From Rufibacter sp. LB8 (GTDB taxonomy: Bacteria; Bacteroidota; Bacteroidia; Cytophagales; Hymenobacteraceae): a stretch of 64,000 nt of DNA. Shown piece by piece: positions 1 to 64,000 of this stretch. The stretch lies in the NCBI RefSeq assembly GCF_014876185.1, contig NZ_JADALJ010000001.1, forward strand, positions 2,027,501-2,091,500. The letters run 5' to 3'. The notes beneath the pieces were generated by a model that was not told where the DNA came from, did not search any database, and saw only the letters and a program-made list of their open reading frames with translations. Position 1 is the first letter of the stretch; each line of letters begins with the position of its first letter. The translations under genes and the position numbers were made by a program.

Positions 1-345
1 GAGCGCGCCCGTCTCTTCATTTTCCACCACCGTGCATTCAATCTTGCCCTGGCTGTCCTCCCCTACCAACTTGTAACCAGCCTCCGCCACGGGTCCGCCT
101 ATTCTTATCAGTTGCTTTCCGTAGCGCACCATGAACCCTATGGAATCCATGTGCGCAAAAATGACGGTCCGCGGCTGCCCGAACACCAGCATCAGGCAAT
201 CCTGGAAACCTTTGCCGTGGACTAGTTGGGGTTTCACTTTCCAGGAAGCTTGGTTCTCCTGCACATAATGCAGCAAAAATTCCTTCATTAGGACTTCGTT
301 GCCAGAAGGGGCATGTATTTGGCACAGCCTATGCAATAATTCCAT
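1..345 (-). CDS. M42/M20-type aminopeptidase, N-terminal part (runs off the window)
   Basis: Reading from the ATG at 345 towards base 1 gives 115 open codons with no stop, so the C-terminal part lies outside the window. The protein begins MELLHRLCQIHAPSGNE and contains IFAHMDSIGFMV followed by IRIGG. This is the N-terminal signature of M42-type (glutamyl/cellulase-M-like) zinc aminopeptidases, where the His and Asp of HMDSIG are a metal ligand and its neighbour. Such enzymes remove N-terminal residues from peptides in the cytoplasm. A CAAAGGTA on the plus strand at 362-369 reads TACCTTTG on this strand, a Bacteroidota -7 box that fits this start. The active-site Glu and remaining metal ligands cannot be checked. 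An M20-family assignment is possible. Confidence 0.8.
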   Translation of the reverse strand, partial: MELLHRLCQIHAPSGNEVLMKEFLLHYVQENQASWKVKPQLVHGKGFQDCLMLVFGQPRTVIFAHMDSIGFMVRYGKQLIRIGGPVAEAGYKLVGEDSQGKIECTVVENEETGAL

Positions 346-361
346 GGTAAATCGTTTTCAC

Positions 362-369
362 CAAAGGTA
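362..369 (-). promoter_or_regulatory. -7 promoter box (TACCTTTG) of the aminopeptidase gene
   Basis: TACCTTTG on the minus strand matches the Bacteroidota consensus TAnnTTTG and lies 17 bases upstream of the ATG at 345. The predicted leader is only about ten bases. Confidence 0.5.
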
Positions 370-485
370 CGCAAGCGTCCGCATGCAATGATGTGCTTTT
401 GAATAATCTGCTTATGAAAGCCTAAGAAGTTGCATGTTCTATAGATAAGTCTAAAAAAATGCGTCCCTTTGGTGATGTTTTCTAG

Positions 486-525
486 CCGTTTTCGGGCTCA
501 TTTCCGGAAATGAGCCCGAAAACAA
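486..525. repeat. 40-bp palindrome, copy 1
   Basis: Near-perfect copy: the left half-site CCGTTTTCGGGCTCATTTC, spacer CG, and a full complement except for the last two bases. It lies between the divergent aminopeptidase and TPR genes. The rest of this roughly 290-base gap holds only the two promoters. Confidence 0.9.
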
Positions 526-637
526 AAGGATAAAAAAACAGTAATGAAACCTAGCGGCCAGGGCGCATGTTCTGTGGGCGTCCTTATCTTTAAACCAGCC
601 TAACGGCAGCATGTGGGGCTGTCCTTCCGCATACCTG

Positions 638-1909
638 ATGAAAAAATTCCTTGCCCTGTTCTTCCTGCTCTTTGGCTTCGCTGCCGCGCAGGCCCAAGTT
701 CCCGACACCACCAAACAGCTGGACCAGAAGTTCCTGGACTCCCTGCAGCGCACCATCAACCTGGACTCAGTGGATGTGCTGCCGCAGGCCCTGGACATCA
801 AAGGCTGGCTACTGCTCAATGAGAGCATCATGAACGAGTTGGGTGGCGCCGTGGACAACATGTACAACTTCAAATTTGAGACCGCTGAGAAGCAGTTCAA
901 ATCTCTGCGCCGCCGCTACCCCAAACACCCCATGCCTTATTTTCTGCTGGGTTTGAGCAACTGGTGGAAGATGGTGCCCTCCAATATCAATGACTCCCGC
1001 TTTGACGCGCCCTTCCTGGCCTACATGGACACCACCATTACGCTGGCCGAGGATTTGTATGACAAGGACAAAAAGAACCTGGAGGCGGCATTTTTCCTTT
1101 CGGCGGCTAACGGCTTTGGGGCCCGTTTGCATTCAGAGCGCAAGAACTGGCGAAAAGCGGCCGTCATGGCTAACCGGTCCCTTGATTACCTGCAGAAAAG
1201 CCGAAAAGCCAACGGCCTCAGTGACGAATTCCTCTTCGGCGAAGCGCTGTTCAACTACTATGCAGTCTGGATCCACGAGAACTACAAAATGCTCCGGCCC
1301 ATCCTCTACTTCTTCCCGAAAGGGAACAAGCAACTGGGACTTCGGCAACTGCAGCAAGTAGCCTTCAACGGCTTTTACACCGGCACCGAGGCGAAATTCT
1401 TCTTGATGAAAATCTATGCCAACGAGACCAACAACGGGCCCGCCGCCATGGCTTTGTCGCAGTACCTGGCTAGCACCTATCCAGACAACCCTTATTTCCA
1501 ACGCTTCTATGCCCGCATGGCGTTTACACAAGGAAATTTAACATTAACGGAGCAGGCTTCTTTACAGATTCTGGAGAAAATAAAACAACGTGCTTTTGGG
1601 TATGAAGCCATCAGTGGGCGCTACGCCAGTTTTTACCTGGGGTATGTGAACCAGCACAAGAACAATGATCTGGCTAAAGCCAAAGCTTATTACCAACAAT
1701 GTATTAGCTTTGCGGAGCAATCCGGCGAAAAAGAGTCTGGGTATTACATTTCTTCTTTTCTAAACTTAGCCCGGATCAGTGACAAGGAGAAAAATGTGAA
1801 GCAGGCCAAGCAGTATTATGAGAAAGTGGTGGACTTGGCTGAATCAAAGTCTGATGCGGAGAAAGAGGCAAAGGCGTATTTGAAGAAAAATAAACGAGTA
1901 AACCAATAA
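638..1909 (+). CDS. secreted TPR-like helical repeat protein
   Basis: The protein is 423 aa from the ATG at 638. An in-frame ATG at 611 exists, but starting at 638 puts a clean signal peptide (MKKFLALFFLLFGFAAAQAQ) at the N-terminus. A near-consensus -7 box (TATCTTTA, 585-592) lies upstream. The mature protein is rich in paired helices with tetratricopeptide-like spacing, for example around residues 70-100 and most clearly in the last 120 residues (AKAYYQQCISFAEQ and AKQYYEKVVDLAES). It is probably a periplasmic or outer-membrane-associated scaffold. No enzyme motif is visible. Its good codon use and GC content contrast with the AT-rich gene that starts six bases after its stop, so the left edge of the polysaccharide island falls here. 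Confidence 0.75.
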   Translation: MKKFLALFFLLFGFAAAQAQVPDTTKQLDQKFLDSLQRTINLDSVDVLPQALDIKGWLLLNESIMNELGGAVDNMYNFKFETAEKQFKSLRRRYPKHPMPYFLLGLSNWWKMVPSNINDSRFDAPFLAYMDTTITLAEDLYDKDKKNLEAAFFLSAANGFGARLHSERKNWRKAAVMANRSLDYLQKSRKANGLSDEFLFGEALFNYYAVWIHENYKMLRPILYFFPKGNKQLGLRQLQQVAFNGFYTGTEAKFFLMKIYANETNNGPAAMALSQYLASTYPDNPYFQRFYARMAFTQGNLTLTEQASLQILEKIKQRAFGYEAISGRYASFYLGYVNQHKNNDLAKAKAYYQQCISFAEQSGEKESGYYISSFLNLARISDKEKNVKQAKQYYEKVVDLAESKSDAEKEAKAYLKKNKRVNQ

Positions 1910-1915
1910 TTTTTA

Positions 1916-3064
1916 ATGCAGAAGAAAATACATTTTCAAAATCTTGACGGCATCAGAACAGTAGCGTTCTTTGCAGTTTTTCTTTGCCACTCAGGCTACA
2001 CCGAATTCAATTCAATAAAGGAATCAAGTATTTATAAGCTTATAAAGTTTGACGTTTGGAATCTAGGCCATATTGGGGTAAACTTATTTTTTGTTTTATC
2101 TGGTTTTTTAATAACATATCTTTTATTAATTGAGGAAAATACTCATGCTAGAATAAATATTCCTAAATTTTACATGAGGAGAATATTAAGAATTTGGCCG
2201 CTATATTTCTTCTGTGTTTTCTTTGGATTCATTATATTTCCGCAATTGAAAACAATATTCAATCAAACACCAAACGAGACGGCAAATATTCTATACTTTA
2301 TAACTTTTTTAAGTAATTTCAATACTATACAAAACGGAACACCAGACTCTTCCGTTTTAAGTGTTTTGTGGTCCGTATCAATAGAAGAACAATTTTATTT
2401 ATTCTGGCCAATCTTAATAATTCTCTTTAAAAAATATCGACCATTTCTCTTTGTAATTTTAATATTATTTTCTTTAGTATTTAGATATTCAAACCTTGGT
2501 AATAATACAACTTTAGACCTTCATACATTTAGTGCTATCAATGATTTATCAATTGGAGGGCTCTTTGCTTGGCTATCTTACAATTCAAACAGTTTTATAA
2601 AATCAATAACTAACCTTAACAAACCAAAGATTATAATCTTTTACATTATCGGATTTCTAGTTATTGCCATGACACCTCATTTTGAAAATTTTGCTATTTT
2701 ACAAACTTTCGAAAGATTAATTCTATCAATATTTTTCATTTTTATCATATTAGAGCAGAATTTTTCAGAAAATTCATTTTATAAATTTAGCAATTTTAAG
2801 ACAATTACTAAATGGGGAAAATACACATACGGATTATATTGCCTTCACTTCATTGGAATACTAATTGCAACCAACACAACCAAATTGTTAAAAATTAACA
2901 CCTCATTACCTTCAGTTCTAATTCTTGACACAATACTAGCACTATCAATAACAATGTGTATTAGTTGGATAAGCTACAACTATTTCGAGAAAAAATTCTT
3001 AAAGCTAAAAACCAAATTTGATACTCACGTTATAATCTCACATAATTCAATCCCAGACAAATAA
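1916..3064 (+). CDS. acyltransferase 3 family membrane protein (OafA/YrhL-like)
   Basis: The 382-aa protein has about ten hydrophobic segments. The family landmarks appear in order: LDGIRTVAFFAVFLCHSGY near residue 10, with the catalytic-type His; FFVLSGFLITYLLL near 60; FYMRRILRIWPLYF near 90; WSVSIEEQFYLFWP near 150; and YTYGLYCLHF near 305. Family members transfer acyl groups, usually acetyl, from the cytoplasm to extracytoplasmic sugars of surface polysaccharides. The acyl donor and acceptor cannot be deduced here. The gene is strikingly AT-rich compared with the upstream TPR gene and starts only six bases after it, which suggests horizontal acquisition of the region to its right. A second, diverged paralogue is encoded at 5562-6671. 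Confidence 0.88.
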   Translation: MQKKIHFQNLDGIRTVAFFAVFLCHSGYTEFNSIKESSIYKLIKFDVWNLGHIGVNLFFVLSGFLITYLLLIEENTHARINIPKFYMRRILRIWPLYFFCVFFGFIIFPQLKTIFNQTPNETANILYFITFLSNFNTIQNGTPDSSVLSVLWSVSIEEQFYLFWPILIILFKKYRPFLFVILILFSLVFRYSNLGNNTTLDLHTFSAINDLSIGGLFAWLSYNSNSFIKSITNLNKPKIIIFYIIGFLVIAMTPHFENFAILQTFERLILSIFFIFIILEQNFSENSFYKFSNFKTITKWGKYTYGLYCLHFIGILIATNTTKLLKINTSLPSVLILDTILALSITMCISWISYNYFEKKFLKLKTKFDTHVIISHNSIPDK

Positions 3065-3117
3065 CAATCTATATACTAATTGAAATATCTAGAATCAAGC
3101 AGCTTACGAAAACAAGC

Positions 3118-4503
3118 ATGAAGAATCAGTTTATTTTTCTCCAAGACTACCTTTTAACACCCTTTTACTTAGCTGCTTTAATATTTTTATTAAATATATA
3201 TTTTAACAAAAAACACGGAAATAACAAACTTCTAAAAAAACATTTCACCCTCGCACTATATTTAAAAATTTTTGGATGCATATCAATTTCATTAATTTAC
3301 CAATATTATTATAAAGGCGCGTATGATGGAACAGCATACTTTAAAGGGGCGAAAATGCTTACCGAATATTGGTTTAAATATCCTGAAGAATTTTATAGAA
3401 CCATTATTGAAGATTTAAAAACTTTTAACTTAACTAATAGAGATGGTTTACATGGAAGAAATTATCACCTTTTTGCAGATGCCTCATTTGTTGTAAGTAA
3501 AGTTGCTGGAGTATTTAATATAATTTCATTCAACTCCTTTTTACCAAACGCATTGTTTTTTTGCACCATTGCCTTTATTGGCCTTTGGAATTTTTTTATA
3601 TTCATTATACAAGAATTTAAAATCCCTCTAAAAGCAGCAGCTTTATCTACGCTTTATATACCTTCAGTTTTGGTGTGGGGATCTGGCATATTTAAAGATA
3701 CAATCACTTTTACAGCTTTGTTATGGTTGTTCATGTGCGGATACTATGTATTTATTAAAAGAAGAAAAATTATTATCAATATTATTGCTATTATAATCTG
3801 TACAATTCTTATTTACAGTATTAAATCATATATTATCGCTGCGTTCATTCCATTCTTTATAATTTTTGTGGTAAATAGTAACAAAAACCAAATAAAAAAC
3901 CCATTAATCCGCACTCTTAGCATCCCGCTAATGCTAATAATAGGTATTGGCAGCATGTCATTATTTCTAAAATATGCTGACGATCTGTTTGGAAGATATT
4001 CTGTTGATTCCGTGCTTGAAACTGCCTCGATGACAGCGTATTATATCAATGAGCAAAAAGCTGGCTCCACTTACACTCTGAATGTGGATTTTTCTTCACC
4101 CGCAGGTATTGTTGCTGCAATACCCTTAGCTATTAACATTACCCTTTTTCGCCCTTACCCTTGGGAGTACCTTAACCCATTTATCTTGTTTGCTTCAATT
4201 GAGAGCATGTTATTCCTTTATTTTACAATAAAGCTTTTGTTTAAAAAAGGATTAACAAAATCATTTGGAATTATTTGGAATAATCCTATCATTCATTTCT
4301 GCTTGTTGTTCAGCCTTACTTTTGCTTTTATGGTTGGTGTTTCGTCTGCCAACTTTGGTTCATTAGTAAGGTATAAAATACCAATTATGCCTTTCTATTT
4401 ACTATTCTTAGCAGTTTTATATAAAGAAAAATACACTGTAGACAAACAAAAAAGAAAGAAAAGAAAGAGCACTGCCTTAAACCAAACGCCTTTTCATCAG
4501 TAA
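3118..4503 (+). CDS. multi-pass membrane protein, Wzy-like polysaccharide polymerase candidate
   Basis: The 461-aa protein has roughly ten or more membrane segments and a basic, lysine-rich C-terminal tail (KEKYTVDKQKRKKRKS). A conserved-looking block around residue 180 (LYIPSVLVWGSGIFKDTI) lies just after a membrane segment. Proteins with this block occur among uncharacterised membrane proteins of Bacteroidota polysaccharide clusters. I infer a role in assembly or polymerisation of repeat units because the locus otherwise has glycosyltransferases and a flippase but no recognisable polymerase. No catalytic residues can be assigned. The gene is AT-rich, is 53 bases downstream of the acyltransferase, and is followed by the IS982-like element. 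Confidence 0.5.
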   Translation: MKNQFIFLQDYLLTPFYLAALIFLLNIYFNKKHGNNKLLKKHFTLALYLKIFGCISISLIYQYYYKGAYDGTAYFKGAKMLTEYWFKYPEEFYRTIIEDLKTFNLTNRDGLHGRNYHLFADASFVVSKVAGVFNIISFNSFLPNALFFCTIAFIGLWNFFIFIIQEFKIPLKAAALSTLYIPSVLVWGSGIFKDTITFTALLWLFMCGYYVFIKRRKIIINIIAIIICTILIYSIKSYIIAAFIPFFIIFVVNSNKNQIKNPLIRTLSIPLMLIIGIGSMSLFLKYADDLFGRYSVDSVLETASMTAYYINEQKAGSTYTLNVDFSSPAGIVAAIPLAINITLFRPYPWEYLNPFILFASIESMLFLYFTIKLLFKKGLTKSFGIIWNNPIIHFCLLFSLTFAFMVGVSSANFGSLVRYKIPIMPFYLLFLAVLYKEKYTVDKQKRKKRKSTALNQTPFHQ

Positions 4504-4564
4504 TCTAATCCTATTCAAAATCTAAGCAGGATATTTTTTAAAAATTGCTATTCCGCTATTATTT

Positions 4565-5486
4565 AATCCAAGTTGCGATTTAGTGGCATTATAAAACTAT
4601 GAAGCCACTCAGGCATGTTCAGGAAAAAGTAACCACACTTAATTCTTGACTTGCCATGAATGACTTCACGATAGCAATTTACTGTTTTGTTGATGATTAT
4701 TTGCAAATAGCGGGCACGAAAACGGCGGCCAAACGCAAGCTGAGCGACGCGGAGGTCATCACCAAGGCGCTAGTGGCAGCGCGCTTCTTCGGAAGCAACA
4801 TGACTACGGCCAGCAACTACATGCGGCAGCACCAGAAGTACCCATGCCGCACAAGAGCAAATCTACCGCGTGCTGCACCGCCTGAGCAAGGTCATAGCGG
4901 GCATCTCCCTAGCCTTGGACGACAGCCTCAAGGAACTCAACACCTCCAGTGAGTTCGTCATCGAGAGCTTTCCGGTGGCCGTGTCCCGCAACATCCGCAT
5001 CAATCGGTGTAGGTTGCTGCAGGAAGAGGCCTACAGGGGCTACAACGCCTCCAAGAGGGAGTACTTCTACGGCTTCAAGGTGCAGCTCGTCGTAACCGCC
5101 GACGGGCTGCCGGTCGACTGCTTCATCGTGGCCGGCAGCGTGCACGACGGCATGGCCCTTCAGGCCATGCACCTGGACCTGCCGCCGGGCAGCAGCCTGT
5201 ATGGCGACAGCGCCTACACCAACTACGAAATGGAGGACCTGATGGAGGAGTGCGAGCGGGTGAACCTGCTCACCCAGCGGAAAAGCAACAGCAAACGGAA
5301 AGACAGCCCGGCGATGGACTATATAAAAACCGCTATGAGTAAGAAGATAGAAACCACCTTCAGCGAAATCACGGCGGCCTTCCCGCGATCAATCCATGCC
5401 GTAACGCCCGAGGGATTCCTGCTCAAGCTAGTCCTCTTTATCTTTGCTTACACCATCAACAAATGTATTTAATCGCAACTTGGATT
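4565..5486 (+). mobile_element. IS982-family insertion sequence, decayed
   Basis: A 922-bp element is bounded by perfect 16-bp terminal inverted repeats: AATCCAAGTTGCGATT at 4565-4580 and its complement at 5471-5486. ATTT flanks both ends (4561-4564 and 5487-5490) and may be a short target duplication, although the DNA is AT-rich there. The transposase stop codon overlaps the right inverted repeat, as in compact IS elements. Its higher GC content than the genes on either side indicates a later insertion. It separates the Wzy-like gene from the second acyltransferase. Confidence 0.85.
4656..5472 (+). pseudogene. IS982-family transposase, frameshifted
   Basis: The N-terminal part (4656 onward, starting MNDFTIAIYCFVDDYL) and the C-terminal part (frame ending at 5472) are in different frames. 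The first frame carries the family N-terminus up to SNYMRQHQ, and the second resumes at IYRVLHRLSKVI and continues to the end. The expected joining residues (MPHKS) appear in the third frame around 4844-4858, so at least two small indels lie between about 4835 and 4862. The C-terminal part has typical DDE transposase blocks, including YGFKVQLVVTADGLPVD and LYGDSAYTNYEMED. The combined length of about 272 residues is slightly short for the family. The enzyme is probably inactive unless frameshifting occurs. Confidence 0.85.
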
Positions 5487-5561
5487 ATTTATACTATGTA
5501 AATAGAAAAGCAAGAATTTGACCTTATATTTGCGGCAATATTTTACCTACTTTTTCAGTAT

Positions 5562-6671
5562 ATGAGTGGAGTTGTTCATTTTAAAGGATTAAATGGCATT
5601 AGAGCCTTTGCAGCAGTGGCAGTAGTAATTTCTCATACTTCTTTAGCTAGCGAAAGCTTTAATCTGGAGCCGCTTTTTGGCTATAATCCTGATGGTAGTG
5701 CAAAAGGTTACATGCTAGCCGGGTTTGGAGTTAGTATGTTTTTTGCGTTAAGCGGGTTTCTTATAACCTACCTCCTTCTTGTAGAAAAGAAAAAGAATTC
5801 AATAAATGTTCCTCACTTCTATTATCGGCGAATTCTAAGAATATGGCCTTTGTATTACCTTTACTTAGCAACTAGTTTAGCGGTAGCCACAATCTATAAT
5901 ATAGAATATCCTGCTTCATCTGTCCCTTTTTATGTTTTACTTGCTGCCAACGTTCCTTTTTTGTTTGAAGCATATGTACCCTTTGTGGCACATTACTGGT
6001 CTGTGGCAGTAGAAGAACAGTTTTACCTTTTTTGGCCATGGCTTGTAAAATTCACCCACAAATACTTTTTAACAAAAGTGATGGCAATAGCTGGACTTCT
6101 AATTGTATTGAAAGTGTTGTTTCACATACTTCCAGGTACTGAAATAATTTCCTCAGCTATTGGAATTACTAGGGTACACTGCATGATGATTGGGGCAGGT
6201 GGCGCTATTCTTTACTATCGTGGCAATCAATTATTTGAAAAAATTTCTACCCATTTACTTACCCAAGCCCTTTGTTGGATAGTAATGTTATTGATCATAC
6301 TTAATAAATTTCATGTTGCCTCTATACTTGATAGTGAGATTGTGTCGGTTGTTACTACACTAATAATTATTAGTCAAATAACACGTAAAAACTACATAGT
6401 AAGTTTAGATAATCGCTTTTCTGATTTTCTAGGTAAGATTTCATATGGCTTATATATTATTCACCCTTTACTTATCTTCTTTTTAGGAAAGGCTATAGGA
6501 GGTTTAAATTTAGAGCCTATACTCAAGCTTCCTTTAGTCTATGGAAGTGTGTTAGGTTTAACTATACTACTTTCTTATGTTTCTTATACATATTTTGAAA
6601 AACCGTTTTTAAAAATAAAAAATAGGTTTGCCACTGTTAAAAGCTCAGGAACGGCTATCAGTAAGATTTGA
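5562..6671 (+). CDS. acyltransferase 3 family membrane protein (second copy)
   Basis: The 369-aa integral membrane protein has the same order of landmarks as the gene at 1916-3064: LNGIRAFAAVAVVISHTS near residue 10 with the conserved His, FFALSGFLITYLLL near 65, FYYRRILRIWPLYY near 88, WSVAVEEQFYLFWPWL near 150, and ISYGLYIIHPLLIF near 290. It is presumed to acylate surface polysaccharide. It is paralogous to the first copy but clearly diverged, so it is not a recent duplication. The two may modify different sugars. The gene sits between the two insertion sequences, and its stop codon is immediately followed by the left end of the IS3 element, so a truncated C-terminus cannot be excluded, though the length is typical. 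Confidence 0.88.
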   Translation: MSGVVHFKGLNGIRAFAAVAVVISHTSLASESFNLEPLFGYNPDGSAKGYMLAGFGVSMFFALSGFLITYLLLVEKKKNSINVPHFYYRRILRIWPLYYLYLATSLAVATIYNIEYPASSVPFYVLLAANVPFLFEAYVPFVAHYWSVAVEEQFYLFWPWLVKFTHKYFLTKVMAIAGLLIVLKVLFHILPGTEIISSAIGITRVHCMMIGAGGAILYYRGNQLFEKISTHLLTQALCWIVMLLIILNKFHVASILDSEIVSVVTTLIIISQITRKNYIVSLDNRFSDFLGKISYGLYIIHPLLIFFLGKAIGGLNLEPILKLPLVYGSVLGLTILLSYVSYTYFEKPFLKIKNRFATVKSSGTAISKI

Positions 6672-6740
6672 TTGTAAGTATCCCTAAAACCGAGACAGTT
6701 TAAAAGTAGACAAAAAGGGTTTAGTTTTAAACTGCAAAAG

Positions 6741-7031
6741 ATGAGATAGAGCAGAATCAGTGAAAGCCAGATAGTAAAGTCTATCAAGGAAAATGAGTCT
6801 GGTCGGAAGACCGAGGATATTTGCCGGGAGCTGGAAATAAGCCGGGCCACGTTTTACATATGGAAAAGCCGGTATGGAGGTTTGGAAGCCTCAGATGTCA
6901 AGCGGCTGAAAGAGCTGGAAGAAGAAAATGCCCGGATGAAGAAGATGTTCGCTGATCTGAGCCTGGACCACTCCGTTCTAAATAAAGTAATAACAAAAAA
7001 AGGCTGGGGCCTTGGCAACAAAAGCAATTAG
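6741..7031 (+). pseudogene. IS3 transposase orfA with a stop at codon 3
   Basis: From ATG at 6741 the frame reads M-R-stop and then continues open as SRISESQIVKSIKENE to the stop at 7031. Intact IS3 orfA proteins begin with the same pattern but with Lys in place of the stop, so a single AAG-to-TAG change explains it. The rest is a normal helix-turn-helix domain (TEDICRELEISRATFYIWKSRYGG) followed by a leucine-zipper-like segment (VKRLKELEEENARMKKM). Translation could still start at a non-ATG codon after the stop. Otherwise the DNA-binding part is lost. Confidence 0.8.
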
Positions 7032-7864
7032 CCGAAGAATTGGTTTCGGACTATGCTTTACCGGTTACCAAGGCCTGCGGGCTCAGCAGCCTGGCCCGCT
7101 CCCAGTTTTATAACAAGAGCCGCAAGGATGACACGGAAATAATAAGCGCTCTACAGGCGTTGGACGACGAGCATCCGGTGTATGGCTTCCGCAAGCTTCA
7201 GGCCTGCCTGAAAAGGGACGGGAAGGCGTGGAACCACAAGCGGGTGTACCGGGCTTACAGGCTCTTAAAGCTGAATAAAAAGAAAAGGGGTAAGAGAAGG
7301 TGGCCGGCCCGGGTAAAACAGCCCCTGCAAGCGCAAGAAGTGCTGAACAACAGCTGTAGCATGGATTTCATGAGCGACAGCTTGGCCTCGGGCAACAAAT
7401 TCAGGACGTTGAATATAATTGATGACTGCAACAGGGAAGCATTGGCGATAGAGATTACCACTTCCATCACGGCCAAAAGAGTCGTGCGCCCCTTGGAACA
7501 GCTCATTGACTGGAGTGGTAAGCCAGCTGCCATCCGGGTGGATAATGGCCCGGAGTTTACCAGTGCTGATTTCAATTCCTGGTGCAAGAAGGAGGAAATC
7601 ACTATCCAATATACCCAGCCGGGAAAGCCCATGCAGAATGGGTATGTTGAACGGTTTAATGGCAGTTACCGCCGGGAAATACTCAATGCCTACTTGTTTT
7701 TCGACCTGGAGGAAGTGCGGCAGTTAACCGGGCAGTGGATAGGGGAATACAATACCAAAAGGCCGCACGAGGCGTTGGGCAACTTAACCCCAAGCCAATG
7801 GCCAGTGAAAAAGGGAAGTGGAAATATGGTAAACTTACCTCCGCACCTTGCCCCGCCGCCGTAA
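6986..7864 (+). CDS. IS3-family transposase orfB (integrase catalytic domain)
   Basis: This frame is open from 6986. A TTG at 7040 is the first plausible independent start, but in IS3 elements this part is normally made by -1 frameshifting from orfA. The slippery run AAAAAAG is present at 6996-7002, and shifting there joins NKVITKK to RLGPWQQKQLAEELV. The protein has an HTH_21-like segment (DDEHPVYGFRKLQACLKRDG) and an rve integrase core with the DDE residues: Asp in SMDFMSD, Asp in RVDNGPEFTS, and Glu in YVERFNGSYRREIL. The catalytic part looks intact. Confidence 0.85.
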   Translation, partial: SNNKKRLGPWQQKQLAEELVSDYALPVTKACGLSSLARSQFYNKSRKDDTEIISALQALDDEHPVYGFRKLQACLKRDGKAWNHKRVYRAYRLLKLNKKKRGKRRWPARVKQPLQAQEVLNNSCSMDFMSDSLASGNKFRTLNIIDDCNREALAIEITTSITAKRVVRPLEQLIDWSGKPAAIRVDNGPEFTSADFNSWCKKEEITIQYTQPGKPMQNGYVERFNGSYRREILNAYLFFDLEEVRQLTGQWIGEYNTKRPHEALGNLTPSQWPVKKGSGNMVNLPPHLAPPP

Positions 7865-8016
7865 GTTTACCACATTCCCACTTCCTGATAGCATCGATAA
7901 TGGAAGTAGAAAAGTCTGCTTTAGACTGACCGAAAAATGGGGTACTTACACTAATATTACAATAGAGGCATGTATTCTACCAACGCATTATACTTTTTAA
8001 ATCACTTACCCGATTC

Positions 8017-9096
8017 TCACCTTTTCAGAAGACTGTCCATTATTTTTAAATACACGGGCGCATTTGCATTAATAGAGTAATATTGCTCAACTCTCTCAGC
8101 GGCTTTTGTGCCAATAGACTCCCTTAGTTGGCTATCATTTGCTAATGCTATAATGGCATCTAACCATTGCTGGTCATCCTTCACTAAATACCCAGAAACG
8201 CCGTGTTCTATTACTCTGAAATTTGCCCCAATTGCTGTTGCTATTGTAGGAATACCAAGTGCCATGTACTGTAAAGCTTTTAAGCCACTTTTACCCAGCA
8301 CCCATTCTTCATCAGGTAAAGGGTACAAACCTATATCAATTTTAGATAAGTCAATAACCTCAGTACTCTCTTGCCAGGCTATTGATGTAACATCAACCCC
8401 TTCCATCTTAAACTCTTTATCCCCAATTACTAAGAGCCTGAAGTCTGTGGTTTCTTTCAATTTTATAAATACATCCTTCAACAAATAAACATATTTAGAA
8501 GTACTATGGCTACCGCTCCAACCTAAGGTAAGCTTATTATTAGAAATAGAGTAATTTTCCCTAGGCTTATAGATTTGGGTATTAATAGTTGAAGAAATGT
8601 CTGTTGTCTTATGGTTATATTGCCTAACAAAAGTATCAAGATGAGGAGTACATGTAATAACATGGTCAGCAACCTTCATTAAATAAATAGGCTTACTCCC
8701 AGATTTCAACCAATTGATGAGCGGATTACTTTTGCTCTTCGGTTTTAGAAAAATCAAATCATCAATATCATATATCAGTTTTTTAGAGAATTTTCTAAAA
8801 AGCCACTCAAACACGGGCGGACCTATTGGAGTAACCCATAAATGAACATATACTATGTCATATTGACCTAAACGAAATAAATCCCCTATCCTCCGCAGAT
8901 AGGCTAACAGGGTAAAAATTATTTTCTTAAAGACATTTCCTGGTTTGTACACGATTGACCAAAATTGATCATCAATGAAGGAGCTGGTTGTAATTTCATA
9001 ACCCGCATCTTCAAAGTAAGAATAATATTGTTCATATTTAAGCCTTTGACTAGGAGCCTTGGCAAATGGGTAAGGGGCAACAAAAAGTATTTTCAC
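8017..9096 (-). CDS. glycosyltransferase family 4 (GT-B fold)
   Basis: The 359-aa protein begins MKILFVAPYPFAKAPSQRLKYEQYYSYF, typical of GT4 enzymes. The C-terminal donor domain has GLKALQYMALGIPTIATAIG, the conserved region following the usual E(x7)E position. It is predicted to add a sugar from a nucleotide-sugar donor to a lipid-linked oligosaccharide at the cytoplasmic face. It is the last gene of a leftward run of six polysaccharide genes (8017-15320). It starts six bases after the stop of the preceding gene, so the two are surely cotranscribed. Donor and acceptor specificity are unknown. The DNA is AT-rich, like the rest of this run. Confidence 0.82.
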   Translation of the reverse strand: MKILFVAPYPFAKAPSQRLKYEQYYSYFEDAGYEITTSSFIDDQFWSIVYKPGNVFKKIIFTLLAYLRRIGDLFRLGQYDIVYVHLWVTPIGPPVFEWLFRKFSKKLIYDIDDLIFLKPKSKSNPLINWLKSGSKPIYLMKVADHVITCTPHLDTFVRQYNHKTTDISSTINTQIYKPRENYSISNNKLTLGWSGSHSTSKYVYLLKDVFIKLKETTDFRLLVIGDKEFKMEGVDVTSIAWQESTEVIDLSKIDIGLYPLPDEEWVLGKSGLKALQYMALGIPTIATAIGANFRVIEHGVSGYLVKDDQQWLDAIIALANDSQLRESIGTKAAERVEQYYSINANAPVYLKIMDSLLKR

Positions 9097-9102
9097 AGCA
9101 GT

Positions 9103-10344
9103 TTATTTATTCTTAAGTGATTGGTAAACGGCATCATAAGAGTCTATACCGCACAAATGGGAGAATCTCATAGAGTGCCCTCTAATATGATCATTCCCTA
9201 ACGCTATTTTAGGAAGGATTTTCTCTAAGACAGCATCATACTCAACATCTGTAAATGCTTTTACAACAGCAGAATTGTTTTCTTCTAATTGAAGAATTGA
9301 ATCTACGTCACCTACCTTGGTATTGCCTATTACAGGCACATTCATTGCCAGAAGTTCTGCCAACTTTGTAGGCGAGCATGCCTGTTTCGCAAAAGAAGGA
9401 ATGATGAAGAAAAGGGACAAATCTGAAAGGGCAATTAAATAGGGTACTTCCTTCTTAGTACCTTTCTTAACTATGATTCTGTCAGAAGGAAGACCTTTTC
9501 TTTCAGATGATTGAAGTGCTAAATGATGATCATTGTTGGCTATAATTAGAAACTTAGCCTCTGGTTTCTTAATCAAGAGTCTTTTAAAGACATCCATCAT
9601 TTCATCTGTCAGATAAGCTGGACCAAGGCTTCCTAAATAGTTCAAAATAAACTCACCTTTTTGAAGACCCAATGCTTCTCGCATTAACGCCAATTTTTCA
9701 GATTCTAACCTATCTCGATCATAAACATCAAAATCAGCGCAACAAGGAATGACGGCAATTGGGGCATCTATTTTCATACCCTTTTCCTGCCAACCGTTTA
9801 AAACTTGTTTCCCAGCCTCCGTTAAACTGATAATGTAATCAGCTTCTTCTAAAAAGTTTTTTTCCTTTCTTTTAAAATAATTATAAACAGATCTATGAAT
9901 TACATTATTATCAACATCAAATTGCTTGACCTCTTTCCTAGCATCTGGCCAAAAATCACGCATGTCAAAAATAAACTTTGTACCTAGCTTTCGCTTAAAA
10001 TGTAGGCCAATAAGTGATGCCATGTAGCTTCGGCAATGCAATACTTCAATTTTATTCTTATTAATGATAGCATGAGCTTTTAGTCTCATCTGAAAAATAT
10101 CAAAAACAGAAGAAAATACAGGAGGGCTATAGTGGTATTTTACAAAATGCCATTCAACCCCGGATTCTACAAACTTTTCTTTGAATTGATCAATTATATC
10201 TTGGCGTTCAATCTTTTCAGCAGTAAGCAATGTAATTTGGTGCCCTTTAGCTGCCAAGCCCATTAAGTAAGGAGCAATCTGAGATTGGCCAATATGATCA
10301 GTTATTCCATCATAACTAATATACAATACATTCATAATGTTCAT
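9103..10344 (-). CDS. glycosyltransferase family 4
   Basis: The 413-aa protein begins MNIMNVLYISYDGITDHIGQSQIAPYLMGL; initiation at the second Met (10335) is equally possible. An acceptor-binding N-terminal Rossmann half carries EVLHCRSYMASLIGL and FDMRDFWPDARKE. The C-terminal half has LGSLGPAYLTDEMMDVFKRLL and ACSPTKLAELLAMNVPVIGNTKVGD, which matches the GT4 donor site. It is predicted to act on a lipid-linked intermediate of the surface polysaccharide. The gap to the upstream gene (10345-10459) holds no gene. Confidence 0.82.
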   Translation of the reverse strand: MNIMNVLYISYDGITDHIGQSQIAPYLMGLAAKGHQITLLTAEKIERQDIIDQFKEKFVESGVEWHFVKYHYSPPVFSSVFDIFQMRLKAHAIINKNKIEVLHCRSYMASLIGLHFKRKLGTKFIFDMRDFWPDARKEVKQFDVDNNVIHRSVYNYFKRKEKNFLEEADYIISLTEAGKQVLNGWQEKGMKIDAPIAVIPCCADFDVYDRDRLESEKLALMREALGLQKGEFILNYLGSLGPAYLTDEMMDVFKRLLIKKPEAKFLIIANNDHHLALQSSERKGLPSDRIIVKKGTKKEVPYLIALSDLSLFFIIPSFAKQACSPTKLAELLAMNVPVIGNTKVGDVDSILQLEENNSAVVKAFTDVEYDAVLEKILPKIALGNDHIRGHSMRFSHLCGIDSYDAVYQSLKNK

Positions 10345-10459
10345 CTTAAATAGTCACTTACGCTAGAACAATGATCTACTGGATATAATTTCAAAGCTCT
10401 CAAACGCAGTGTAAGCTCAATCAATTGAAAAGCAGGTATTGTGCAATTCGGAATAATTA

Positions 10460-11665
10460 TTATTTTTGGCAAACTTCCTCTATAAGGTCGTACCATTCGG
10501 TTTTGATATTTTCAACTGAAAATTCAAGTGATCTAAGCATAGCAGCTCTACTTTTCTCATCAATCATTTCTTGATTGTCCAACAAGTTTTTGATAACATG
10601 TTCCCATGTGGTAATAGTCTCTACTTTATCTGCGTCAGGTATTGGCATTAAAAAGCCCGTCTTGGTCTCTTCAAAATCTACCCTATCTGGTTGATGACCG
10701 CCACTGCCCTCTAATACCACATATGCTCCCCCAGTGGGGCAATCACTAGCAATTACTGGCAAACCTTGGTTCATTGCCTCCAACATGACCAAAGGAAGAC
10801 CTTCAGATTTAGATGGAAAAACAAAAATATCACAGCCACTTAATACAGTATAAGGATTAACAAACCCTGTAAATACTATATCAGCGTTTACATCCCCTAT
10901 AGAAGAAGCAATGCGCAAGCTCATTGACTTCGCTATATTTTTTAATTCCTCTTCTAAGGGTCCGTTCCCAATAATTACCAACTGTAGTGTAGTAAACTTA
11001 CTTTTTAATTGTTGATATATATATAAAAGCGGCGCTTGGTTCTTGATGGGGTTTAACCGCCCTACTGTAACTAGTCTTTTATTTGTGTCAAGCTTTGCCT
11101 TATTAGCGATTGGCTTCTCAGGGTAAGCAATGAAATTGTTAATAAAGCCAATTTTCCCTTTCGGGATCTCAAATAGCTCGCCTAATTCAGTCATTAAGGC
11201 TTCATTTACAGCTATTACTTTATCAAATCTATTATAAATTAACTTAACAAATTTTCTTAATTTTAATAAAAGTCGGTTCTGAAAATTACCTTTTATACTA
11301 ATGTGGCCTATTGATATAGTTTTGCTATCAGCCCCAGAAAGTATATTCACCAAGTCTGCGCTCCATAAATTACTAATGGTTATATCAATACTGTATTCTC
11401 TTTTAATATCCCTAAGTCTTGAAATCTTTTTAGGATAATCAGTTAACTTTTTGAGTATAGAACCACCATGTGGCGAATTCAATGATAAAATTTTATTACT
11501 ATTCTTAAAGACATGTGGCTCACCAAAAGCGTCATAAGAGCACTCAAAAACATTATACTTTTCAGCAAGGATTTTGCCTATTTCAAATACCATTTTTTGA
11601 GCTCCCCCTTCAGTAAAAGTAGGAATTAACAATAAAATATTCTTTCTTCTCTCCTGCATTACCAC
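10460..11665 (-). CDS. glycosyltransferase family 4
   Basis: The 401-aa protein has a canonical GT4 architecture. The N-terminus has LLLIPTFTEGGAQKMVFEIGKIL with the GGAQ loop. The domain linker is followed by VTVGRLNPIKNQAPLLY. The E(x7)E motif is clear in KSEGLPLVMLEAMNQGLPVIA near residue 300. It is a cytoplasmic, membrane-associated sugar transferase of the polysaccharide pathway. Start choice MVMQERRKN versus the internal Met at codon 3 is not decided. The neighbours on both sides are GT4 genes of the same strand. AT-rich composition supports shared ancestry of the run as a transferred block. Confidence 0.87.
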   Translation of the reverse strand: MVMQERRKNILLLIPTFTEGGAQKMVFEIGKILAEKYNVFECSYDAFGEPHVFKNSNKILSLNSPHGGSILKKLTDYPKKISRLRDIKREYSIDITISNLWSADLVNILSGADSKTISIGHISIKGNFQNRLLLKLRKFVKLIYNRFDKVIAVNEALMTELGELFEIPKGKIGFINNFIAYPEKPIANKAKLDTNKRLVTVGRLNPIKNQAPLLYIYQQLKSKFTTLQLVIIGNGPLEEELKNIAKSMSLRIASSIGDVNADIVFTGFVNPYTVLSGCDIFVFPSKSEGLPLVMLEAMNQGLPVIASDCPTGGAYVVLEGSGGHQPDRVDFEETKTGFLMPIPDADKVETITTWEHVIKNLLDNQEMIDEKSRAAMLRSLEFSVENIKTEWYDLIEEVCQK

Positions 11666-11727
11666 AATAAAAACAGCTACTTATTAGCTTTTTAACAAAA
11701 CACATTTTTTAACAAAGATCCAGTCCA

Positions 11728-12810
11728 TCATTGATCACTAAAGTAAAATTCAGTTAATTTTTTAAGGTAAAGATCCTTTTGGTATAATCTACTAACGTCA
11801 TGCCCTTTTGCAGATAATTCTACCATTTTCCGTTTGTCAGTTACAAAATCTTCAATGACTTGGCACAAACTCCCGGGTTTAAAAGGATCAAAATAAACCG
11901 CAATTCCCGCTGTTATTTCTCTAAGCACAGGTAGATCAGAAACAATCACTGGTAAACCAACAGCCATTGCTTCAGCAACTGCTATTCCAAATCCTTCAGT
12001 TTTTGATGAAAGGATAAAGGCGTCGTAGGCAGGCAAAATTGCGGCTACATTGGTAACTGACCCTTTAAAATATATATTGGAAACCTGCTTGTTCCTACAC
12101 TGCTCTTTCAAACTTTCTAATAAAGCGCCCTTCCCGTAAACATCTAACGTTATATGCTCTTGCAAAGGACTACTTAATTGAGAAAAAGCTTCAATTATTA
12201 CTTTATAATTTTTGTCCTCCTTTAAATTCCCTACAGCAACAAGCTTGCATTTGCCTTCCTCAATTCTTGCAGGTCTGTAATTAGAATAAAAGGCATCTTC
12301 AATATAGTTATGTAAGATGTGGGCATTTTTATTGATTCCTACGTGGACTGCCAGGTTGTCTTTTACACCTTTTGATACACAAAGTGTTGTAATGGCCGGA
12401 TAATACGTAAACTTATCTAACAATCTTGCATAAACAGGATAGTTAGCCCCTTCAGATCCATAAATTAAGGCATGGTATGAGTTAATTAGCTTTACATTTC
12501 TGGGAGTAGCTATTCTAGACACAATGCTTGACCAAAACAAATTTGCATGTACTACATCTGCCGCAGATGCCTTTATTATCTTCTTTACTTCAAATGCTAC
12601 ACCAGGTATAGAATGATACCACTTTAAATTTAGAAAATGCACCTTCACCCCCTGCAACTCTAATTCAAATTCATTAAGAGGCTTTAGACTGATAATAACA
12701 TGATTAAACTCAGCTAATGAATTTACAACCCCAATTAATAAGGTTTCAGCACCACCGCGTCCAAGAGAATCAATGATATGAACTATTACTTTACGTTTCA
12801 TCAATTCCAC
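11728..12810 (-). CDS. glycosyltransferase family 4
   Basis: The 360-aa protein has the GT4 hallmarks HIIDSLGRGGAETLLIGVVNSL at the N-terminus, LVAVGNLKEDKNYKVIIEAF in the donor domain, and KTEGFGIAVAEAMAVGLPVIVSD carrying the E(x7)E motif near residue 285. MELMKRKVI may start at the first Met or at codon 4. It is predicted to extend the lipid-linked repeat unit using a nucleotide-sugar. The gene follows the flippase gene by about 105 bases of AT-rich DNA with no feature that I could identify. Confidence 0.87.
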   Translation of the reverse strand: MELMKRKVIVHIIDSLGRGGAETLLIGVVNSLAEFNHVIISLKPLNEFELELQGVKVHFLNLKWYHSIPGVAFEVKKIIKASAADVVHANLFWSSIVSRIATPRNVKLINSYHALIYGSEGANYPVYARLLDKFTYYPAITTLCVSKGVKDNLAVHVGINKNAHILHNYIEDAFYSNYRPARIEEGKCKLVAVGNLKEDKNYKVIIEAFSQLSSPLQEHITLDVYGKGALLESLKEQCRNKQVSNIYFKGSVTNVAAILPAYDAFILSSKTEGFGIAVAEAMAVGLPVIVSDLPVLREITAGIAVYFDPFKPGSLCQVIEDFVTDKRKMVELSAKGHDVSRLYQKDLYLKKLTEFYFSDQ

Positions 12811-12915
12811 CTAATAAAAACATTGCCATTTGACACAAATCCACTACCATTAATCAATTTCAATCTTTATTTTCCTAGATATCAATAAATAAAAGCATGC
12901 ATGTATAATACGTAT

Positions 12916-14352
12916 CTAATTTAGATGATTCACAATTTTTTTGAACAAATCTCTATTATAAAGAAAAAATGCCAAAAAAAACAAAACGCCTTCTGTAAAA
13001 TGAACTATCTCAATATTACTTCCAAAATGGTCGTATATAACAATATAGTTCAATATCACCATTACAAATGTCAACAAAACTAAAGGCATTTGATACTGCA
13101 GTGGAAAGCTATTATAACCTAGCAACTTATCAATTAAATAAGCAGATACACCTTGTGTAATTTTGCTTAAGACGACAGCTACAAATATAGCTCCTATACC
13201 AATGTGTCCTACAAGGATAAGCGCACTTGAAACTCCAACCACCAACGAAGCAACATTGATTAAAGGAAGAAACTTCGTCATTTTATAAAATGACGCATTG
13301 AATGTATAAATCAAATCATATGATCTTCCAAAAACTGTTAACGCTAATACAGGAATATAATAAATCGCTCCATAATACGTAGGATTTGCAACAATCCTTA
13401 TTACCGGATCGACCACCATAATGACTCCCCAAATTGAGGTTAAACTAACAATCAGAACTCCACTCAATCCATTATGCACTATATTGATTTTCCCAATACT
13501 ATTTTCTGAAACCGCTTTGTACATTGATGGAGTTACAGAATTCCAGTAAGACTGAATAAGAATACGTATTGGGCTTACCACTACTAAACTAAAAGCGTAA
13601 ATTCCTACAATTTTCAAATCAAAATACTGATTCATTAAAAACCTATCTGCCGTTTCAGAGAGATTCGAAATAAAAAAAATCAATACAAACGGGTATGCAT
13701 AATTAAAAATATTTTTTGCAATTTTAGCATCAAAACCAACCCCTATTTTTTTAAATAATAATAAGTAAAAAGGAATCGACATTAGTAATGTCCCAATTGC
13801 TTTTCCGGTCACCCCCCCAAGTGCTCCATTCTTCAGGATAACAATACCAATAATGCCTCCAATGGTGCTACCAAAAAAAGGAGCAAGAGAAACAAACATT
13901 ACTTGCTTCAAATTCTCCGAGACACGGTAATATTGAAAAATGATTTGATTCAGTGATAATACAACTGCATTTGAATATATATACCAACCATATTTTTTAA
14001 ATGGTAAATTATTTTCCCAAAGAGAATTAAAAATATATTCACCTCCAAACAAGAAAATCATCACAAAAATTAGCCCAATACCTAGAATGGACAAAAGCAC
14101 GGTACTTAAAAGTCTTGCAATGCCATTATTTAGGTTTAAATAATCAAAGTAGTAGACTGAAAATGCGCTTTGCATCCCAAACGTAATAAGTACTAACAAA
14201 TAACTCTCCATGACTCCAGCAAGGGATACTATCCCATAATCTGCAGCTGTTAAGTACTGGGTATATATAGGAAGTAGTACGAAAGAGGAAACTAGAGGTA
14301 TAAATCCTAGAAGGGTATATATCCCTGTGTTTTTCATTAACTTAAAATTCAT
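12916..14352 (-). CDS. Wzx-like polysaccharide flippase (MOP superfamily)
   Basis: The 478-aa protein is very hydrophobic, with about 12 to 14 membrane segments. It begins MKNTGIYTLLGFIPLVSSFVLLPIYTQYLTAADYGIVSL, which matches the N-terminus of oligosaccharide flippases: the LPIYTQYLT and YGIVSL blocks resemble those of the RfbX/Wzx family. It is predicted to move undecaprenyl-linked repeat units to the periplasm. It lies in the middle of the glycosyltransferase run, and together with the Wzy-like protein at 3118-4503 it suggests a Wzx/Wzy-type pathway. No initiating phosphoglycosyltransferase, Wza or Wzc homologue is present in the window, so those must be elsewhere. Confidence 0.85.
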   Translation of the reverse strand: MNFKLMKNTGIYTLLGFIPLVSSFVLLPIYTQYLTAADYGIVSLAGVMESYLLVLITFGMQSAFSVYYFDYLNLNNGIARLLSTVLLSILGIGLIFVMIFLFGGEYIFNSLWENNLPFKKYGWYIYSNAVVLSLNQIIFQYYRVSENLKQVMFVSLAPFFGSTIGGIIGIVILKNGALGGVTGKAIGTLLMSIPFYLLLFKKIGVGFDAKIAKNIFNYAYPFVLIFFISNLSETADRFLMNQYFDLKIVGIYAFSLVVVSPIRILIQSYWNSVTPSMYKAVSENSIGKINIVHNGLSGVLIVSLTSIWGVIMVVDPVIRIVANPTYYGAIYYIPVLALTVFGRSYDLIYTFNASFYKMTKFLPLINVASLVVGVSSALILVGHIGIGAIFVAVVLSKITQGVSAYLIDKLLGYNSFPLQYQMPLVLLTFVMVILNYIVIYDHFGSNIEIVHFTEGVLFFLAFFLYNRDLFKKIVNHLN

Positions 14353-14399
14353 ATATCGATATAAGATATCCTCGATTCAGACTTACTGACTCAACATGC

Positions 14400-15320
14400 T
14401 TAAATTTTAACATCTGGGTAGTAAACGCTTAAGGAAGTGGATATTAAAGTATATAGCTTATATCTAACTTTTTGGGGAAATAAATGATTCAACAATTCTT
14501 TATCCACAATATCAACCCACTCCTTTTTAGCAAAAAGATTATAGACACCTCTCTTTAGAAGGCTAGGCGGGGCAATTTGATATCTGTTGAATTCACGCAC
14601 AAAATCTGGCTTTATAGCGGCATATCTAGTTTGCGCTTTCCTATACTCTCTCTGTCTATGAATAAAGGATTTAAAAGTAATAAAATCATCATGCCATGCA
14701 ATCACATCTGGCCTGAAATAAACAGGAAAATTGGCATAATAGGCTCTTATTGCTAAATCAAAATCTTCATTATCATTGAGATTTTCATCAAATCCCTCCA
14801 AAAGGAAGAACATTTTTTTAGGTATTGAGAAGTTAGCGGCTGTAAGAAATAAATTTTCTTTGGATAAAGGACCTTGTTTATTTAAATAATTCACATGCCA
14901 TATTCTACTTCTAAAAGCTTTATACTTTTGTATATCTGTACTTGCAACAGCAAGATCCTCAGGAACACTCCCTACAACTATAGTACCCTCTAATTCTTCT
15001 TGGTATTTAATATGCTTTTCCACACAATTGGGCGTTAAACGCATATCATCATCAAAAAAAATCAACAATCCATTCTCAGCAGCTCTAGCACCTGTATTCC
15101 TAACAGCACTTCTACCTTTGTTAACTTGATTTATGAGTTCAATTTTTAAAGGTAACTTACGAATAAGACTTTGCACCACCTCTATAGTGCTATCAGTAGA
15201 GCCATCATTCACAATAATTACATTAAAATTTCGTACACTTTGTAGAGTAAGACTCTCCAGAATCGTCCTAATTTTGTTCGCACCATTGTAGGTAGAAATC
15301 ACTACACTTACACTTTCCAT
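14400..15320 (-). CDS. glycosyltransferase family 2 (GT-A fold)
   Basis: The 306-aa protein begins with the GT2 nucleotide-sugar site SVVISTYNGANKIRTILESL and VIIVNDGSTDSTIEVV. It has a DxD-type metal motif in LIFFDDDMRLTP near residue 95 and an acceptor region ANFSIPKKMFFLLEGFDENLNDNEDFDLAIRAYY with the conserved ED near residue 185. No C-terminal membrane segment is evident, so it is probably a soluble or peripheral transferase in repeat-unit assembly. It is the first gene of the AT-rich leftward run and is separated from the upstream UDP-sugar genes by a strong hairpin terminator at 15369-15421. Confidence 0.87.
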   Translation of the reverse strand: MESVSVVISTYNGANKIRTILESLTLQSVRNFNVIIVNDGSTDSTIEVVQSLIRKLPLKIELINQVNKGRSAVRNTGARAAENGLLIFFDDDMRLTPNCVEKHIKYQEELEGTIVVGSVPEDLAVASTDIQKYKAFRSRIWHVNYLNKQGPLSKENLFLTAANFSIPKKMFFLLEGFDENLNDNEDFDLAIRAYYANFPVYFRPDVIAWHDDFITFKSFIHRQREYRKAQTRYAAIKPDFVREFNRYQIAPPSLLKRGVYNLFAKKEWVDIVDKELLNHLFPQKVRYKLYTLISTSLSVYYPDVKI

Positions 15321-15368
15321 AATAAATAAAGAAACTGTTATAAGTCTATTATTAATGTTATTTTTCTA

Positions 15369-15421
15369 AAATTTAAAACCTCAGCCCATACTTTAAAAGT
15401 ATGGGCTGAGGTTTTAAATTT
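15369..15421 (-). terminator. strong hairpin terminator after the UDP-xylose synthase gene
   Basis: A near-perfect inverted repeat has arms that include AACCTCAGCCCATACTTT and its complement, with A/T tracts on both sides. It works in either direction. It lies 19 bases beyond the stop of the leftward gene at 15440-16414, so transcripts of that pair probably end or are attenuated here before the GT2 gene. Confidence 0.85.
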
Positions 15422-15439
15422 AAAGTCCTTAAACAGCAC

Positions 15440-16414
15440 TTAGAACTCTCTTGCTTCAACAGGAGCTGTATTAACGTGCTCTTTAAAGTAATCCAATGTC
15501 CTCTTTAACCCTTCTGATCTAGATACTTGCGGTTCCCAGCCTAAAATCTCCTTGGCCTTGGAAATGTCCGGTCTCCGTTTTTGGGGATCATTCTCCGGAA
15601 GTGGTTGGTAGCCTAGTTTCAGGTCTACGCCTGTCAATTTGCAGATTTCCTCTGCAAATTCTTTGATAGTTACCTCAGAAGGATTTCCAATATTGACTGG
15701 CAATGCATAGTCACTCAATAAAAGCCTATAAATGCCATCAACCAAATCATCTACGTAGCAGAATGATCTGGTCTGGGAGCCATCTCCAAAAATAGAAAGC
15801 TCCTCACCACGCAAGGCTTGGCTCATGAAAGCCGGTAGAACGCGACCATCGTTGAGTCGCATTCTTGGCCCATAGGTGTTGAAGATACGCACAATGCGGG
15901 TTTCTAATCCATGATGCATGTGATAGGCCATGGTAATAGCTTCTTGAAAGCGTTTTGCTTCATCATAGCATCCCCGCGGTCCTACCGGGTTTACATTACC
16001 CCAATACTCCTCTACTTGCGGGTGCACCTCTGGATCTCCGTAGACTTCTGACGTAGAAGCAATCAACATTCTAGCTTTCTTGGCCTTAGCTAATCCAAGC
16101 AGATTATGAGTTCCTAATGACCCTACTTTTAAGGTTTGGATGGGGATCTTCAAATAATCTATGGGCGAAGCAGGCGACGCAAAATGAAGGATGTAATCTA
16201 AATGCCCTGGTACATGGACAAACTTGGAAACGTCATGGTTATAAAATTCAAAATTCTCCAGCTTGAACAAGTGCTCAATATTCTTTAAATCCCCCGTAAT
16301 GAGGTTGTCCATGGCAATGACATGATACCCTTCTTTAATGAATTTATCGCATAAGTGGGAACCTAAAAAACCAGCACCACCCGTTATCAATACTCTTTTC
16401 ATAGTTTCAGGCAT
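15440..16414 (-). CDS. UDP-glucuronate decarboxylase (UDP-xylose synthase, SDR family)
   Basis: The 324-aa extended SDR protein has the NAD-binding motif [10 protein letters not shown] at the N-terminus, the [11 protein letters not shown] block and STSEVYGDP. The catalytic Tyr-Lys pair lies in [10 protein letters not shown] near residue 150, and [17 protein letters not shown] follows. These are characteristic of UXS enzymes, which convert UDP-glucuronate to UDP-xylose. The gene starts only one base after the stop of the UDP-glucose dehydrogenase gene, which makes UDP-glucuronate, so the pair encodes two consecutive steps. Initiation could also be at the Met at codon 5. Composition is closer to the rest of the genome than to the glycosyltransferase run. 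Confidence 0.9.
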
Positions 16415-16415
16415 A

Positions 16416-17768
16416 TTAGTTTGTCATCTCAGTCAGGGGTTGCACCTCCTGTACGCCAATGCCATAATAGCAAAAGCCTAAAGTTTGCATTTCTTTGGCA
16501 TCATAGATATTCCGGCCGTCAATGATGACTTTATTCTTTAATAATTTACCTATCACTGAGAAGTTGGGGGACCGAAACTCTGGCCACTCTGTCACAATTA
16601 ACAAAGCATCTGCATCAATCAGAGCTTCGTATTCATCCTTCGCATAAGAGACATTTTCCTTTTCCCCTAACATGTGCTGTGCTTCCTTAATGGCAACAGG
16701 ATCATACGCCTTCACTTTGGCTCCTTCTGCTAATAGCTTCTCAATGATGACAAGTGAAGGAGCTTCACGCATATCATCTGTTTTAGGCTTGAAAGACAAA
16801 CCCCATAAGGCAAATGTCTTACCGGCCAATTCTCCCTTAAAGTGTTTCTTCACTTTGCTAAAGAGCACCTCTTTCTGGTTTTCATTAACGGATTCCACGG
16901 CTTGAAGAATCTGCATTTGATATCCATTCTCTGAGGCTGTCTTGATTAAAGCTTTCACGTCTTTAGGAAAACAGGAGCCGCCATACCCAATGCCAGGGTA
17001 TATAAATTTATTGCCAATACGTGTATCAGAGCCAATTCCCCGGCGAACCATGTTCACATCCGCTCCCATGATCTCACATAGGTTAGCTATGTCGTTCATG
17101 AAGCTGATTTTGGTAGCCAACATAGAATTAGCAGCGTACTTAGTCATTTCTGCGGAGGGAACATCCATAAAAATGATGGGGTGGCCGTTTAACAAGAAAG
17201 GCTTGTACAGACGCTGCATCACTTCTTCGGCTTTTTCAGACTCCACTCCAATCACAATGCGGTCTGGCTTCAAGAAGTCTTCAATAGCAGCACCTTCTTT
17301 CAAGAACTCAGGGTTAGAGGCAACGTCAAACTGTAAAGCCGATTGGCGCTTCTGAAGTTCTTCTGTCACTGCCTGTTTCACTTTATTAGCGGTACCTACG
17401 GGCACAGTGCTCTTGGTTACAACTACCAAGTAGCCATCCATGTGTTGTCCAATCTCACGGGCTACACCAAGCACATATTTTAAGTCTGCGCTGCCGTCCT
17501 CGCCTGGAGGAGTACCCACTGCAATAAATGCAGCATCACAGCCTTTAATGGCTGTTGCTAAATCTGTTGAGAATTGTAGACGCTCTTTAGACACATTACG
17601 AAGCACCATTTCTTCCAATCCTGGCTCATAAATGGGTAGAATCCCTTGTCTGAGGTCTTCAATTTTCTTGACGTTCACGTCAATACACGTCACATCAATG
17701 CCTACTTCAGCAAAGCAGGTACCAGTTACCAGACCAACATAACCTGTTCCTACTACAGCAATTTTCAT
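16416..17768 (-). CDS. ugd: UDP-glucose 6-dehydrogenase
   Basis: The 450-aa protein oxidises UDP-glucose to UDP-glucuronate with two NAD+. It has the N-terminal Rossmann motif [33 protein letters not shown], the lysine block ([21 protein letters not shown]) and the catalytic Cys in [10 protein letters not shown] near residue 265. The C-terminal UDP-binding domain includes [18 protein letters not shown]. Length is normal for the family. It is directly upstream of the UXS gene and presumably in one transcript with it, feeding UDP-GlcA and UDP-xylose to the surface polysaccharide made by the adjacent transferases. Confidence 0.95.
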
Positions 17769-17821
17769 GCGTTAATTTTTATATCAATTACTATTAAGTT
17801 CTATCTAGGCTACCTTGCCAT

Positions 17822-19729
17822 TTACACCATCCACTTCTTCCACCAGTGCTGGAACACTACCAAAGCCCAGATCCGGGCATGGATATCGCCGGGATTGCTG
17901 GAGAAAAGCTGGGCTTTTAGCCGTTGTATTTCCTTTACGCTGAAAAGTCCTTGCTCCTCTATGAAGGTGTCTGACAGCAAATCATCCATGATCATAGGTT
18001 TCAACTCATTCTGGAACCACTTCAGCAAAGGTACTTCAAAGCCGTGCTTGGGCCGTTTGTACAACTCAGGAGGCAACATGTCTCTGAACGCGTCTTGCAC
18101 AATCTTTTTCTTCATGCCGCCGTCAATTTTAGAGGACTGGGGCAAGGAGAAGGCAAAGTTAACGACTTTATAATCTAAAAACGGCGTACGGACCTCTAAG
18201 CTGTTAGCCATTGACATTAGATCCACCTTGGTCAGCATGTCATTGGGCAATACCAGCTGCATGTCTGTGTACAAAACTTCGTTGATATCGCCTTTGTCTG
18301 ACAGGTGGCTCAAAATTTTCTGCCGGCGTTTTTTGTACGTGTCTTTGGACAGAATGCGCTTTGACTTGCCACTAAGAAGATTTCTAGCTTCGTCTTCGGT
18401 AGCGAAGGAGGCCCAGCGCCAGTACCGGTCTTTGGCCGACAGGTTCATGCCTTCGCCGAAGCGCTGGAACTGCCTTACCTTGTTGCCTAAAGAAGAATTA
18501 CGCGACTTCGGCATCATCTCCCAAAGGGGAAGAAGGGCGGTCACGGTTTCTGCCAGAAAACCACCTTGGCGCACTTTGTACTCGGCCATGTGTTTGTTGT
18601 AGCCGGCAAAGAGTTCATCGGCACCGTCACCGGAAAGGGCCACAGTCACCTTTTGGCGCGTGTGGTGGCTCAGGATGTTGACGGCCAGGGCAGAGGAATC
18701 TGCGAACGGCTCGTCTATGTACTCAAGCGCCCTGAAAAGGTGCTCGTATAAATCATTGTTGGTGAGTGAGAAAACCGTGTGATTGGTCTTGTATTTTTCG
18801 GCCACCAATTTGGCGTACTTGGTCTCATCAAAGAACGGCTCATCTTTAAACCCAATGGAGAAGGTGTTCAAATGCTGGGTGTGCCGTGAAGCCAAGGCCA
18901 CAATGGCAGACGAGTCAATTCCACCGCTCAGGAAAGCGCCGAGCGGAACATCGGCGATCATGCGGCGCTGCACGGCCCCGTCCATCAGCTCCACTAGTTT
19001 CTTCTGCTGGGCGTCATAAGACAGGTCATTGTGCTTCACCTTTTTCTCGTCATACGGAATCTTATACCACCTATTGTTCTCCACCTTGCCCTTCTTGTTG
19101 ATGAGCAGGTAATGGCCGGGCATCAGTTTTTTAACGCCTTTGAAAATAGAGGCCGGGGCCGGAATGTAATTAAGCTGCAGGTATTGGTACAGCGAGACGT
19201 AATCCAGCTTGCGCGGAATGTCAAACGCCAGAATGGATTTCATCTCAGAGGCGAAGACCAGTTTGTCCTCGTCTTGGTACATGAGCAGGGGTTTCACGCC
19301 CATACGGTCGCGGGCCACAAACAGCGTTTCTTCCTGCTTGTCATAAATAGCGAAGGCGAAGAAACCGTTCAGCTTCTTCAGGAACGAAGGCCCTTCCTCT
19401 ATGTAATACTTCAGGAGCACCTCTGTGTCTGACTGCGAAAAGAACGAATAGCCCTTGGCCTGCAGCTGTTTCTTAAGTTCCTGGTAGTTGAAAATCTCAC
19501 CGTTGAAGACGATGGTATAGCGCTCCTGCTCGTCTACCATGGGCTGGCACGCCACATCGCTCACATCAATGATGGAGAGACGGCGGTGCCCCAGACCAAC
19601 GGCGCCATGGGTGAAATGGCCGCTGGAATCTGGTCCACGGAGCGCGAGCGCATCGGTAGAGTCTTGCAAACGTTGAATGGTCTGCCGACCTTCTTGGCTA
19701 AAAGCGTAGATTCCTGAAATTCCGCACAT
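17822..19729 (-). CDS. asnB: asparagine synthetase B, glutamine-hydrolysing (polysaccharide-locus type)
   Basis: The 635-aa protein starts MCGISGIYAF, so Cys2 is available as the N-terminal nucleophile of the glutaminase domain. RGPDSSGHF, HRRLSIIDV and FNGEIFNY complete that domain. The synthetase half has the ATP pyrophosphatase loop LSGGIDSSAI near residue 260 and ALSGDGADELFAGY near 365. Versions of this length are common in exopolysaccharide and capsule loci, where they may amidate sugar uronates or other acids rather than make free asparagine. UDP-GlcA production next door makes that plausible but unproven. The start is supported by a -7 box immediately upstream that implies an almost leaderless mRNA. 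Confidence 0.93.
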   Translation of the reverse strand: MCGISGIYAFSQEGRQTIQRLQDSTDALALRGPDSSGHFTHGAVGLGHRRLSIIDVSDVACQPMVDEQERYTIVFNGEIFNYQELKKQLQAKGYSFFSQSDTEVLLKYYIEEGPSFLKKLNGFFAFAIYDKQEETLFVARDRMGVKPLLMYQDEDKLVFASEMKSILAFDIPRKLDYVSLYQYLQLNYIPAPASIFKGVKKLMPGHYLLINKKGKVENNRWYKIPYDEKKVKHNDLSYDAQQKKLVELMDGAVQRRMIADVPLGAFLSGGIDSSAIVALASRHTQHLNTFSIGFKDEPFFDETKYAKLVAEKYKTNHTVFSLTNNDLYEHLFRALEYIDEPFADSSALAVNILSHHTRQKVTVALSGDGADELFAGYNKHMAEYKVRQGGFLAETVTALLPLWEMMPKSRNSSLGNKVRQFQRFGEGMNLSAKDRYWRWASFATEDEARNLLSGKSKRILSKDTYKKRRQKILSHLSDKGDINEVLYTDMQLVLPNDMLTKVDLMSMANSLEVRTPFLDYKVVNFAFSLPQSSKIDGGMKKKIVQDAFRDMLPPELYKRPKHGFEVPLLKWFQNELKPMIMDDLLSDTFIEEQGLFSVKEIQRLKAQLFSSNPGDIHARIWALVVFQHWWKKWMV

Positions 19730-19737
19730 AATTGACG

Positions 19738-19745
19738 CAAAGGTA
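19738..19745 (-). promoter_or_regulatory. -7 promoter box (TACCTTTG) of asnB
   Basis: TACCTTTG on the minus strand lies nine bases upstream of the ATG at 19729. With the usual spacing the transcript would begin within a few bases of the start codon. Confidence 0.5.
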
Positions 19746-19936
19746 CGACTTATACCTGAGATGGTTCTAAGATATTGTAAAAACTATATTTAGTTGAACC
19801 TAAATGTTGTGGCCCTCACATTATGAAAAGCAGCACACCCTTACTGGTCAACGTCTTGAAAGGCAAACATGACACCTACAGACATTTCAGGTTCTGGAAA
19901 GATTCCTAAAGGGTTCGATAAAATTGATCTTACTCT

Positions 19937-19975
19937 CCGTTTTTGCCTCCATTTCCAAAATAGAGCCCAAAAACG
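19937..19975. repeat. 40-bp palindrome, copy 2 (degenerate)
   Basis: The left arm reads CCGTTTTTGCCTCCATTTC and the right arm AAATAGAGCCCAAAAACG; several bases no longer pair. It lies in the 494-base gap between asnB and the next leftward gene. Apart from two palindrome copies and the asnB promoter I see nothing in that gap. Confidence 0.7.
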
Positions 19976-20069
19976 CAAGGTCTCTCACCAAACGTTACAT
20001 GGTACGCTGTTCTGTTTAATCTGGCTGAAAATTATTTCAAATTACAGATGGAGCAAAAAAATAAAGCTT

Positions 20070-20109
20070 CTGTTTTCGGCCTCATTTCTGGAAATGAGGC
20101 CGAAAACAG
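20070..20109. repeat. 40-bp palindrome, copy 3 (compensated variant, extended arms)
   Basis: The half-site reads GTTTTCGGCCTCATTTC and the other arm carries the matching change GAAATGAGGCCGAAAAC. Extra pairing extends the perfect arms outward through AAGCTTCTG to about 20064-20115, making this the longest hairpin of the family in the window. Confidence 0.92.
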
Positions 20110-20223
20110 AAGCTTTACCTGCCCAGCAAAACTATGTACCAGAAAGTTTTGGGCCATGTTTACAAAAAGCCTTCCCCATTCCGTAAGAGGTGACGCAAAC
20201 CATCAGGAAGATGTGGCAAAAGC

Positions 20224-22023
20224 TTACAGGTTTTCCTTTCTTATTTGGTATATAAGATAGTCTCCCTCAACATGCAGCAATTCATGGTTCTTGAGCGCTG
20301 GCAGGTAGTTAGAGTTTTTATTTATCCATACCAGAGATACCTTGTGTTGTCTTATATTTTCTGAGAGGCCTACCTTGGTATCAAAAAGAGGATGGATAAG
20401 CTTCTGAAGAATGGGATGTGCTTTGGGCTCTAAGGATGGAATAGACTTTTTGATGCCCGTAATGTCATACGCAAACAGATAGGTTCTGAAATCATTGGCG
20501 CGTGCGTATTCTGTAGCATGTGTAGGGTAATGAAACAAAGCCCATTGCTCAGGCAGGCCCTTCTGCTCATCCACAAAAAAACCTACTACTTTTTTGCCTG
20601 CGCCTACCGCAGCCAGTTTCTTCTCCAAAATTAAGTCATACCCCTTCTCCACCACAATAGGCTCTAACGGGTGCTTGTAATTGCTTGCCAAAAGCAGGAC
20701 AACCAGGCAAATGGCATACATTTCCCGGTTCAGGAGTTCATACAGCACAAATACAAAAGCCACGGTTGAAAGCAGCATAGAAACGTTTTTAAACTGCCAG
20801 GCATCTAAAGACAAATCTGAGAGCAACGCAGCCAGCACTTGATAGGCCAGAAAAACCAGCAGAATCCAAGCGCCCACGTCCATAACCAGTTTCTTCCTTT
20901 TTACATGTTCATAAGAAGTCAGGAGGAAATACGCGGCCACCGTCCGGATTGGGTACATTAAAATAGCAAGCGCCATCACCCGGTAGATTTCTTTTGCTTT
21001 CGCTAGCGTAAACACAGACAAGATGGCCTCGGCTGGCCCGGCCGTGAAATACTTGTTGTCTACCTTTTCCCGGAATAGCCAGAACACCATGAGGTAGCAC
21101 GTCAGAAAACCCACCAAGTAAAAATACTGCCTGCCTTTAATCTGCTTGAAGAACAGAAGATACGTCAAGAGCAACGCAGGCACAAAAAGAACATATTCCA
21201 CAGACGCCACCATCAAGAGGGCCACGGCCGCTTCAAATCTCCTGAGGTACAGGCACTGCACCACCAGCAACAGCATGGGCAAAATAATGATGTCTCTAAG
21301 GTGTAGTTTGGCCACGGCTACCGTAATCCAGAGAAACCCAAAAGCGCTGAAGCAGAAAAGGACGGCTACCACTACTGCTAATGCTTTCTTGCTGTGTATC
21401 TTCTCTGAGAAGACAGAGAAAAGGGTTAGGACCGTAAACGTCTTGAAAACTGGGTATACAAAATAGAAAAGGACGAGGTCACTTTTGGCGTTGAGGAAAG
21501 ACTTGAAAAGGCTCCCCAGCCAAAACTCAAGAAAGTGGTACAGAGAAATACCCGAAACACCCTGCAAGGCAGATTCCATGCTCACCGTTTCTGCCCCGTC
21601 ATAATGCACGAAGCTTAAAATGGCGCTGTAAATGTACCGTTCGCCTGGGTAAGGGTGCAGATAGTGCAAATAACCAAAAGGGTTTTGAAAAACGCCCATG
21701 GAGAAGTTCACCTGCAGGAAAAACACAAGCACATACACCCCTGCCGAGCACGCCATAAACAGCCAAGGCCTTTGTACTTTATTGCCGGCAAAGGCTGACA
21801 GGTTTTTCCTGAAAACCACCAATACCCCTGGCACAAGTAGCAATATGGTAACAAATACTGCTTTCAGGATGGCATACAAAGACACCGCCAGCAACAGGCC
21901 CACCCAGAAATTGATGACATGTTGGGTGTAAGTGGCCTTTTTAAACTTGCCATGCAGAAACAAAGCGCCTACAGCATAAAAAAAGACGAAGAGCAGTACG
22001 CCCACCAATAAGATCAGACCCAT
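20224..22023 (-). CDS. large polytopic membrane protein, possible GT-C type transferase
   Basis: The 599-aa protein has about 11 to 13 hydrophobic segments and a hydrophilic C-terminal region of about 150 residues starting near DLILEKKLAAVGAGKKVVGFFVDEQKG. I do not recognise a family. The first large loop (FGYLHYLHPYPGERYIYSAILSFVHYDGAETVSME) follows the third hydrophobic block and is acidic, as seen in lipid-phosphosugar-dependent GT-C enzymes. The gene starts 22 bases after the stop of a GtrB-like transferase gene, a pairing typical of systems where a lipid-phosphate-linked sugar is flipped and then added outside the membrane. That function is inference from context only. Confidence 0.5.
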   Translation of the reverse strand: MGLILLVGVLLFVFFYAVGALFLHGKFKKATYTQHVINFWVGLLLAVSLYAILKAVFVTILLLVPGVLVVFRKNLSAFAGNKVQRPWLFMACSAGVYVLVFFLQVNFSMGVFQNPFGYLHYLHPYPGERYIYSAILSFVHYDGAETVSMESALQGVSGISLYHFLEFWLGSLFKSFLNAKSDLVLFYFVYPVFKTFTVLTLFSVFSEKIHSKKALAVVVAVLFCFSAFGFLWITVAVAKLHLRDIIILPMLLLVVQCLYLRRFEAAVALLMVASVEYVLFVPALLLTYLLFFKQIKGRQYFYLVGFLTCYLMVFWLFREKVDNKYFTAGPAEAILSVFTLAKAKEIYRVMALAILMYPIRTVAAYFLLTSYEHVKRKKLVMDVGAWILLVFLAYQVLAALLSDLSLDAWQFKNVSMLLSTVAFVFVLYELLNREMYAICLVVLLLASNYKHPLEPIVVEKGYDLILEKKLAAVGAGKKVVGFFVDEQKGLPEQWALFHYPTHATEYARANDFRTYLFAYDITGIKKSIPSLEPKAHPILQKLIHPLFDTKVGLSENIRQHKVSLVWINKNSNYLPALKNHELLHVEGDYLIYQIRKENL

Positions 22024-22045
22024 TTGCTTTCTTTCTGGTACACCA

Positions 22046-22972
22046 TCAGATTACTTGCTCCACTATGTACAGCGGCCGCTTCCTGGCTGCGTCCCACCCG
22101 CGCCACACGTATTCGCCCAGTATACCCAAAGCAATCATCTGGAAAGAAGAGACAAACAACAGCACCACCATCAAAGAAGACCAACCCTCCACCTGAATGG
22201 CACCACTCACTTTGGCCACAATCAGGAACAAGGCATAGAGAAAAGCCGCCATGCCCAGCCCGATGCCCATGACAGAGATTGCCCTGATAGGTGCATAGGA
22301 AAAGGACATGACTGAGTCCAGAAGCAGTTTTATTTTTTTGCGCCATGTCCATTTAGAGATTCCCACGCTCCTTTCCTTGCGCACATAGGGGATTGTCACA
22401 AAATCATAGCCCATCCAAACCAAAAGATATAGCACATTGGTGTTCCGCTCCTTCATCTCCAGAATGCTTTGCCTGATGGACCCGTCAAACAACACAAAGT
22501 CAAACCCACCCTGCGGAAGATTTTTAATGGCTATCTTCCGCATAATGGCATGAAAGGTATTAGCAAACAATTTTGAAAGAAAAGGATCTTGTCTGTCTTT
22601 TCTGCTGGCAATCACCAGCTTTATTCCCTGCCGCCAGTAGTCATACATTTTCACCATTAACTCCGGTGGGTCTTGCAAATCAGCTGAAATAATTACCACG
22701 CATTCACCAGTGGCGTATTCCATACCAGCCACCATGGCATTATAGGACCCCACGTTACTCGCCAACTTCACTACTTTAACCTTATCTGGATATGCCTGCT
22801 TTACGTTAAGAAGCGCTTGGAACGTGTTGTCTTTTGAGCCATCATCTACAAACACATATTCAAATGATACCTGTTGGGGAAACAGGCTTTCATTCTCTAC
22901 CAACTCCCCCACAGTGACCGGAATATTTAGTTCATTGAAATAGCAAGGTATTATGATGGAAAGTAAAGGCAT
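22046..22972 (-). CDS. GT2 polyprenyl-phosphate sugar transferase (GtrB/ArnC/DPM-like)
   Basis: The 308-aa protein starts LLSIIIPCYFNELNIPVTV and has YVFVDDGSKDNTF, the metal site region VVIISADLQDPPELM near residue 95, and the ERSVGISKWTWRKKIKLLLDSV block near 205. Two C-terminal membrane helices (about 225-250 and 260-285) are followed by the family tail GEYVWRGWDAARKRPLYIVE. Members attach a sugar to polyprenyl phosphate at the cytoplasmic face. It is coupled to the polytopic protein downstream and preceded by the GNAT and cupin genes, forming a four-gene leftward set. Confidence 0.9.
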   Translation of the reverse strand: MPLLSIIIPCYFNELNIPVTVGELVENESLFPQQVSFEYVFVDDGSKDNTFQALLNVKQAYPDKVKVVKLASNVGSYNAMVAGMEYATGECVVIISADLQDPPELMVKMYDYWRQGIKLVIASRKDRQDPFLSKLFANTFHAIMRKIAIKNLPQGGFDFVLFDGSIRQSILEMKERNTNVLYLLVWMGYDFVTIPYVRKERSVGISKWTWRKKIKLLLDSVMSFSYAPIRAISVMGIGLGMAAFLYALFLIVAKVSGAIQVEGWSSLMVVLLFVSSFQMIALGILGEYVWRGWDAARKRPLYIVEQVI

Positions 22973-23026
22973 TTTGATTGGTTAACCCGAGAAAAGTATT
23001 TCGATTGTGCCAAATTATTGTAAACA

Positions 23027-23965
23027 TCAAGAAAAAGCCAGAATATGCGAGGAATACCCTAGTTTAAAGCCAAGACGTTCACAAACATGAATAGCTACTT
23101 TATTTACCAACTGGGTAGGATAAACAACATATGTAACGTTCATAATTCCAGCTTTATAAAGCAATTCAGAAATTAGCTTTAAAAGCCAACCCTTATTCTC
23201 TCCTGACACAGCCACCAACCGCACATGTGCCAACTTAAAACTACAATTAGGCTGAATTACATCTACCATGTTATAAGCTAGAAAAGAAGCAGTGGGTATA
23301 GTATTTTCATTTGGCACCAGTACTTCGTGACAAAAGCCATTCACCGCCGCGGTGGCATAGGTGGCCAAATACTGGTCTGCCTCTTGTTCTGAAAAAGTGT
23401 AGTCTGCGTGCAGGCGGTCATAGATGTTCCTGTTTTGGGCGGCTACGGCAGACAAGGCCTCAATATCTGCGGGCGTGGCCTTCCGGACAGGATACCGCGC
23501 ACTGGTGAAGTCTTCCAGCTTTTTCTTGTAATAATGAAGGCGGGTTTCCACCATTCGCAGGCCGGTGGCATTCAGGCACTGGATCAGGAAAATATCCTCA
23601 GCCGGGATTTCCGCGAAGAGATAATAGCGAGGATACTTCTTTAAATCTTCCTTAAAAAGCTCAATTGCTTTCACCAATGCTTTTGGATCCTGCTTACTAA
23701 ACAGAACCGTGTACAATTTCAGACAGTCTTTCTTAAAATGGGTGCTGTCCCAAGGCAGGTATTCATATAGAAAAACTATTTTCTGCCCGCTTACCTCAAC
23801 CGTAAACAAGTGGGCATTGTCAGCTACGCCAAACTTCTCTACAACAGGCTTGACAAAAAGGTCAAATTGATCTGCCGGTTTAATTTCCCTTATGAACGTG
23901 TAAGGGCTGTAGGAGACAAGAGTTTCTAACCTTGGTGGCAGGAGTGCCTCTACTGTTACTTCCAT
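23027..23965 (-). CDS. GNAT-like sugar N-acetyltransferase (WecD/RffC-like)
   Basis: The 312-aa protein has EYLPWDSTHFKKDCLKL near residue 75, which resembles the LPWDS(x)F motif of dTDP-4-amino-sugar N-acetyltransferases such as WecD. Its C-terminal half resembles a GNAT core, with KLAHVRLVAVSGENKGWLLKLISELLYKAG as the acetyl-CoA binding region and VAIHVCERLGFKLGYSSHI at the end. It is predicted to acetylate an amino sugar of a surface glycan. Its ATG overlaps the end of the preceding cupin gene by ten bases, so the two are translationally coupled. The substrate is inferred from context. Confidence 0.72.
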   Translation of the reverse strand: MEVTVEALLPPRLETLVSYSPYTFIREIKPADQFDLFVKPVVEKFGVADNAHLFTVEVSGQKIVFLYEYLPWDSTHFKKDCLKLYTVLFSKQDPKALVKAIELFKEDLKKYPRYYLFAEIPAEDIFLIQCLNATGLRMVETRLHYYKKKLEDFTSARYPVRKATPADIEALSAVAAQNRNIYDRLHADYTFSEQEADQYLATYATAAVNGFCHEVLVPNENTIPTASFLAYNMVDVIQPNCSFKLAHVRLVAVSGENKGWLLKLISELLYKAGIMNVTYVVYPTQLVNKVAIHVCERLGFKLGYSSHILAFS

Positions 23966-24375
23966 ATGGCCTTAAATTCTGCGTAATCTCTGATATAATC
24001 TTCTTCCAGATACGGGGTGGAGGCCAGCGCCATTTGCACGGCATTGGCCGAGTACTGCATAGTGTGCCACACATTTGGCGGCACATACACGCCTTGGTTA
24101 GGGTGGTCTAGCACAAACAACGCTATTTGGCCATCGGGTTGCTCAGTAGTGACCAGTATTCGGCCTTGGGCCGCAATGAGAATCTGCTCCGTGACATGAT
24201 GGGCATGACGACCCCTTAGAACGCTTTCTGGGGTGTTTACTGTCCAGAAAACCCGCTTAATGGCAAATGGCACCCGCCCACTGCTTTCCGCTACGGCCAG
24301 AAAGCCTACTTCTTCTGCTCCTATTTCAGGAAACTCCAACAGGTAAGGTCTTGTCACTTTGAGGCTTAAATTCAT
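23956..24375 (-). CDS. WxcM-like/FdtA-type cupin, dTDP-sugar isomerase-like
   Basis: The protein is about 139 aa from MNLSLKVTRPYLLEFPEIG (24375). The frame is open to 24510, but the extra N-terminus does not look native. Cupin features are SVLRGRHAHHVTEQILIAAQGRILVTTEQPDG near residues 50-85, with His ligand candidates, and GVYVPPNVWHTMQYS near 105. This matches the WxcM-like/FdtA/QdtA family of dTDP-4-keto-6-deoxyglucose 3,4-ketoisomerases. The usual partner aminotransferase (FdtB/WecE type) is absent here; the next gene is directly the acetyltransferase. No dTDP-glucose synthesis genes are in the window. Confidence 0.8.
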   Translation of the reverse strand: MNLSLKVTRPYLLEFPEIGAEEVGFLAVAESSGRVPFAIKRVFWTVNTPESVLRGRHAHHVTEQILIAAQGRILVTTEQPDGQIALFVLDHPNQGVYVPPNVWHTMQYSANAVQMALASTPYLEEDYIRDYAEFKAIWK

Positions 24376-24559
24376 CTGGAGGTTGAGGTTAAAGCCAAGG
24401 GCCACACTCCACAAGAAGCAAGGTACTAAAAACCAGCTGCCCATAAAACACCCTTGACTTTTAAAGGCGTCTGAAAGCGCAGGTTCATTTACCCAGAAGC
24501 CGCCGCCCAAAAATTTTCTAAAAACCTTTGCCTCTTTTGGGAGGGCTTCGCGTCTTCAA

Positions 24560-24700
24560 AGATTTCACGTGAACATACGCGTTGCCAACCTAATTGAGCC
24601 CGTTGACTTTTATAGTGCCTTATTTGAGGCAGGGCCTACCGTGCATAAACAAGAGTACGCCAACCGGATGCTGGAAGACCCTAAAACCATTGAAATATTT
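24560..24700 (+). pseudogene. relic of an ArsI/CadI-type metalloenzyme gene
   Basis: The stretch encodes FHVNIRVANLIEPVDFYSALFEAGPTVHKQEYANRMLEDPKT. This closely resembles the N-terminus of ArsI/CadI-family vicinal-oxygen-chelate proteins (VANLEEAVDFYSALFG, YAKWMLEDP). No Met precedes it in a plausible place, and the similarity stops exactly where palindrome copy 4 begins at 24701. About two thirds of the gene are missing. Family members act in organoarsenical or cadmium resistance. The reading comes from memory of the family; a profile search would settle it. Confidence 0.65.
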
Positions 24701-24740
24701 CCGTTTTCGGGCTCATTTCTGGAAATGGCCATCAAAACAG
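24701..24740. repeat. 40-bp palindrome, copy 4 (right arm damaged)
   Basis: The left arm is intact (CCGTTTTCGGGCTCATTTC) and the spacer is TG, but the right arm is altered to GAAATGGCCATCAAAACAG. It directly abuts the end of the ArsI/CadI relic. Confidence 0.85.
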
Positions 24741-24870
24741 GCATCTTTCCTTTGTCAATCCAATAGCATACCATTTTACGCCGCCATGTACTGTCAATAC
24801 CAGTTGCCATAGCAATTCGCGAACGCCGCAGGGCCCCTGCGCGCCAGTGAAACCACTTTTTCTCCCTTAG

Positions 24871-25180
24871 TATGAGGCCTTACTAGGGTTCATCAAGAAA
24901 CGGGTGACAACCTCGCAGACGTCCAGAACTTAGCCCAGCAAGTGCTCCTTAACGTGCATAAGAACTGTGAAATGCTGCCCGACATCAAAAACATGAACGC
25001 GTGGCTGCAGGAAATTGCCAAGCAGTTGAGGCTGTCACTGTCAGCAGGCAAGTCACGGGTGCGGCGCGGGCGCGAAAAACTGAAGGCGGTTTTCCTGGAG
25101 TGCTGTCACCTGGAACTGGATTGGCAGGGTAGTCTGCTCAGCGCTGAGGTTAAACCTGACTGCCCAACCTTTTATGTAAG
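24871..25180 (+). pseudogene. relic of a SigZ-type RNA polymerase sigma factor gene
   Basis: Pieces in different frames match a SigZ-like ECF sigma factor in order. YEALLGFIKKRV (24871 on) comes first, then after a frameshift DNLADVQNLAQQVLLNVHKN and NMNAWLQEIAKQ. An internal deletion follows, then LSLSAGKSRVRRGREKLK and FLECCHLELDWQG. The last part corresponds to the region 4 tail and the CCH motif typical of SigZ. Regions 2 to 4 are largely deleted. Its position 3' of the ArsI/CadI relic on the same strand recalls Bacteroidota arsenic operons that carry both genes. The gene is not functional. Confidence 0.7.
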
Positions 25181-25194
25181 GCGTGAAATTTCAT

Positions 25195-25234
25195 CCGTTT
25201 TGGGGCTCATTTCCAGAAATGAGCCCCAAAACGG
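25195..25234. repeat. 40-bp palindrome, copy 5 (compensated variant)
   Basis: The half-site has GTTTTGGGGCTCATTTC instead of GTTTTCGGGCTCATTTC, and the right arm carries the matching GAAATGAGCCCCAAAAC, so the hairpin is fully paired. It lies just after the sigma-factor relic. The remaining 205 bases before the next gene show no feature. Confidence 0.93.
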
Positions 25235-25439
25235 GTTTTAAATCTGGGTAACTTCAGGGCTGCGCCACTATGCAGGTGCCATGAATTTTTATTTAAAAGG
25301 ACATTTACAAACACCTGTGGCAAACTGGCGGCATTTGGGAACGAATAGTGGTGGGAGTAGGTAAAAACGGTTCAACTTACTAACTTACGCATCCTTTTCT
25401 AAGGGAAACGTCTTCGCATATTCATTCACTGTTACAGAC

Positions 25440-26105
25440 ATGGCAGACGCTCGCTTTCTTACCTCAGACATTTTACAGATGGAGTTGCCCTACCGGGCGA
25501 ACTTCGTCACGTCACTCTCTGGATTCAAAAGCCTTTGCCTGGTGGGCACTGTAGATTCACACGGCACTACCAACCTGAGCCTGTACACGCAGGTGTTCCA
25601 CGTGGGGGCCAACCCGCCGCTCATTGGTATGTTGGTTCGGCCCGACAATGTGGTGCGCGACACGCTCAACAACATCATCAAAACCGGTTTTTTCACGCTC
25701 AACCACGTGAAACCTGACTTCTACCAGGCGGCCCATCATTGCAGCGCGCACCATAGCCACTCAGAGTTTGAGCTGTGCCAGTTCACGCCGCAGTTTTCCA
25801 TGGCCCACCCGTCCCCCTACGTGCAGGAAGCCAGTATTAAACTCGGCCTGAAACTGGTGCAGCGCACTTACATAAAACTGAATGGCACCATTCTGGTCAT
25901 TGGCGAAGTGGTAGAAACCATACTTCCGGAAGACTGCCTGCAGCCAGATGGCTACATTGACCTGGAGAAGGCCGAAAGCATCACCGCCTCGGGTTTGGAC
26001 AGCTACCATTCCACCCAACGACTCAGCCGATTACCCAACCCTACCCCTGATTCCGCCTACTCCCCTGCCCCGCAGTCGCTCTCTTCTATAAACGCAATTT
26101 CTTAA
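25440..26105 (+). CDS. flavin reductase-like (FMN-binding split barrel) protein
   Basis: The 221-aa protein shows the flavin reductase fold signature near the N-terminus: LPYRANFVTSLSGFKSLCLVGTVDSHGTTNLSLYTQVFHVGANPPLIGMLVRP. The PPLIGMLVRP and DTLNNIIKTGFFTLNHV blocks match Bacteroidota flavin reductase family proteins. It binds FMN and may reduce flavin with NAD(P)H or act on a bound substrate; the native reaction is unknown. The start at 25440 (MADARFLTSDILQ) fits the family's N-terminus. It is a single gene on the plus strand, followed by palindrome copy 6. Confidence 0.85.
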   Translation: MADARFLTSDILQMELPYRANFVTSLSGFKSLCLVGTVDSHGTTNLSLYTQVFHVGANPPLIGMLVRPDNVVRDTLNNIIKTGFFTLNHVKPDFYQAAHHCSAHHSHSEFELCQFTPQFSMAHPSPYVQEASIKLGLKLVQRTYIKLNGTILVIGEVVETILPEDCLQPDGYIDLEKAESITASGLDSYHSTQRLSRLPNPTPDSAYSPAPQSLSSINAIS

Positions 26106-26150
26106 AGAATAGGCTGCTTTTCATTCATAACTTCAACCTTGAGTTTACTC

Positions 26151-26190
26151 CCGTTTTCGGGCTCATTACTGGAAATGAGGCCGAAAACGG
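26151..26190. repeat. 40-bp palindrome, copy 6
   Basis: The left arm is CCGTTTTCGGGCTCATTAC and the right arm GGAAATGAGGCCGAAAACGG; outer bases CTC and GAG also pair. It lies in the 309-base gap between flavin reductase and the FAD oxidoreductase. I see nothing else in that gap. Confidence 0.88.
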
Positions 26191-26414
26191 GAGCTGTTGT
26201 TTTAAGAGGCGAAAGGATAATCCAGCCATCTTTGGTCTTGTTTGAAACCTTTTCACTTCCCTGCTTCGCCAAAGTAATAGTGAATTCTAAATATGGTTAC
26301 ATGGCCACGTTGGTTTACCACTATTTACTGTAGATTCTTCATTAACTTGCAGACAAAAGATGGTGCGACCGCTGCCTGCGGTTTTCCATTGACCTGAGCA
26401 CTTTACCTGTTTTT

Positions 26415-28001
26415 ATGGCACCACCCACCACAGCCCTGATTATTGGGGCTGGCCCAGCCGGATTGACCGCGGCACATGAGTTTCTGGAGCATACCAGCGT
26501 GCACCCATATGTAGTGGAGGCCACCCAGATTATTGGCGGTATTTCGGCGACCATCAACTACAAAGGCAACCGGATGGACATTGGCGGGCACCGTTTCTTT
26601 TCCAAGTCTGACCGCGTGATGGCCTGGTGGCTCAACATACTGCCCATTCACCTGGAACCGGGCCAGGTAGTGGGGGAACTGGGGTACCAGGGCAAAAATA
26701 GACCAGTCCCGTTGGCAGCCGGCAGCCCTGAGATTGGCCCAGATGATGTCATGTTGGTGCGGCAGCGCAAATCCCGTATTTTTTTCCGGCGGAAGTTTTT
26801 TGACTACCCCTTGTCTTTCACTCTGGGCACGCTCTCCCAGCTAGGATTTGGCTGGTCTGTGAAAGCGGTGGCTAGCTACCTCAAACAGGTAGCCCGCCCC
26901 ATTAAACAAGAGAAGAACCTGGAAGAGTTTTTCATCAACCGCTTCGGGAAGCACCTGTACTACACGTTTTTCAAAGCCTACACAGAGAAAGTCTGGGGCG
27001 TTCCCTGCAAAGAAATCAGCGCCGAGTGGGGAGCGCAGCGGATAAAAGCGCTCTCCATCACGCAGGCGGCCCGGCACTTCTTCAAACAACAGTTTTCATC
27101 TTCGTCCCAAAAAGACCTTGCCCAGAAAAACACGCAGACTTCTTTAATTGAGCAGTTCCTGTACCCTAAGCTGGGGCCGGGTCATTTGTGGGAAGTAGTC
27201 ACCAGAAAAGTGCATGCCAAAGGCGGTGAGGTACATTTGGGGCACGAGGTGATTGGCCTGAAACTGCAGGGAAAACGCATTGTGTCGGCTACCATTCAAC
27301 GCACCGCAGACGGGACCACCTACCAAATCCAACCCGACCACATCATCTCCACCATGCCCGTGAAACACCTGATTAGGGCTTTGGGTGACGTGGTTCCAAA
27401 TGACATTCAAGTCATTGCAGAGGCATTGCCTTACCGGAACTTCATTTCTGTGGGTTTGCTCCTGCACAAACTGAACATAGAGACCGAGGATGGCACCTTA
27501 ATCCAAGACAACTGGATTTACATTCAGGAACCGGACGTGTTGGCCGGCCGACTGCAGCTGTTCAACAATTGGAGCCCCTACCTGGTCACAGACCCGCAGA
27601 AAGTATGGCTGGGCGTGGAGTATTTCTGTCAGGAGGAAGACGCTCTTTGGCAAATGGAAGACGAGGCCTTGAAACAATTGGCCATTGCCGAGCTTCAGAA
27701 ATTGGGGATCATCACGGCAGATCAGGTGCTTGACGGCACCGTGGTGAAAATGCCCAAGGCATACCCTGCCTATTTTGGTGCCTATGCCCAGTTCCCCAAA
27801 GTACAGGCCTATTTAGATCAGATTGAAAACCTGTTTCTGGTCGGTAGAAACGGCATGCACAAGTACAATAACCAGGACCATTCCATGCTCACCGCCATGC
27901 TGGCTGTGGAAAACATTGCCGCAGGCCGCACAGACAAGGCCAACCTTTGGGCTGTGAACACAGAACAAGAATACCACGAAGGAGCAAATGATCAAAAGTA
28001 G
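26415..28001 (+). CDS. FAD-dependent amine-oxidase-fold oxidoreductase
   Basis: The 528-aa protein has the dinucleotide-binding motif [19 protein letters not shown] at the N-terminus, then [26 protein letters not shown], which is typical of the NAD(P)/FAD oxidoreductases found in polysaccharide and glycolipid clusters (UDP-galactopyranose mutase/protoporphyrinogen oxidase superfamily). The C-terminus has [31 protein letters not shown], the second FAD-contact region. The substrate is unknown. Its last 14 bases overlap the start of the next gene, so it is coupled to the tandem GT-C-like pair and may modify the same sugar or lipid. Confidence 0.83.
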
Positions 28002-29577
28002 ACAGTGGTTGTCAGAACCAGCCTTCGCCCTGGCGTTCACCTTGCTGTATGCCGTGCTGCTGGCCTGGTTCATGCAGTTTCATGAGCTCTGGTTTGACGA
28101 GACAGAACCTTGGCTGTTGGCGTTGTACAGTGACTCTTATGCAGACCTTCTGTACAACAAACGCTTTGAGGGTCACCCCAACCTGTGGTACAGCGTCCTC
28201 TATGGCGTGACCGCCTTCACCTCCAACCTGACCGCCCTCCAGGTTACCCAAGGGTTCTTTGCGGTGGGTTTTGTCTATGTTTTCCTGCGGTATGCGCCGT
28301 TTCCCAGAACTTTCCGGCTGCTCTTCTGCTTTGGCTATTACGGATTGTTTGAGTACGGCACCATAAGCAGGCTGTACGCCATTGAACTTCTTACGCTGTT
28401 CATAATTTGCGCCTTTTACCCCAAGCGGTTCTCCCACTGGTATGGGTACATCTTACTGTTGGCCCTTCATGCGCAGACTAACCTTTTCGGTTTTTTTATT
28501 TCTGGAATTTTGGGCGTGTTGCTGCTTATGGAAGCCACGGGCTTTTGGCGGCAACAAACTAGTGGGCAACCGGTCTCTGTTACCCACAAGATAGTTGGGG
28601 CCCTTGTATGGGCGATTGGCTGCGGCTACTCCTTCTATAGCATGTTTAGGCCCGGCGAAGGCAGCGGCGGGTCATTTATCACTTTTTTTGAGCCCTATTA
28701 TTTTTTTCAGGCAGCCACTAGAATCTGGCAAGCCTTTGCCCCGGTGCCCCAGTTCATGATTGGTTTCTGGAATTCCTCCCTACTGCCTACTTCCTGGGAG
28801 ATTCCCCTGTCTATGGCAGTGGTGGTTTTTATAGTAGTGGCTTTATACCGGCACAAACAATTGCTGTTCCCGCTGCTTTTGCTTTTCGCCACCCTTTATT
28901 TGTTTTTTGCGCTCAAGTTTGAGGGAAGCGCCCGCCACCATGCCCACTATTTCTTTTTCACCCTCGCATTTTTTTGGCTGTACAGACATCATCAAAACCA
29001 CCAGACAGATTCACCCTCAACCGGAATTTCTACTAAATGGACAGACTATTTCTTGATTTTCTGCGGATGCCTTCAATTGGCGGGAGGCGCGTATGCCCTA
29101 GCCATTGATAAAAACCATCCCTTTTTTGGAGGGAAACAAGTGGTTGAATTTTTAAAAGGCCTTCCGCCTGACAGGTTCATTGCCATCTCTGAGATAGTAA
29201 CCGGGTCCAACGTGGTAGCCTATTATGGTAAGCCCATTTATGACATTACCAGTGGCATTTACAGAAGCTATTACACCTTGAACCCGCACGAAGTGAATGA
29301 CCCAAGTCCAAATGTGCAGTTTGACTGGGCCAGAATTCTGGCGCACCAAAAGGGAAAAACGGTGATTCTGATCTCCAGATGGGAACTCAACCATTTATGG
29401 TACCCGTACCCCATCAAGTTTGTGGCGTCTTTCAAAGGTATCCACATCAACCCGTTCTCCTTTTTTATCTACGAAATCCCAGCCTTTGCGCTTCCGCCGG
29501 GGCACCTGGTGGCGGGCCCAACCGCCCAATTGCCTATTGCACCGCTAAGCAGGAAGACTTCTGCCCTTCAACCATGA
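27988..29577 (+). CDS. GT-C-like polytopic membrane protein, paralogue A
   Basis: The 529-aa protein has about ten to twelve membrane segments. After the first segment it carries [20 protein letters not shown] near residue 32. Acidic residues in the first extracytoplasmic loop, as in the WFDETEPW block here, are a hallmark of GT-C glycosyltransferases using polyprenyl-phosphate sugars. [14 protein letters not shown] follows. The C-terminal part has [36 protein letters not shown], like a soluble tail domain. It overlaps the FAD oxidoreductase gene by 14 bases and the next paralogue by four (ATGA). Transferase function is inference. Confidence 0.62.
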
Positions 29578-31052
29578 TGCACCAACTCCGGCCCTGGTAT
29601 TTCTCTTTTGGTTTTACTGCTTTGTATGCCCTTCTGCTAGCATGGCTGATGGGTTTCCATGAGTTGTGGTTTGATGAAACAGAACCTTGGCTTCTGGCTC
29701 TGTACAGTGATTCCTACACTGACCTACTGCATAACAAACGCTATGAAGGCCACCCTAACTTGTGGTACAGTATCCTTTTCCTTATCACGCGTTTCACAGA
29801 AAACCTATGGACCTTGCAAGCCACCCAATTTGTGTTTGCGGTGGGTTTTGTGTTGATTTTCCTTCGGTTTGCCCCGTTTCATTTTTTGCTGAGGCTGCTG
29901 TTCTGCTTTGGATATTTTGGGCTGTTTGAATATGGCATCATCAGTAGATTGTACGCGTTGGAGCTTTTTGCCATTTTCTCGCTCTGCGCCCTGTACCCTA
30001 AGAGATTTGAGCATTGGTGGCTGTATATGGCCCTACTGGCCATCATTGCCAATATTCACTTGTTTGGGTTTATGTTCTCAGGGGTGCTTGGGGCGCTTCT
30101 TTTTTATGAGGCCTTTTCCCAAAAGCGTGCAGAGCTTAAAGCAAATAGGCTACTCAATCAAAAATTGTGGATAGGCCTTGCCTTTTGGGTGGCAGCGTGC
30201 AGTGTTTCCCTATGGAGCATGATCAGGCCAGAGGAACTTGCGGCGGTCAACCCAGAAAGAGTATTGCGGTATACCACCGGCCAAGCCTTTGCCTTGCCGA
30301 GCCGGGCATTTTTCCCCATCCCTAAATTTCAGTTGCATTTCTGGGAAACCTCTGTGTTGAGAGTGCGCTATGCTATGCCATTGACGGTCTGTCTTTTACT
30401 ATTCCTTTTTTATTGCTTTAAAACCGTGCCGCGTCTTTTGCTGGCCTTGTTTCTGTTGTTCACGGGCTTGTTTATCTTTTTCATCTTCAAGTATGACGGG
30501 TTCATGCGTCACCACGGTCATTTCTTTGTTTTTACGGTAGCTTTAAGCTGGATTCTGTACCATTACCGCTCCCTTCCAACTGTTGCCGGGGCCTTTCAAA
30601 AAGTGCAGGTTTTGCTGTTCCTGGCCACGTTCATACAAGCTGGCGTAGGAGCTTTTGCGGTAAAACAAGACATAGAACACACCTTTCTACCGGCAAAAGC
30701 GGTGGCGGAATATATAATGGAAAACACCCCACCGAACTCCATTATAATCACCAATAATGAAGTCTGGTCCTCTACCGTGGTTGCCTATGCAGGGCGACCA
30801 GCCATCCATCTATCTACCCTGAAACCTTCTTCTTATTTCACCCCAGGCTTGTCTGAGACAGAGAGATTATCACCGTTACAAACCCTTGAGTCTTTGCGTG
30901 ATTTTGGCCGAAAAGAAAAGCGACCACTTATACTTATCTCTTATTTCAAATTAAACACCAAGGCCTATCCTTTTCCAATCCAACACCTTATCTCTTTTGA
31001 CGGCGATTATATTATACCCAAAGTCTCCATGTATTTGTACCAGATAGACTAA
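29574..31052 (+). CDS. GT-C-like polytopic membrane protein, paralogue B
   Basis: The protein is 492 aa from the ATG at 29574, which overlaps the stop of paralogue A (ATGA). The frame is open further upstream, but that part is inside gene A. It repeats the landmarks of paralogue A at the same places: [56 protein letters not shown] and a C-terminal NNEVWSSTVVAYAGRPAIHL block. The N-terminal halves are far more alike than the central and C-terminal parts. The pair therefore arose by tandem duplication with later divergence, perhaps towards different acceptors. Confidence 0.62.
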   Translation: MMHQLRPWYFSFGFTALYALLLAWLMGFHELWFDETEPWLLALYSDSYTDLLHNKRYEGHPNLWYSILFLITRFTENLWTLQATQFVFAVGFVLIFLRFAPFHFLLRLLFCFGYFGLFEYGIISRLYALELFAIFSLCALYPKRFEHWWLYMALLAIIANIHLFGFMFSGVLGALLFYEAFSQKRAELKANRLLNQKLWIGLAFWVAACSVSLWSMIRPEELAAVNPERVLRYTTGQAFALPSRAFFPIPKFQLHFWETSVLRVRYAMPLTVCLLLFLFYCFKTVPRLLLALFLLFTGLFIFFIFKYDGFMRHHGHFFVFTVALSWILYHYRSLPTVAGAFQKVQVLLFLATFIQAGVGAFAVKQDIEHTFLPAKAVAEYIMENTPPNSIIITNNEVWSSTVVAYAGRPAIHLSTLKPSSYFTPGLSETERLSPLQTLESLRDFGRKEKRPLILISYFKLNTKAYPFPIQHLISFDGDYIIPKVSMYLYQID

Positions 31053-31161
31053 TGTGCTTTTCATAAAAGAGTGTCTGAAGTAATGGGCCTGTTTGTCATT
31101 TCATCTATTAGTTTTTATCCACTCTCTGTAAACACACATCAACTTTAGAGCAGAAAGCCTC

Positions 31162-31201
31162 CCGTTTTCGGGCTCATTTCCAGAAATGAGCCCGAAAACG
31201 A
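31162..31201. repeat. 40-bp palindrome, copy 7
   Basis: Near-perfect: CCGTTTTCGGGCTCATTTC, spacer CA, and GAAATGAGCCCGAAAACG. It lies between two convergent genes (ends at 31052 and 31226) and could act as a bidirectional terminator: the right arm is followed by AAAAAG and no other terminator is visible. Confidence 0.93.
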
Positions 31202-31225
31202 AAAAGCACACCCCAAAAATTCTGC

Positions 31226-33313
31226 CTACAACCTATACCGCACTTGCACTCGCACATCCGTTCGGGCATTGCCCTGAATCATTTCCAATCCGCTGCCAAT
31301 GGTGTCTTGCCCGCGGTACTGCGTGTGGCTGATTTTGAACCAGAGGTCTAACTGTCTGGTAAGCCGCTGCTGCGCCAGGAAGTACACATGCGACCCTCGG
31401 CCAATGAATACGGGAATGGCGAAGGCATAAAGCACATCCTGCTCGGGCACGTATTGGCGGGTGTCATAATCATCAGTGTCAAAGAGGGCGTAGCGCATGG
31501 TAAGGCGGGTGAAGTTGCGCTCCCAGGAGGCGTCCTGCGACATGAAATACCCTTCGCGGCGCGGGCCCGACTGCTGGAACTGGCTCACTTGTACCCGGCT
31601 GCGCAACCTTAAACTGGGCAAAGGGCTCAAATCCAGCAACAGTAAATAGCGGTGCAGAAAAGTGGGCGTGACTTGGTTCAGGGCGTCGCCGGAGACGGTT
31701 TCATTGCGGGCCTTGCGTTGGTATTGGTATTGGCCGTAGAGAAGCGTGGTTTTGGAGGGCATGAACTGCAAGCGCGCTAAGTACTCCTCGCCGTCTGAGG
31801 GCGCATCTACTCGGTACCGCAGCCAGGAGAACGTGAACCGGTCATAGTAGGCGGTGAGTTGCCAGCGGTTGCTGAGTTTCAATTTCAGGCCCGTGTACAA
31901 ACCGGTTTCATTCTGGTTGCGGCTGCTTTCGCCAAATGCGTTGCCGTACAGGCTCTGGAAGTTGCGGTCATAGTGCCGGTGGAGAAGGGCCACTTCCACG
32001 CGCTCAGATAAACTCACCAGCACGCCGTTCACGCTTCCCAAACCGCCATTGGCAGACCGCGCCACCTCCCCGAAGAAATTCAGATTCTGCCACAGATAGC
32101 TGTAATGCAAACCCACGCCGTGGTTCTGATTCCCAGCGAAATTAAATCTGGCATACGGCTCTGCCCTATCCTGTAGCGGCAAATTAAACCAAGAGCCCAA
32201 GGCCGTCAACCCCACGCTAAAGGTCTGGCTGGGGTTTCTATACGTCACATCTCCGCCCAGAACTTGTTCCCGCACGCGCAGCCGGTTGGCCACCTCAGTG
32301 GGTGTGCGGTGCAGGCCCGAGGTCTGAATGTTTCCCGCCAGCGCCACTTCCAGAGAATCTTGCGCCAGTGAACTCGCCGCCGAGGCATCTACCTTTCTAT
32401 TGGAGTAAAACACCGTAGTTTCCAGCCGTCGCCAGCGGTGCGTGGCGGCCAGGCCTCTGAAATAAAACGCCTCTAGGGCCGACGTGTGCGGCCGGATGCC
32501 CGTTTGGCTCCGGCGAAGCGTAGTGATGGTTTCGCCGCCTTTGCCCACACTCAAGCCGCCGCTCAGCAATAGTCCTTGGCCAAACTGCAACTGATAATCT
32601 CCTAAGGCAACAGTTTTGAACGCACCTTTATTATAAACCTGGGCGTGCGCCGAAAGGAAATCAAACCCATACAGACTAGTGCCAGGTTGCCAGCCAAATT
32701 TTTCGCCCGCATCTTTCTCGGCGGTCACGCCAAAACTGAAATCACGCGGTTGGCTCAACCGGTACCGCAGCAGGTATTTATCAGGCGAGCCTTGGTAACG
32801 CGTAGTGGACCGGCCTTCTGCTGGGGTGTAGCCGCGCTGCTCCTGCAAGGTGCGGTCATAGCGCAGCAAAAGCGTGTGCGTGTCGGCGTTTTTGAGGCGC
32901 TGCCGCCAGGGTTGATGATCATTTACACCCTGGGTTTGAATGGTCACAAAAGGCAATAACCGCCTAATAGTGATTAAATCGAAGGTGGGAATGGACTGCA
33001 ATTCATAGAGACTCACCAACCGTCCGTTGTCTGAAACATGGGTGAGCAGCGCGGTAATCTGGGGTTCTGAAAGCAGCCAAAGGCCACGGAGTTCTTCGCG
33101 GGAGGCGCGGTTGAGGTCTAAAGGTTGGCGGTAATACTGGAGCAGGGTTTCGTAGAGGTCCTCGTAGGGAATGGCGTTTTCATCTGTCTGCTGCGCGAAG
33201 AGTTCCTGAATCAGCAGTTCCACATCTACCGCGGGGCGCGGAATTTCCTGCGCAAAACCTAAGAACTGTTTTAGGCTCAGGATCAGAAACAGAGGCCAAA
33301 AACGCAGGTTCAT
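31226..33313 (-). CDS. helix-hairpin-helix outer-membrane beta-barrel-like protein
   Basis: The 695-aa protein has a signal peptide (FLILSLKQFLGFAQ). Near residues 60-120 is a double helix-hairpin-helix-like region (QPLDLNRASREELRGLWLLSEPQITALLTHV, then LVSLYELQSIPTFDLITIRRLLPFV) like that of ComEA. The remaining 500 residues are made of alternating aromatic/polar strands (LLRYRLSQPRDFSFGVTAE and many similar), ending MIQGNARTDVRVQVRYRL, as expected of an outer-membrane barrel with a C-terminal aromatic-rich strand. This combination is a conserved Bacteroidota protein of unknown function; DNA uptake has been suggested for HHH proteins but is not shown here. Its ATG overlaps the stop of the PorV-like gene. 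Confidence 0.72.
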   Translation of the reverse strand: MNLRFWPLFLILSLKQFLGFAQEIPRPAVDVELLIQELFAQQTDENAIPYEDLYETLLQYYRQPLDLNRASREELRGLWLLSEPQITALLTHVSDNGRLVSLYELQSIPTFDLITIRRLLPFVTIQTQGVNDHQPWRQRLKNADTHTLLLRYDRTLQEQRGYTPAEGRSTTRYQGSPDKYLLRYRLSQPRDFSFGVTAEKDAGEKFGWQPGTSLYGFDFLSAHAQVYNKGAFKTVALGDYQLQFGQGLLLSGGLSVGKGGETITTLRRSQTGIRPHTSALEAFYFRGLAATHRWRRLETTVFYSNRKVDASAASSLAQDSLEVALAGNIQTSGLHRTPTEVANRLRVREQVLGGDVTYRNPSQTFSVGLTALGSWFNLPLQDRAEPYARFNFAGNQNHGVGLHYSYLWQNLNFFGEVARSANGGLGSVNGVLVSLSERVEVALLHRHYDRNFQSLYGNAFGESSRNQNETGLYTGLKLKLSNRWQLTAYYDRFTFSWLRYRVDAPSDGEEYLARLQFMPSKTTLLYGQYQYQRKARNETVSGDALNQVTPTFLHRYLLLLDLSPLPSLRLRSRVQVSQFQQSGPRREGYFMSQDASWERNFTRLTMRYALFDTDDYDTRQYVPEQDVLYAFAIPVFIGRGSHVYFLAQQRLTRQLDLWFKISHTQYRGQDTIGSGLEMIQGNARTDVRVQVRYRL

Positions 33314-34140
33314 GGCTTCTTCTCAAATTGGTAGGCCACACTCAGGTAATTGCTGAAGCCCAACTGGTGCTGACTGCCCAGCGCGTACGCTACCTGAAAC
33401 TGCCTGAACTTGACATCTACGCCCGCCGTGCCAGCCCTTGTACCTGAGTTAAACCCCGTGCGAAGCCCCAGCGCGGGCATGATTCGGTACTCAATGCCGC
33501 CCTTCACCGCCGCCGGAAACTCCAGTTCTTTCTCCACTTCCAGCACCAGCAGCACTTTGGCCGCGGCCTGATAGCCCAAGCCCATTCGCATAACCGTGGG
33601 CACGCGCTCGTCCTCAAACTCAGCCAACTTGGCCTGGGTCATGTTGTAGATGTGCGCGGCAAACGTGAGCCCTGGCACCACTTCAGACTGCCCGCCCGCG
33701 CTCAGGGCGAACGCTTTTCGGCTTCCCCAGTTTTTGACGCGTACTTGCAGCACATCGGCTTTGATGCCTAACCGCACCACGCCCAATTGGTGTGCCAAAC
33801 CTATGCCCAGCCGCTGCTCGTTGTACAGTTCACCCCCGAAGCGCTGCAATTCCAGTCCCAGCGTGCCCAGTTTTACCGTTGGCAGCACCGCCAGCAAACC
33901 CACCGTGGTAAATTCGGGCACCGCAAACCGGTTATGCGCGTGCAGACCCACTTCTACATTTTTTAGCGCCGCCATGCCCGCAGGGTTGTTCCCCAGCGCC
34001 CAGACATCAGATAAGGTCACAGCCGATCCTCCCAGGCTGGCCGCTCTGGCACCCACGGGCGCATGGAACGTCTGGCCTTGGCTGGTAAAATACTGACAGG
34101 CAAACAGTAAGAAAAGGAAAAACCGTAGAGCTATTGGCAT
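33310..34140 (-). CDS. PorV/PorQ-like outer-membrane barrel protein
   Basis: The 276-aa protein has a signal peptide (MPIALRFFLFLLFACQYFTSQGQ) followed by FHAPVGARAASLGGSAVTLSDVWALGNNPAGMAAL, the N-terminal signature of the PorV/PorQ (FadL-like) family. The rest is beta-rich and ends LSVAYQFEKKP. PorV and PorQ are accessory outer-membrane proteins of the type IX system, but many family members have unrelated or unknown roles. The four-base overlap (33310-33313) with the HHH barrel gene indicates one transcript and probably one complex or process. Confidence 0.75.
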   Translation of the reverse strand: MPIALRFFLFLLFACQYFTSQGQTFHAPVGARAASLGGSAVTLSDVWALGNNPAGMAALKNVEVGLHAHNRFAVPEFTTVGLLAVLPTVKLGTLGLELQRFGGELYNEQRLGIGLAHQLGVVRLGIKADVLQVRVKNWGSRKAFALSAGGQSEVVPGLTFAAHIYNMTQAKLAEFEDERVPTVMRMGLGYQAAAKVLLVLEVEKELEFPAAVKGGIEYRIMPALGLRTGFNSGTRAGTAGVDVKFRQFQVAYALGSQHQLGFSNYLSVAYQFEKKP

Positions 34141-34265
34141 AGGCAGTGAACCTTGGTCAGTTTTCCGCTTACGTGAATTGCCTGCAAAATGTGCTATACG
34201 TTCTTGGCTTGATTTTAAAATGGCTTACTTATTGGCCGTCTCAGGGATTTAGTTACCTTGCTTTC

Positions 34266-34469
34266 ATGAAGAAAATCTACCAAACCAGTCTGGGTACTTT
34301 GTGCATAGGGCTCCTGCTTTCGTTTTCTTCCCCGAAACCAGCCCCGGCCCCAACCACCACCTCCTATAACCCCCAGTGCACCGCCATAGCCAAGTCAACG
34401 GGCAAGCAATGCAAGAACCGCCAATACGGGAAATGCGCCTATGTGCTGTGCTACGTGCATTGTAAATAA
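34266..34469 (+). CDS. small secreted Cys-rich protein (DUF5763-like)
   Basis: The 67-aa protein from the ATG at 34266 has a signal peptide (MKKIYQTSLGTLCIGLLLSFSS) and a short proline-rich linker (PKPAPAPTTT). A compact motif follows: QCTAIAKSTGKQCKNRQYG and CYVHC. The arrangement C..T..G..C..(x)n..C..H recalls the small DUF5763-type zinc-ribbon-like domain found in phage and bacterial proteins, here in an exported version. The frame is open from 34146, but the signal peptide and a TACCTTG promoter-like element just upstream support this start. Function unknown. Confidence 0.62.
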   Translation: MKKIYQTSLGTLCIGLLLSFSSPKPAPAPTTTSYNPQCTAIAKSTGKQCKNRQYGKCAYVLCYVHCK

Positions 34470-34483
34470 GTTCGCATAGATTT

Positions 34484-34523
34484 CCGTTTTCGGGCTTATT
34501 TCTGGAAATGAAGCCAAAAACGC
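34484..34523. repeat. 40-bp palindrome, copy 8
   Basis: The left arm CCGTTTTCGGGCTTATTTC and right arm GAAATGAAGCCAAAAACG have compensating T/A changes at one pair. The copy follows the small secreted protein gene by about 15 bases. Confidence 0.85.
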
Positions 34524-34728
34524 AACTGTAGCGTGATGGCACCCCTTCCCTTGACCAAACGTGCTCGGCTTTTATAAATATTGACTTCAGGCAAATTTCT
34601 TTGGCCTGTCAGGGGACAGACCAAGGTGGAGTTATTCGCAGTTTCCCTTCGGTGAAAGGTCATGTCCAAAAAGAGACGTTTCAGTTTCATGGAGACACGT
34701 CGTGTCAGTGCCACGACGCTACGGTTCT

Positions 34729-34766
34729 GGTTTATGCTCCATTTCAGGTTTAGAGCCCGAAAACGG
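34729..34766. repeat. 40-bp palindrome, copy 9 (half)
   Basis: The right arm GAGCCCGAAAACGG (34753-34766) is intact, preceded by ATTTCAGGTTTA; the left arm is barely recognisable. It is in the roughly 400-base convergent gap 34470-34870, which otherwise holds copies 8 and 10 and a terminator. Confidence 0.6.
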
Positions 34767-34802
34767 AAAACTCTCAAACCCGCCAATCCAAAATGAGACA
34801 AT

Positions 34803-34836
34803 AAAAAACGCCCAGTGTTCTCACTCTGGGCGTTTT
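34803..34836 (-). terminator. intrinsic terminator of the S46 peptidase gene
   Basis: AAAAAACGCCCAG and CTGGGCGTTTTT form a perfect stem with a short loop, flanked by A and T tracts, 35 bases past the stop of the leftward peptidase gene. It can work on both strands. Confidence 0.85.
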
Positions 34837-34867
34837 TGGGCTCTAAATCAGAAATGAAGCGAAAACC
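34830..34867. repeat. 40-bp palindrome, copy 10 (degenerate, fused to a terminator)
   Basis: GCGTTTTTGGGCTCTAAATC and GAAATGAAGCGAAAACC share the family pattern with mismatches. Its left end is the T tract of the terminator at 34803-34836. Confidence 0.65.
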
Positions 34868-34870
34868 AGC

Positions 34871-37177
34871 TTAGCTTTTCTTCTTTTTCACTTCCTTCTT
34901 GATCTTGGTCTCGTTGCCTTTCTTCTTGATTTTGATTTCCTCGGTTTCAGATTCTATCTCCATCTTGCCTTCCATCTTAATGTCATTGATGGCGGGGTTG
35001 AACTGCGTGTTGGGGTTGCCGTTGTTCACCAGGGTCATCTCGTTGATTAAATGACCGGCATTGGCGAACTTGTCCATAATAAAGAGCACGTACTTGATGT
35101 CAACGTTGATGCAGCGCTTGTACTCTTTGTCAAACACCAAGTCACCGGTCATGGCTTCCCAGTTTCCGTCGAAGGCCAGGCCAATCAGCTCGCCTCTTCC
35201 GTTGATGACCGGTGAGCCCGAGTTACCGCCCGTGATGTCATTGTTGGTGATGAAGCCCACGCGCAGCTCGCCGTTCTCGCCGTACTTGCCATAGTCTTTC
35301 TGGCGGTACAGTTCCATCAGTTTGGCGGGTACAATAAACTCCTCGTTGGTAGGGTCTTCTTTTTCGGCTAAGCCATCAAGCGTGGTGTAGTACTTGTATT
35401 CCACGCCGTCTTTGGGCTCGTAGCCTTGCACGGTGCCGTAGCTTAATCTCAATGTAGAATTGGCGTCTGGGTAGAACACTTTGTTCGGGCTCATTTCGCG
35501 CAGACCGGCTACATACAAACGGTTGGCGCGCGCCAAAGCGGCGTTGTATTCGTTCATTTTAGGCAGCACGTTGTTCTGGTAGTTCAACTGCACAGCGCGC
35601 ATGAATTTGAACGCAGGGTCATTTTCCAGCACTTTCAAGGTTGGGTTCGCCAAAAACGCTTTGGCTTTGGCCTCAGAAGAAAGCACCGACTTGGAGTATA
35701 CATCAGCGGCCCATTTCTTGAAATCGCCTTTATAGGTGGTGGTCAGGTCTTTGAAAATATCAGCGTGCTGGGCTTTGGGAACGTCATTGTAGTACATCTG
35801 CATCAGCTCGGCAAAGATTTTCTGGTCGGCGGCGGGCACGTAGCTGGCGTAGAACTCCGTGTTCATTTCCTGGTAGCCTTGTGTCAATTCTGCCAGTTTG
35901 CTTTTATCAGCTTTGGGGTCTTTCAGGAAGTTGTAGAGCGGCGTGTACTGATACGCGTGCGCGATTAACTGCGGGGCCAACGCCGCCTCTGACCGGTAAA
36001 TCACCGACATATTGTAATCGCGCTGGCCTTTGTACGAAGCGTTGATGTCTGGCAAAGTGCTTCCATACAAGGTTTTACGACCCGCCTCCCCATCGGCCCA
36101 GGTTTGGAAAGCTTTTTCCTCAGCGGCTTTCTTATCAAGGGTTTTCATGCGCTTAATACCCTCGTTCTGCCCTATATAATATTTATAGTAATTGCTGATG
36201 TTGGCGTAGTTAGAGGCCAGTTTCAATCTATCTGCAGGGGAGGCATCCATGGATTCTTTCATCAAGGCCAACCGACGCTCGCGCAATTTGATACGCGCGG
36301 GATTGGACTGGTCTACGGCCATGCTCAAACCGGCACCCGTCATAAACCGCGTGGTACGCCCCGGGAACCCGAACACCATAGCAAAATCGCCTTCCTTCAC
36401 GTTGCTCATGGAAATAGGCAAATGGTGCTTAGGACGGTACGGTACGTTTTTCTCAGAATAGGTAGCCGGTTTTCCGTCTGGGGCCATGTACACTCTAAAC
36501 ATAGAGAAGTCGCCGGTATGGCGCGGCCACATCCAGTTGTCCGTGTCGCCACCGAATTTTCCTACGCTTTCCGGCGGGGTCCCTACCAGGCGCACATCAG
36601 AGAAACGCTCGTAGACAAACAGGTAGAACTCGTTGCCATTGTAGAAATCACGCACGTAGCTCACGTACTGGTTGTTGTTTTTGGCGGCATCGGCTAAGGC
36701 TCTGGAGCGCTCAGCTACCAATTTGCCGCGCTCCTGTTCAGACGTTTGGGCCGTAATGCCTTGCAGCACCTGGCCGGTCACGTCTTCCATGCGCACCAGA
36801 ATGTCTACAAACAGGCCATCGTTTTTCTTTTCCTGCTGCTTGGTCTGGGCCCACCAACCGTCTTTCAAAATATTGTCCTGCGGCGTGGAGTTAGACGCGA
36901 TGGCATCATACCCGCAGTGGTGGTTGGTCAAAAGCAAGCCTTCCTTGGAGATGAATTCGCCGGTACAAAATCCCCCGAACGACACAATGGCATCTTTCAA
37001 GCTGGCATTGTTGACGTTGTAAATCTCTTCGGCGGTAAGTTGCAGGCCTTGTTTCTGCATATCTACGTGGTTCAGGCGCTTGACCAGCAGCGGAAGCCAC
37101 ATGCCTTCGTCTGCCTTGGCCTGGTAGGAAAAACCTACGCTCAGCAACAGAAGGGCGGTATAAAGTTTCTTTAGCAT
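34871..37177 (-). CDS. S46 family dipeptidyl peptidase (DPP7/DPP11-like)
   Basis: The 768-aa periplasmic serine exopeptidase has a signal peptide MLKKLYTALLLLSVGFSYQAKA. The chymotrypsin-like catalytic triad is visible: His in LLLTNHHCGYDAI near residue 85, Asp in WPRHTGDFSMFRVY near 220, and Ser in TGGNSGSPVINGRGELIGLAFDGNWE near 650. S46 enzymes release dipeptides from oligopeptide N-termini and allow peptide-based growth in Bacteroidota. The exact P1 specificity (hydrophobic or acidic) cannot be set with confidence from sequence alone here. A highly basic tail (KIKKKGNETKIKKEVKKKKS) extends the C-terminus. A -7 box (TATCTTTG) lies 23 bases upstream. Confidence 0.93.
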   Translation of the reverse strand: MLKKLYTALLLLSVGFSYQAKADEGMWLPLLVKRLNHVDMQKQGLQLTAEEIYNVNNASLKDAIVSFGGFCTGEFISKEGLLLTNHHCGYDAIASNSTPQDNILKDGWWAQTKQQEKKNDGLFVDILVRMEDVTGQVLQGITAQTSEQERGKLVAERSRALADAAKNNNQYVSYVRDFYNGNEFYLFVYERFSDVRLVGTPPESVGKFGGDTDNWMWPRHTGDFSMFRVYMAPDGKPATYSEKNVPYRPKHHLPISMSNVKEGDFAMVFGFPGRTTRFMTGAGLSMAVDQSNPARIKLRERRLALMKESMDASPADRLKLASNYANISNYYKYYIGQNEGIKRMKTLDKKAAEEKAFQTWADGEAGRKTLYGSTLPDINASYKGQRDYNMSVIYRSEAALAPQLIAHAYQYTPLYNFLKDPKADKSKLAELTQGYQEMNTEFYASYVPAADQKIFAELMQMYYNDVPKAQHADIFKDLTTTYKGDFKKWAADVYSKSVLSSEAKAKAFLANPTLKVLENDPAFKFMRAVQLNYQNNVLPKMNEYNAALARANRLYVAGLREMSPNKVFYPDANSTLRLSYGTVQGYEPKDGVEYKYYTTLDGLAEKEDPTNEEFIVPAKLMELYRQKDYGKYGENGELRVGFITNNDITGGNSGSPVINGRGELIGLAFDGNWEAMTGDLVFDKEYKRCINVDIKYVLFIMDKFANAGHLINEMTLVNNGNPNTQFNPAINDIKMEGKMEIESETEEIKIKKKGNETKIKKEVKKKKS

Positions 37178-37199
37178 AACGGTTGTTAGTTAGAATACC

Positions 37200-37207
37200 C
37201 AAAGATA
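37200..37207 (-). promoter_or_regulatory. -7 promoter box (TATCTTTG) of the S46 peptidase gene
   Basis: Minus-strand TATCTTTG, 23 bases upstream of the ATG at 37177, matches the TAnnTTTG consensus. Confidence 0.55.
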
Positions 37208-37243
37208 AGGAATTACGGCTTTTTTTTACGATACTAGCACCTT

Positions 37244-37474
37244 ATGCGATTCTTTCTCTGGCTTTTTCAGCAATTTTTCCTGGGGTTGGTGTGGGTGTAC
37301 CGCTATATGATTTCGCCGCTCACACCGGGGAGTTGCCGGTTCACGCCCACGTGTTCGGCTTTCGCGCACCAGGCTATTGTCAAGCACGGTCCGTTCAAAG
37401 GCGGCTGGCTCGCACTCAAACGCATTGGCCGCTGTCACCCCTGGGGCGGACATGGCTATGACCCGGTGCCTTGA
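37244..37474 (+). CDS. yidD: membrane protein insertion efficiency factor YidD
   Basis: The 76-aa protein begins [41 protein letters not shown]. The CRFTPTCS and GHGYDPVP blocks are the YidD family signature. It is an amphipathic, inner-membrane-associated helper of YidC-dependent membrane protein insertion. In many bacteria it sits between rnpA and yidC, but here it stands alone, divergent from the S46 peptidase gene. Length is typical. Confidence 0.93.
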
Positions 37475-37476
37475 GA

Positions 37477-37510
37477 CCTCACCCCCGGCCCCTCTCCCGC
37501 GGAGAGGGGA
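37477..37510. repeat. CCCCTCTCC-type intergenic repeat fragment
   Basis: CTCACCCCCGGCCCCTCTCC followed by GCGGAGAGGGG forms a hairpin right after the yidD stop and before a T run, so it may terminate yidD. Related sequences are common in Bacteroidota intergenic DNA; a cousin in the opposite orientation is at 59812-59840. Confidence 0.6.
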
Positions 37511-37525
37511 GTTTTTTCTTGCATT

Positions 37526-37565
37526 GCGTTTTCGGGCTCGTTTTAGGAAATGAAGCCGAAAACGG
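37526..37565. repeat. 40-bp palindrome, copy 11
   Basis: GCGTTTTCGGGCTCGTTTT, spacer AG, GAAATGAAGCCGAAAACGG. It sits between yidD and the cytosine deaminase gene. Confidence 0.88.
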
Positions 37566-37638
37566 AAACTGCGCAGAACCAGTATTGCCCGAGTTCGCGT
37601 ATTCCTGAAAGTCAATTCAACAATTTAGCAATTACACT

Positions 37639-38076
37639 ATGGATAACTTCATGCAAGCAGCCCTGGAAGAGGCCCAGAAAGGCTACGCCGAAGGCGGAAT
37701 TCCCATCGGCTCCGTTTTGGTGCACCAAGGTAAAATTATTGGGCGGGGCCACAACCGGCGCGTACAGAACGGCAGCCCCATCTTGCACGGCGAAATGGAT
37801 GCGCTGGAGAACGCCGGCCGGCAAACCGCAGCCGTTTACCGCGACTGCGTGCTATACACCACGCTTTCGCCCTGCTCCATGTGCTCCGGCACCATCTTGC
37901 TCTATGGCATTCCTAAAGTAGTGGTGGGCGAAAACAAAACGTTCATGGGCGAAGAGGAACTGCTCAAATCTCGCGGCGTGGATGTGACGGTAGTAGACCA
38001 CCAACCTTGTTATGATTTGATGCAGCAATTCATCAAAGAGAAACCCGAGCTCTGGAACGAGGATATTGGGGTTTAG
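37639..38076 (+). CDS. cytosine deaminase of the yeast Fcy1 type
   Basis: The 145-aa zinc nucleoside/nucleobase deaminase has HGEMDALENAGR near residue 55, with His ligand and catalytic Glu, and SPCSMCSGTILLYGIPKVVVGENKTF near 88, with the two Cys ligands. The C-terminus (EELLKSRGVDVTVVDHQPCYDLMQQFIKEKPELWNEDIG) closely follows the yeast cytosine deaminase C-terminus as I remember it, and is unlike TadA or guanine deaminases. It probably converts cytosine to uracil in pyrimidine salvage. It is a single gene with palindrome copy 11 upstream. Confidence 0.85.
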   Translation: MDNFMQAALEEAQKGYAEGGIPIGSVLVHQGKIIGRGHNRRVQNGSPILHGEMDALENAGRQTAAVYRDCVLYTTLSPCSMCSGTILLYGIPKVVVGENKTFMGEEELLKSRGVDVTVVDHQPCYDLMQQFIKEKPELWNEDIGV

Positions 38077-38165
38077 GCCCCGGCACTAACTAGGGCTGAG
38101 AAAATTGGCCCCGTCTTGATTTTGGTCTACATTTGGGCGATTCTTTTCGCTACTATTTTTATACC

Positions 38166-38717
38166 ATGGCTTCAGCCTTTGCCCATGCCTTTGTGGCGTT
38201 CGCGTTCAGCAAAGCACATCCTCTAAGACAACATGCCGGTAAACTTGCCGCGGTAGGTGCGTTTTGCGCTGTATTCCCGGACGCAGATGTGCTCATGTTC
38301 AAGCTGGGCGTGCCGTATGAACACGTGCTGGGCCATCGGGGCTTTTCGCATTCATTGGTTTTTGCGCTGCTCCTGGGGGTGGCTGTTACCTGGTTGTTTT
38401 TCCGGAAGATACCGCTCACCTCAAAACAAGGCATGGGACTGGTAGCTTTATTTACGGTATGTACTGCCTCGCATGCCTTGCTAGATGCCATGACCAGCGG
38501 CGGCCTGGGGGTGGCCGTTTTCTCGCCTTTTGACAACACCCGGTACTTCTTGCCCTGGCGCCCCATTCAGGTGTCGCCCATTGGGGTAGGCCGTTTTTTT
38601 ACTCAGCGAGGTGTAGATGTCCTGAAAAGTGAATTTGTTTATGTGGGCATCCCGGCCTTGTGCTACTTATTTTCCTTGTGGGGAATAAAGAAATTCCTGG
38701 CCAAAAGAACTTCCTAA
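38166..38717 (+). CDS. YdjM-type (DUF457) membrane-bound metal-dependent hydrolase-like protein
   Basis: The protein is 183 aa from the ATG at 38166 (MASAFAHAFVAFAFSKAHP); the frame is open from 38133 but the family begins at this Met. Family features are the early His in FAHAFV, FPDADVLMFKLG near residue 40, HVLGHRGFSHSLVFALLLG near 60, and ASHALLDAMTSGGLGVAVFSPFDNTRYFLPWRPIQVSP near 105. About four membrane segments separate these His/Asp clusters. E. coli YdjM is a LexA-regulated relative; the enzymatic role is not known. The next gene starts two bases after its stop, so the two are coupled. Confidence 0.82.
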   Translation: MASAFAHAFVAFAFSKAHPLRQHAGKLAAVGAFCAVFPDADVLMFKLGVPYEHVLGHRGFSHSLVFALLLGVAVTWLFFRKIPLTSKQGMGLVALFTVCTASHALLDAMTSGGLGVAVFSPFDNTRYFLPWRPIQVSPIGVGRFFTQRGVDVLKSEFVYVGIPALCYLFSLWGIKKFLAKRTS

Positions 38718-38719
38718 CC

Positions 38720-40168
38720 ATGGAAAAAACTGACTTTGACGCCATTGTAGTAGGCTCCGGCCCCAACGGTCTGGCGGCGGCTATTGCTCTGCAGGAAGTG
38801 GGTTTGTCTGTTTTATTGCTTGAGGCGAAAGACACCATTGGCGGCGGCCTGAGAACCAAAGAACTGACCTTGCCCGGTTTTCAGCATGATGTCTGCTCGG
38901 CCATTCATCCGTTGGCGGCCAGATCCCCTTATTTTCAGACCTTGCCTTTGGCCGATCATGGCCTGGAGTACATTTACCCTGAGGTAGCGGCCGCGCACCC
39001 TTTTGACAATGGCACCGCGGCGGCCCTCACGCAATCCCTCACCCAAACCGCACAGAGCCTGGGCAAAGATGAAAAAGCCTATCTGAAGTTAATCAAAGGA
39101 TTAGTACAGGACTGGCCTCAGCTGGCCAATACTGTGTTAGGTCCTTTGCAATTCCCGAAGAACCCAGTTGCCATGGCGCAATTTGGGTTAAAGGCAATGG
39201 CACCGGCCACCACGTTGGCCAATCTGTATTTCTCTACCCCAGAAGCGCGAGGGCTTTGGGCGGGCATGGCGGCGCATTCTATTCAGCCCTTGACGCGCAT
39301 GACCACCTCGGCTATTGGTTTGGTGTTGATGGCGCAGGCACATCTGCATGGCTGGCCTCTGCCCAAAGGCGGTTCGCAGAGTATTGCTAATGCCTTGGCT
39401 TCTTACTTTACCTCTTTGGGCGGAAAGATTGAGACGAATTTCGAGGTAAAATCTTTGGCGCAGCTGCCCTCCAGTAAAGCCGTTTTGTTTGATATGACGC
39501 CTAAGCAGCTGCTGCAGATTGCGGGGCATACCTTCTCGTCTGTTTACAAATGGCAGCTGGAAAGATACCAATATGGTTTGGGCGTGTTCAAAATTGACTG
39601 GGCGCTGAGCGGACCAATTCCGTTTACCGCGCCAGAATGCCGAAAAGCGGGAACGGTGCATCTGGGCAACACACTGGAGGAAATCACGGCCGCCGAGCAA
39701 ATGACCTGGGACGGAAAACATCCAGAAAAACCCTTTGTGCTCCTGGCCCAGCAGAGCGTTTTTGATGCCTTCCGTGCCCCAAAAGGCCAGCACACGGCCT
39801 GGGCCTATTGCCACGTGCCGCACGGCTCTACCGTTGACATGACCGCCGCTATTGAGAACCAAGTGGAACGGTACGCGCCTGGTTTTAAAGATTTGATTCT
39901 GGCTCGCCACACCATGAACACGCACCAAATAGAAGCCTACAACCCCAACTACATTGGAGGCGATATCAACGGCGGCGTGATTAATCTGAGTCAACTGTTC
40001 ACCCGTCCAGCCTTGCGCTCTTCGCCTTATAGAACCTCAGTTAAAGGTTTGTATTTATGTTCTTCGTCTACGCCCCCGGGGGGCGGGGTGCATGGTATGT
40101 GCGGGTATTATGCCGCCGACCGGGCGCTCAGAGACATTTTCAACTTGAAAGCCAAACCACTTCCGTAG
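38720..40168 (+). CDS. NAD(P)/FAD-dependent oxidoreductase (phytoene desaturase/PYROXD2-like)
   Basis: The protein is 482 aa from the ATG at 38720. It has the FAD motif DAIVVGSGPNGLAAAIALQEVGLSVLLLEAKDTIGGGLRT and the family block FQHDVCSAIHPLAARSP. QPLTRMTTSAIGLVLMAQAHLHGWPLPKGGSQSIANALASYF follows near residue 205, and the C-terminal FAD-contact segment is GLYLCSSSTPPGGGVHGMCGYYAA. This organisation matches the phytoene-dehydrogenase-like proteins related to human PYROXD2, not the carotenoid enzymes proper. The substrate is unknown. It is coupled to the DUF457 gene upstream; no carotenoid genes are nearby. Confidence 0.85.
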   Translation: MEKTDFDAIVVGSGPNGLAAAIALQEVGLSVLLLEAKDTIGGGLRTKELTLPGFQHDVCSAIHPLAARSPYFQTLPLADHGLEYIYPEVAAAHPFDNGTAAALTQSLTQTAQSLGKDEKAYLKLIKGLVQDWPQLANTVLGPLQFPKNPVAMAQFGLKAMAPATTLANLYFSTPEARGLWAGMAAHSIQPLTRMTTSAIGLVLMAQAHLHGWPLPKGGSQSIANALASYFTSLGGKIETNFEVKSLAQLPSSKAVLFDMTPKQLLQIAGHTFSSVYKWQLERYQYGLGVFKIDWALSGPIPFTAPECRKAGTVHLGNTLEEITAAEQMTWDGKHPEKPFVLLAQQSVFDAFRAPKGQHTAWAYCHVPHGSTVDMTAAIENQVERYAPGFKDLILARHTMNTHQIEAYNPNYIGGDINGGVINLSQLFTRPALRSSPYRTSVKGLYLCSSSTPPGGGVHGMCGYYAADRALRDIFNLKAKPLP

Positions 40169-40288
40169 GCCAGAATTTGTCTGGGAAATGGAAGTTTTGG
40201 AACCTCGGCGGGGCATCAACGTTTAAAAGTCGGCCTGTAAACAGGTATTGAGACTTTCTTTTTCACTAAGAGCTTGTTGAGAGACAAA

Positions 40289-41116
40289 ATGAAAAAACCT
40301 TTCCTTTTGTTCGTGCTGTTGGCATTGCCGGTTACTTTTTCACTGAGCAGTTATGCGCTGCGCGTGGCGAACACGTTGGTGCTCTTGGGCAAATTACCTT
40401 CACTGGTAGAGGAAAGCTCTGGCCTGGAACTGGCCGACCAACCCAACACTTACTGGACCCACAATGACGCCGGCAACGAGGCCGTGCTCTACAAAATCAA
40501 CGAAAAAGGCAAACTCCTGAGCCAGCTGCAGGTCAACGGCACCGAAAACAAAGACTGGGAAGACCTGGCCCAGGACACCAAAGGCTTCCTGTATATTGGC
40601 GACATGGGTGACAACGGCAACCGCCGGAAGGATTTAAGAATCTACAAGATGTCAATGAAAAACGGCAATCGCGTGCAGGTCCTCAACTTCACGTACGCTG
40701 ACAAGCCCAAAGGGAAAATAGAGAAAGAGGCCCGCAACTTTGACTGTGAGGCTTTTTTCTGGCACGCCAACCATCTTTACCTCATCTCCAAGGACCGGGG
40801 CCAATCCAAAACCGCCAAACTTTACAGCCTGCCAGACACGCCGGGCACGCACGTAGCCAAATTACTCGCCAAAAAAGATTTTCCGGGGCAAGTGACTTCG
40901 GCAGATTTGAGTCCAGACGGACGGAATTTGGCGGTACTCACCTTCGGGAAAGTGTATTTGTATCCCGTGGCAGCAGGCAGTACGCAATTTTTCTCCAAGG
41001 CGCCCAAGGTTCTGGAATTACCTAGAAGCGGCCAGGTAGAAGCCGTAGTTTTCAAAAACAACAAAACCTTGATCATCAGCAACGAGGAAGGCAGTTTGTA
41101 TAGGTATTCTTTGTAG
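40289..41116 (+). CDS. secreted beta-propeller-like protein
   Basis: The protein is 275 aa from MKKPFLLFVLLALPVTFSLSSYA, a signal peptide. The mature part begins VLLGKLPSLVEESSGLELADQPNTYWTHNDAGNEAVLYKINEKGKL and continues with blade-like repeats (YIGDMGDNGNRRKDLRIYKM, TSADLSPDGRNLAVLTFGKVYLYPV, NNKTLIISNEEGSLYRYSL). The EESSGLE and WTHNDAGN features resemble SdiA-regulated/esterase-like beta-propeller proteins. It is predicted to be periplasmic or extracellular. A catalytic function cannot be assigned. It follows the FAD enzyme by about 120 bases with no clear promoter. Confidence 0.65.
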   Translation: MKKPFLLFVLLALPVTFSLSSYALRVANTLVLLGKLPSLVEESSGLELADQPNTYWTHNDAGNEAVLYKINEKGKLLSQLQVNGTENKDWEDLAQDTKGFLYIGDMGDNGNRRKDLRIYKMSMKNGNRVQVLNFTYADKPKGKIEKEARNFDCEAFFWHANHLYLISKDRGQSKTAKLYSLPDTPGTHVAKLLAKKDFPGQVTSADLSPDGRNLAVLTFGKVYLYPVAAGSTQFFSKAPKVLELPRSGQVEAVVFKNNKTLIISNEEGSLYRYSL

Positions 41117-41145
41117 GGTTTTGTTTTCGACGGTATGCGAATGTT

Positions 41146-41553
41146 ATGATTATTATGTACTCAGAATTATCAGATTTAAATTCCCTGATTGCAATAATTG
41201 ATTCATGTCAAGTGGATATGGTTTTAAAACTTCAATCCAATTGGCATGAAGAAGACTATGATGAAGAGAGGAATTTAAAAGCAAAAATGATAAAACCCTT
41301 TCTCGATGCAAACAGAGAATTTATTGTTTCGCAATCCAATAAAAGCGAATTTCTATCTGTACTTGCTAAATACTTTGATTCATCAGATTACTTCCATTAT
41401 GAAATCAAATACAAAGAAAATTTAATTGGACTTGGATATGACCATTGTGCTATTAATTTTCTTCATCCTGACTATTTCACTTTATCAGAAGAACATCATC
41501 AAATTTTGAAAGACTGTTACATTACTTTCACTACTGAAATAGAAGGAAAATAA
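41146..41553 (+). CDS. small soluble protein of unknown function, AT-rich
   Basis: The 135-aa acidic protein (MIIMYSELSDLNSLIAIIDSCQVDMVLKLQSNW) may start at 41146 or at the Met at codon 4 (41155). It has no signal peptide and no membrane segment, and I recognise no domain. Its codon use is clearly more AT-rich than its neighbours on both sides, which points to recent transfer. Isolated genes of this size and composition in Bacteroidota are often immunity-type proteins, but there is no toxin gene nearby and I do not assign that role. It ends just before a strong bidirectional terminator. Confidence 0.6.
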   Translation: MIIMYSELSDLNSLIAIIDSCQVDMVLKLQSNWHEEDYDEERNLKAKMIKPFLDANREFIVSQSNKSEFLSVLAKYFDSSDYFHYEIKYKENLIGLGYDHCAINFLHPDYFTLSEEHHQILKDCYITFTTEIEGK

Positions 41554-41575
41554 CCCTCCATTGCTGTAAAAACAT

Positions 41576-41616
41576 AAAAAAACGGCGTCCTCTCAATTTG
41601 AGGAGACGCCGTTTTT
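41576..41616. terminator. bidirectional intrinsic terminator
   Basis: AAAAAACGGCGTCTCCTC-type arms (AACGGCGTCCTCTCAA and TTGAGGAGACGCCGTT) with A and T tracts on the outside lie between two converging genes. The T tract runs directly into palindrome copy 12. Confidence 0.88.
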
Positions 41617-41648
41617 GGCTTCATTTTCAGAAATGAGCCCGAAAACGC
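41609..41648. repeat. 40-bp palindrome, copy 12 (fused to a terminator)
   Basis: CCGTTTTTGGCTTCATTTT, spacer CA, GAAATGAGCCCGAAAACGC. Its first seven bases are also the right foot of the terminator at 41576-41616. Its far end touches the lgt stop codon. Confidence 0.85.
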
Positions 41649-42487
41649 TATTTGTAACTGGTAGTCATGGGCAGGGAGGGCTGTCGGCGGTTTTGGTAGG
41701 CGTAGAAGAGCACGGCAATTCCCACCAGCACCAGCGGAATGCTCAACCATTGGCCCATGTTCAGGGGCAGGGCGTCTTCAAATTTTTCCTGGTTTTCCTT
41801 GGTGAACTCTACTAAGAACCTAAACGAGAACAACAGCGTCACGAACAACCCGAAAAGCAACCCTCTGACCATGCCGGCCCCTTTTTTCCAGAGGAAGAAC
41901 AGCAGCAGGAACAGCACCACGCAGAATAGGGCTTCATACAACTGGCTGGGGTGGCGCGGGTCTACGTAAGCCGGCACGCCGTTGAAGGTTTCAGCGTTGC
42001 GCATGAATTTGAACGCCCAGGGCGCGCCAGAAGGCTTGCCAATGATTTCTGAGTTCATCAGGTTACCGGTTCTAATACAGGCGCCGCCTACGGCCACCAC
42101 AATCACAATGCGGTCCAGGACCCAGAGGTAGTTGAACTTGTATTTCCGGCAGAACATATACAGCGCGGTGAGAATCCCGATGGTGCCGCCGTGGCTGGCC
42201 AGGCCGCCTTCCCAGATTTTGAAAATTTCCAGCGGGTTAGACAGGTAATAGTCTGGGTTGTAAAACAAACAATGGCCCAGGCGCGCGCCAATGACCGTGC
42301 CCACAATCATGTACATTGTGAGAATGTCCACGTCCTCGTCGGTGCGGCCGTCTTTGCGGTAGATGTATTTCTCCAGGGGCTGGGTCAAGACAAACGCCAT
42401 GGCAAACAGCAGTCCGTACCAGCGAACGGTCACCGGGCCAATGGAAAAAATATCAGGGGAAACATCCCAAGTGATGAAATTCAGCAT
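41648..42487 (-). CDS. lgt: prolipoprotein diacylglyceryl transferase
   Basis: The 279-aa polytopic inner-membrane enzyme transfers diacylglycerol from phosphatidylglycerol to the lipobox Cys of prolipoproteins. Recognisable parts are IGPVTVRWYGLLFAMAFVL near residue 17, ARLGHCLFYNPDYY near 74, SHGGTIGILTALYMFCRKYKF near 95, the active-site region GGACIRTGNLMNSEIIG near 133 with the essential Arg, and HPSQLYEALFCVVLFLLL near 178. About seven membrane helices are predicted. Length is normal. It is transcribed alone. Confidence 0.95.
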   Translation of the reverse strand: MLNFITWDVSPDIFSIGPVTVRWYGLLFAMAFVLTQPLEKYIYRKDGRTDEDVDILTMYMIVGTVIGARLGHCLFYNPDYYLSNPLEIFKIWEGGLASHGGTIGILTALYMFCRKYKFNYLWVLDRIVIVVAVGGACIRTGNLMNSEIIGKPSGAPWAFKFMRNAETFNGVPAYVDPRHPSQLYEALFCVVLFLLLFFLWKKGAGMVRGLLFGLFVTLLFSFRFLVEFTKENQEKFEDALPLNMGQWLSIPLVLVGIAVLFYAYQNRRQPSLPMTTSYK

Positions 42488-42685
42488 GGTTTAGTAGTTA
42501 GTGGGGCTAAAATTACAATTTAATCCATAGGCCACAAGAAGCATATCTGCAACTAGCGAAACACTTTACCTTAAAATGATGTTACTTTGCAGGCGCAAAC
42601 GCAAAACCCAGCGTTAAGCGGTTGTGTGTGATTTAGAATTTGTTCGGCTCACTGAAAAGGGCTGCACTTTGAACTATAACCTTGT

Positions 42686-43699
42686 ATGTCAACAGTAACT
42701 ACTGATATCTGTATTATTGGAGCCGGTCCGGTGGGGCTCTTCGCGGTGTTTGAGGCCGGTCTGCTCAAAATGAAGTGCCACGTGATAGACGCCCTGCCAC
42801 AGGTGGGCGGGCAATTGTCTGAAATTTATCCTAAGAAACCCATCTATGACATTCCCGGCTTCCCCACCATTCTGGCCGGCGACCTGATCAAAAACCAGAT
42901 GGACCAGATTGCCCCTTTTCACGCCACGTTCACCTTGGGCGAGCGCGTAGAAACTTTAGACAAACAAGAAGACGGCAGCTTTAAAGTCACCACCTCAGAG
43001 GGCACCGAAGTTTTCTGTAAAGTGGTAGTCATTGCTGGCGGCCTGGGTTCTTTTGAGCCACGCAAGCCCGCCATTGACAACCTGACCAATTATGAAGGTG
43101 GCAAGGGCGTGAACTACATGATTCTGGACCCTGAGTATTACCGCGGCAAACGCGTAGTCCTGGCTGGTGGTGGCGACTCGGCCCTGGACTGGGCTATTTT
43201 CTTAGCTGACATTGCTGAAGAACTGACGCTCGTACACCGAGGCACTACCTTTAGAGGCGCACCAGAGTCGGCGGCAAAAGTGGCTAGTTTGGCGGAGGAA
43301 GGCCATATGCGCCTGTTACTGAAATCTAACGTGACCGAAGTACACGGCGAAGGCCAACTGAACGCGGTGACCGTGGTGCCAGACGGCGGCGAGGCATTCC
43401 AGATTGAGACAGATTACTTTATCCCGCTCTTCGGGTTGGTGCCTAAATTGGGACCGCTGGAGAACTGGGGCCTGGAGCTGGAGAAGTCAGCCATTGTGGT
43501 GAACACTTTTGACTACAGCACCAACATACCCGGCGTGTACGCCATTGGCGATATCAACACCTACCCCGGCAAGTTGAAGCTGATTCTCTGCGGGTACCAT
43601 GAAGCCGCTTTGATGGCGCAGAGTGCGTACTCCATCATCAACCCAGACAAGAAATTCGTTTTGAAATACACTACCGTGAACGGGGTGCCCACCATGTAA
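42686..43699 (+). CDS. ferredoxin--NADP+ reductase, thioredoxin-reductase-like type
   Basis: The 337-aa protein has an N-terminal FAD site (DICIIGAGPVGLFAVFEAGLLKMKCHVIDALPQVGGQLSEIYPKKPIYDIPGFP) and an internal NADPH site (KRVVLAGGGDSALDWAIFLADIAEELTLVHR), then GVYAIGDINTYPGKLKLILCGYHEAALMAQ at the end. The thioredoxin reductase CxxC is absent, which fits the TrxR-like ferredoxin-NADP reductases of Firmicutes and Bacteroidota. Four bases separate it from a 2Fe-2S ferredoxin gene, its likely electron partner. A TATAACCTTG promoter-like element lies just upstream. Confidence 0.9.
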   Translation: MSTVTTDICIIGAGPVGLFAVFEAGLLKMKCHVIDALPQVGGQLSEIYPKKPIYDIPGFPTILAGDLIKNQMDQIAPFHATFTLGERVETLDKQEDGSFKVTTSEGTEVFCKVVVIAGGLGSFEPRKPAIDNLTNYEGGKGVNYMILDPEYYRGKRVVLAGGGDSALDWAIFLADIAEELTLVHRGTTFRGAPESAAKVASLAEEGHMRLLLKSNVTEVHGEGQLNAVTVVPDGGEAFQIETDYFIPLFGLVPKLGPLENWGLELEKSAIVVNTFDYSTNIPGVYAIGDINTYPGKLKLILCGYHEAALMAQSAYSIINPDKKFVLKYTTVNGVPTM

Positions 43700-43703
43700 T
43701 GCC

Positions 43704-44030
43704 ATGCAAGAAGACATCACCGTTTACGTAGAAAACCCCGCCGGTGCCCGCGAAGCCGTGCCCGTGCCTACCGACATGGGCCTGAGCTTAATGGAAGCAC
43801 TGAAAGCCCACGAGTTCAACATACAGGCTACCTGCGGCGGAATGGCCCTGTGTGCCACCTGCCACGTGGAACTTCTGGAATCGCCGGAATTGCCGGAGCC
43901 CTCAGACGATGAACTCTACATGCTGGAGAACCTCCCCGACCAACGCCCCGGCAGCCGCCTGTCTTGCCAAATCAAAGTCACGCCAGAATTAGACGGTGCG
44001 GTGCTGCGCGTGATGGCTGATTTTGAATAA
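43704..44030 (+). CDS. 2Fe-2S ferredoxin (adrenodoxin type)
   Basis: The 108-aa protein carries the cluster ligands in ATCGGMALCATCHVEL near residues 47-57 and the last Cys in RLSCQIKVTPELDG near 92 (C-x5-C-x2-C...C). This spacing is that of adrenodoxin-like ferredoxins that serve in Fe-S assembly and P450 or biosynthetic reductions. It is in an operon with the TrxR-like ferredoxin-NADP reductase immediately upstream and is followed by a terminator hairpin. Confidence 0.92.
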   Translation: MQEDITVYVENPAGAREAVPVPTDMGLSLMEALKAHEFNIQATCGGMALCATCHVELLESPELPEPSDDELYMLENLPDQRPGSRLSCQIKVTPELDGAVLRVMADFE

Positions 44031-44051
44031 GCATTTTTGAATTCGATTTAT

Positions 44052-44090
44052 AAAAGCCCGGACTTTCTTTCATAAGAGGCCGGGCTTTTT
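44052..44090 (+). terminator. intrinsic terminator of the ferredoxin operon
   Basis: AAAAGCCCGG and CCGGGCTTTTT form a stem 22 bases after the ferredoxin stop. The T tract ends where palindrome copy 13 begins. Confidence 0.88.
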
Positions 44091-44130
44091 CCGTTTTTGG
44101 CCTCGTTTCTGGAAATGAAGCCGAAAACGG
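44091..44130. repeat. 40-bp palindrome, copy 13 (abutting a terminator)
   Basis: CCGTTTTTGGCCTCGTTTC, spacer TG, GAAATGAAGCCGAAAACGG. It follows the T tract of the ferredoxin terminator with no gap. Confidence 0.9.
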
Positions 44131-44202
44131 AAACCCGCAGGCTTCTTTGCTTTCTTGCGGTTCTGCTCTACCTTGTAGTTTCATTCAACTTGCATCGTTG
44201 CC

Positions 44203-44847
44203 ATGCCCATCCGCACCTACACTATTCCCAACACTGACCCCGCCCAAATTCTCACCTTGCGCTGGGGTTTCAACTGGAAAAACATGGTGCTGACAATTGA
44301 CGGAGAGGAAATTGGCAGTATTGCCACCGCCAAAGAACTGCGTGAAGGCCGAAGTTTTCAGCTGGCCGAAGGAAAGGAATTGTTTGTGCAGCTCAAGCAA
44401 GACGGCATTAGCCATTCCCTGGAACTGCTATTGAACGGCAACCCTTTGCCCGGAAGCGGTTCTGACCCACACCAGCAGTTGAAAACCGCCGTGGCCGTAC
44501 TCTATTTTATTGGCGCTTTCAATATTCTGCTGGGCATTCTGTCTGAGCTAGTGCAGATTGAATTGCTGAAGACGCTGGGTCTGGGCATTACCTCCGCCGT
44601 GATTGGAGCCTTCTACTTGGGCTTGGGTTATTTCATTCAGAAAAGACTTTCTATTGGTGCTATATATTTAGCTATCGGCCTTTTGGTGCTGGACATTTTC
44701 TTTTCGTTTTACATGTCCACAGAGATTGGTGGTAACCCGGTGACGGGCCTGTTCATCAAAATCCTGTTCATCACCATGTTGTATAACGGCATCAAAGCCA
44801 TCAAGAAAATCAAGGGCGAAGAAATCCTGCTTCAGAACCAAAACTGA
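44203..44847 (+). CDS. hypothetical membrane protein
   Basis: The 214-aa protein has a soluble N-terminal half (MPIRTYTIPNTDPAQILTLRWGFNWKNMVLTIDGEEIGSI), which resembles a small beta-sandwich that begins with sensing- or binding-like strands. Four hydrophobic helices follow, from about residue 95 to 200 (VAVLYFIGAFNILLGIL, LGITSAVIGAFYLGLGYFI, IGAIYLAIGLLVLDIFFSFYM, LFIKILFITMLYNGI). I recognise no named family. It has its own promoter-like TACCTTG upstream and no obvious partner. Confidence 0.6.
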   Translation: MPIRTYTIPNTDPAQILTLRWGFNWKNMVLTIDGEEIGSIATAKELREGRSFQLAEGKELFVQLKQDGISHSLELLLNGNPLPGSGSDPHQQLKTAVAVLYFIGAFNILLGILSELVQIELLKTLGLGITSAVIGAFYLGLGYFIQKRLSIGAIYLAIGLLVLDIFFSFYMSTEIGGNPVTGLFIKILFITMLYNGIKAIKKIKGEEILLQNQN

Positions 44848-44893
44848 TTTCCGACTTAGAAAACACCGTTCATCATTCTAGACCAACGCACCT

Positions 44894-46645
44894 ATGTTCC
44901 TGAACCTGCTGACCGCTTTCAGCCTACTCCTTTCCCCCACGCAAAAACCCGACTGGCAGACGCCTTACGAGAAAAGCAACAAAACCCAGACCGCCACTTA
45001 CCAGGAGTGCATTGCCTATTATGAACGTCTGGACCAGGCATACCCAGAGATTAAAATGATGCCCATCGGGATGACCGATGCCGGCAAACCATTGCACACG
45101 GTAGTACTTTCCACGGACCAAGATTTCGACCCGATTTCTATTCATAAGAAAGGCAAAACGGTCATTCTGGTGCAGAACGGCATTCATCCGGGTGAACCCG
45201 AAGGCATTGACGCCACCATGATGCTGGCGCGTGACCTGATGCTGAATAAGAACCTGAGAAAGCAGTTGGACAACGTGGTAGTGGTGATAATTCCTATCTA
45301 CAACGTGGGCGGGGCTCTCAACAGAAATAGCCACACGCGCACCAACCAGAATGGCCCAGAAAGCTACGGTTTCAGGGGAAACGCTCGCAACTTAGATTTG
45401 AACCGAGATTTTATCAAGGAAGACTCCAAAAACGCCCAGACCTTCGCCACTATTTTCCGGACCTGGGACCCTGAGGTGTTCGTGGACAACCACACCAGCA
45501 ACGGCGCCGATTACCAGTACACCATGACCTTGATTCCCACGCAGCACAACAAACTGGGCGGCGAATTGGGCAAACTTCTGAAACAGCAGATGCTGCCCGC
45601 GCTCTACAAAGGCATGGAGAAACGCAAATGGCCTCTGGTGCCGTACGTGAATTCGCGCGGCGAAACGCCGGAAACAGGCATTTTCGGCTTCAATGACATG
45701 CCCCGCTACGCCAGCGGCTACACCACGCTGTTCCAAACCCTGGGTTTTATTCCGGAGACGCACATGCTCAAGTCTTTTGACAAACGTGTGGCCTCTACCT
45801 ATGACCTGATGCTGGAATTCCTGGATTACACCGCCAAAAACGGAAAAGCCATACAGGCCGCTAGAGCCCAAGATCGCGCCGCGGTGCAAACCCAGCAGGA
45901 ATTTGCCTTGAACTGGACGGCCGACACCACACAGGTAGAAACCATCCAGTTTAAAGGCTTTGAGGCGAAGTACAAACCCAGCGAAGTCAGTGGCCTGGAG
46001 CGCCTGTACTATGACCGCAACGCGCCTTTTACCAGACCAGTGAAATTCTTTGACACGTTTCGCCCTACGCTTTCGGTGAGCAAGCCGGTAGCCTACATCA
46101 TTCCGCAGGCCTGGTCTGAGGTCATTGAGCGCCTGCAGCAGAACCAGGTAGCGTTGAAGCGCCTGCAAAAAGACACCGTGCTCACGCCAGAAACCTATTA
46201 CATCACTGACTACAAAACCGGTCAGCGTCCCTATGAAGGCCATTATTTGCACACAGACGTACAGGTGCGAAAAGCGCAGCAGCCCATTCAATACTACGCC
46301 GGTGATTACGTGGTCTACCTGAACCAAGTGAGCAACCGTTTTCTGGTGGAAGTGCTGGAACCGCAAGCCCCGGACTCGTACTTCGCGTGGAATTTCTTTG
46401 ACTCGGTGCTGGGCCAGAAAGAACATTTCTCGGCTTACGTGTTTGAGGATTTGGCCGCGCAGTACCTCACCCAAGACCCTAAACTGAAAGCTGCGCTGGA
46501 TGCCGCCAAAGCCAAAGATCCCGCCCTGGCCAAAAGCGCCCAGGCCCAACTCAACTTCATTTACCGCAAAACGCCGCACTATGAAACCACGCACAACCGT
46601 TACCCCGTGGCGCGTTGGCTGGGTGGCGCCTTGCCGGTGAAGTAA
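44894..46645 (+). CDS. M14 family zinc carboxypeptidase
   Basis: The 583-aa protein has a short hydrophobic N-terminus (MFLNLLTAFSLLLSP), likely a signal peptide. The M14 motifs are clear: HxxE zinc ligands in NGIHPGEPEGIDATMML near residue 97, the Asn/Arg site in ARNLDLNRDFIKED near 165, the His ligand in PEVFVDNHTSNGADYQYT near 200, and the general-base region LGFIPETHMLKSFDKR near 295. Homologues in Bacteroidota are exported metallopeptidases that trim C-termini of peptides. The remaining 250 residues form a C-terminal domain of unknown role. Confidence 0.88.
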   Translation: MFLNLLTAFSLLLSPTQKPDWQTPYEKSNKTQTATYQECIAYYERLDQAYPEIKMMPIGMTDAGKPLHTVVLSTDQDFDPISIHKKGKTVILVQNGIHPGEPEGIDATMMLARDLMLNKNLRKQLDNVVVVIIPIYNVGGALNRNSHTRTNQNGPESYGFRGNARNLDLNRDFIKEDSKNAQTFATIFRTWDPEVFVDNHTSNGADYQYTMTLIPTQHNKLGGELGKLLKQQMLPALYKGMEKRKWPLVPYVNSRGETPETGIFGFNDMPRYASGYTTLFQTLGFIPETHMLKSFDKRVASTYDLMLEFLDYTAKNGKAIQAARAQDRAAVQTQQEFALNWTADTTQVETIQFKGFEAKYKPSEVSGLERLYYDRNAPFTRPVKFFDTFRPTLSVSKPVAYIIPQAWSEVIERLQQNQVALKRLQKDTVLTPETYYITDYKTGQRPYEGHYLHTDVQVRKAQQPIQYYAGDYVVYLNQVSNRFLVEVLEPQAPDSYFAWNFFDSVLGQKEHFSAYVFEDLAAQYLTQDPKLKAALDAAKAKDPALAKSAQAQLNFIYRKTPHYETTHNRYPVARWLGGALPVK

Positions 46646-46651
46646 GTAATT

Positions 46652-46691
46652 TCGTTTTCGGGCTCGTTTTCAGAAATGAAGCCGAAAACGG
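46652..46691. repeat. 40-bp palindrome, copy 14
   Basis: CGTTTTCGGGCTCGTTTTC, spacer around CA, GAAATGAAGCCGAAAACGG. It starts seven bases after the M14 peptidase stop codon. Confidence 0.88.
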
Positions 46692-46775
46692 AAGTTGTCG
46701 CCTTGCCATTTTTGGGTACGCACATTGTCCCCCTTCAACGGGGAACAATGTGCGTGTAAATGAAATTCTAAAATT

Positions 46776-46815
46776 CCGTTTTCGGCCCCATTTCTGAAAA
46801 CGAGCCCGAAAACGA
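46776..46815. repeat. 40-bp palindrome, copy 15 (inverted-looking variant)
   Basis: CCGTTTTCGGCCCCATTTC, spacer TG, AAAACGAGCCCGAAAACGA. The variant bases resemble the typical arms swapped, as if the copy lies in the opposite orientation to copy 14, 85 bases away. Between them is a short hairpin around CCCCCTTCAACGGGGAACAATG. Confidence 0.82.
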
Positions 46816-46821
46816 CTCAAT

Positions 46822-46858
46822 AAAAAAACCACTTCTCAATGCGGGAAGTGGCTTTTTT
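46822..46858 (+). terminator. intrinsic terminator after the M14 peptidase gene
   Basis: AAAAAAACCACTTC and GAAGTGGCTTTTTT pair, followed by T/A-rich DNA. It lies seven bases past palindrome copy 15. Confidence 0.85.
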
Positions 46859-46898
46859 ATTTTTATAAATTTTTTTCCAACCGAACACATACAACTAT

Positions 46899-46941
46899 TA
46901 CGAATTATTCGTAGTATTACTAAATAATCGTAACACTACGA
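46899..46941 (+). promoter_or_regulatory. probable BlaI operators upstream of the blaI-like gene
   Basis: TACGAATTATTCGTA at 46899-46913 is a perfect 7-bp dyad around a single base. A second dyad, TCGTAACACTACGA, lies at 46928-46941. The outer half-sites CGTAGTATTAC and GTAACACTACG also pair 10 of 11. BlaI/MecI repressors bind TACA/TGTA-type dyads in the promoter of their own operon, so autoregulation is likely. The start codon follows 25 bases later. Confidence 0.65.
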
Positions 46942-46965
46942 ACATCTCGCAGACAGACAGAATCT

Positions 46966-47331
46966 ATGGAAAAATTAACGCAGCAGGAAGAAGAAGCCAT
47001 GCAGGTGATTTGGGAATTGGGCGGCGGCTTTATCAAAGATTTTCTGGAGAAGCTTCCGGAGCCCAAGCCGCCCTACACCACGCTGGCTTCCACGGTGAAA
47101 AACCTGGAGAAAAAGGCGTTTGTGCAGGGCGAAAAGCTGGGCAACACCTACCGCTACTCGCCGCTGATTAAAGCTGAGGAATACAAGAAGAAGTTCATGA
47201 AGGGCTTTGTGGGCAATTATTTCCAGAACTCATACAAAGAACTAGTGGCCTTCTTCGTGAAGGAGAAACAACTCAGCCCAGAGGAGCTCAAAGAGATTGT
47301 ACAGATGATTGAAAACCAAAAACCCGACTGA
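46966..47331 (+). CDS. BlaI/MecI/CopY family transcriptional repressor
   Basis: The 121-aa winged-helix protein begins MEKLTQQEEEAMQVIWELGGGFIKDFLEKLPEPKPPYTTLASTVKNLEKKAFV, a textbook BlaI N-terminal DNA-binding domain with the recognition helix at TTLASTVKNLEKK. It is followed by a helical dimerisation part with the family's HxxxK-like linker region (YSPLIKAEEYKKKFMKGFVGNYF). In BlaI systems the adjacent M56 sensor protease cleaves the repressor. That gene starts one base after this stop codon. Palindromic operators directly upstream suggest autorepression. Confidence 0.93.
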   Translation: MEKLTQQEEEAMQVIWELGGGFIKDFLEKLPEPKPPYTTLASTVKNLEKKAFVQGEKLGNTYRYSPLIKAEEYKKKFMKGFVGNYFQNSYKELVAFFVKEKQLSPEELKEIVQMIENQKPD

Positions 47332-47332
47332 T

Positions 47333-48781
47333 ATGCCGAAGCTGTTACTGTATCTGTTGCAGGTGAACGTGGGGTTGGTGCTGTTGTACTTGCTGTACCA
47401 ACTGGCCCTGCGGCAAACTACGTTTTACACCTGGAACCGCTTTTTCCTGTTGGCGGGTCTGGTGTTAACGGCGGTGCTGCCGCTGGTTGACTTTGAAAAA
47501 CTATTTCTGGAGCAACCCCAGCTTTACCAGACCATTTCTATTTATGTGTATGCCTGGCCTGCCTACGAGCCAGTGACCCAAGAGACGGCGTTTGATTACG
47601 GGCTGATTCCGGTTTGGCTGTTTTGGCTGGGGTTTTGTGTGATGGCCGTTCGGTTCTGCGTGCAGTTGGCATCTTTGTACAGCATTCATCGGAAATCTGC
47701 GCCGAAAAGTTATCAGGGCATAGCGTTTAGGGAAGTTGCACAGGATTTGCCCCCGTTTTCCTTCGGGACCACCATTTATTTCAGTGCCCAGCGGCACCCG
47801 CAGGAAGATTGGCTAGCCATTCTCAAACACGAGCACACGCATGTTAGGCAGTTGCATACCCTGGATATTCTGCTGGTGGAAATGCTCACGCTGGTGCACT
47901 GGTTTAACCCCGTGATTTGGCAGTTGCGCAAAGCGCTCAAACAGAACTTGGAATTCCTCACAGACCAGCAAACCGTGCAGGCGGGCATTGACCGGAAACG
48001 GTACCAGTTCTCTTTGCTGCAAACGGCTCGGGCCTCGCCTTTCTCTTTATCGGCTTCTTTCAGTTATCACTCTTTAAAACACAGAATCATGATGATGAAC
48101 AAAACGCCCTCGGCCAGGGTGCAGGCGCTACGGTTCCTGGTGGCCATCCCGTTGCTAGGCTTGTCGTTGGTTTCGCTGCAATTACTGGCTCTGGAAAATC
48201 CCGCTGAACTGCTCCAGCAAGCTGCTCAAAACAAACCCAGCAAAGCCCTGGCCACTGACCAGCCAGAAGATTATGACACCTTTATGGCGCGCAACCCCAC
48301 AGTCAAGCGCCTGGGCTGGAACAAGGAGAATTTTTATGTGCATTTAAAATCTGGCAAAACTGAAACTTATCCGCGTACCAAGCAGGGATTAGCCTCAGCT
48401 ACTAAGAAATATGGTACGTTGCCTCCTCCGCCCCCACCGCCGCCGCCCCCACCCTATAGAAAAGACTGGCCGAAGGATTTCCTGGCGCGCAACCCCAGCG
48501 TGAAAGGCTTCACCAGTTCTGAGGGCACGTTCTACATCATCCTGAAAAACGGCGAAGTAGAAACCTTTGACCAGACCAAGGAAGGCGTTGCCGCATTGGA
48601 GAAAAAGTACGGCTCACTTCCGGCCCCGCCGCCACCTGTGCGTAAGAAAGCTGCGCCTGCTAAAAAGAAAAATAGTGCTGGCTCTGTGAAGTTTATGCCG
48701 CCGGTGGTTAAACCCCAAGCCGGTGTAAGTCACCAACCACTTAGGTACAACGGTGCCTTCCAATTGAACCCAACTTGTTAA
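47333..48781 (+). CDS. BlaR1-type M56 membrane metallopeptidase with a repeated C-terminal module
   Basis: The protein is 482 aa from the ATG at 47333. The N-terminal half has four or so membrane segments and the zinc motif HEHTH in LAILKHEHTHVRQLHTLDILLVEML near residue 170, as in BlaR1/MecR1. There is no penicillin-binding sensor domain. The C-terminal part instead carries two copies of a module of about 55 residues: first MARNPTVKRLGWNKENFYVHL to KKYGTLP, then LARNPSVKGFTSSEGTFYIIL to KKYGSLP, linked by a run of prolines. It presumably senses an envelope signal and inactivates the BlaI-like repressor encoded just upstream. Confidence 0.88.
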   Translation: MPKLLLYLLQVNVGLVLLYLLYQLALRQTTFYTWNRFFLLAGLVLTAVLPLVDFEKLFLEQPQLYQTISIYVYAWPAYEPVTQETAFDYGLIPVWLFWLGFCVMAVRFCVQLASLYSIHRKSAPKSYQGIAFREVAQDLPPFSFGTTIYFSAQRHPQEDWLAILKHEHTHVRQLHTLDILLVEMLTLVHWFNPVIWQLRKALKQNLEFLTDQQTVQAGIDRKRYQFSLLQTARASPFSLSASFSYHSLKHRIMMMNKTPSARVQALRFLVAIPLLGLSLVSLQLLALENPAELLQQAAQNKPSKALATDQPEDYDTFMARNPTVKRLGWNKENFYVHLKSGKTETYPRTKQGLASATKKYGTLPPPPPPPPPPPYRKDWPKDFLARNPSVKGFTSSEGTFYIILKNGEVETFDQTKEGVAALEKKYGSLPAPPPPVRKKAAPAKKKNSAGSVKFMPPVVKPQAGVSHQPLRYNGAFQLNPTC

Positions 48782-48819
48782 TTGTTTTGACAGACAAATA
48801 TTAACTAGTAAGTTTTGAC

Positions 48820-48859
48820 CCGTTTTCGGGCTCATTTCTGGAAACAAGGCCGAAAACGC
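48820..48859. repeat. 40-bp palindrome, copy 16 (abutting a terminator)
   Basis: CCGTTTTCGGGCTCATTTC, spacer TG, GAAACAAGGCCGAAAACGC. The right end merges into the terminator at 48860-48891. Confidence 0.9.
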
Positions 48860-48891
48860 AAAAAGCCCTGCTACATCAAGCGGGGCTTTTT
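48860..48891 (+). terminator. intrinsic terminator after the M56 gene
   Basis: AAAAAGCCCTG and CGGGGCTTTTT form a stem with a ten-base loop, 78 bases after the M56 stop. Confidence 0.85.
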
Positions 48892-48936
48892 GCTGTTTAA
48901 ATAGAAGGGCCTCCTCGCTAATCTGGCAAATCCTTC

Positions 48937-48944
48937 TAGCTTTG
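48937..48944 (+). promoter_or_regulatory. -7 promoter box (TAGCTTTG) of the ABC transporter operon
   Basis: TAGCTTTG matches TAnnTTTG. Transcription would begin near 48951, which makes the TTG at 48942 impossible as a start codon and favours the TTG at 48975. Confidence 0.55.
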
Positions 48945-48974
48945 TACATTGGCAATTCACTATACTTCACCAAC

Positions 48975-49880
48975 TTGGCAACCGTATTAGACATTCAGGG
49001 GCTGCGCAAGCGCTACGGCAGCGTGCACGCCCTGGACCAATTGAGCATACAAGTGCCGCAGGGCAGCATCTACGGGCTCCTGGGCCCAAACGGAAGCGGC
49101 AAAACCACCACTCTGGGCATTGTGCTGGATGTGATTAACGCCTCGGGCGGAAGTTACACATGGTTTGGCCAACCCACCGGCAAAGACACCAAACGCCGCA
49201 TTGGCGCGCTGCTGGAAACGCCCAACTTCTACCCCTACCTCAACGGCGAACAGAACCTGCGCATTGTAGCCGACATTAAACGTGTGGACCACCGCCACAT
49301 TGCCAGATCATTAGAAATGGTGGGCTTGGGCGCCCGCAAAGGCACGGCGTTCAAAGGGTATTCGTTGGGCATGAAACAACGGTTGGCCATCGGCGCAGCC
49401 TTATTGGGTGACCCCGAGGTGTTGGTCTTAGACGAACCCACCAACGGACTGGACCCAGAAGGCATCGCCGAGGTTCGGCAGTTAATCCTTTCCATTGCCG
49501 CGCAGGGGAAAACCATCATTCTGGCCAGTCATTTGCTGGACGAGGTGGAGAAAGTCTGCACGCACATGGCCGTTCTTCGCAGCGGAAAACTCAAAGCGCA
49601 GGGCACGGTGGCTTCCATCATGGTCACCAACGACCTGGTGTTCATCAGCGGCGGCGCCGAAGCGGCACAACTGCTGGAAATGGCGCGCGCGCTGCCTTTT
49701 GTAAAAGACGCCCGCCTGGTGCAGGAGCAGGTGCAACTTTCTTTGCAGGACGGCACCACCAGTTCAGACCTCAACCGCGCCTTCTTTGATCGGGGCATTG
49801 CCCTGGGCCAACTCACCGTGCGCAAGAAAAGCCTGGAAAGCCAATTCATGGAAATCATTAAAGCCGATACCGCCCTATGA
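48975..49880 (+). CDS. ABC transporter ATP-binding protein
   Basis: The 301-aa ATPase starts at a TTG at 48975 (MATVLDIQGLRKRYG). No ATG is available, and the promoter box at 48937 rules out the earlier TTG. Motifs in order are Walker A GPNGSGKTTT near residue 38, the Q-loop region, signature SLGMKQRLAIGAALLGDP near 135, and Walker B VLVLDEPTNGLDPEG. A C-terminal regulatory extension of about 90 residues follows (LVFISGGAEAAQLLEMARAL). It is the energising subunit of a simple exporter of the CcmA/antibiotic or membrane-component type. The permease gene overlaps its stop by four bases (ATGA). Confidence 0.92.
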   Translation: MATVLDIQGLRKRYGSVHALDQLSIQVPQGSIYGLLGPNGSGKTTTLGIVLDVINASGGSYTWFGQPTGKDTKRRIGALLETPNFYPYLNGEQNLRIVADIKRVDHRHIARSLEMVGLGARKGTAFKGYSLGMKQRLAIGAALLGDPEVLVLDEPTNGLDPEGIAEVRQLILSIAAQGKTIILASHLLDEVEKVCTHMAVLRSGKLKAQGTVASIMVTNDLVFISGGAEAAQLLEMARALPFVKDARLVQEQVQLSLQDGTTSSDLNRAFFDRGIALGQLTVRKKSLESQFMEIIKADTAL

Positions 49881-50650
49881 TGTCACTTTTGCGCATAGAA
49901 CTCAAGAAAGTTCTCCCGTACCGCACCTTCTGGGTGATTCTGGGTTTGCAGCTGCTGCTTATGTTCCTATTTTTCTACGTGCGCGGCCACGTGCAGATAA
50001 ACGGCAAAATGGCGGGGGCGGATCTTTATCAATTCCCCAACATCTGGCCGAATCTGGTGTACGTCTGCAGTTACCTGAACTTGATTCCCAGCATTTTATT
50101 GATAATTCTGGTCACCGATGAATACACGTTCAGAACGCTCAGGCAACAGGTGATAGACGGTTTCTCCCGCGCCGAAGTGGTGCAAGGCAAATATACCTCG
50201 GCGGTGTTGCTGGCTTTGGTGTGCGCGTTTTTCGCGGTGGCGCTGGGTCTGGGGTTTGGGCTGTATTTTGGTGATGCGGCCAACCGGGGCCAGGTGTTCA
50301 GCCAATTGGAGTCGGTGGGGTATTACCTGGTGCAGCTGCTGGGGTATCTGCCGCTGGCCATGCTGTTCGGGTTTCTGTTCAAGAAAAGCGGACTGGCCAT
50401 TCTGGCGTTCATGGCCTACACGCTGGTGGTGGAACCCCTCATCCACTGGAAACTACCCGACTACATAGACAAATTCCTGCCCATTAAAGCCTTGGGCAGC
50501 CTTACGCCCAACCCCAACAGCGCTTTGGTGCAGATGGTACTGGGCGAAACCGAAGTGCTCACGCCCATGCAGGCGCTGGCCCCGGCCATTGGCTACATAG
50601 CGTTGTTCTGCCTGCTCAGCTATGCACTGCTGCGCTCCCGCGATTTATAA
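49877..50650 (+). CDS. ABC-2 type transporter permease
   Basis: The 257-aa membrane protein has six predicted helices, starting MMSLLRIELKKVLPYRTFWVILGLQLLLMFLFFYV. The family block DEYTFRTLRQQVIDGFSRAEVVQGKYTSAVLLALV follows near residue 75 and resembles bacitracin/lantibiotic-type and Bacteroidota ABC-2 permeases. It is translationally coupled to the ATP-binding gene. The substrate is unknown. A bidirectional terminator and palindrome copy 17 follow. Confidence 0.87.
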   Translation: MMSLLRIELKKVLPYRTFWVILGLQLLLMFLFFYVRGHVQINGKMAGADLYQFPNIWPNLVYVCSYLNLIPSILLIILVTDEYTFRTLRQQVIDGFSRAEVVQGKYTSAVLLALVCAFFAVALGLGFGLYFGDAANRGQVFSQLESVGYYLVQLLGYLPLAMLFGFLFKKSGLAILAFMAYTLVVEPLIHWKLPDYIDKFLPIKALGSLTPNPNSALVQMVLGETEVLTPMQALAPAIGYIALFCLLSYALLRSRDL

Positions 50651-50651
50651 G

Positions 50652-50691
50652 CCGTTTTCGGGCTCATTTCCGGAAACGAGGCCAAAAACAG
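50652..50691. repeat. 40-bp palindrome, copy 17 (abutting a terminator)
   Basis: CCGTTTTCGGGCTCATTTC, spacer CG, GAAACGAGGCCAAAAACAG. It begins one base after the permease stop codon and runs into the terminator. Confidence 0.9.
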
Positions 50692-50724
50692 AAAAGCCGC
50701 TCTTGGGTTAGAGCGGCTTTTCTG
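50689..50724. terminator. bidirectional intrinsic terminator
   Basis: CAGAAAAGCCGCTC and GAGCGGCTTTTCTG are perfect arms around an eight-base loop, between the converging permease gene and the leftward gene at 50741. Confidence 0.88.
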
Positions 50725-50740
50725 TTTCTACATTCTTTGG

Positions 50741-51424
50741 TTAGGTTCGTTTTTCCTCCACCTGTGAAATACTCCCGAAGTAACTGATGATCTTGGCCAG
50801 GTCTGGCAGGCTGGTGTACTTTAGCTTGTTGTCTTTGATATAGGCTTTCATCACGTTTTGCTTTTTTCCGAAGAGCGTTTCCAGGTCACGCTTCACGTTG
50901 CGCAGTTCCTTCACCTTGCCGCTGGGCAAGAGCAGAAAAAATGAATCAATGCGCTGTTCCACGTACATAGGCCCGCCGGGGTAACCCATACCGCCATAAG
51001 AAGTGTATCTGTTTCTATAGCCAGGATCACGGCTGATGTCGCGTTGGGTCATGGTCTCGCGGCGCAGCAGGCCGTACTTTCCAATCACTATCTGTTCAAA
51101 AAACGCCGGGGCCAGAAAATCACTGTAGTCATTGCCAAGGTTCCAGCGCTGGGTCACAAACACGCGGCGGTACCGGCCGTCTTTCTCCACGGCCTCAAAG
51201 GCGCGCACCGCCACCGGCGCAAACGCCACCACAGAGCCGTCTGGCCTCGTGATTTTGATTAAATCCTCGGTTCTATGATAGGTGATTCTGCCGTTCACTG
51301 AGTCACCGGAGGCGAGATACACACGGCCCAGGGGCCATTCATCTACCAAGCCGGTGGCTTGGGCCAGGGCGTTGGCGCCATACATAAAAAGCATCACCAA
51401 AAGCCCACACACTTTTCTTACCAT
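50741..51424 (-). CDS. secreted protein of unknown function
   Basis: The 227-aa protein has a signal peptide (MVRKVCGLLVMLFMYGANALAQ). The mature part starts WPLGRVYLASGDSVNGRITYHRTEDLIKITRPDGSVVAFAPVAVRAFE, a beta-rich region resembling the small SH3-like/LSM-like repeats seen in Bacteroidota exported proteins. A helical C-terminus follows (LRNVKRDLETLFGKKQNVMKAYIKDNKLKYTSLPDLAKIISYFGSI). I recognise no named family. It is transcribed towards the ABC operon. The upstream region 51425-51637 holds no gene. Confidence 0.62.
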   Translation of the reverse strand: MVRKVCGLLVMLFMYGANALAQATGLVDEWPLGRVYLASGDSVNGRITYHRTEDLIKITRPDGSVVAFAPVAVRAFEAVEKDGRYRRVFVTQRWNLGNDYSDFLAPAFFEQIVIGKYGLLRRETMTQRDISRDPGYRNRYTSYGGMGYPGGPMYVEQRIDSFFLLLPSGKVKELRNVKRDLETLFGKKQNVMKAYIKDNKLKYTSLPDLAKIISYFGSISQVEEKRT

Positions 51425-51637
51425 CTTCTTCTTTGCTTAGGTTCGGTTTAAATATATAGTTCTTAATATACTTAAATCAGAGAATATTGTTCCCTGAGTC
51501 CAGTCTTTTTTAACGAATAATCCTATTCAAAAGGTATACCCATAACTAACCAAAATGTTATGATAGCCTTTTCTAAAATTGATTGGTAGTTGCTGAACGT
51601 GAAGAACTAAGCAAAAAACGCGCCACCTATGAACGAG

Positions 51638-51668
51638 TCGGGCGGAAGAGAAAACCCCTTCCGCCCGA
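51638..51668 (-). terminator. hairpin downstream of ribBA
   Basis: TCGGGCGGAAG and CTTCCGCCCGA form a perfect stem 26 bases past the ribBA stop. There is no direct U tract on the minus strand, though a T run follows about 20 bases on, so termination is probable but not certain. Confidence 0.55.
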
Positions 51669-51693
51669 TGCGTCTGTTGTGCTATAATAATGA

Positions 51694-52893
51694 CTATTTA
51701 AGGATGGTATGGCCCATTTTGTCGCGTTTGGTAGTGAGGTAGCGCTGGTTGTGTTCATTGGGCACAATTTCAATGGGCACCTGTTCCACAATCTCCAGGC
51801 CGTAGCCAATAAGGCCGGTGCGCTTTCTGGGGTTGTTAGAAAGCAGCCGCATCTTGGTCACGCCCAAATCTCTGAGAATCTGCGCGCCCACGCCGTAATC
51901 GCGTTCGTCGGTCCCGAAACCCAACTGCAGGTTGGCCTCTACGGTATCTAAGCCCTGTTCCTGCAGTTTATAGGCTTTGAGTTTGTTCAGTAGCCCGATG
52001 CCGCGGCCTTCCTGGTTCATGTAGACCAGCACGCCTTTTCCTTCCTGCTCAATGCGCTCCATGGCGCGGTGCAGCTGCGGTCCGCAGTCACAACGGCAAG
52101 ACCCAAAGATGTCACCGGTCACGCAAGACGAATGCACCCGCACCAGCACCGGCTCGCCGGGTTCAAACGTGCCTTTGACCAAGGCAAGATGCTTGGCTTG
52201 ATTGCTGCGCTGGGTGTAGGCGTATAAGTCAAAATTCCCCCAGGATGTAGGCAGTTCCACGGCAATCTCGCGCTCAATCAGGCTTTCCTTCTGCAGGCGG
52301 TAGGTGATGAGGTCTTTGATGGAAATGAGTTTAAGATCGAAGCGTTCGGCTACTTTCTCCAGGTCTGGCATGCGGGCCATGGTGCCGTCTTCGTTCATGA
52401 TTTCCACCAGCACGCCGGCGGGAGCTAAACCGGCCAACATGGCCAAATCAACGGCTGCCTCTGTATGGCCTGCTCTTCTAATCACGCCTTCTTTGCGCGC
52501 GCGCAACGGGAAAATGTGGCCGGGTTTGCCTAGTGAGGCTGGATCTGTGGCAGGGTCGGCCAAGGCTAAAATGGTCTTCGCCCGGTCACTCGCCGAGATA
52601 CCCGTGGTACAGCCGTGACCCAGCAAATCCACGCTTACGGTGAACGGCGTGGCGTGCAGCGCAGTGTTTCGGCCTACCATCAGTTCCAGGCCAAGTTCAT
52701 CGCAGCGTTCCTCTGTGAGGGGCGTGCAAATCAAGCCCCGACCGTGGGTAGCCATGAAATTGACAATCTCGGGGGTTATTTTCTCAGCGGCGCAGATGAA
52801 ATCGCCTTCGTTCTCGCGGTCATCATCATCTACCACAATAATTACCTTGCCGGCTTTTATATCTGCAATAGCGTCTTCTATCTTGTCTAGCAT
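51694..52893 (-). CDS. ribBA: bifunctional 3,4-dihydroxy-2-butanone 4-phosphate synthase / GTP cyclohydrolase II
   Basis: The 399-aa riboflavin biosynthesis enzyme makes the two precursors of lumazine from ribulose 5-phosphate and GTP. The N-terminal RibB domain has [23 protein letters not shown] near residue 20 and [41 protein letters not shown]. The C-terminal RibA domain (from about 205) has the zinc ligands in [41 protein letters not shown], and LSNNPRK. Both halves look intact. No FMN riboswitch-like structure was seen in the roughly 65-base leader, but a -7 box lies at 52959-52966. Confidence 0.96.
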
Positions 52894-52958
52894 GACATTT
52901 ACGTCTTTAGTGAAGGCAGCCTTCTCTTTCTCAGGAAGAACTGCTGCCCTTGGATGCG

Positions 52959-52966
52959 CAAAGATA
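52959..52966 (-). promoter_or_regulatory. -7 promoter box (TATCTTTG) of ribBA
   Basis: Minus-strand TATCTTTG, 66 bases upstream of the ribBA ATG. Confidence 0.55.
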
Positions 52967-53023
52967 GTGGATTTTAGAAGCTAACGGCTGTTCTGGGCAA
53001 TATACTCTGGGTGCGTGGAAAAT

Positions 53024-53063
53024 GCGTTTTCGGGCTCGTTTTGGGAAACGGGGCGGAAAACGG
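53024..53063. repeat. 40-bp palindrome, copy 18
   Basis: GCGTTTTCGGGCTCGTTTTG, then GGAAACGGGGCGGAAAACGG; several pairs are lost. It lies just after the vapC stop on the minus strand. Confidence 0.85.
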
Positions 53064-53089
53064 GAAATTGCAAAAGGTGTTTGACTTTC

Positions 53090-53491
53090 TTACTTCGCCC
53101 AGTTCTCAATTTTCAAACCTTGCACCCAAGAGAACTCTTTTTCATTGTTGGTGACGAGAGTAACCTTTAGACTTAGGGCATGTGCGGCAATTAAAGTATC
53201 TAGTGGCCCGATAGGCGTGCCCAGTTTCTCCAAATCAGCCCTGACCTTGCCATATTCTATTGTGGCGTTATAGTCAAAGTCAATAATATCTAAGGGCACA
53301 AGGAACTGGTTTAACGCCTCTTTGTTTTTGAGCGGATTGGCACTTTTTCTTATACCGTATTCCAGTTCCGCCAAGGTGATGGTAGAGATACCAACGCTAC
53401 CCAGCTCCAATCCTCTGAACCGTCCCAACACCATCACAGGCTTTTTCTTGATGATGTAAATGCAGATGTTGGTATCTAGCAGATATTCCAT
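53090..53491 (-). CDS. vapC: VapC-type PIN domain toxin (ribonuclease)
   Basis: The 133-aa PIN protein has its acidic metal-binding residues in place: Asp6 in MEYLLDTNICIYI, Glu in TLAELEYGIRKS near residue 43, and Asp in GPLDTLIAAHALSLKVTLVTNNEKEF near 98, with the second Asp/Asn near the end. VapC toxins cleave tRNA or rRNA when not bound by VapB. The gene overlaps the vapB stop by one base, the usual antitoxin-first order. Palindrome copies 18 and 19 flank the pair. Confidence 0.9.
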   Translation of the reverse strand: MEYLLDTNICIYIIKKKPVMVLGRFRGLELGSVGISTITLAELEYGIRKSANPLKNKEALNQFLVPLDIIDFDYNATIEYGKVRADLEKLGTPIGPLDTLIAAHALSLKVTLVTNNEKEFSWVQGLKIENWAK

Positions 53492-53727
53492 CAGTCTAAC
53501 GCTTCCCGGGTTTGATCTGCTGGTTGGTCTGAATTCTCCATGAAATCTGGCGTGAATTTATCAAGGCTTTCAAAAAGGTTCTGCCATGGGTTGTGAAACG
53601 GAATAAGGTACAGGGCATTCCCCAGCCTTTTCACATAGACTTTATCATCGTTGATTTTATGGCTCTCGGGAATACGAATTGCTTGGGAGCCAGATTCATT
53701 CTGTATGCTGATTGTCTCGAAGGCCAT
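53491..53727 (-). CDS. vapB: VapB-type (AbrB-like) antitoxin
   Basis: The 78-aa protein begins with a swapped-hairpin AbrB-like domain (MAFETISIQNESGSQAIRIPESHKINDDKVYVKRLGNALYLIPF), typical of VapB. A C-terminal tail (WQNLFESLDKFTPDFMENSDQPADQTREALD) likely wraps the toxin. It probably binds its own promoter region upstream of 53727. It is directly followed by vapC. Confidence 0.88.
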   Translation of the reverse strand: MAFETISIQNESGSQAIRIPESHKINDDKVYVKRLGNALYLIPFHNPWQNLFESLDKFTPDFMENSDQPADQTREALD

Positions 53728-53791
53728 GCTGGTTAAACTAGTGTGTGATTCTAAAATTAACGATTCTGTTGGGACTTTCGTTTGGAAGAAT

Positions 53792-53831
53792 GCGTTTTCG
53801 GGCTCGTTTTGGGAAATGAAGCTAAAAACGG
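53792..53831. repeat. 40-bp palindrome, copy 19
   Basis: GCGTTTTCGGGCTCGTTTTG, then GGAAATGAAGCTAAAAACGG. It lies upstream of vapB and almost matches copy 18 on the other side of the toxin-antitoxin pair. Confidence 0.85.
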
Positions 53832-53887
53832 GTAGATATTATAAGTGCCTTTTTGGTGGTACCCCAGCAAAGGAGAATAATAGATTC

Positions 53888-54430
53888 TTATTTCAGGAAT
53901 TCATCAATAGTTATTTCTTCTTGTTTTATGGAGCCAAATTTTTTAATAGCGATTTTATTAATTCTAGGCTGTAAAACCCAAATCCCCACCGGCCAAAATA
54001 ACAACAGGAAAAACTCACCAACATAATCACCAAATCTTGCTTTTCTTCTGAGTTCAATGGACCGCAAAGCTTTGGCTGTGAATGCATGCAAATGAAAATA
54101 GGCGTACATTAAATAACACACCAATAATCCTACTAACCCTTGCCCAGAGTATTCTCCTTCTCCCAGTATAATAACGGCACTACTAACCGCTGCAATACAC
54201 AGAAAGCTATTAATCATAAACAGCGTAAAGTTGAGATCAACTTTGGGCGGCAAAATTTTATACAATTCATGCCCGGTCAATATCAACCAACCCATTAATA
54301 CGACAACTTCCACAATTGTTAAAACTTCATTAATTACAGAAGGTTGATCAGTTTTAAAATCATTTATAAAACTAGTAATTATAATTGCCAAGAACAGTTG
54401 CCAGTGCTTTAGTCTTAATATTTTATGCAT
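53888..54430 (-). CDS. hypothetical membrane protein
   Basis: The 180-aa protein has four hydrophobic segments (LKHWQLFLAIIITSFI near residue 8, VLTIVEVVVLMGWLIL near 37, FMINSFLCIAAVSSAVIIL near 70, and GLVGLLVCYLMYAYFHL near 98). A conserved-looking cytoplasmic stretch follows: ALRSIELRRKARFGDYVGEFFLLLFWPVGIWVLQPRIN near 122-160. Proteins with this block are widespread and uncharacterised in Bacteroidota. Composition is AT-rich relative to dnaG beside it. It starts 33 bases from the dnaG stop on the same strand and could be cotranscribed. Confidence 0.62.
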   Translation of the reverse strand: MHKILRLKHWQLFLAIIITSFINDFKTDQPSVINEVLTIVEVVVLMGWLILTGHELYKILPPKVDLNFTLFMINSFLCIAAVSSAVIILGEGEYSGQGLVGLLVCYLMYAYFHLHAFTAKALRSIELRRKARFGDYVGEFFLLLFWPVGIWVLQPRINKIAIKKFGSIKQEEITIDEFLK

Positions 54431-54463
54431 TAGACGAATATAATATATCTAAATTTTCACTTT

Positions 54464-56452
54464 CTAACTCACCACAATCCCCAATAAATCAGCAATCTGC
54501 TTTTCAAACTCCTTCAAAGTTTTGATAGCCCGAAGCGTCTTATCTAAATCAGCGTCATTGGTGATTTTGGGCAGCGTGTCCATCTGTTCTTTAATCATGA
54601 TTTGCACGTTGCGCCATTTCAACCTCAAGACTTCGCGCTCTGAGCCGTAGGTGACCAGGTCGCTTTCATGCGGTACAATGATTTCATGCGTGGCCCAGCC
54701 GTTGCTGAGTTCGTATTTCTCGCTCACTAAGTCTATGACTTCGTTCCGGATGTCTTTGTCCTCGTGCTGCATGAACTCGGTGGCCAGCGGCAAAAAGCCC
54801 TGCTCCAGTTTCAGGCGGCACATGTCAAAGAGGCGCTTGTAGATGGGCGTTTTGAATTCTATGTCTTCCAGTTCGCCCAGCATGAACTGGCTGGTAGTCA
54901 CACCCTCCTCTACTTCCTTGTCGGCGTAGTTGAGGATGAACCTAATGACTTCGCGCTCGCGCATGCGCAGCAGACTGGTTTGGTCTGCTTCCTGCTGGTC
55001 CTCGGCGCCGTACATTTCGGCTTCGGCAGCAGCGGCGGCTTCTGCCTCGGCGGCCATTTCCTCAAAAGAACCGGGCGCGTACGCCGCCGGCGGATAACTG
55101 GACGTAGACGAACTGGAAGAAGACCGCTGGGAACGCTGCTCAGTGAGGTGAATTTTGTTGTACTCAGAAATCAGCACCTGCTCGTCAATCCCGAACTGGA
55201 TGCTGCACTGCTTCAGAAACACCGACCGCTTGATGGCATCTGGAATCTTGGCGATGGACACCACCATTTCCCGGATGGCCTCGGCCTTTTTGACAGGATT
55301 GTCTTTGGCCTCCTTCGCGAACAGCTCAGATTTAAACGAGATAAAGTCCTGGCTGTGGCTGTCTACATAAGCTTTAAAAGCCGTGTCGCCCACTTTCCTG
55401 ATGTAGGAATCGGGGTCATCGCCGTCTGGGAACAAGACCACATTCACGTTCAGGCCACCTTCCAGAATCAGGTCGATGCCGCGCAACGAGGCTTTGATAC
55501 CGGCGGGGTCACCGTCATACAAAACCGTGATATTCTTGGTGTAGCGGCCAATTAGCTTGATCTGACTCTCCGTGAGAGACGTGCCCGAACTGGCCACCAC
55601 GTTCTCAATACCGCCTTGGTGCAGCGAGAGCACATCCAGATAACCTTCCACCAGATAGCAATTGTCAGCGTGCCTGATGGCCTGCTTCGCCTGCGCCATG
55701 CCGTAGAGCACATCACTTTTGTGGTAGATAGGCGACTCTGGGCTGTTGACGTATTTGGGTGATTTTTTGTCGTTGCTCTTGAGCGTTCTGGCCCCGAACC
55801 CGATGGTGCGGCCGCTGACGTTCTGGATGGGGAACATCACGCGTCCCCGGAAGCGGTCGTACTGCTTGCTTTCCTCGGGCTTGACAATGGTGAGGCCGGT
55901 TTCCTCCAGGTATTTCAAAGAGAAGCCCTTCTCCAGCGCCGCCTTTGTGAAATCATCCCAAGAGTCTAAGCTGTACCCCAGCTCAAACTTCAGGATGGTG
56001 CTGGCAGACAAGCCGCGCTGCTTAAAATACGGCAACCCGATGGCGACGCCTTCATCGTGCTTATGAAGCGCGTTCTGGAAATATTTCTTCGCGAAGTCTG
56101 AGAGTATGTAGAGGCTGTCTTTCTCGTTCTGGGCCTGCACTGCGGCCGGGCTCTGGTCTTCCTCTATGTCAATGCTGTACTTTTTGGCTAGGAACTTGAG
56201 CGCCTCTACGTAGCTGGTGCCCTCAATGTCCATAATGAACTGCACCGAGTTCCCCGCCTTGCCGCACCCAAAGCACTTGTAAATGCCCTTGTTGGGCGCC
56301 ACACTAAAAGACGGCGACTTTTCATTGTGGAACGGGCAGGGCGCCCACAGATTTTGGCCTTTGCGCTTCAGACTCACATAATCCCCCACCACCTCCACTA
56401 TGTCGGCTTGCAGGATGATCTGGTCAACAACTTCTTTCTTAATCAGGGCCAT
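54464..56452 (-). CDS. dnaG: DNA primase
   Basis: The protein is 662 aa from the ATG at 56452 (MALIKKEVVDQIILQADIVEVVGDY). An upstream in-frame ATG at 56482 would overlap the -7 box and is unlikely. It has the CHC2 zinc ribbon CPFHNEKSPSFSVAPNKGIYKCFGCGKAGN near residue 38, and the TOPRIM core YLVEGYLDVLSLHQGGIENVVASSGTSLT near 270, with NITVLYDGDPAGIKASLRGIDLILEGG near 315. A C-terminal helicase-binding part is interrupted by a low-complexity Ser/Pro/Ala/Glu linker (RSSSSSSTSSYPPAAYAPG, AAEAEAAAAAEAE). It makes RNA primers at the replication fork. Confidence 0.96.
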   Translation of the reverse strand: MALIKKEVVDQIILQADIVEVVGDYVSLKRKGQNLWAPCPFHNEKSPSFSVAPNKGIYKCFGCGKAGNSVQFIMDIEGTSYVEALKFLAKKYSIDIEEDQSPAAVQAQNEKDSLYILSDFAKKYFQNALHKHDEGVAIGLPYFKQRGLSASTILKFELGYSLDSWDDFTKAALEKGFSLKYLEETGLTIVKPEESKQYDRFRGRVMFPIQNVSGRTIGFGARTLKSNDKKSPKYVNSPESPIYHKSDVLYGMAQAKQAIRHADNCYLVEGYLDVLSLHQGGIENVVASSGTSLTESQIKLIGRYTKNITVLYDGDPAGIKASLRGIDLILEGGLNVNVVLFPDGDDPDSYIRKVGDTAFKAYVDSHSQDFISFKSELFAKEAKDNPVKKAEAIREMVVSIAKIPDAIKRSVFLKQCSIQFGIDEQVLISEYNKIHLTEQRSQRSSSSSSTSSYPPAAYAPGSFEEMAAEAEAAAAAEAEMYGAEDQQEADQTSLLRMREREVIRFILNYADKEVEEGVTTSQFMLGELEDIEFKTPIYKRLFDMCRLKLEQGFLPLATEFMQHEDKDIRNEVIDLVSEKYELSNGWATHEIIVPHESDLVTYGSEREVLRLKWRNVQIMIKEQMDTLPKITNDADLDKTLRAIKTLKEFEKQIADLLGIVVS

Positions 56453-56479
56453 GGGTACGCGTAAAATTGGGGCGGTAGA

Positions 56480-56487
56480 CAAAGATA
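56480..56487 (-). promoter_or_regulatory. -7 promoter box (TATCTTTG) of dnaG
   Basis: Minus-strand TATCTTTG, 28 bases upstream of the ATG at 56452, supports that start over 56482. Confidence 0.55.
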
Positions 56488-56516
56488 CAATCTACCACTC
56501 CCTTTTCCGAAAAGAA

Positions 56517-56541
56517 AAAGCCAGCTGGTATAGCTGGCTTT
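56517..56541 (-). terminator. intrinsic terminator of the lipoprotein gene
   Basis: AAAGCCAGCT and AGCTGGCTTT pair with a five-base loop, and on the minus strand a T tract follows. It lies between the lipoprotein stop and dnaG. Confidence 0.82.
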
Positions 56542-56581
56542 AACAAACTCTTATTGATAATAGTCAGGAATTCTTTACTTG

Positions 56582-57448
56582 CTAATTACCTTCCGCTACT
56601 CCTTCAAATTCACCACCAGTGTAATTTAAGTATTCTTCTGTAATACTGTTGACCAAATAGAGATTAAACCGGCCTTTTACTTTTTTCGTGACAGGATCCC
56701 AACTAGTGATTTCCACCATACATTCCCCTTTAGGAGAAAAGTCAAATAATGAAAGTTCTCCTGTCTTATTGGTACTATATATACCAAACAAATTTATTGG
56801 AAAAGTGTACTTTTTTACCCCAGTAAAACTTCCTAATGACAGGATCAACTCACCTTGCGCATTTTCAAGTTCAATTCCAAGAGAAGAGGGATAATATCTA
56901 ATAATAGGTTTTTTACTACTTATCCAAACTTCTTCCTTTATTACTTTTGGTATGACAGTATAGTGCCCAAAAAGTTTTCCATTTGTAATATGGAGAACTT
57001 CAGGTGATTCTGGGCTGCTCCCAGATGTAGACTTTTTTAGGCTAACCTGAAATTCAGCTTTCATTATCTGTGAAGTGAAATCAGTCATATTCATTTGCAG
57101 TACTGATGACCATCTACCAGGAAGTAAATTATATTCTACGGGAACAGTAGAACCTACAGTCGTTTTTTGGTAGGTAACACGTCCTGTTTCTATAAGTGGA
57201 GACCTCCATTCTCCAGTGTATTTCATCTTTATCGTTAGTTTCCCATTTTCACCGTAACTTTCAAATGTAAGTGTATCAGTATTTTCGTCTAAAGTGATTA
57301 TTGGCGCTTGGTTTGATTTCCAAACTTCCGTCTTTTCTTTTGTGAGTTGCTCTAGTTCATCCTTGTTCGTACAAGAAAACAAAAGCACCCCTGCTGAAAA
57401 CAAAAGAAATTTCTTGATAACATTTTTGAATAAAATTTTCATCTCCAC
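56582..57448 (-). CDS. putative lipoprotein of unknown function
   Basis: The 288-aa protein begins MEMKILFKNVIKKFLLFSAGVLLFSCTNKDELEQ: a basic n-region, hydrophobic core and lipobox LLFSC, so the mature lipoprotein starts at that Cys. Translation may start at the first Met or at MKILFK two codons later. The mature part is beta-rich (TDTLTFESYGENGKLTIKMKYTGEW, VEYNLLPGRWSSVLQMNMTDF, NGKLFGHYTVIPKVI). DUF-like lipoproteins of this sort are common in Bacteroidota; I recognise no specific family. AT-richer than its neighbours. Confidence 0.68.
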   Translation of the reverse strand: MEMKILFKNVIKKFLLFSAGVLLFSCTNKDELEQLTKEKTEVWKSNQAPIITLDENTDTLTFESYGENGKLTIKMKYTGEWRSPLIETGRVTYQKTTVGSTVPVEYNLLPGRWSSVLQMNMTDFTSQIMKAEFQVSLKKSTSGSSPESPEVLHITNGKLFGHYTVIPKVIKEEVWISSKKPIIRYYPSSLGIELENAQGELILSLGSFTGVKKYTFPINLFGIYSTNKTGELSLFDFSPKGECMVEITSWDPVTKKVKGRFNLYLVNSITEEYLNYTGGEFEGVAEGN

Positions 57449-57560
57449 TTTTTATATTCTGTGCGTGCTAAGTTATTAATAAAAGATTCAAAAATCTACT
57501 CCTAACCTTTAGGAAACCGAGGCAAATCCAGCGGCGTTTCCCTTTGCGGCAGTTTGTTTG

Positions 57561-57568
57561 TATCTTTG
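57561..57568 (+). promoter_or_regulatory. -7 promoter box (TATCTTTG) of the Mrp gene
   Basis: TATCTTTG, 37 bases upstream of the ATG at 57598, fits TAnnTTTG and argues against initiation at 57544. Confidence 0.6.
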
Positions 57569-57597
57569 CCAAAGCGCATAATTCTGCACCCAATTCT

Positions 57598-58701
57598 ATG
57601 GCTATTACCCAAGAAGACGTATTAAAAGCCCTCAGCTATGTAGAGGAACCAGACCTGGGTAAGGATTTGGTGACCCTGAACATGATTGAGGACGTACAGA
57701 TAAATGGGTTAGACGTTGCCTTCACGGTGATTCTAACCACGCCTGCCTGTCCGCTTAAAGACCTGATCCGGAACGCCTGTATCAGGGCAATTCACATGAT
57801 GGTGGACAAAGAGGCGAACGTAACGGTCAACATGACTTCGCGCGTAACCTCGGCCCGCCAAGACAACCAAACCCTGCTGAAAGGCGTGAAGAACATCATT
57901 GCGGTGGCTTCGGGCAAAGGCGGTGTGGGCAAATCTACGTTGACCGCCAACCTGGCCGTAGCTTTGGCCCAATCTGGCGCGAAGGTGGGCTTGGTCGATG
58001 CTGACATCTCGGGCCCAAGTGTGCCTACCATGTTTGGCGTGGAAGATGCCAAGCCCGCTGTATACCGCATGCCTGACGGCCGCAACCTGATTGAGCCCAT
58101 TGAGAAATACGGCATCAAACTGATGTCTATCGGTTTCCTGGCGCCGTCTGAGAGCGCAGTGGTGTGGCGCGGCCCCATGGCCAGCTCGGCTCTGAAGCAG
58201 TTTATTACCGAAGTAGATTGGGGCGAACTGGATTATTTGCTGATTGACTTGCCGCCGGGAACCAGCGACATCCACTTGACGTTGGTGCAGACAGTACCGG
58301 TCACCGGCGCCATTATTGTGACCACGCCGCAGAAAGTGGCCATTGCCGATGCCGTGAAAGGTTTGCAGATGTTCCGTCAGCCCCAGATTAACGTACCTAT
58401 CCTGGGTTTGGTGGAGAACATGGCCTATTTTACGCCCGCAGAACTTCCTGAGAATAAATATTATATCTTTGGACAAAGCGGTGGCAAAGACTTGGCAGAG
58501 CGCTACGGCGTACCGTTTATCGGTGAGGTGCCATTGGTACAGAGCATACGCGAAAGCGGTGACGCCGGTGCCCCGCAGATTCTGCAGGAAGGTACTCCCG
58601 CCGCCCTCGCGTTTTATGACATAGCGCAGGAAGTGGCCCGCCAGATTTCGGTACGGAACGCCAGCCTGGCCAAAACGAAGATAGTAGAAATTAAAGTGTA
58701 A
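57598..58701 (+). CDS. Mrp/ApbC-type P-loop Fe-S carrier protein
   Basis: The protein is 367 aa from the ATG at 57598 (MAITQEDVLKALSYVEEPDLGKDLV). An N-terminal MIP18/DUF59 domain (TPACPLKDLIRNACIRAIHMM near residue 43) is followed by the ATPase core IIAVASGKGGVGKSTLTANLAVALAQSGAKVGLVDADISGPSVP near 105. The CxxC that bridges a 4Fe-4S cluster in E. coli ApbC and human NUBP1 is absent; that position reads NMAYFTPAELPENKYYIFG, a variant I recall from other Bacteroidota Mrp proteins. It is thought to deliver Fe-S clusters to apoproteins. A NifU-type gene follows four bases after its stop. Confidence 0.92.
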   Translation: MAITQEDVLKALSYVEEPDLGKDLVTLNMIEDVQINGLDVAFTVILTTPACPLKDLIRNACIRAIHMMVDKEANVTVNMTSRVTSARQDNQTLLKGVKNIIAVASGKGGVGKSTLTANLAVALAQSGAKVGLVDADISGPSVPTMFGVEDAKPAVYRMPDGRNLIEPIEKYGIKLMSIGFLAPSESAVVWRGPMASSALKQFITEVDWGELDYLLIDLPPGTSDIHLTLVQTVPVTGAIIVTTPQKVAIADAVKGLQMFRQPQINVPILGLVENMAYFTPAELPENKYYIFGQSGGKDLAERYGVPFIGEVPLVQSIRESGDAGAPQILQEGTPAALAFYDIAQEVARQISVRNASLAKTKIVEIKV

Positions 58702-58705
58702 GCAT

Positions 58706-58978
58706 ATGGTAGAGAACGCATTAAACGAAATTTTACTCCAGCGTGTGGAGCAAGCCCTGGACTCCATCAGGCCGTATTTAAAGACCGATGGCGGTGATGT
58801 GAAGGTCCTGGAAATCACCGAGGACTTTGTGGTGAACCTGGAGTTGGTAGGTGCCTGCGGTTCTTGCCCTATGTCTGCCATGACCTTCAAAGGCGGCATT
58901 GAGCAGGCTATTATGCGCGCTGTGCCGGAGATTAAAGCGGTTTTAGCCGTGAACCTTACGCCTATGGATGCCTTTTAG
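58706..58978 (+). CDS. NifU-like Fe-S scaffold protein
   Basis: The 90-aa protein is a stand-alone NifU C-terminal domain: RVEQALDSIRPYLKTDGGDVKVLEI at the start and the cluster-binding CxxC in GACGSCPMSAMTFKGGIEQAIMRAVPEI. It assembles or carries Fe-S clusters. It is coupled to the Mrp gene and a terminator hairpin follows its stop. Confidence 0.93.
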   Translation: MVENALNEILLQRVEQALDSIRPYLKTDGGDVKVLEITEDFVVNLELVGACGSCPMSAMTFKGGIEQAIMRAVPEIKAVLAVNLTPMDAF

Positions 58979-59003
58979 GCTTCTGTCTTTATAAGTTTTT
59001 TAG

Positions 59004-59055
59004 AATGCCCACTTAGTGGAGATGCAGGTTGTGTCTTTGGCTGAGTGGGCATTTT
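59004..59055 (+). terminator. intrinsic terminator of the Mrp-NifU operon
   Basis: GAATGCCCACTTAG and CTGAGTGGGCATTTT form a long stem with a 24-base loop, 25 bases after the NifU stop. Confidence 0.8.
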
Positions 59056-59080
59056 GCTTTCTAATCCCTTCTTTTGTTTA

Positions 59081-59107
59081 TGTCATCCTAAGCTTGTCGA
59101 AGGATCT
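59081..59107. repeat. fragment of a common Bacteroidota intergenic repeat
   Basis: TGTCATCCTAAGCTTGTCGA followed by AGGATCT matches, from memory, an intergenic repeat very common in Bacteroidota (usual form GTCATCCTGAGCTTGTCGAA). Only part of one unit is present. Confidence 0.6.
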
Positions 59108-59284
59108 AACGAAGATTCTTTCTGTTATTATCTGCCGTTGTTTATAGGGGCCAACCACCTGAACTGCAATTCATACAACTGCAATTCAGATTGATGGTGT
59201 TCTCACCAACGACTTAAACTGCGTTTCAAGCTGCTTTTGTGCATGCAGTTTGCTTTCCTTTCAAATAACCGCTTGCTTCTGAGT

Positions 59285-59435
59285 TCTACGAGTCGGCCTT
59301 TTCCATAGCCGGGCTCCGAGCGCTCACGGCCGCGAGGCCCCGCCTTCCCCTCTCGCGCTGTACCAGCTTCCTGCCGCCTTCGCCACCCGCCTACCGGCGA
59401 CGGAACCTGCTTAGGCGCTCGATGGAAAGGCTGGA
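59285..59435. other. GC-rich unexplained segment
   Basis: This stretch from about 59285 to 59435 is markedly GC-rich compared with the rest of the gene-free kilobase (58979-60052). It contains inverted CG-rich words around CGAGCGCTCACGGCCGCGAG. Neither strand has a coding frame with a recognisable protein, and the sequence does not fold into a tRNA. It may be a further repeat family or a transferred scrap. Confidence 0.4.
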
Positions 59436-59460
59436 AATGGTGCGGGTAGAAAGGCAGTCT

Positions 59461-59470
59461 GCGTTTTCGG
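59461..59470. repeat. 40-bp palindrome, copy 20 (left third only)
   Basis: GCGTTTTCGG and then unrelated sequence. It marks the start of the composite array. Confidence 0.5.
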
Positions 59471-59495
59471 GCATCAGCAGTGCCGCCTGCTCAAA

Positions 59496-59528
59496 AGACC
59501 TCACAGGTTTTGGAAACCTGTGAGGTCT
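59496..59528. repeat. second hairpin type, perfect copy
   Basis: AGACCTCACAGGTTT, a three-base loop, and AAACCTGTGAGGTCT pair perfectly. Similar hairpins occur elsewhere in Bacteroidota as far as I recall. Confidence 0.85.
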
Positions 59529-59537
59529 GCGCCAATT

Positions 59538-59577
59538 GCGTTTTCGGGCTCTGGATTGGAAATGGAGGCGAAACTGG
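59538..59577. repeat. 40-bp palindrome, copy 21 (degenerate)
   Basis: GCGTTTTCGGGCTCTGGATTG then GAAATGGAGGCGAAACTGG; the centre is altered. Confidence 0.75.
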
Positions 59578-59652
59578 AATTCTGTGGCTGGTTGTAGAGA
59601 CCAGGCACTGCCTTGTCTCTACGGTAGAGGTCCCGACAAACGCCTGCTCAAA

Positions 59653-59687
59653 AGACCTCGTAGTGTGCGAAGCTCCTACGAGTGTCT
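59653..59687. repeat. second hairpin type, variant copy
   Basis: AGACCTCGTAGTGTGCGAAG then CTCCTACGAGTGTCT; the arms CTCGTAG and CTACGAG pair. Confidence 0.65.
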
Positions 59688-59696
59688 CTGCCAATC

Positions 59697-59736
59697 CCGT
59701 TTTCGGGCTCTATTTCGGAAATGTAGGATAAATCAG
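59697..59736. repeat. 40-bp palindrome, copy 22 (right arm lost)
   Basis: CCGTTTTCGGGCTCTATTTC is good; GGAAATGTAGGATAAATCAG shows a decayed right arm. Confidence 0.75.
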
Positions 59737-59811
59737 GTTTGCAAGTGTAGAGACCAGGCACCGCCTTTTCTTCCAGGCATAACTCTCTTTTGCTACGCAT
59801 TCCAGATACTC

Positions 59812-59840
59812 CCCTCCTCGGAGGGGCTGGGGGTGGGTTC
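59812..59840. repeat. CCCCTCC-type intergenic repeat fragment
   Basis: ACTCCCCTCCTCGGAGGGG followed by CTGGGGGTGGG is a small hairpin plus tail, related in opposite orientation to the one at 37477-37510. Confidence 0.6.
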
Positions 59841-59882
59841 ACGCTGCCCGATTGCCTGCCTTCCAACAGGCGCTCGCTCCAA

Positions 59883-59917
59883 AGACCTCGTAATGCGCGC
59901 AACTCCTACGAGCGTCT
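59883..59917. repeat. second hairpin type, variant copy 2
   Basis: AGACCTCGTAATGCGCGCAA then CTCCTACGAGCGTCT; close to the copy at 59653-59687. Confidence 0.65.
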
Positions 59918-59928
59918 CTCGCCAAATC

Positions 59929-59968
59929 TCGTTTTTCCCTTCATTTCCCAAAACGAGCCCGAAAACGG
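59929..59968. repeat. 40-bp palindrome, copy 23 (left arm decayed)
   Basis: TCGTTTTTCCCTTCATTTCC on the left and AAAACGAGCCCGAAAACGG on the right. The good arm is on the right, opposite to copies 20-22, as if inverted. It touches the pectate lyase terminator. Confidence 0.75.
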
Positions 59969-59969
59969 A

Positions 59970-60002
59970 AATGCCCACCATGCAATTTGCATAGTGGGCA
60001 TT
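59970..60002 (-). terminator. intrinsic terminator of the pectate lyase gene
   Basis: AATGCCCACCATGCAA and TTGCATAGTGGGCATT form a nearly perfect stem about 50 bases past the stop of the leftward gene. Confidence 0.8.
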
Positions 60003-60052
60003 CCTTTAAATCAAGCGTTCTACCTACCGAAAACTCGGCAATAGAAGACATG

Positions 60053-62338
60053 TTATCTCTTAATCAATCTAGACGTCCAAACTTGTCCGTTGTCGCTTTT
60101 GATGACCACAATGTAGAGGCCGGCTTTCACGTCTTTGAGGTCAAGGGCTTGGTTGGTGGTGCCGGTTTTTACCAGAGAACCCGTGGCGTTGTACAGTGAG
60201 AATACCTTCTGCTGCTGGTAGGTCACCAGTACTTGGTCGGTGGCAGGATTTGGATAAACCTTAATGGCCGTTTCAGATTGCTCTCTTGAACTCAATGGCG
60301 CCCCGGTGTACGCGGTGCTCATGTAGTACAAGTTAGCGGTAGAATTTTTGGTGATTTGGTGGGTACCAGCCGGGAGCGTCATGGTCATTCTACCAGCCGT
60401 AATGGTCTGGTCAGTTCCATTCACTTTAATCTTTCCACTTAAATCACTATTGAAAACTAGCGTGAGTGTGCTTTCTCTGGTAGTAGTAAAGGTGATGTTG
60501 GTGGCTGATTCAATTTTAAGGCATTGTGTAAGGGTTAAGCCATTGTAAGTCACCGTTCCTTTGGAGTCTGACAAACTGCCCGTGATGCGGTAGAACGAAC
60601 TCGTGCTGCCGGCCGTGGTGAAGTTGTGGACCATGCCTTCCTCAGACGTGCCGCCGGTGTTGCCGCCGTCGCCTTCATCTTCTCCGTCTCCATCGCCACC
60701 TGTTACCGGGGCTACATCGCCTTGCACAGAAACCAGGCTGGTTCTATAGTTCACCAACGCGGCTTTCAAGGGTGCGTTCACATCGTATGACGCATCATCC
60801 ACGGCATTGTTAAACGTCCATTTAAAGTCACCACCGTTCACGCGGCCGGCGTATTGCATCACGTTGGCTTTAGCTTCCTCGGGGCTATCTGGCGTGTAGG
60901 CGTACATCACCGCGGCGTTGGTGTCAAAGTTGTTGTAGGTGTTGGTTCCGTAGGCAGACACCACGGTGGCCGGAACGGCTTCGTTGCGGGTAGTGGCTAC
61001 ATATGCGTCGAAATCACGGGTGGCGTTGGGGAAACCGGCTGCGGCATACGGTACAAACCGACGCTGGCCGATCATGAAATTGTTGAAGGCTTTGATAGTG
61101 CCGCCATCTTCGCCGGAGAAAGTGCCCATGTTGTTGTAATCGTTTGCCTGCTTGGCTTCGCTGTACACATCTGAGCCCTGCATGGAAGTGAGCATAGGGT
61201 ACTTGCAATTGCGGAAGTAATTGCCCTCCACAAACACCGACGAGCCCAAGGTAGAACCTACGCCATACTTAGAGTTGCCGTCATAATAGTTGTTGTACAC
61301 GTGCGCCGAGTAATAACGCACCCGCGGGTGACGCGAGTCTGAGTGGTCATACCAGTTGTGGTGGAACGTGATGAACAAACCTTGCGTGGTGCCTTCGTTC
61401 AAACCTACCAGGTTGCTTTTACCGGCATCCCAGAAGTGGTTATAGGCGAAGGTCACGTACGTGGAACGCTTGTTGTCCAGGGCGCCGTCGCCTTTGGCCT
61501 GGTCAGCGTCACTGCCGGCGTCACCGTAGAAAAAGTCCACATGGTGAATCCAGATGTACTCGTTCTCCTGTTGCAGGCCAATGTTGTCGCCTTCGTCACT
61601 GTTCACATTCATGGAGCCCAGGTTGCGGACTTCCACGTTAGAGGCGTTTTTGATTCTGATGCCCCAGCCGTCGGCCACGGCGTCATCGCCTACGCCTTCC
61701 AAAGTGATGTGGCTGTTGGCGTTGTTGTTGTTTTCAATGACTATGTCGCCGCTTTGCATGGTGGCCAGGTCAGTGATTTGACCTACCATTCTGATGATCA
61801 ACGGGCGATTGTCTCTTCCCTTTTTAAAACCATCTAAAATAGTCTGCAGCCCCACACATGGATTTACGGTGGCGCCCGTCACGTTCAAAGAAACCGTGTT
61901 TTTGGTGTTCTGCGTGATGTACAGAATCACGGCGTTGGCTTTAACGGTACCGTCTGCTTGGTAACCGCCCGGTACCCGCCCGTTGCTGAACGCGAAACCC
62001 GTGCGGTCCTGCGCCTTAACCGTTAAGGCGGCCGTTTGCGTGGCGGCCCCTTCCACCCCGGCCACCACCGGTTTAATTTTAAGCGTGTACGAACCGGCTT
62101 TCAAGCCCAGCACATCGGCGCGCATGTAGGTCCCATAGCTCCGGATGAGTTGGTTGTCAATTTTCTGGTCAGTGATGCCTTCGCCGCTGTAATACACATT
62201 GTAGCTTTCGGCGTTGGTCACCGGTTGCCATTTCACATACGCTGATTCCAGCCAGCCCGCAGATTCTGTGATGGTGAGGGACTGCGCCCAGGAACCCAGG
62301 GTGCAGAGCAGTAAGAGAAGCGTAAAGAAATGTTTCAT
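60053..62338 (-). CDS. secreted pectate lyase (PL1) with type IX secretion C-terminal domain
   Basis: The protein is 761 aa from the ATG at 62338, which gives a signal peptide (MKHFFTLLLLLCTLGSWAQ); the frame extends to 62422 but that part covers the promoter. Residues 20-110 look like a fibronectin-III-like domain. A PL1 parallel beta-helix follows, with WIHHVDFFYGDAGSDADQAKGDGALD, TFHHNWYDHSDSRHPRVRYYSAHVYNNYYDG (catalytic-type Arg) and VEGNYFRNCKYPML. After an acidic linker (GGDGDGEDEGDGGNTGG) comes a carbohydrate-binding-like beta domain and the sorting signal IKVYPNPATDQVLVTYQQQ to RLIKR. It cleaves homogalacturonan outside the cell. Confidence 0.94.
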   Translation of the reverse strand: MKHFFTLLLLLCTLGSWAQSLTITESAGWLESAYVKWQPVTNAESYNVYYSGEGITDQKIDNQLIRSYGTYMRADVLGLKAGSYTLKIKPVVAGVEGAATQTAALTVKAQDRTGFAFSNGRVPGGYQADGTVKANAVILYITQNTKNTVSLNVTGATVNPCVGLQTILDGFKKGRDNRPLIIRMVGQITDLATMQSGDIVIENNNNANSHITLEGVGDDAVADGWGIRIKNASNVEVRNLGSMNVNSDEGDNIGLQQENEYIWIHHVDFFYGDAGSDADQAKGDGALDNKRSTYVTFAYNHFWDAGKSNLVGLNEGTTQGLFITFHHNWYDHSDSRHPRVRYYSAHVYNNYYDGNSKYGVGSTLGSSVFVEGNYFRNCKYPMLTSMQGSDVYSEAKQANDYNNMGTFSGEDGGTIKAFNNFMIGQRRFVPYAAAGFPNATRDFDAYVATTRNEAVPATVVSAYGTNTYNNFDTNAAVMYAYTPDSPEEAKANVMQYAGRVNGGDFKWTFNNAVDDASYDVNAPLKAALVNYRTSLVSVQGDVAPVTGGDGDGEDEGDGGNTGGTSEEGMVHNFTTAGSTSSFYRITGSLSDSKGTVTYNGLTLTQCLKIESATNITFTTTRESTLTLVFNSDLSGKIKVNGTDQTITAGRMTMTLPAGTHQITKNSTANLYYMSTAYTGAPLSSREQSETAIKVYPNPATDQVLVTYQQQKVFSLYNATGSLVKTGTTNQALDLKDVKAGLYIVVIKSDNGQVWTSRLIKR

Positions 62339-62402
62339 GGTATGTTTATTTGGGTAAGGAAATACGCGGGTGGCTTTTGTGGGTATTACGAAAACGCTAT
62401 GC

Positions 62403-62414
62403 GCAATCGATTGC
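62403..62414 (-). promoter_or_regulatory. LacI-family-type operator O1
   Basis: GCAATCGATTGC is a perfect 12-base palindrome with the central CG of LacI/PurR-family sites. It lies directly downstream of the -7 box at 62420-62427, where a bound repressor would block transcription of the pectate lyase gene. Confidence 0.7.
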
Positions 62415-62419
62415 ACAAC

Positions 62420-62427
62420 CAAATATA
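62420..62427 (-). promoter_or_regulatory. -7 promoter box (TATATTTG) of the pectate lyase gene
   Basis: Minus-strand TATATTTG matches TAnnTTTG, 82 bases upstream of the ATG at 62338. Confidence 0.55.
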
Positions 62428-62502
62428 GTTTCTTTTTTCTAATCTACCAGTCCTTATTTGGTAAAACTTTCAATCACCGGTAATTATTAGGTTCAAAACT
62501 GA

Positions 62503-62514
62503 GCAATCGATTAC
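62503..62514 (-). promoter_or_regulatory. LacI-family-type operator O2
   Basis: GCAATCGATTAC matches O1 at 11 of 12 positions and lies 100 bases further upstream, a spacing that would allow looping between two repressor dimers. Confidence 0.6.
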
Positions 62515-62555
62515 CTACATGAATACTACTGCACCTGCCTAACCATCAGTCATTT

Positions 62556-62595
62556 CCGTTTTGGGGCTCATTTCTGAAAATGAGCCCCAAAACGC
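62556..62595. repeat. 40-bp palindrome, copy 24 (compensated variant)
   Basis: CCGTTTTGGGGCTCATTTC, spacer TG, AAAATGAGCCCCAAAACGC. It carries the same paired change as copy 5. It lies upstream of the pectate lyase operators and next to the terminator at 62605. Confidence 0.92.
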
Positions 62596-62604
62596 CCTGA
62601 ACGC

Positions 62605-62633
62605 AAAAAAACCACCTGTTGCGGGTGGCTTTT
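62605..62633 (-). terminator. intrinsic terminator of the erythromycin esterase-like gene
   Basis: AAAAAACCACC and GGGTGGCTTTT pair around a short loop. On the minus strand a T tract follows. Confidence 0.82.
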
Positions 62634-62739
62634 CTATATATGTAGTAAGATGGCGCGCTTGCTCTGGCCAAGCCTGAGCACTGTATTTCAGAAGCGGGGG
62701 ATAATAATTTTTACTAACCTGTTTTAAAGGCCGCCGATG

Positions 62740-64000
62740 TTACTCGTTGGCCGGGTACAGTTCTGGCGGTTCTTTCTCTTTGGTCTTAATGATAAACGGT
62801 CGCAGAGCCTCGGTTTCATCCAGGTACAGAAACGCATCGTACCGTTCCGGAATGATGGTGGGCACGTAATTGCCGTATTTTTCGCGGTTGGGGTCATAGA
62901 CTACGCCAATGGCTCGGTGGCCGATCTGCTGGTTCGCTTCTTCTATTCCGCGCAAGTCTTTGGAGAGCAGCAGCTTGTCTGTGGCGCCTAAATTATGAAG
63001 CCAATCTTCCCAGGAACCTTGGCGGGCAGGCGGCATTTCCATCTTTTTCATGGGCGCGCCCCAGCTGTCGCCGGCAATCACAGAACCTTCATAACTTCCG
63101 AAACCTGCCAAATAGACATTTTCTCTACCGTATTGTTCCCGCGCTAATTGGCCAATATTCACCATGCCGGCCTGGGCCATATCCGTGAAACGGGCATCTC
63201 CCACGTGGGTATTGTGTTCCCAGATAATCACTTTGGAGTCTGGCCCATGGAATTCCAGGAGGCGGTTCAAAGTCTCCATCATGTGTTCGTCCCTGATGTT
63301 CCAGGAGCTTCCGCCGCCTCTGATCATGGCCTTGTAATAGCGTTCGGCGTTCACGGCCACCAAAGCGTTCTGCTGGGCGTCAAACTCGGCCTCGGCGTTG
63401 GCGGGGGCATCGGTTTCGCGCTTGCCCAGTTCCTGTAGCATAGTGAGCACTTCCTCTTCGCAGTCTTCAGACACATAGGCCACGGCGCGGGCATATTCCT
63501 GCGGGTCAGAGCTGTAGGGCTCAAAACACTTAAAGGCTTCTTTGGCGGCTTTCACAGCCTGCCCGTCCTTCTTCTCCAGGTATTTCATGATGCGTTGCAG
63601 CGAGTCCCAGAGGCTGTACACATCTAATCCGTAGAACCCGATTTTATTGGTATTGGGGCGGTCATTGTGTTCCTTGAGCCATTCTACCAGCGCGGCTATT
63701 TCCCAGTTGCCCCACATCCAGGTGGGCCAGCGGTTGAAGTGCTTGAGAATGTCAGACACTTTGGTGCCGGGCTTGCAGTAGCCGCGTATGAATTTATTGA
63801 TTTGGTAGCAGTCGGGCCAGTCGCCTTCCACGGCAATAAAGGTGAATCCTTTTTCTTCTATGAGCCGCTTGGAGATGGCGGTGCGCCAGGCGTAGTAATC
63901 TGAGGTTCCGTGCGATGCTTCCCCCAACATGACAATACGCGCATCTCCTATATCATTGAGCAAAACATCTAAATCTGATTTATTCTCCAGCCGGTGATAC
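62740..64000 (-). CDS. erythromycin esterase-like hydrolase, N-terminus outside the window
   Basis: The frame is open from the stop at 62740 to the last base, so the start lies beyond 64000. At least 419 residues are visible. The family motifs are present: ARIVMLGEASHGTSDYYAWRTAISKRLIEEKGFTFIAVEGDWPDCYQ near the visible N-terminus, with catalytic-type Glu and His; GFYGLDVYSLWDSLQRIM; and KVIIWEHNTHVGDARFTDMAQAGMVNIGQLARE with the second His. Ere enzymes open the macrolide lactone, but most members of this broad superfamily have unknown substrates, so resistance should not be assumed. The visible C-terminus extends to PPELYPANE. Confidence 0.88.
   Translation of the reverse strand, partial: YHRLENKSDLDVLLNDIGDARIVMLGEASHGTSDYYAWRTAISKRLIEEKGFTFIAVEGDWPDCYQINKFIRGYCKPGTKVSDILKHFNRWPTWMWGNWEIAALVEWLKEHNDRPNTNKIGFYGLDVYSLWDSLQRIMKYLEKKDGQAVKAAKEAFKCFEPYSSDPQEYARAVAYVSEDCEEEVLTMLQELGKRETDAPANAEAEFDAQQNALVAVNAERYYKAMIRGGGSSWNIRDEHMMETLNRLLEFHGPDSKVIIWEHNTHVGDARFTDMAQAGMVNIGQLAREQYGRENVYLAGFGSYEGSVIAGDSWGAPMKKMEMPPARQGSWEDWLHNLGATDKLLLSKDLRGIEEANQQIGHRAIGVVYDPNREKYGNYVPTIIPERYDAFLYLDETEALRPFIIKTKEKEPPELYPANE

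Follow-up and report, generated by a model that had tools for sequence, protein, structure and literature searches.

A 38-bp palindrome, reaching about 1,750 copies in a single genome, was found in every member of the genus Rufibacter examined, and practically nowhere else in the sampled family and order. Because its positions at gene ends are often shared between species while each species has its own version of the sequence, the family suggests an unrecognised, chromosome-wide, putative protein-binding site. The window is the stretch of 64,000 nucleotides of Rufibacter sp. LB8 in which the palindromes were noticed.

The preliminary description had counted the family at about 24 places, and the window indeed contains 24-25 full or partial copies (Table 1). 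The half-site CCGTTTTCGGGCTCATTTC, searched with up to 3 mismatches, gave 30 matches at 20 places, and zero matches in 100 dinucleotide shuffles of the window. Direct-repeat families D1-D3, of which D2 and D3 largely overlap D1, jointly marked 24 distinct places, to which the half-site search added one (35479). A joint similarity-plus-pairing cut of 36 was passed by 19 places; one base-shuffled version of the window scored at most 29. The architecture first described (19-nt half-site, two-base spacer, complement) was exact, and the described density of roughly one copy every 2 kb beyond the first 20 kb agreed with 18 of the 19 scored copies lying at or beyond 19938; the low-GC block at 525-19937 had none. 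Placement outside intact genes held across the window, except at two low-scoring open reading frames (24569-24766 and 24971-25241) from our own gene caller.

Table 1. Palindrome copies and partial copies in the window; positions are those of the whole stretch.
Position	Strand	Description	Basis
487..524		38-bp palindrome copy, divergent spacer	half-site + similarity-plus-pairing scan
19938..19975		degenerate copy	repeat finder + similarity-plus-pairing scan
20071..20108		copy, 18/18 arm pairs	half-site + similarity-plus-pairing scan
24702..24739		copy, one arm decayed	half-site + similarity-plus-pairing scan
25196..25233		copy, 18/18 pairs, GTTTTGGGGC sub-type	half-site + similarity-plus-pairing scan
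26152..26189		copy, stop codon 46 nt upstream	similarity-plus-pairing scan
31163..31200		copy, convergent spacer, 36/36 consensus bases	similarity-plus-pairing scan
33268..33311		partial degenerate copy	repeat-finder span, D2
34485..34522		copy	similarity-plus-pairing scan
34727..34780		partial degenerate copy	repeat-finder span, D1
34817..34865		partial degenerate copy	repeat-finder span, D3
35479..35497	+	lone half-site, 3 mismatches	half-site search
37527..37564		copy	similarity-plus-pairing scan
41610..41647		copy abutting 3' end of gene 41648-42487 (-)	similarity-plus-pairing scan
44092..44129		copy immediately 3' of T-run of terminator-like hairpin	similarity-plus-pairing scan
46653..46690		copy, M14 peptidase stop codon 7 nt upstream; gene end occupied in 5/15 orthologues including own	
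46777..46814		second copy, same spacer as 46653..46690	similarity-plus-pairing scan
48821..48858		copy 39 nt past gene that ends at 48781; 8/14 orthologue ends occupied	
50653..50690		copy 2 nt past stop codon at 50650, convergent; 10/14 orthologue ends occupied, each 1-4 nt from stop	
53025..53062		copy between ribBA (-) and next gene (-)	similarity-plus-pairing scan
53793..53830		copy	similarity-plus-pairing scan
59525..59573		partial copy	repeat-finder span, D3
59684..59732		partial copy adjoining repeat 59633-59689	repeat-finder span, D3, D12
59930..59967		copy adjoining repeat 59863-59919	repeat finder + similarity-plus-pairing scan
62557..62594		copy, GTTTTGGGGC sub-type	half-site + similarity-plus-pairing scan

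Across the whole genome, 1,751 copies were detected with the genus motif at up to 2 mismatches (reversed control pattern, 0) and 1,026 with a strict pattern (reversed control, 1); 339 copies fell in an 864-kb sample. The preliminary description had proposed counting copies elsewhere in the genome, and at about 1,750 these made the window-based count far too low for the genome. The genus motif occurred at 132-1,751 copies per genome in 16/16 genus genomes examined, against 0-4 copies in each of 134 other family genomes sampled; a structural scan of two Pontibacter loci (38.6 kb) yielded 2 matches, and of seven Hymenobacter loci and one Adhaeribacter locus none. Copies were thus not few elsewhere, nor was a described family found: Rfam gave 0 matches in the window at gathering score and the open-access literature yielded no description of this palindrome family, which within that scope supports the initial view that it is not a named element. 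Copy number showed no relation to GC (rho 0.18). Statistics for the LB8 genome were drawn from 864 kb of 4.75 Mb, and those for sister species from about 7-200 kb each. Within the genus each species had its own consensus, or dialect (GTTTAGGGGC in G048, GTTTTTGGCC in G022 and G017, GTTTTCGGGC in G000), and copies were decayed in several sister species. The CATTTC dialect of G000 is not called derived, because the tree leaves the placement of that genome unsettled (support 0.03).

The unit measures 38 bp, two 18-bp half-sites around a 2-bp centre, and it is the whole palindrome that recurs: only 16/629 arm matches in the LB8 sample lacked a partner. The 2-bp centre was present in 586 of 592 partnered arm pairs from nine genomes, a spacing taken from arms without internal indels only, with 93/685 forward arms partnerless within 5 mismatches. 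Half-sites start with CGTTTT, and where CGTC-tagged REPs have their CGTC end the palindrome has CGTT or TGTT. Positions T3, T4, T14 and T15 were 92-100% conserved in all nine genomes (the arms themselves being free of a match requirement), columns 6, 9, 12, 13 and 17 were among those variable within or between these genomes, and partner arms were conserved column by column. Such fixed half-site spacing, with separately conserved half-sites, is as expected of a protein-bound operator or nucleoid site. The flank consensus is TTTCC followed by GTTTT; the pattern towards the 3' side is usually GTTTT..AAAAC, then GGAAA, then about 50% T, the commonest bases 3' of tandem copies being G 82%, A 66%, A 73%, A 56%, then T 50% and 47%. 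A sequence sub-type, GTTTTGGGGC, was represented in the window by two copies. A mixture of sub-families was rejected, one oriented class giving the best BIC among 1-6 classes. A kinkable centre step was not general (pyrimidine-purine in 88% of G000 copies vs 12% in G048), and replichore orientation was also rejected, since with strands assigned by GC skew the asymmetric CA/TG centre favoured neither (41:56 vs 86:80, p 0.16).

Copies concentrated at gene ends. In the LB8 sample they occupied 74/87 convergent, 157/280 tandem and 30/95 divergent spacers, the genes being called by our own codon-usage script at a coding fraction of about 0.77, so that the calls miss some genes and the division into divergent and tandem spacers holds only approximately. 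The median distance past stop codons was 27-30 nt, 49/182 tandem copies lay within 12 nt of a stop, and only 9/339 copies fell in well-scored genes, all of them weak. Among the high-density pairs of genomes, G022-G017 excepted, both partners carried a copy at 158 orthologous gene ends, and the stop-to-copy distance agreed within 5 nt in 63 of these vs 12% at random, pairwise counts that are not independent of each other; fourfold sites were only 0.46-0.70 identical in the seven genome pairs tested. At least 2 of 30 'orthologous' pairs compared were visibly spurious. An element identified as conjugative with Pfam and NCBIfam carried 0 copies vs a mean of 8.0 per 20 kb, 40 kb of the second contig held one copy only, which was divergent, and a further low-GC stretch (36.5% GC) had 5 copies. 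Copies were spaced more evenly than class-matched permutations by gap CV (0.851 vs 0.937; ≤0.6% of 500) and by gaps over 6 kb; the variance of counts was not unusual (0.12), and all four spacing statistics are uncorrected.

The reading that we favour, at slightly short of an even chance, takes the 38-bp palindrome as a double-stranded, two-fold-symmetric site for a putative abundant DNA-binding protein of the genus. A dimeric protein would read the two half-sites as duplex DNA, at sites that would be set in non-coding gaps throughout the core chromosome, mostly at gene ends. The dialects would reflect drift in the specificity of the protein or homogenisation between copies, and the role would be that of an architectural or boundary element, in the nucleoid, as a supercoil barrier or as a roadblock to transcription where genes end; the original spread probably took place aboard composite intergenic repeats and MITEs. 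Of the four functions first proposed (terminator, RNA stability element, nucleoid-protein site, non-autonomous mobile element), the nucleoid-protein site was the best supported because of the fixed spacing, invariant columns, little inner-arm covariation and chromosome-wide conserved positions, the protein itself being putative. In rigid geometry, column conservation, conserved positions and dialects the family behaves in several respects like duplex protein sites. Several observations run against this reading. The outer columns and flanks covary, and copies carrying 10-nt flanks fold more stably than arm-swapped ones, more than a pure duplex site needs. Repeated DNA adjoins 111/351 listed LB8 copies, which mobile units would be expected to show. 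The decayed copies in sister species and the lack of a relation to GC count on the same side.

Read as RNA, the palindrome would be a 3'-UTR hairpin that, jointly with the intrinsic terminator beside it, stops transcription or protects the mRNA 3' end, which we judge improbable. The short distances past stop codons point that way, although exclusion of an 80-nt promoter zone alone already predicts 21% of copies within 12 nt of stops (27% seen), and nearly a third of divergent spacers are occupied. The 48-nt consensus folds at -34 kcal/mol and terminator-like hairpins often abut or contain copies; the centre length, against this, is practically fixed. Inner arm columns paired about as often as shuffled arms, with little compensatory change, whereas covariation appeared at columns 0, 5 and 6 and at flanks -5 to -1 in several genomes. 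Real copies with 10-nt flanks were more stable than arm-swapped copies in 9/9 genomes; the 38-bp core was more stable than swapped cores in G012, G054 and G032, less so in G022, and the inner 22 bp of G012 folded at -5.95 vs -5.54 kcal/mol in swapped copies (sd 0.09). Tandem LB8 copies contained 220 G-U vs 193 A-C mismatches (p 0.20), with G-U exceeding A-C at column 17 (52 to 28, p 0.0097, uncorrected); 91 canonical terminators, in a search that admitted both pair types equally, had G-U 38 vs A-C 18 (difference from palindromes, Fisher p 0.045). Sister copies cannot serve for a G-U test, since they were detected with G-U scored as paired. The proposal that the element itself is an intrinsic terminator, with a GC-rich stem and a T-run after it, found no support, since no T-run directly follows the stem and G-U is not clearly favoured over A-C in tandem copies. 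Bidirectional intrinsic terminators are likewise palindromic and lie between convergent genes, but here the T-run is 5' and the A-run 3', the reverse order, and true terminators often stand beside the palindrome.

Abundant bacterial palindromes of the REP type are accounted for by a transposase that copies hairpins. Selfish, non-autonomous copies of this kind, made by RAYT or another transposase, with dialects as lineage master sequences, would concentrate at gene ends because they are purged from genes and promoters, and divergent spacers are the least occupied class; we regard this origin as rather doubtful here. The repeated flanks noted above favour it, as do a recurrent core some 100 bp long (model built from nine cores picked next to palindromes; 38 matches in 864 kb, 22 within 20 nt of a palindrome) and a MITE-like element of about 155 bp in G032 that embeds a palindrome. 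The remark that the window has no tyrosine transposase says little, as the genome has 6 Y1_Tnp matches; RAYT-like matches occur in 15/16 genus genomes, and copy number weakly tracks their count (rho 0.45, p 0.08; Y1_Tnp counts, rho 0.20). The reported persistence of REP populations over millions of years (PMC8049555) was counted on the same side. Yet G017, with no Y1_Tnp (Pfam profile) or RAYT match (protein, E 0.001), has 1,067 copies in a homogeneous dialect, and G000 and G022 differ in dialect with RAYTs 98% identical, on which grounds RAYT was rejected as a universal driver. RAYT-less E. coli genomes with fewer REPINs are described (PMC8049555), and therefore G017 weighs against a REP/REPIN origin and does not exclude it. 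Among 22 Y1 genes with a HuH ORF (from 33 loci among 45 matches listed; 11 of the 33 loci gave no ORF), 0 had palindromes within 150 nt on both sides and 5 on one side. Columns that stay near-invariant despite high divergence speak for selection. In the closest pair compared, G022 and G017, 9/50 spacers were discordant, and none of the 7 listed was a clean insertion or a clean empty site. The mobile option is partly supported, some copies being carried within composite repeats or a MITE, but no clean empty site was seen. GTAG REP/REPINs with RAYT are also short extragenic palindromes in hundreds of copies, with gene-end bias, species-specific sequences, long persistence and mosaics, and this family too is extragenic and high in copy number; it differs in being one rigid 38-bp palindrome, not two inverted REPs with a diverse spacer, in its little inner-stem compensation and in a species without detectable RAYT; its flank consensus has no GT[AG]G at the base of the hairpin, and no REPtron-like arrangement was found. 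CGTC-tagged REPs, reported also from Bacteroidetes, are short palindromes without a dedicated transposase and mostly downstream of genes (PMC3733652); theirs are 8-9 bp stems with loops of 4-5 and a CGTC end, ours CGTTTT half-sites with 18-bp arms and a 2-bp centre. E. coli REPs, described as bound by IHF, Pol I and gyrase (PMC6006769), are intergenic repeats as well, protein-bound where our protein is putative; the site here is single and symmetric. A sequence by which cells recognise their own DNA in uptake or recombination, as with the Neisseria DUS, biased uptake of marked DNA driving copies and dialects, appears highly improbable. DUS are short units of about 10-12 bp and frequent in genes, unlike the 38-bp pair, which is almost absent from them; the rarity of single half-sites weakened this reading, as did the few, weak in-gene copies. 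Very many copies, a near-invariant core with dialects, chromosome-wide spread and scarcity in foreign DNA do fit the DUS-dialect logic of Neisseriaceae, where genome-wide copies, inverted pairs near terminators and invariant-core dialects are reported and intragenic DUS are common (PMC3630211).

A fuller form of the protein-site reading, which we think unlikely as a whole, has a genus-specific dimeric protein marking core-chromosome gene ends at >1,000 rigid 38-bp sites and acting as a boundary or roadblock at convergent genes; site and protein would change together to give species dialects, and >1,000 copies would evolve in concert at conserved positions. The family offers a clean system for asking how >1,000 dispersed sites change sequence together, and raises the question whether bacteria own genome-wide boundary elements at gene ends.

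In Rufibacter sp. LB8 (G000; two contigs, 4.75 Mb; window at G000:C1:2027501-2091500), the repeat is built as CGTTTTCGGGCTCATTTC-NN-GAAATGAGCCCGAAAACG, a palindrome of 38 bp whose flanks, TTTCC..GGAAA, are conserved, and it has the two-base spacer of the inverted repeat first described. The approximately 24 scattered copies were recovered at 24 places in the window from three repeat-finder families, and a half-site search added one more, at 35479. The half-site CCGTTTTCGGGCTCATTTC gave 30 matches at 20 window places (≤3 mismatches) and none in 100 shuffles. Copies were counted genome-wide using a strict pattern, biased toward the G000 spelling (1,026 in G000, 1-271 across 15 congeners), and using a genus motif of the columns common to the species consensus sequences (dialects) with ≤2 mismatches (1,751 in G000, 132-1,747 in the other 15 genus genomes). 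The finding is real, genus-wide and far larger than the preliminary description reported. Outside the genus, the motif occurred 0-4 times per genome in 134 sampled family genomes (9/134 with any) and 0-2 times in sampled genomes from other families of the order; a reversed control motif gave 0-1 matches. The family is therefore genus-wide (16/16) and, in the sample used, genus-restricted. The closest named relatives in a RibBA comparison were Adhaeribacter, Pontibacter and Hymenobacter; a structural scan returned 2 matches in 38.6 kb of Pontibacter, of which one fell within a called gene, whereas 148 kb of Hymenobacter and 21 kb of Adhaeribacter gave no match.

Placement was analyzed in 864 kb of G000 (the window and 40 stretches of 20 kb), which held 339 copies. 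Among spacers ≥60 bp, palindromes occupied 74/87 convergent, 157/280 tandem and 30/95 divergent spacers; in a smaller first sample of 464 kb, scored with a slightly more permissive cut, the values were 43/45, 75/129 and 20/53. Only 9/339 copies lay in well-scored genes, all weak (26-29 of 36 consensus bases). The median distance from stop codon to palindrome was 27-30 nt, and 49/182 tandem copies started ≤12 nt from the stop, where random placement predicts 7%. With an 80-nt promoter zone excluded the prediction rose to 21%, thus promoter avoidance accounts for much of the gene-end bias. Terminator-like hairpins frequently adjoined the palindrome, on its 5' or 3' side. When 280 tandem gene ends were screened with a strict T-run criterion, 104 had a palindrome with no detected terminator and 43 had both. 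In spacers of the fetched stretch L166, some terminator-like stems consisted of half-sites in reverse order (GAGCCCG.AAACG..CGTTTTCGGGCTC, then a T-run), as if half-sites had been recruited into terminator stems.

The palindromes are best supported as a putative duplex protein-binding site family with a REP-like dispersal history. Across nine genomes the centre was exactly 2 bp in 586/592 partnered arms, and 93/685 forward arms had no partner at ≤5 mismatches. Column conservation (arm columns numbered 0-17, flanks negative) was scored on arms exempt from the matching requirement; G1 and T2-T4 were held at 85-100% and T14-T15 at 92-100% in all nine genomes, the remaining columns drifted, and inner-column pairing was near the shuffled-arm level. 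Tandem copies in G000 had 220 G-U vs. 193 A-C pairs (P = 0.20), and 91 canonical terminators, with both pair types allowed equally, had 38 vs. 18 (Fisher test between ratios, P = 0.045). Sister-species G-U and A-C counts (tandem 330 vs. 385, convergent 232 vs. 182, divergent 184 vs. 87) were unusable, as detection had scored G-U as paired. The almost fixed centre, near-invariant columns, shuffle-like inner pairing and lack of a clear G-U preference favor a two-fold protein site on duplex DNA. Against a pure duplex site, columns 0, 5 and 6 and flanks -5 to -1 covaried in several genomes; copies with 10-nt flanks were stabler than arm-swapped copies in 9/9 genomes (200 copies in G000), as was the 38-bp core, clearly in the congeners G012, G054 and G032 and less so in G022; in G012 this extended to the inner 22 bp; and column 17 alone had a G-U excess (52 vs. 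28, P = 0.0097, uncorrected). Terminator hairpins enclosing or adjoining many copies would supply this outer pairing, a plausible reconciliation of a duplex site with the hairpin signal.

The family belongs broadly with the repeated extragenic palindromes. Membership in the GTAG REP and CGTC REP families was rejected, as the defining features of both are absent from the 38-bp palindrome. No description of it was found in the available parts of the open-access literature (REPIN/RAYT in Bacteroidota, REP in Hymenobacter/Cytophagales, Rufibacter palindromes, terminator-linked palindromes, concerted evolution, REPIN persistence, DUS dialects), which is weak evidence of absence. At least 111 among 351 own copies had flanks recurring at other copies. 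A recurring core of ~100 bp, modeled from cores picked beside palindromes, had 38 matches in the 864 kb, and 22 of these matches lay no more than 20 nt from a palindrome; it includes a GTAGAGAC..GTCTCTAC hairpin, present in 8 exact copies across the 864 kb, that resembles the 'double foot' REP of PMC6006769. Four loci of G032 (L295-L298) had in common a MITE-like element of 154-160 bp (~155 bp) that is bounded by GGCTGTGTCTGAAAAATG in inverted orientation and has captured a palindrome copy in its interior. Together, these recurrences indicate that palindrome copies travel as passengers. The ~100-bp core represents a second intergenic repeat that makes mosaics with the palindrome; its hairpin is similar in appearance to a GTAG REP of the double-foot kind. 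A further dispersed intergenic inverted repeat, TGTCATCCTGAAAGGATCTTGT..ACAAGATCCTTTCAGGATGACA (L166 and sister spacers), was common to several genus species.

Positions of the second repeat and the RAYT-like gene pair.
Feature	Position	Description
Second intergenic repeat	window 59633-59689 and 59863-59919	core ACACTCGTAGGAGCTGCGC..CTACGAGGTCTTTTGAGC, then GTAGAGACAAGGCA..TGCCTTGTCTCTAC hairpin
Two RAYT-like genes	G000:C1:2135606-2136801	opposite orientation, close together; ~44 kb past window end

Y1_Tnp matches numbered 6 in G000 and 0-6 in congeners. A RAYT query matched 15/16 genus genomes, the exception being G017, which also had no Y1_Tnp match. Palindrome copy number and RAYT matches gave rho = 0.45 (P = 0.08), and palindromes within 150 nt flanked Y1 genes on both sides in 0/22 cases and on one side in 5/22. 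One RAYT of the G000 gene pair was 98% identical to a RAYT of G022, two genomes with different dialects. Protein identity across the compared block was far lower, at 82%, so this gene was probably transferred.

Individual sites are old despite the species dialects (consensus half-sites CGTTTTCGGGCTCATTTC in G000, CGTTTTTGGCCTGTTTTC in G022 and G017, CGTTTAGGGGCTGTTTTT in G048, CGTTTTGGGCCTGTTTTC in G012). After the gene ending at 50650, a palindrome stood 1-4 nt from the stop in 10/14 gene-bearing genomes, varying in spelling and decay state; after the gene ending at 58978, one lay just 3' of the gene's terminator in 10/16 genomes and was absent in G000. For orthologous ends in high-density genome pairs (G022-G017 omitted), 158 were occupied in both, 53 and 65 in one only and 42 in neither (odds ratio 1.9 from non-independent pairs, P = 0.013). 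Stop distance agreed within 5 nt at 63/158 co-occupied ends vs. 12% in random pairs, and at 231/563 over all genome pairs. Between G022 and G017, 25 spacers had a palindrome in both, 16 in neither and 9 in one only; paired copies (identity 0.787 over 30 pairs, of which at least 2 were spurious) were hardly more similar than random copies (0.741 across the two genomes, 0.764 within G022), with a few 95-97% identical. Fourfold-site identity was 0.46-0.70 in seven species pairs, at which 38-mers without selection are expected to be largely eroded. The palindromes are maintained either by per-site selection or by between-site homogenization.

Along the chromosome, copies were fairly even (mean 8.0 per 20 kb, range 4-13, 40 stretches), save for L241, which had none and contains a conjugative transposon of the Bacteroides type, with genes of the TraG, TraJ, TraK and TraM families. 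Window positions 525-19937, mostly low-GC, had no copies; the low-GC block at ~2000-19000 (0.35-0.43 in most 4-kb bins) probably represents a cluster of genes acquired horizontally. Sampling of 40 kb from the second contig, a probable plasmid of 155 kb, gave one divergent palindrome. Against 500 permutations of occupancy among spacers of equal class and length, gaps were more even (CV 0.851 vs. 0.937, reached in ≤0.6% of permutations), with fewer gaps <1.5 kb (42.1% vs. 45.4%; 3%) and >6 kb (2.7% vs. 5.1%; 0.2%); the variance of counts was ordinary (12%). GC did not predict palindrome number per stretch (rho = 0.18); L159, at 36.5% GC, had 5 palindromes.
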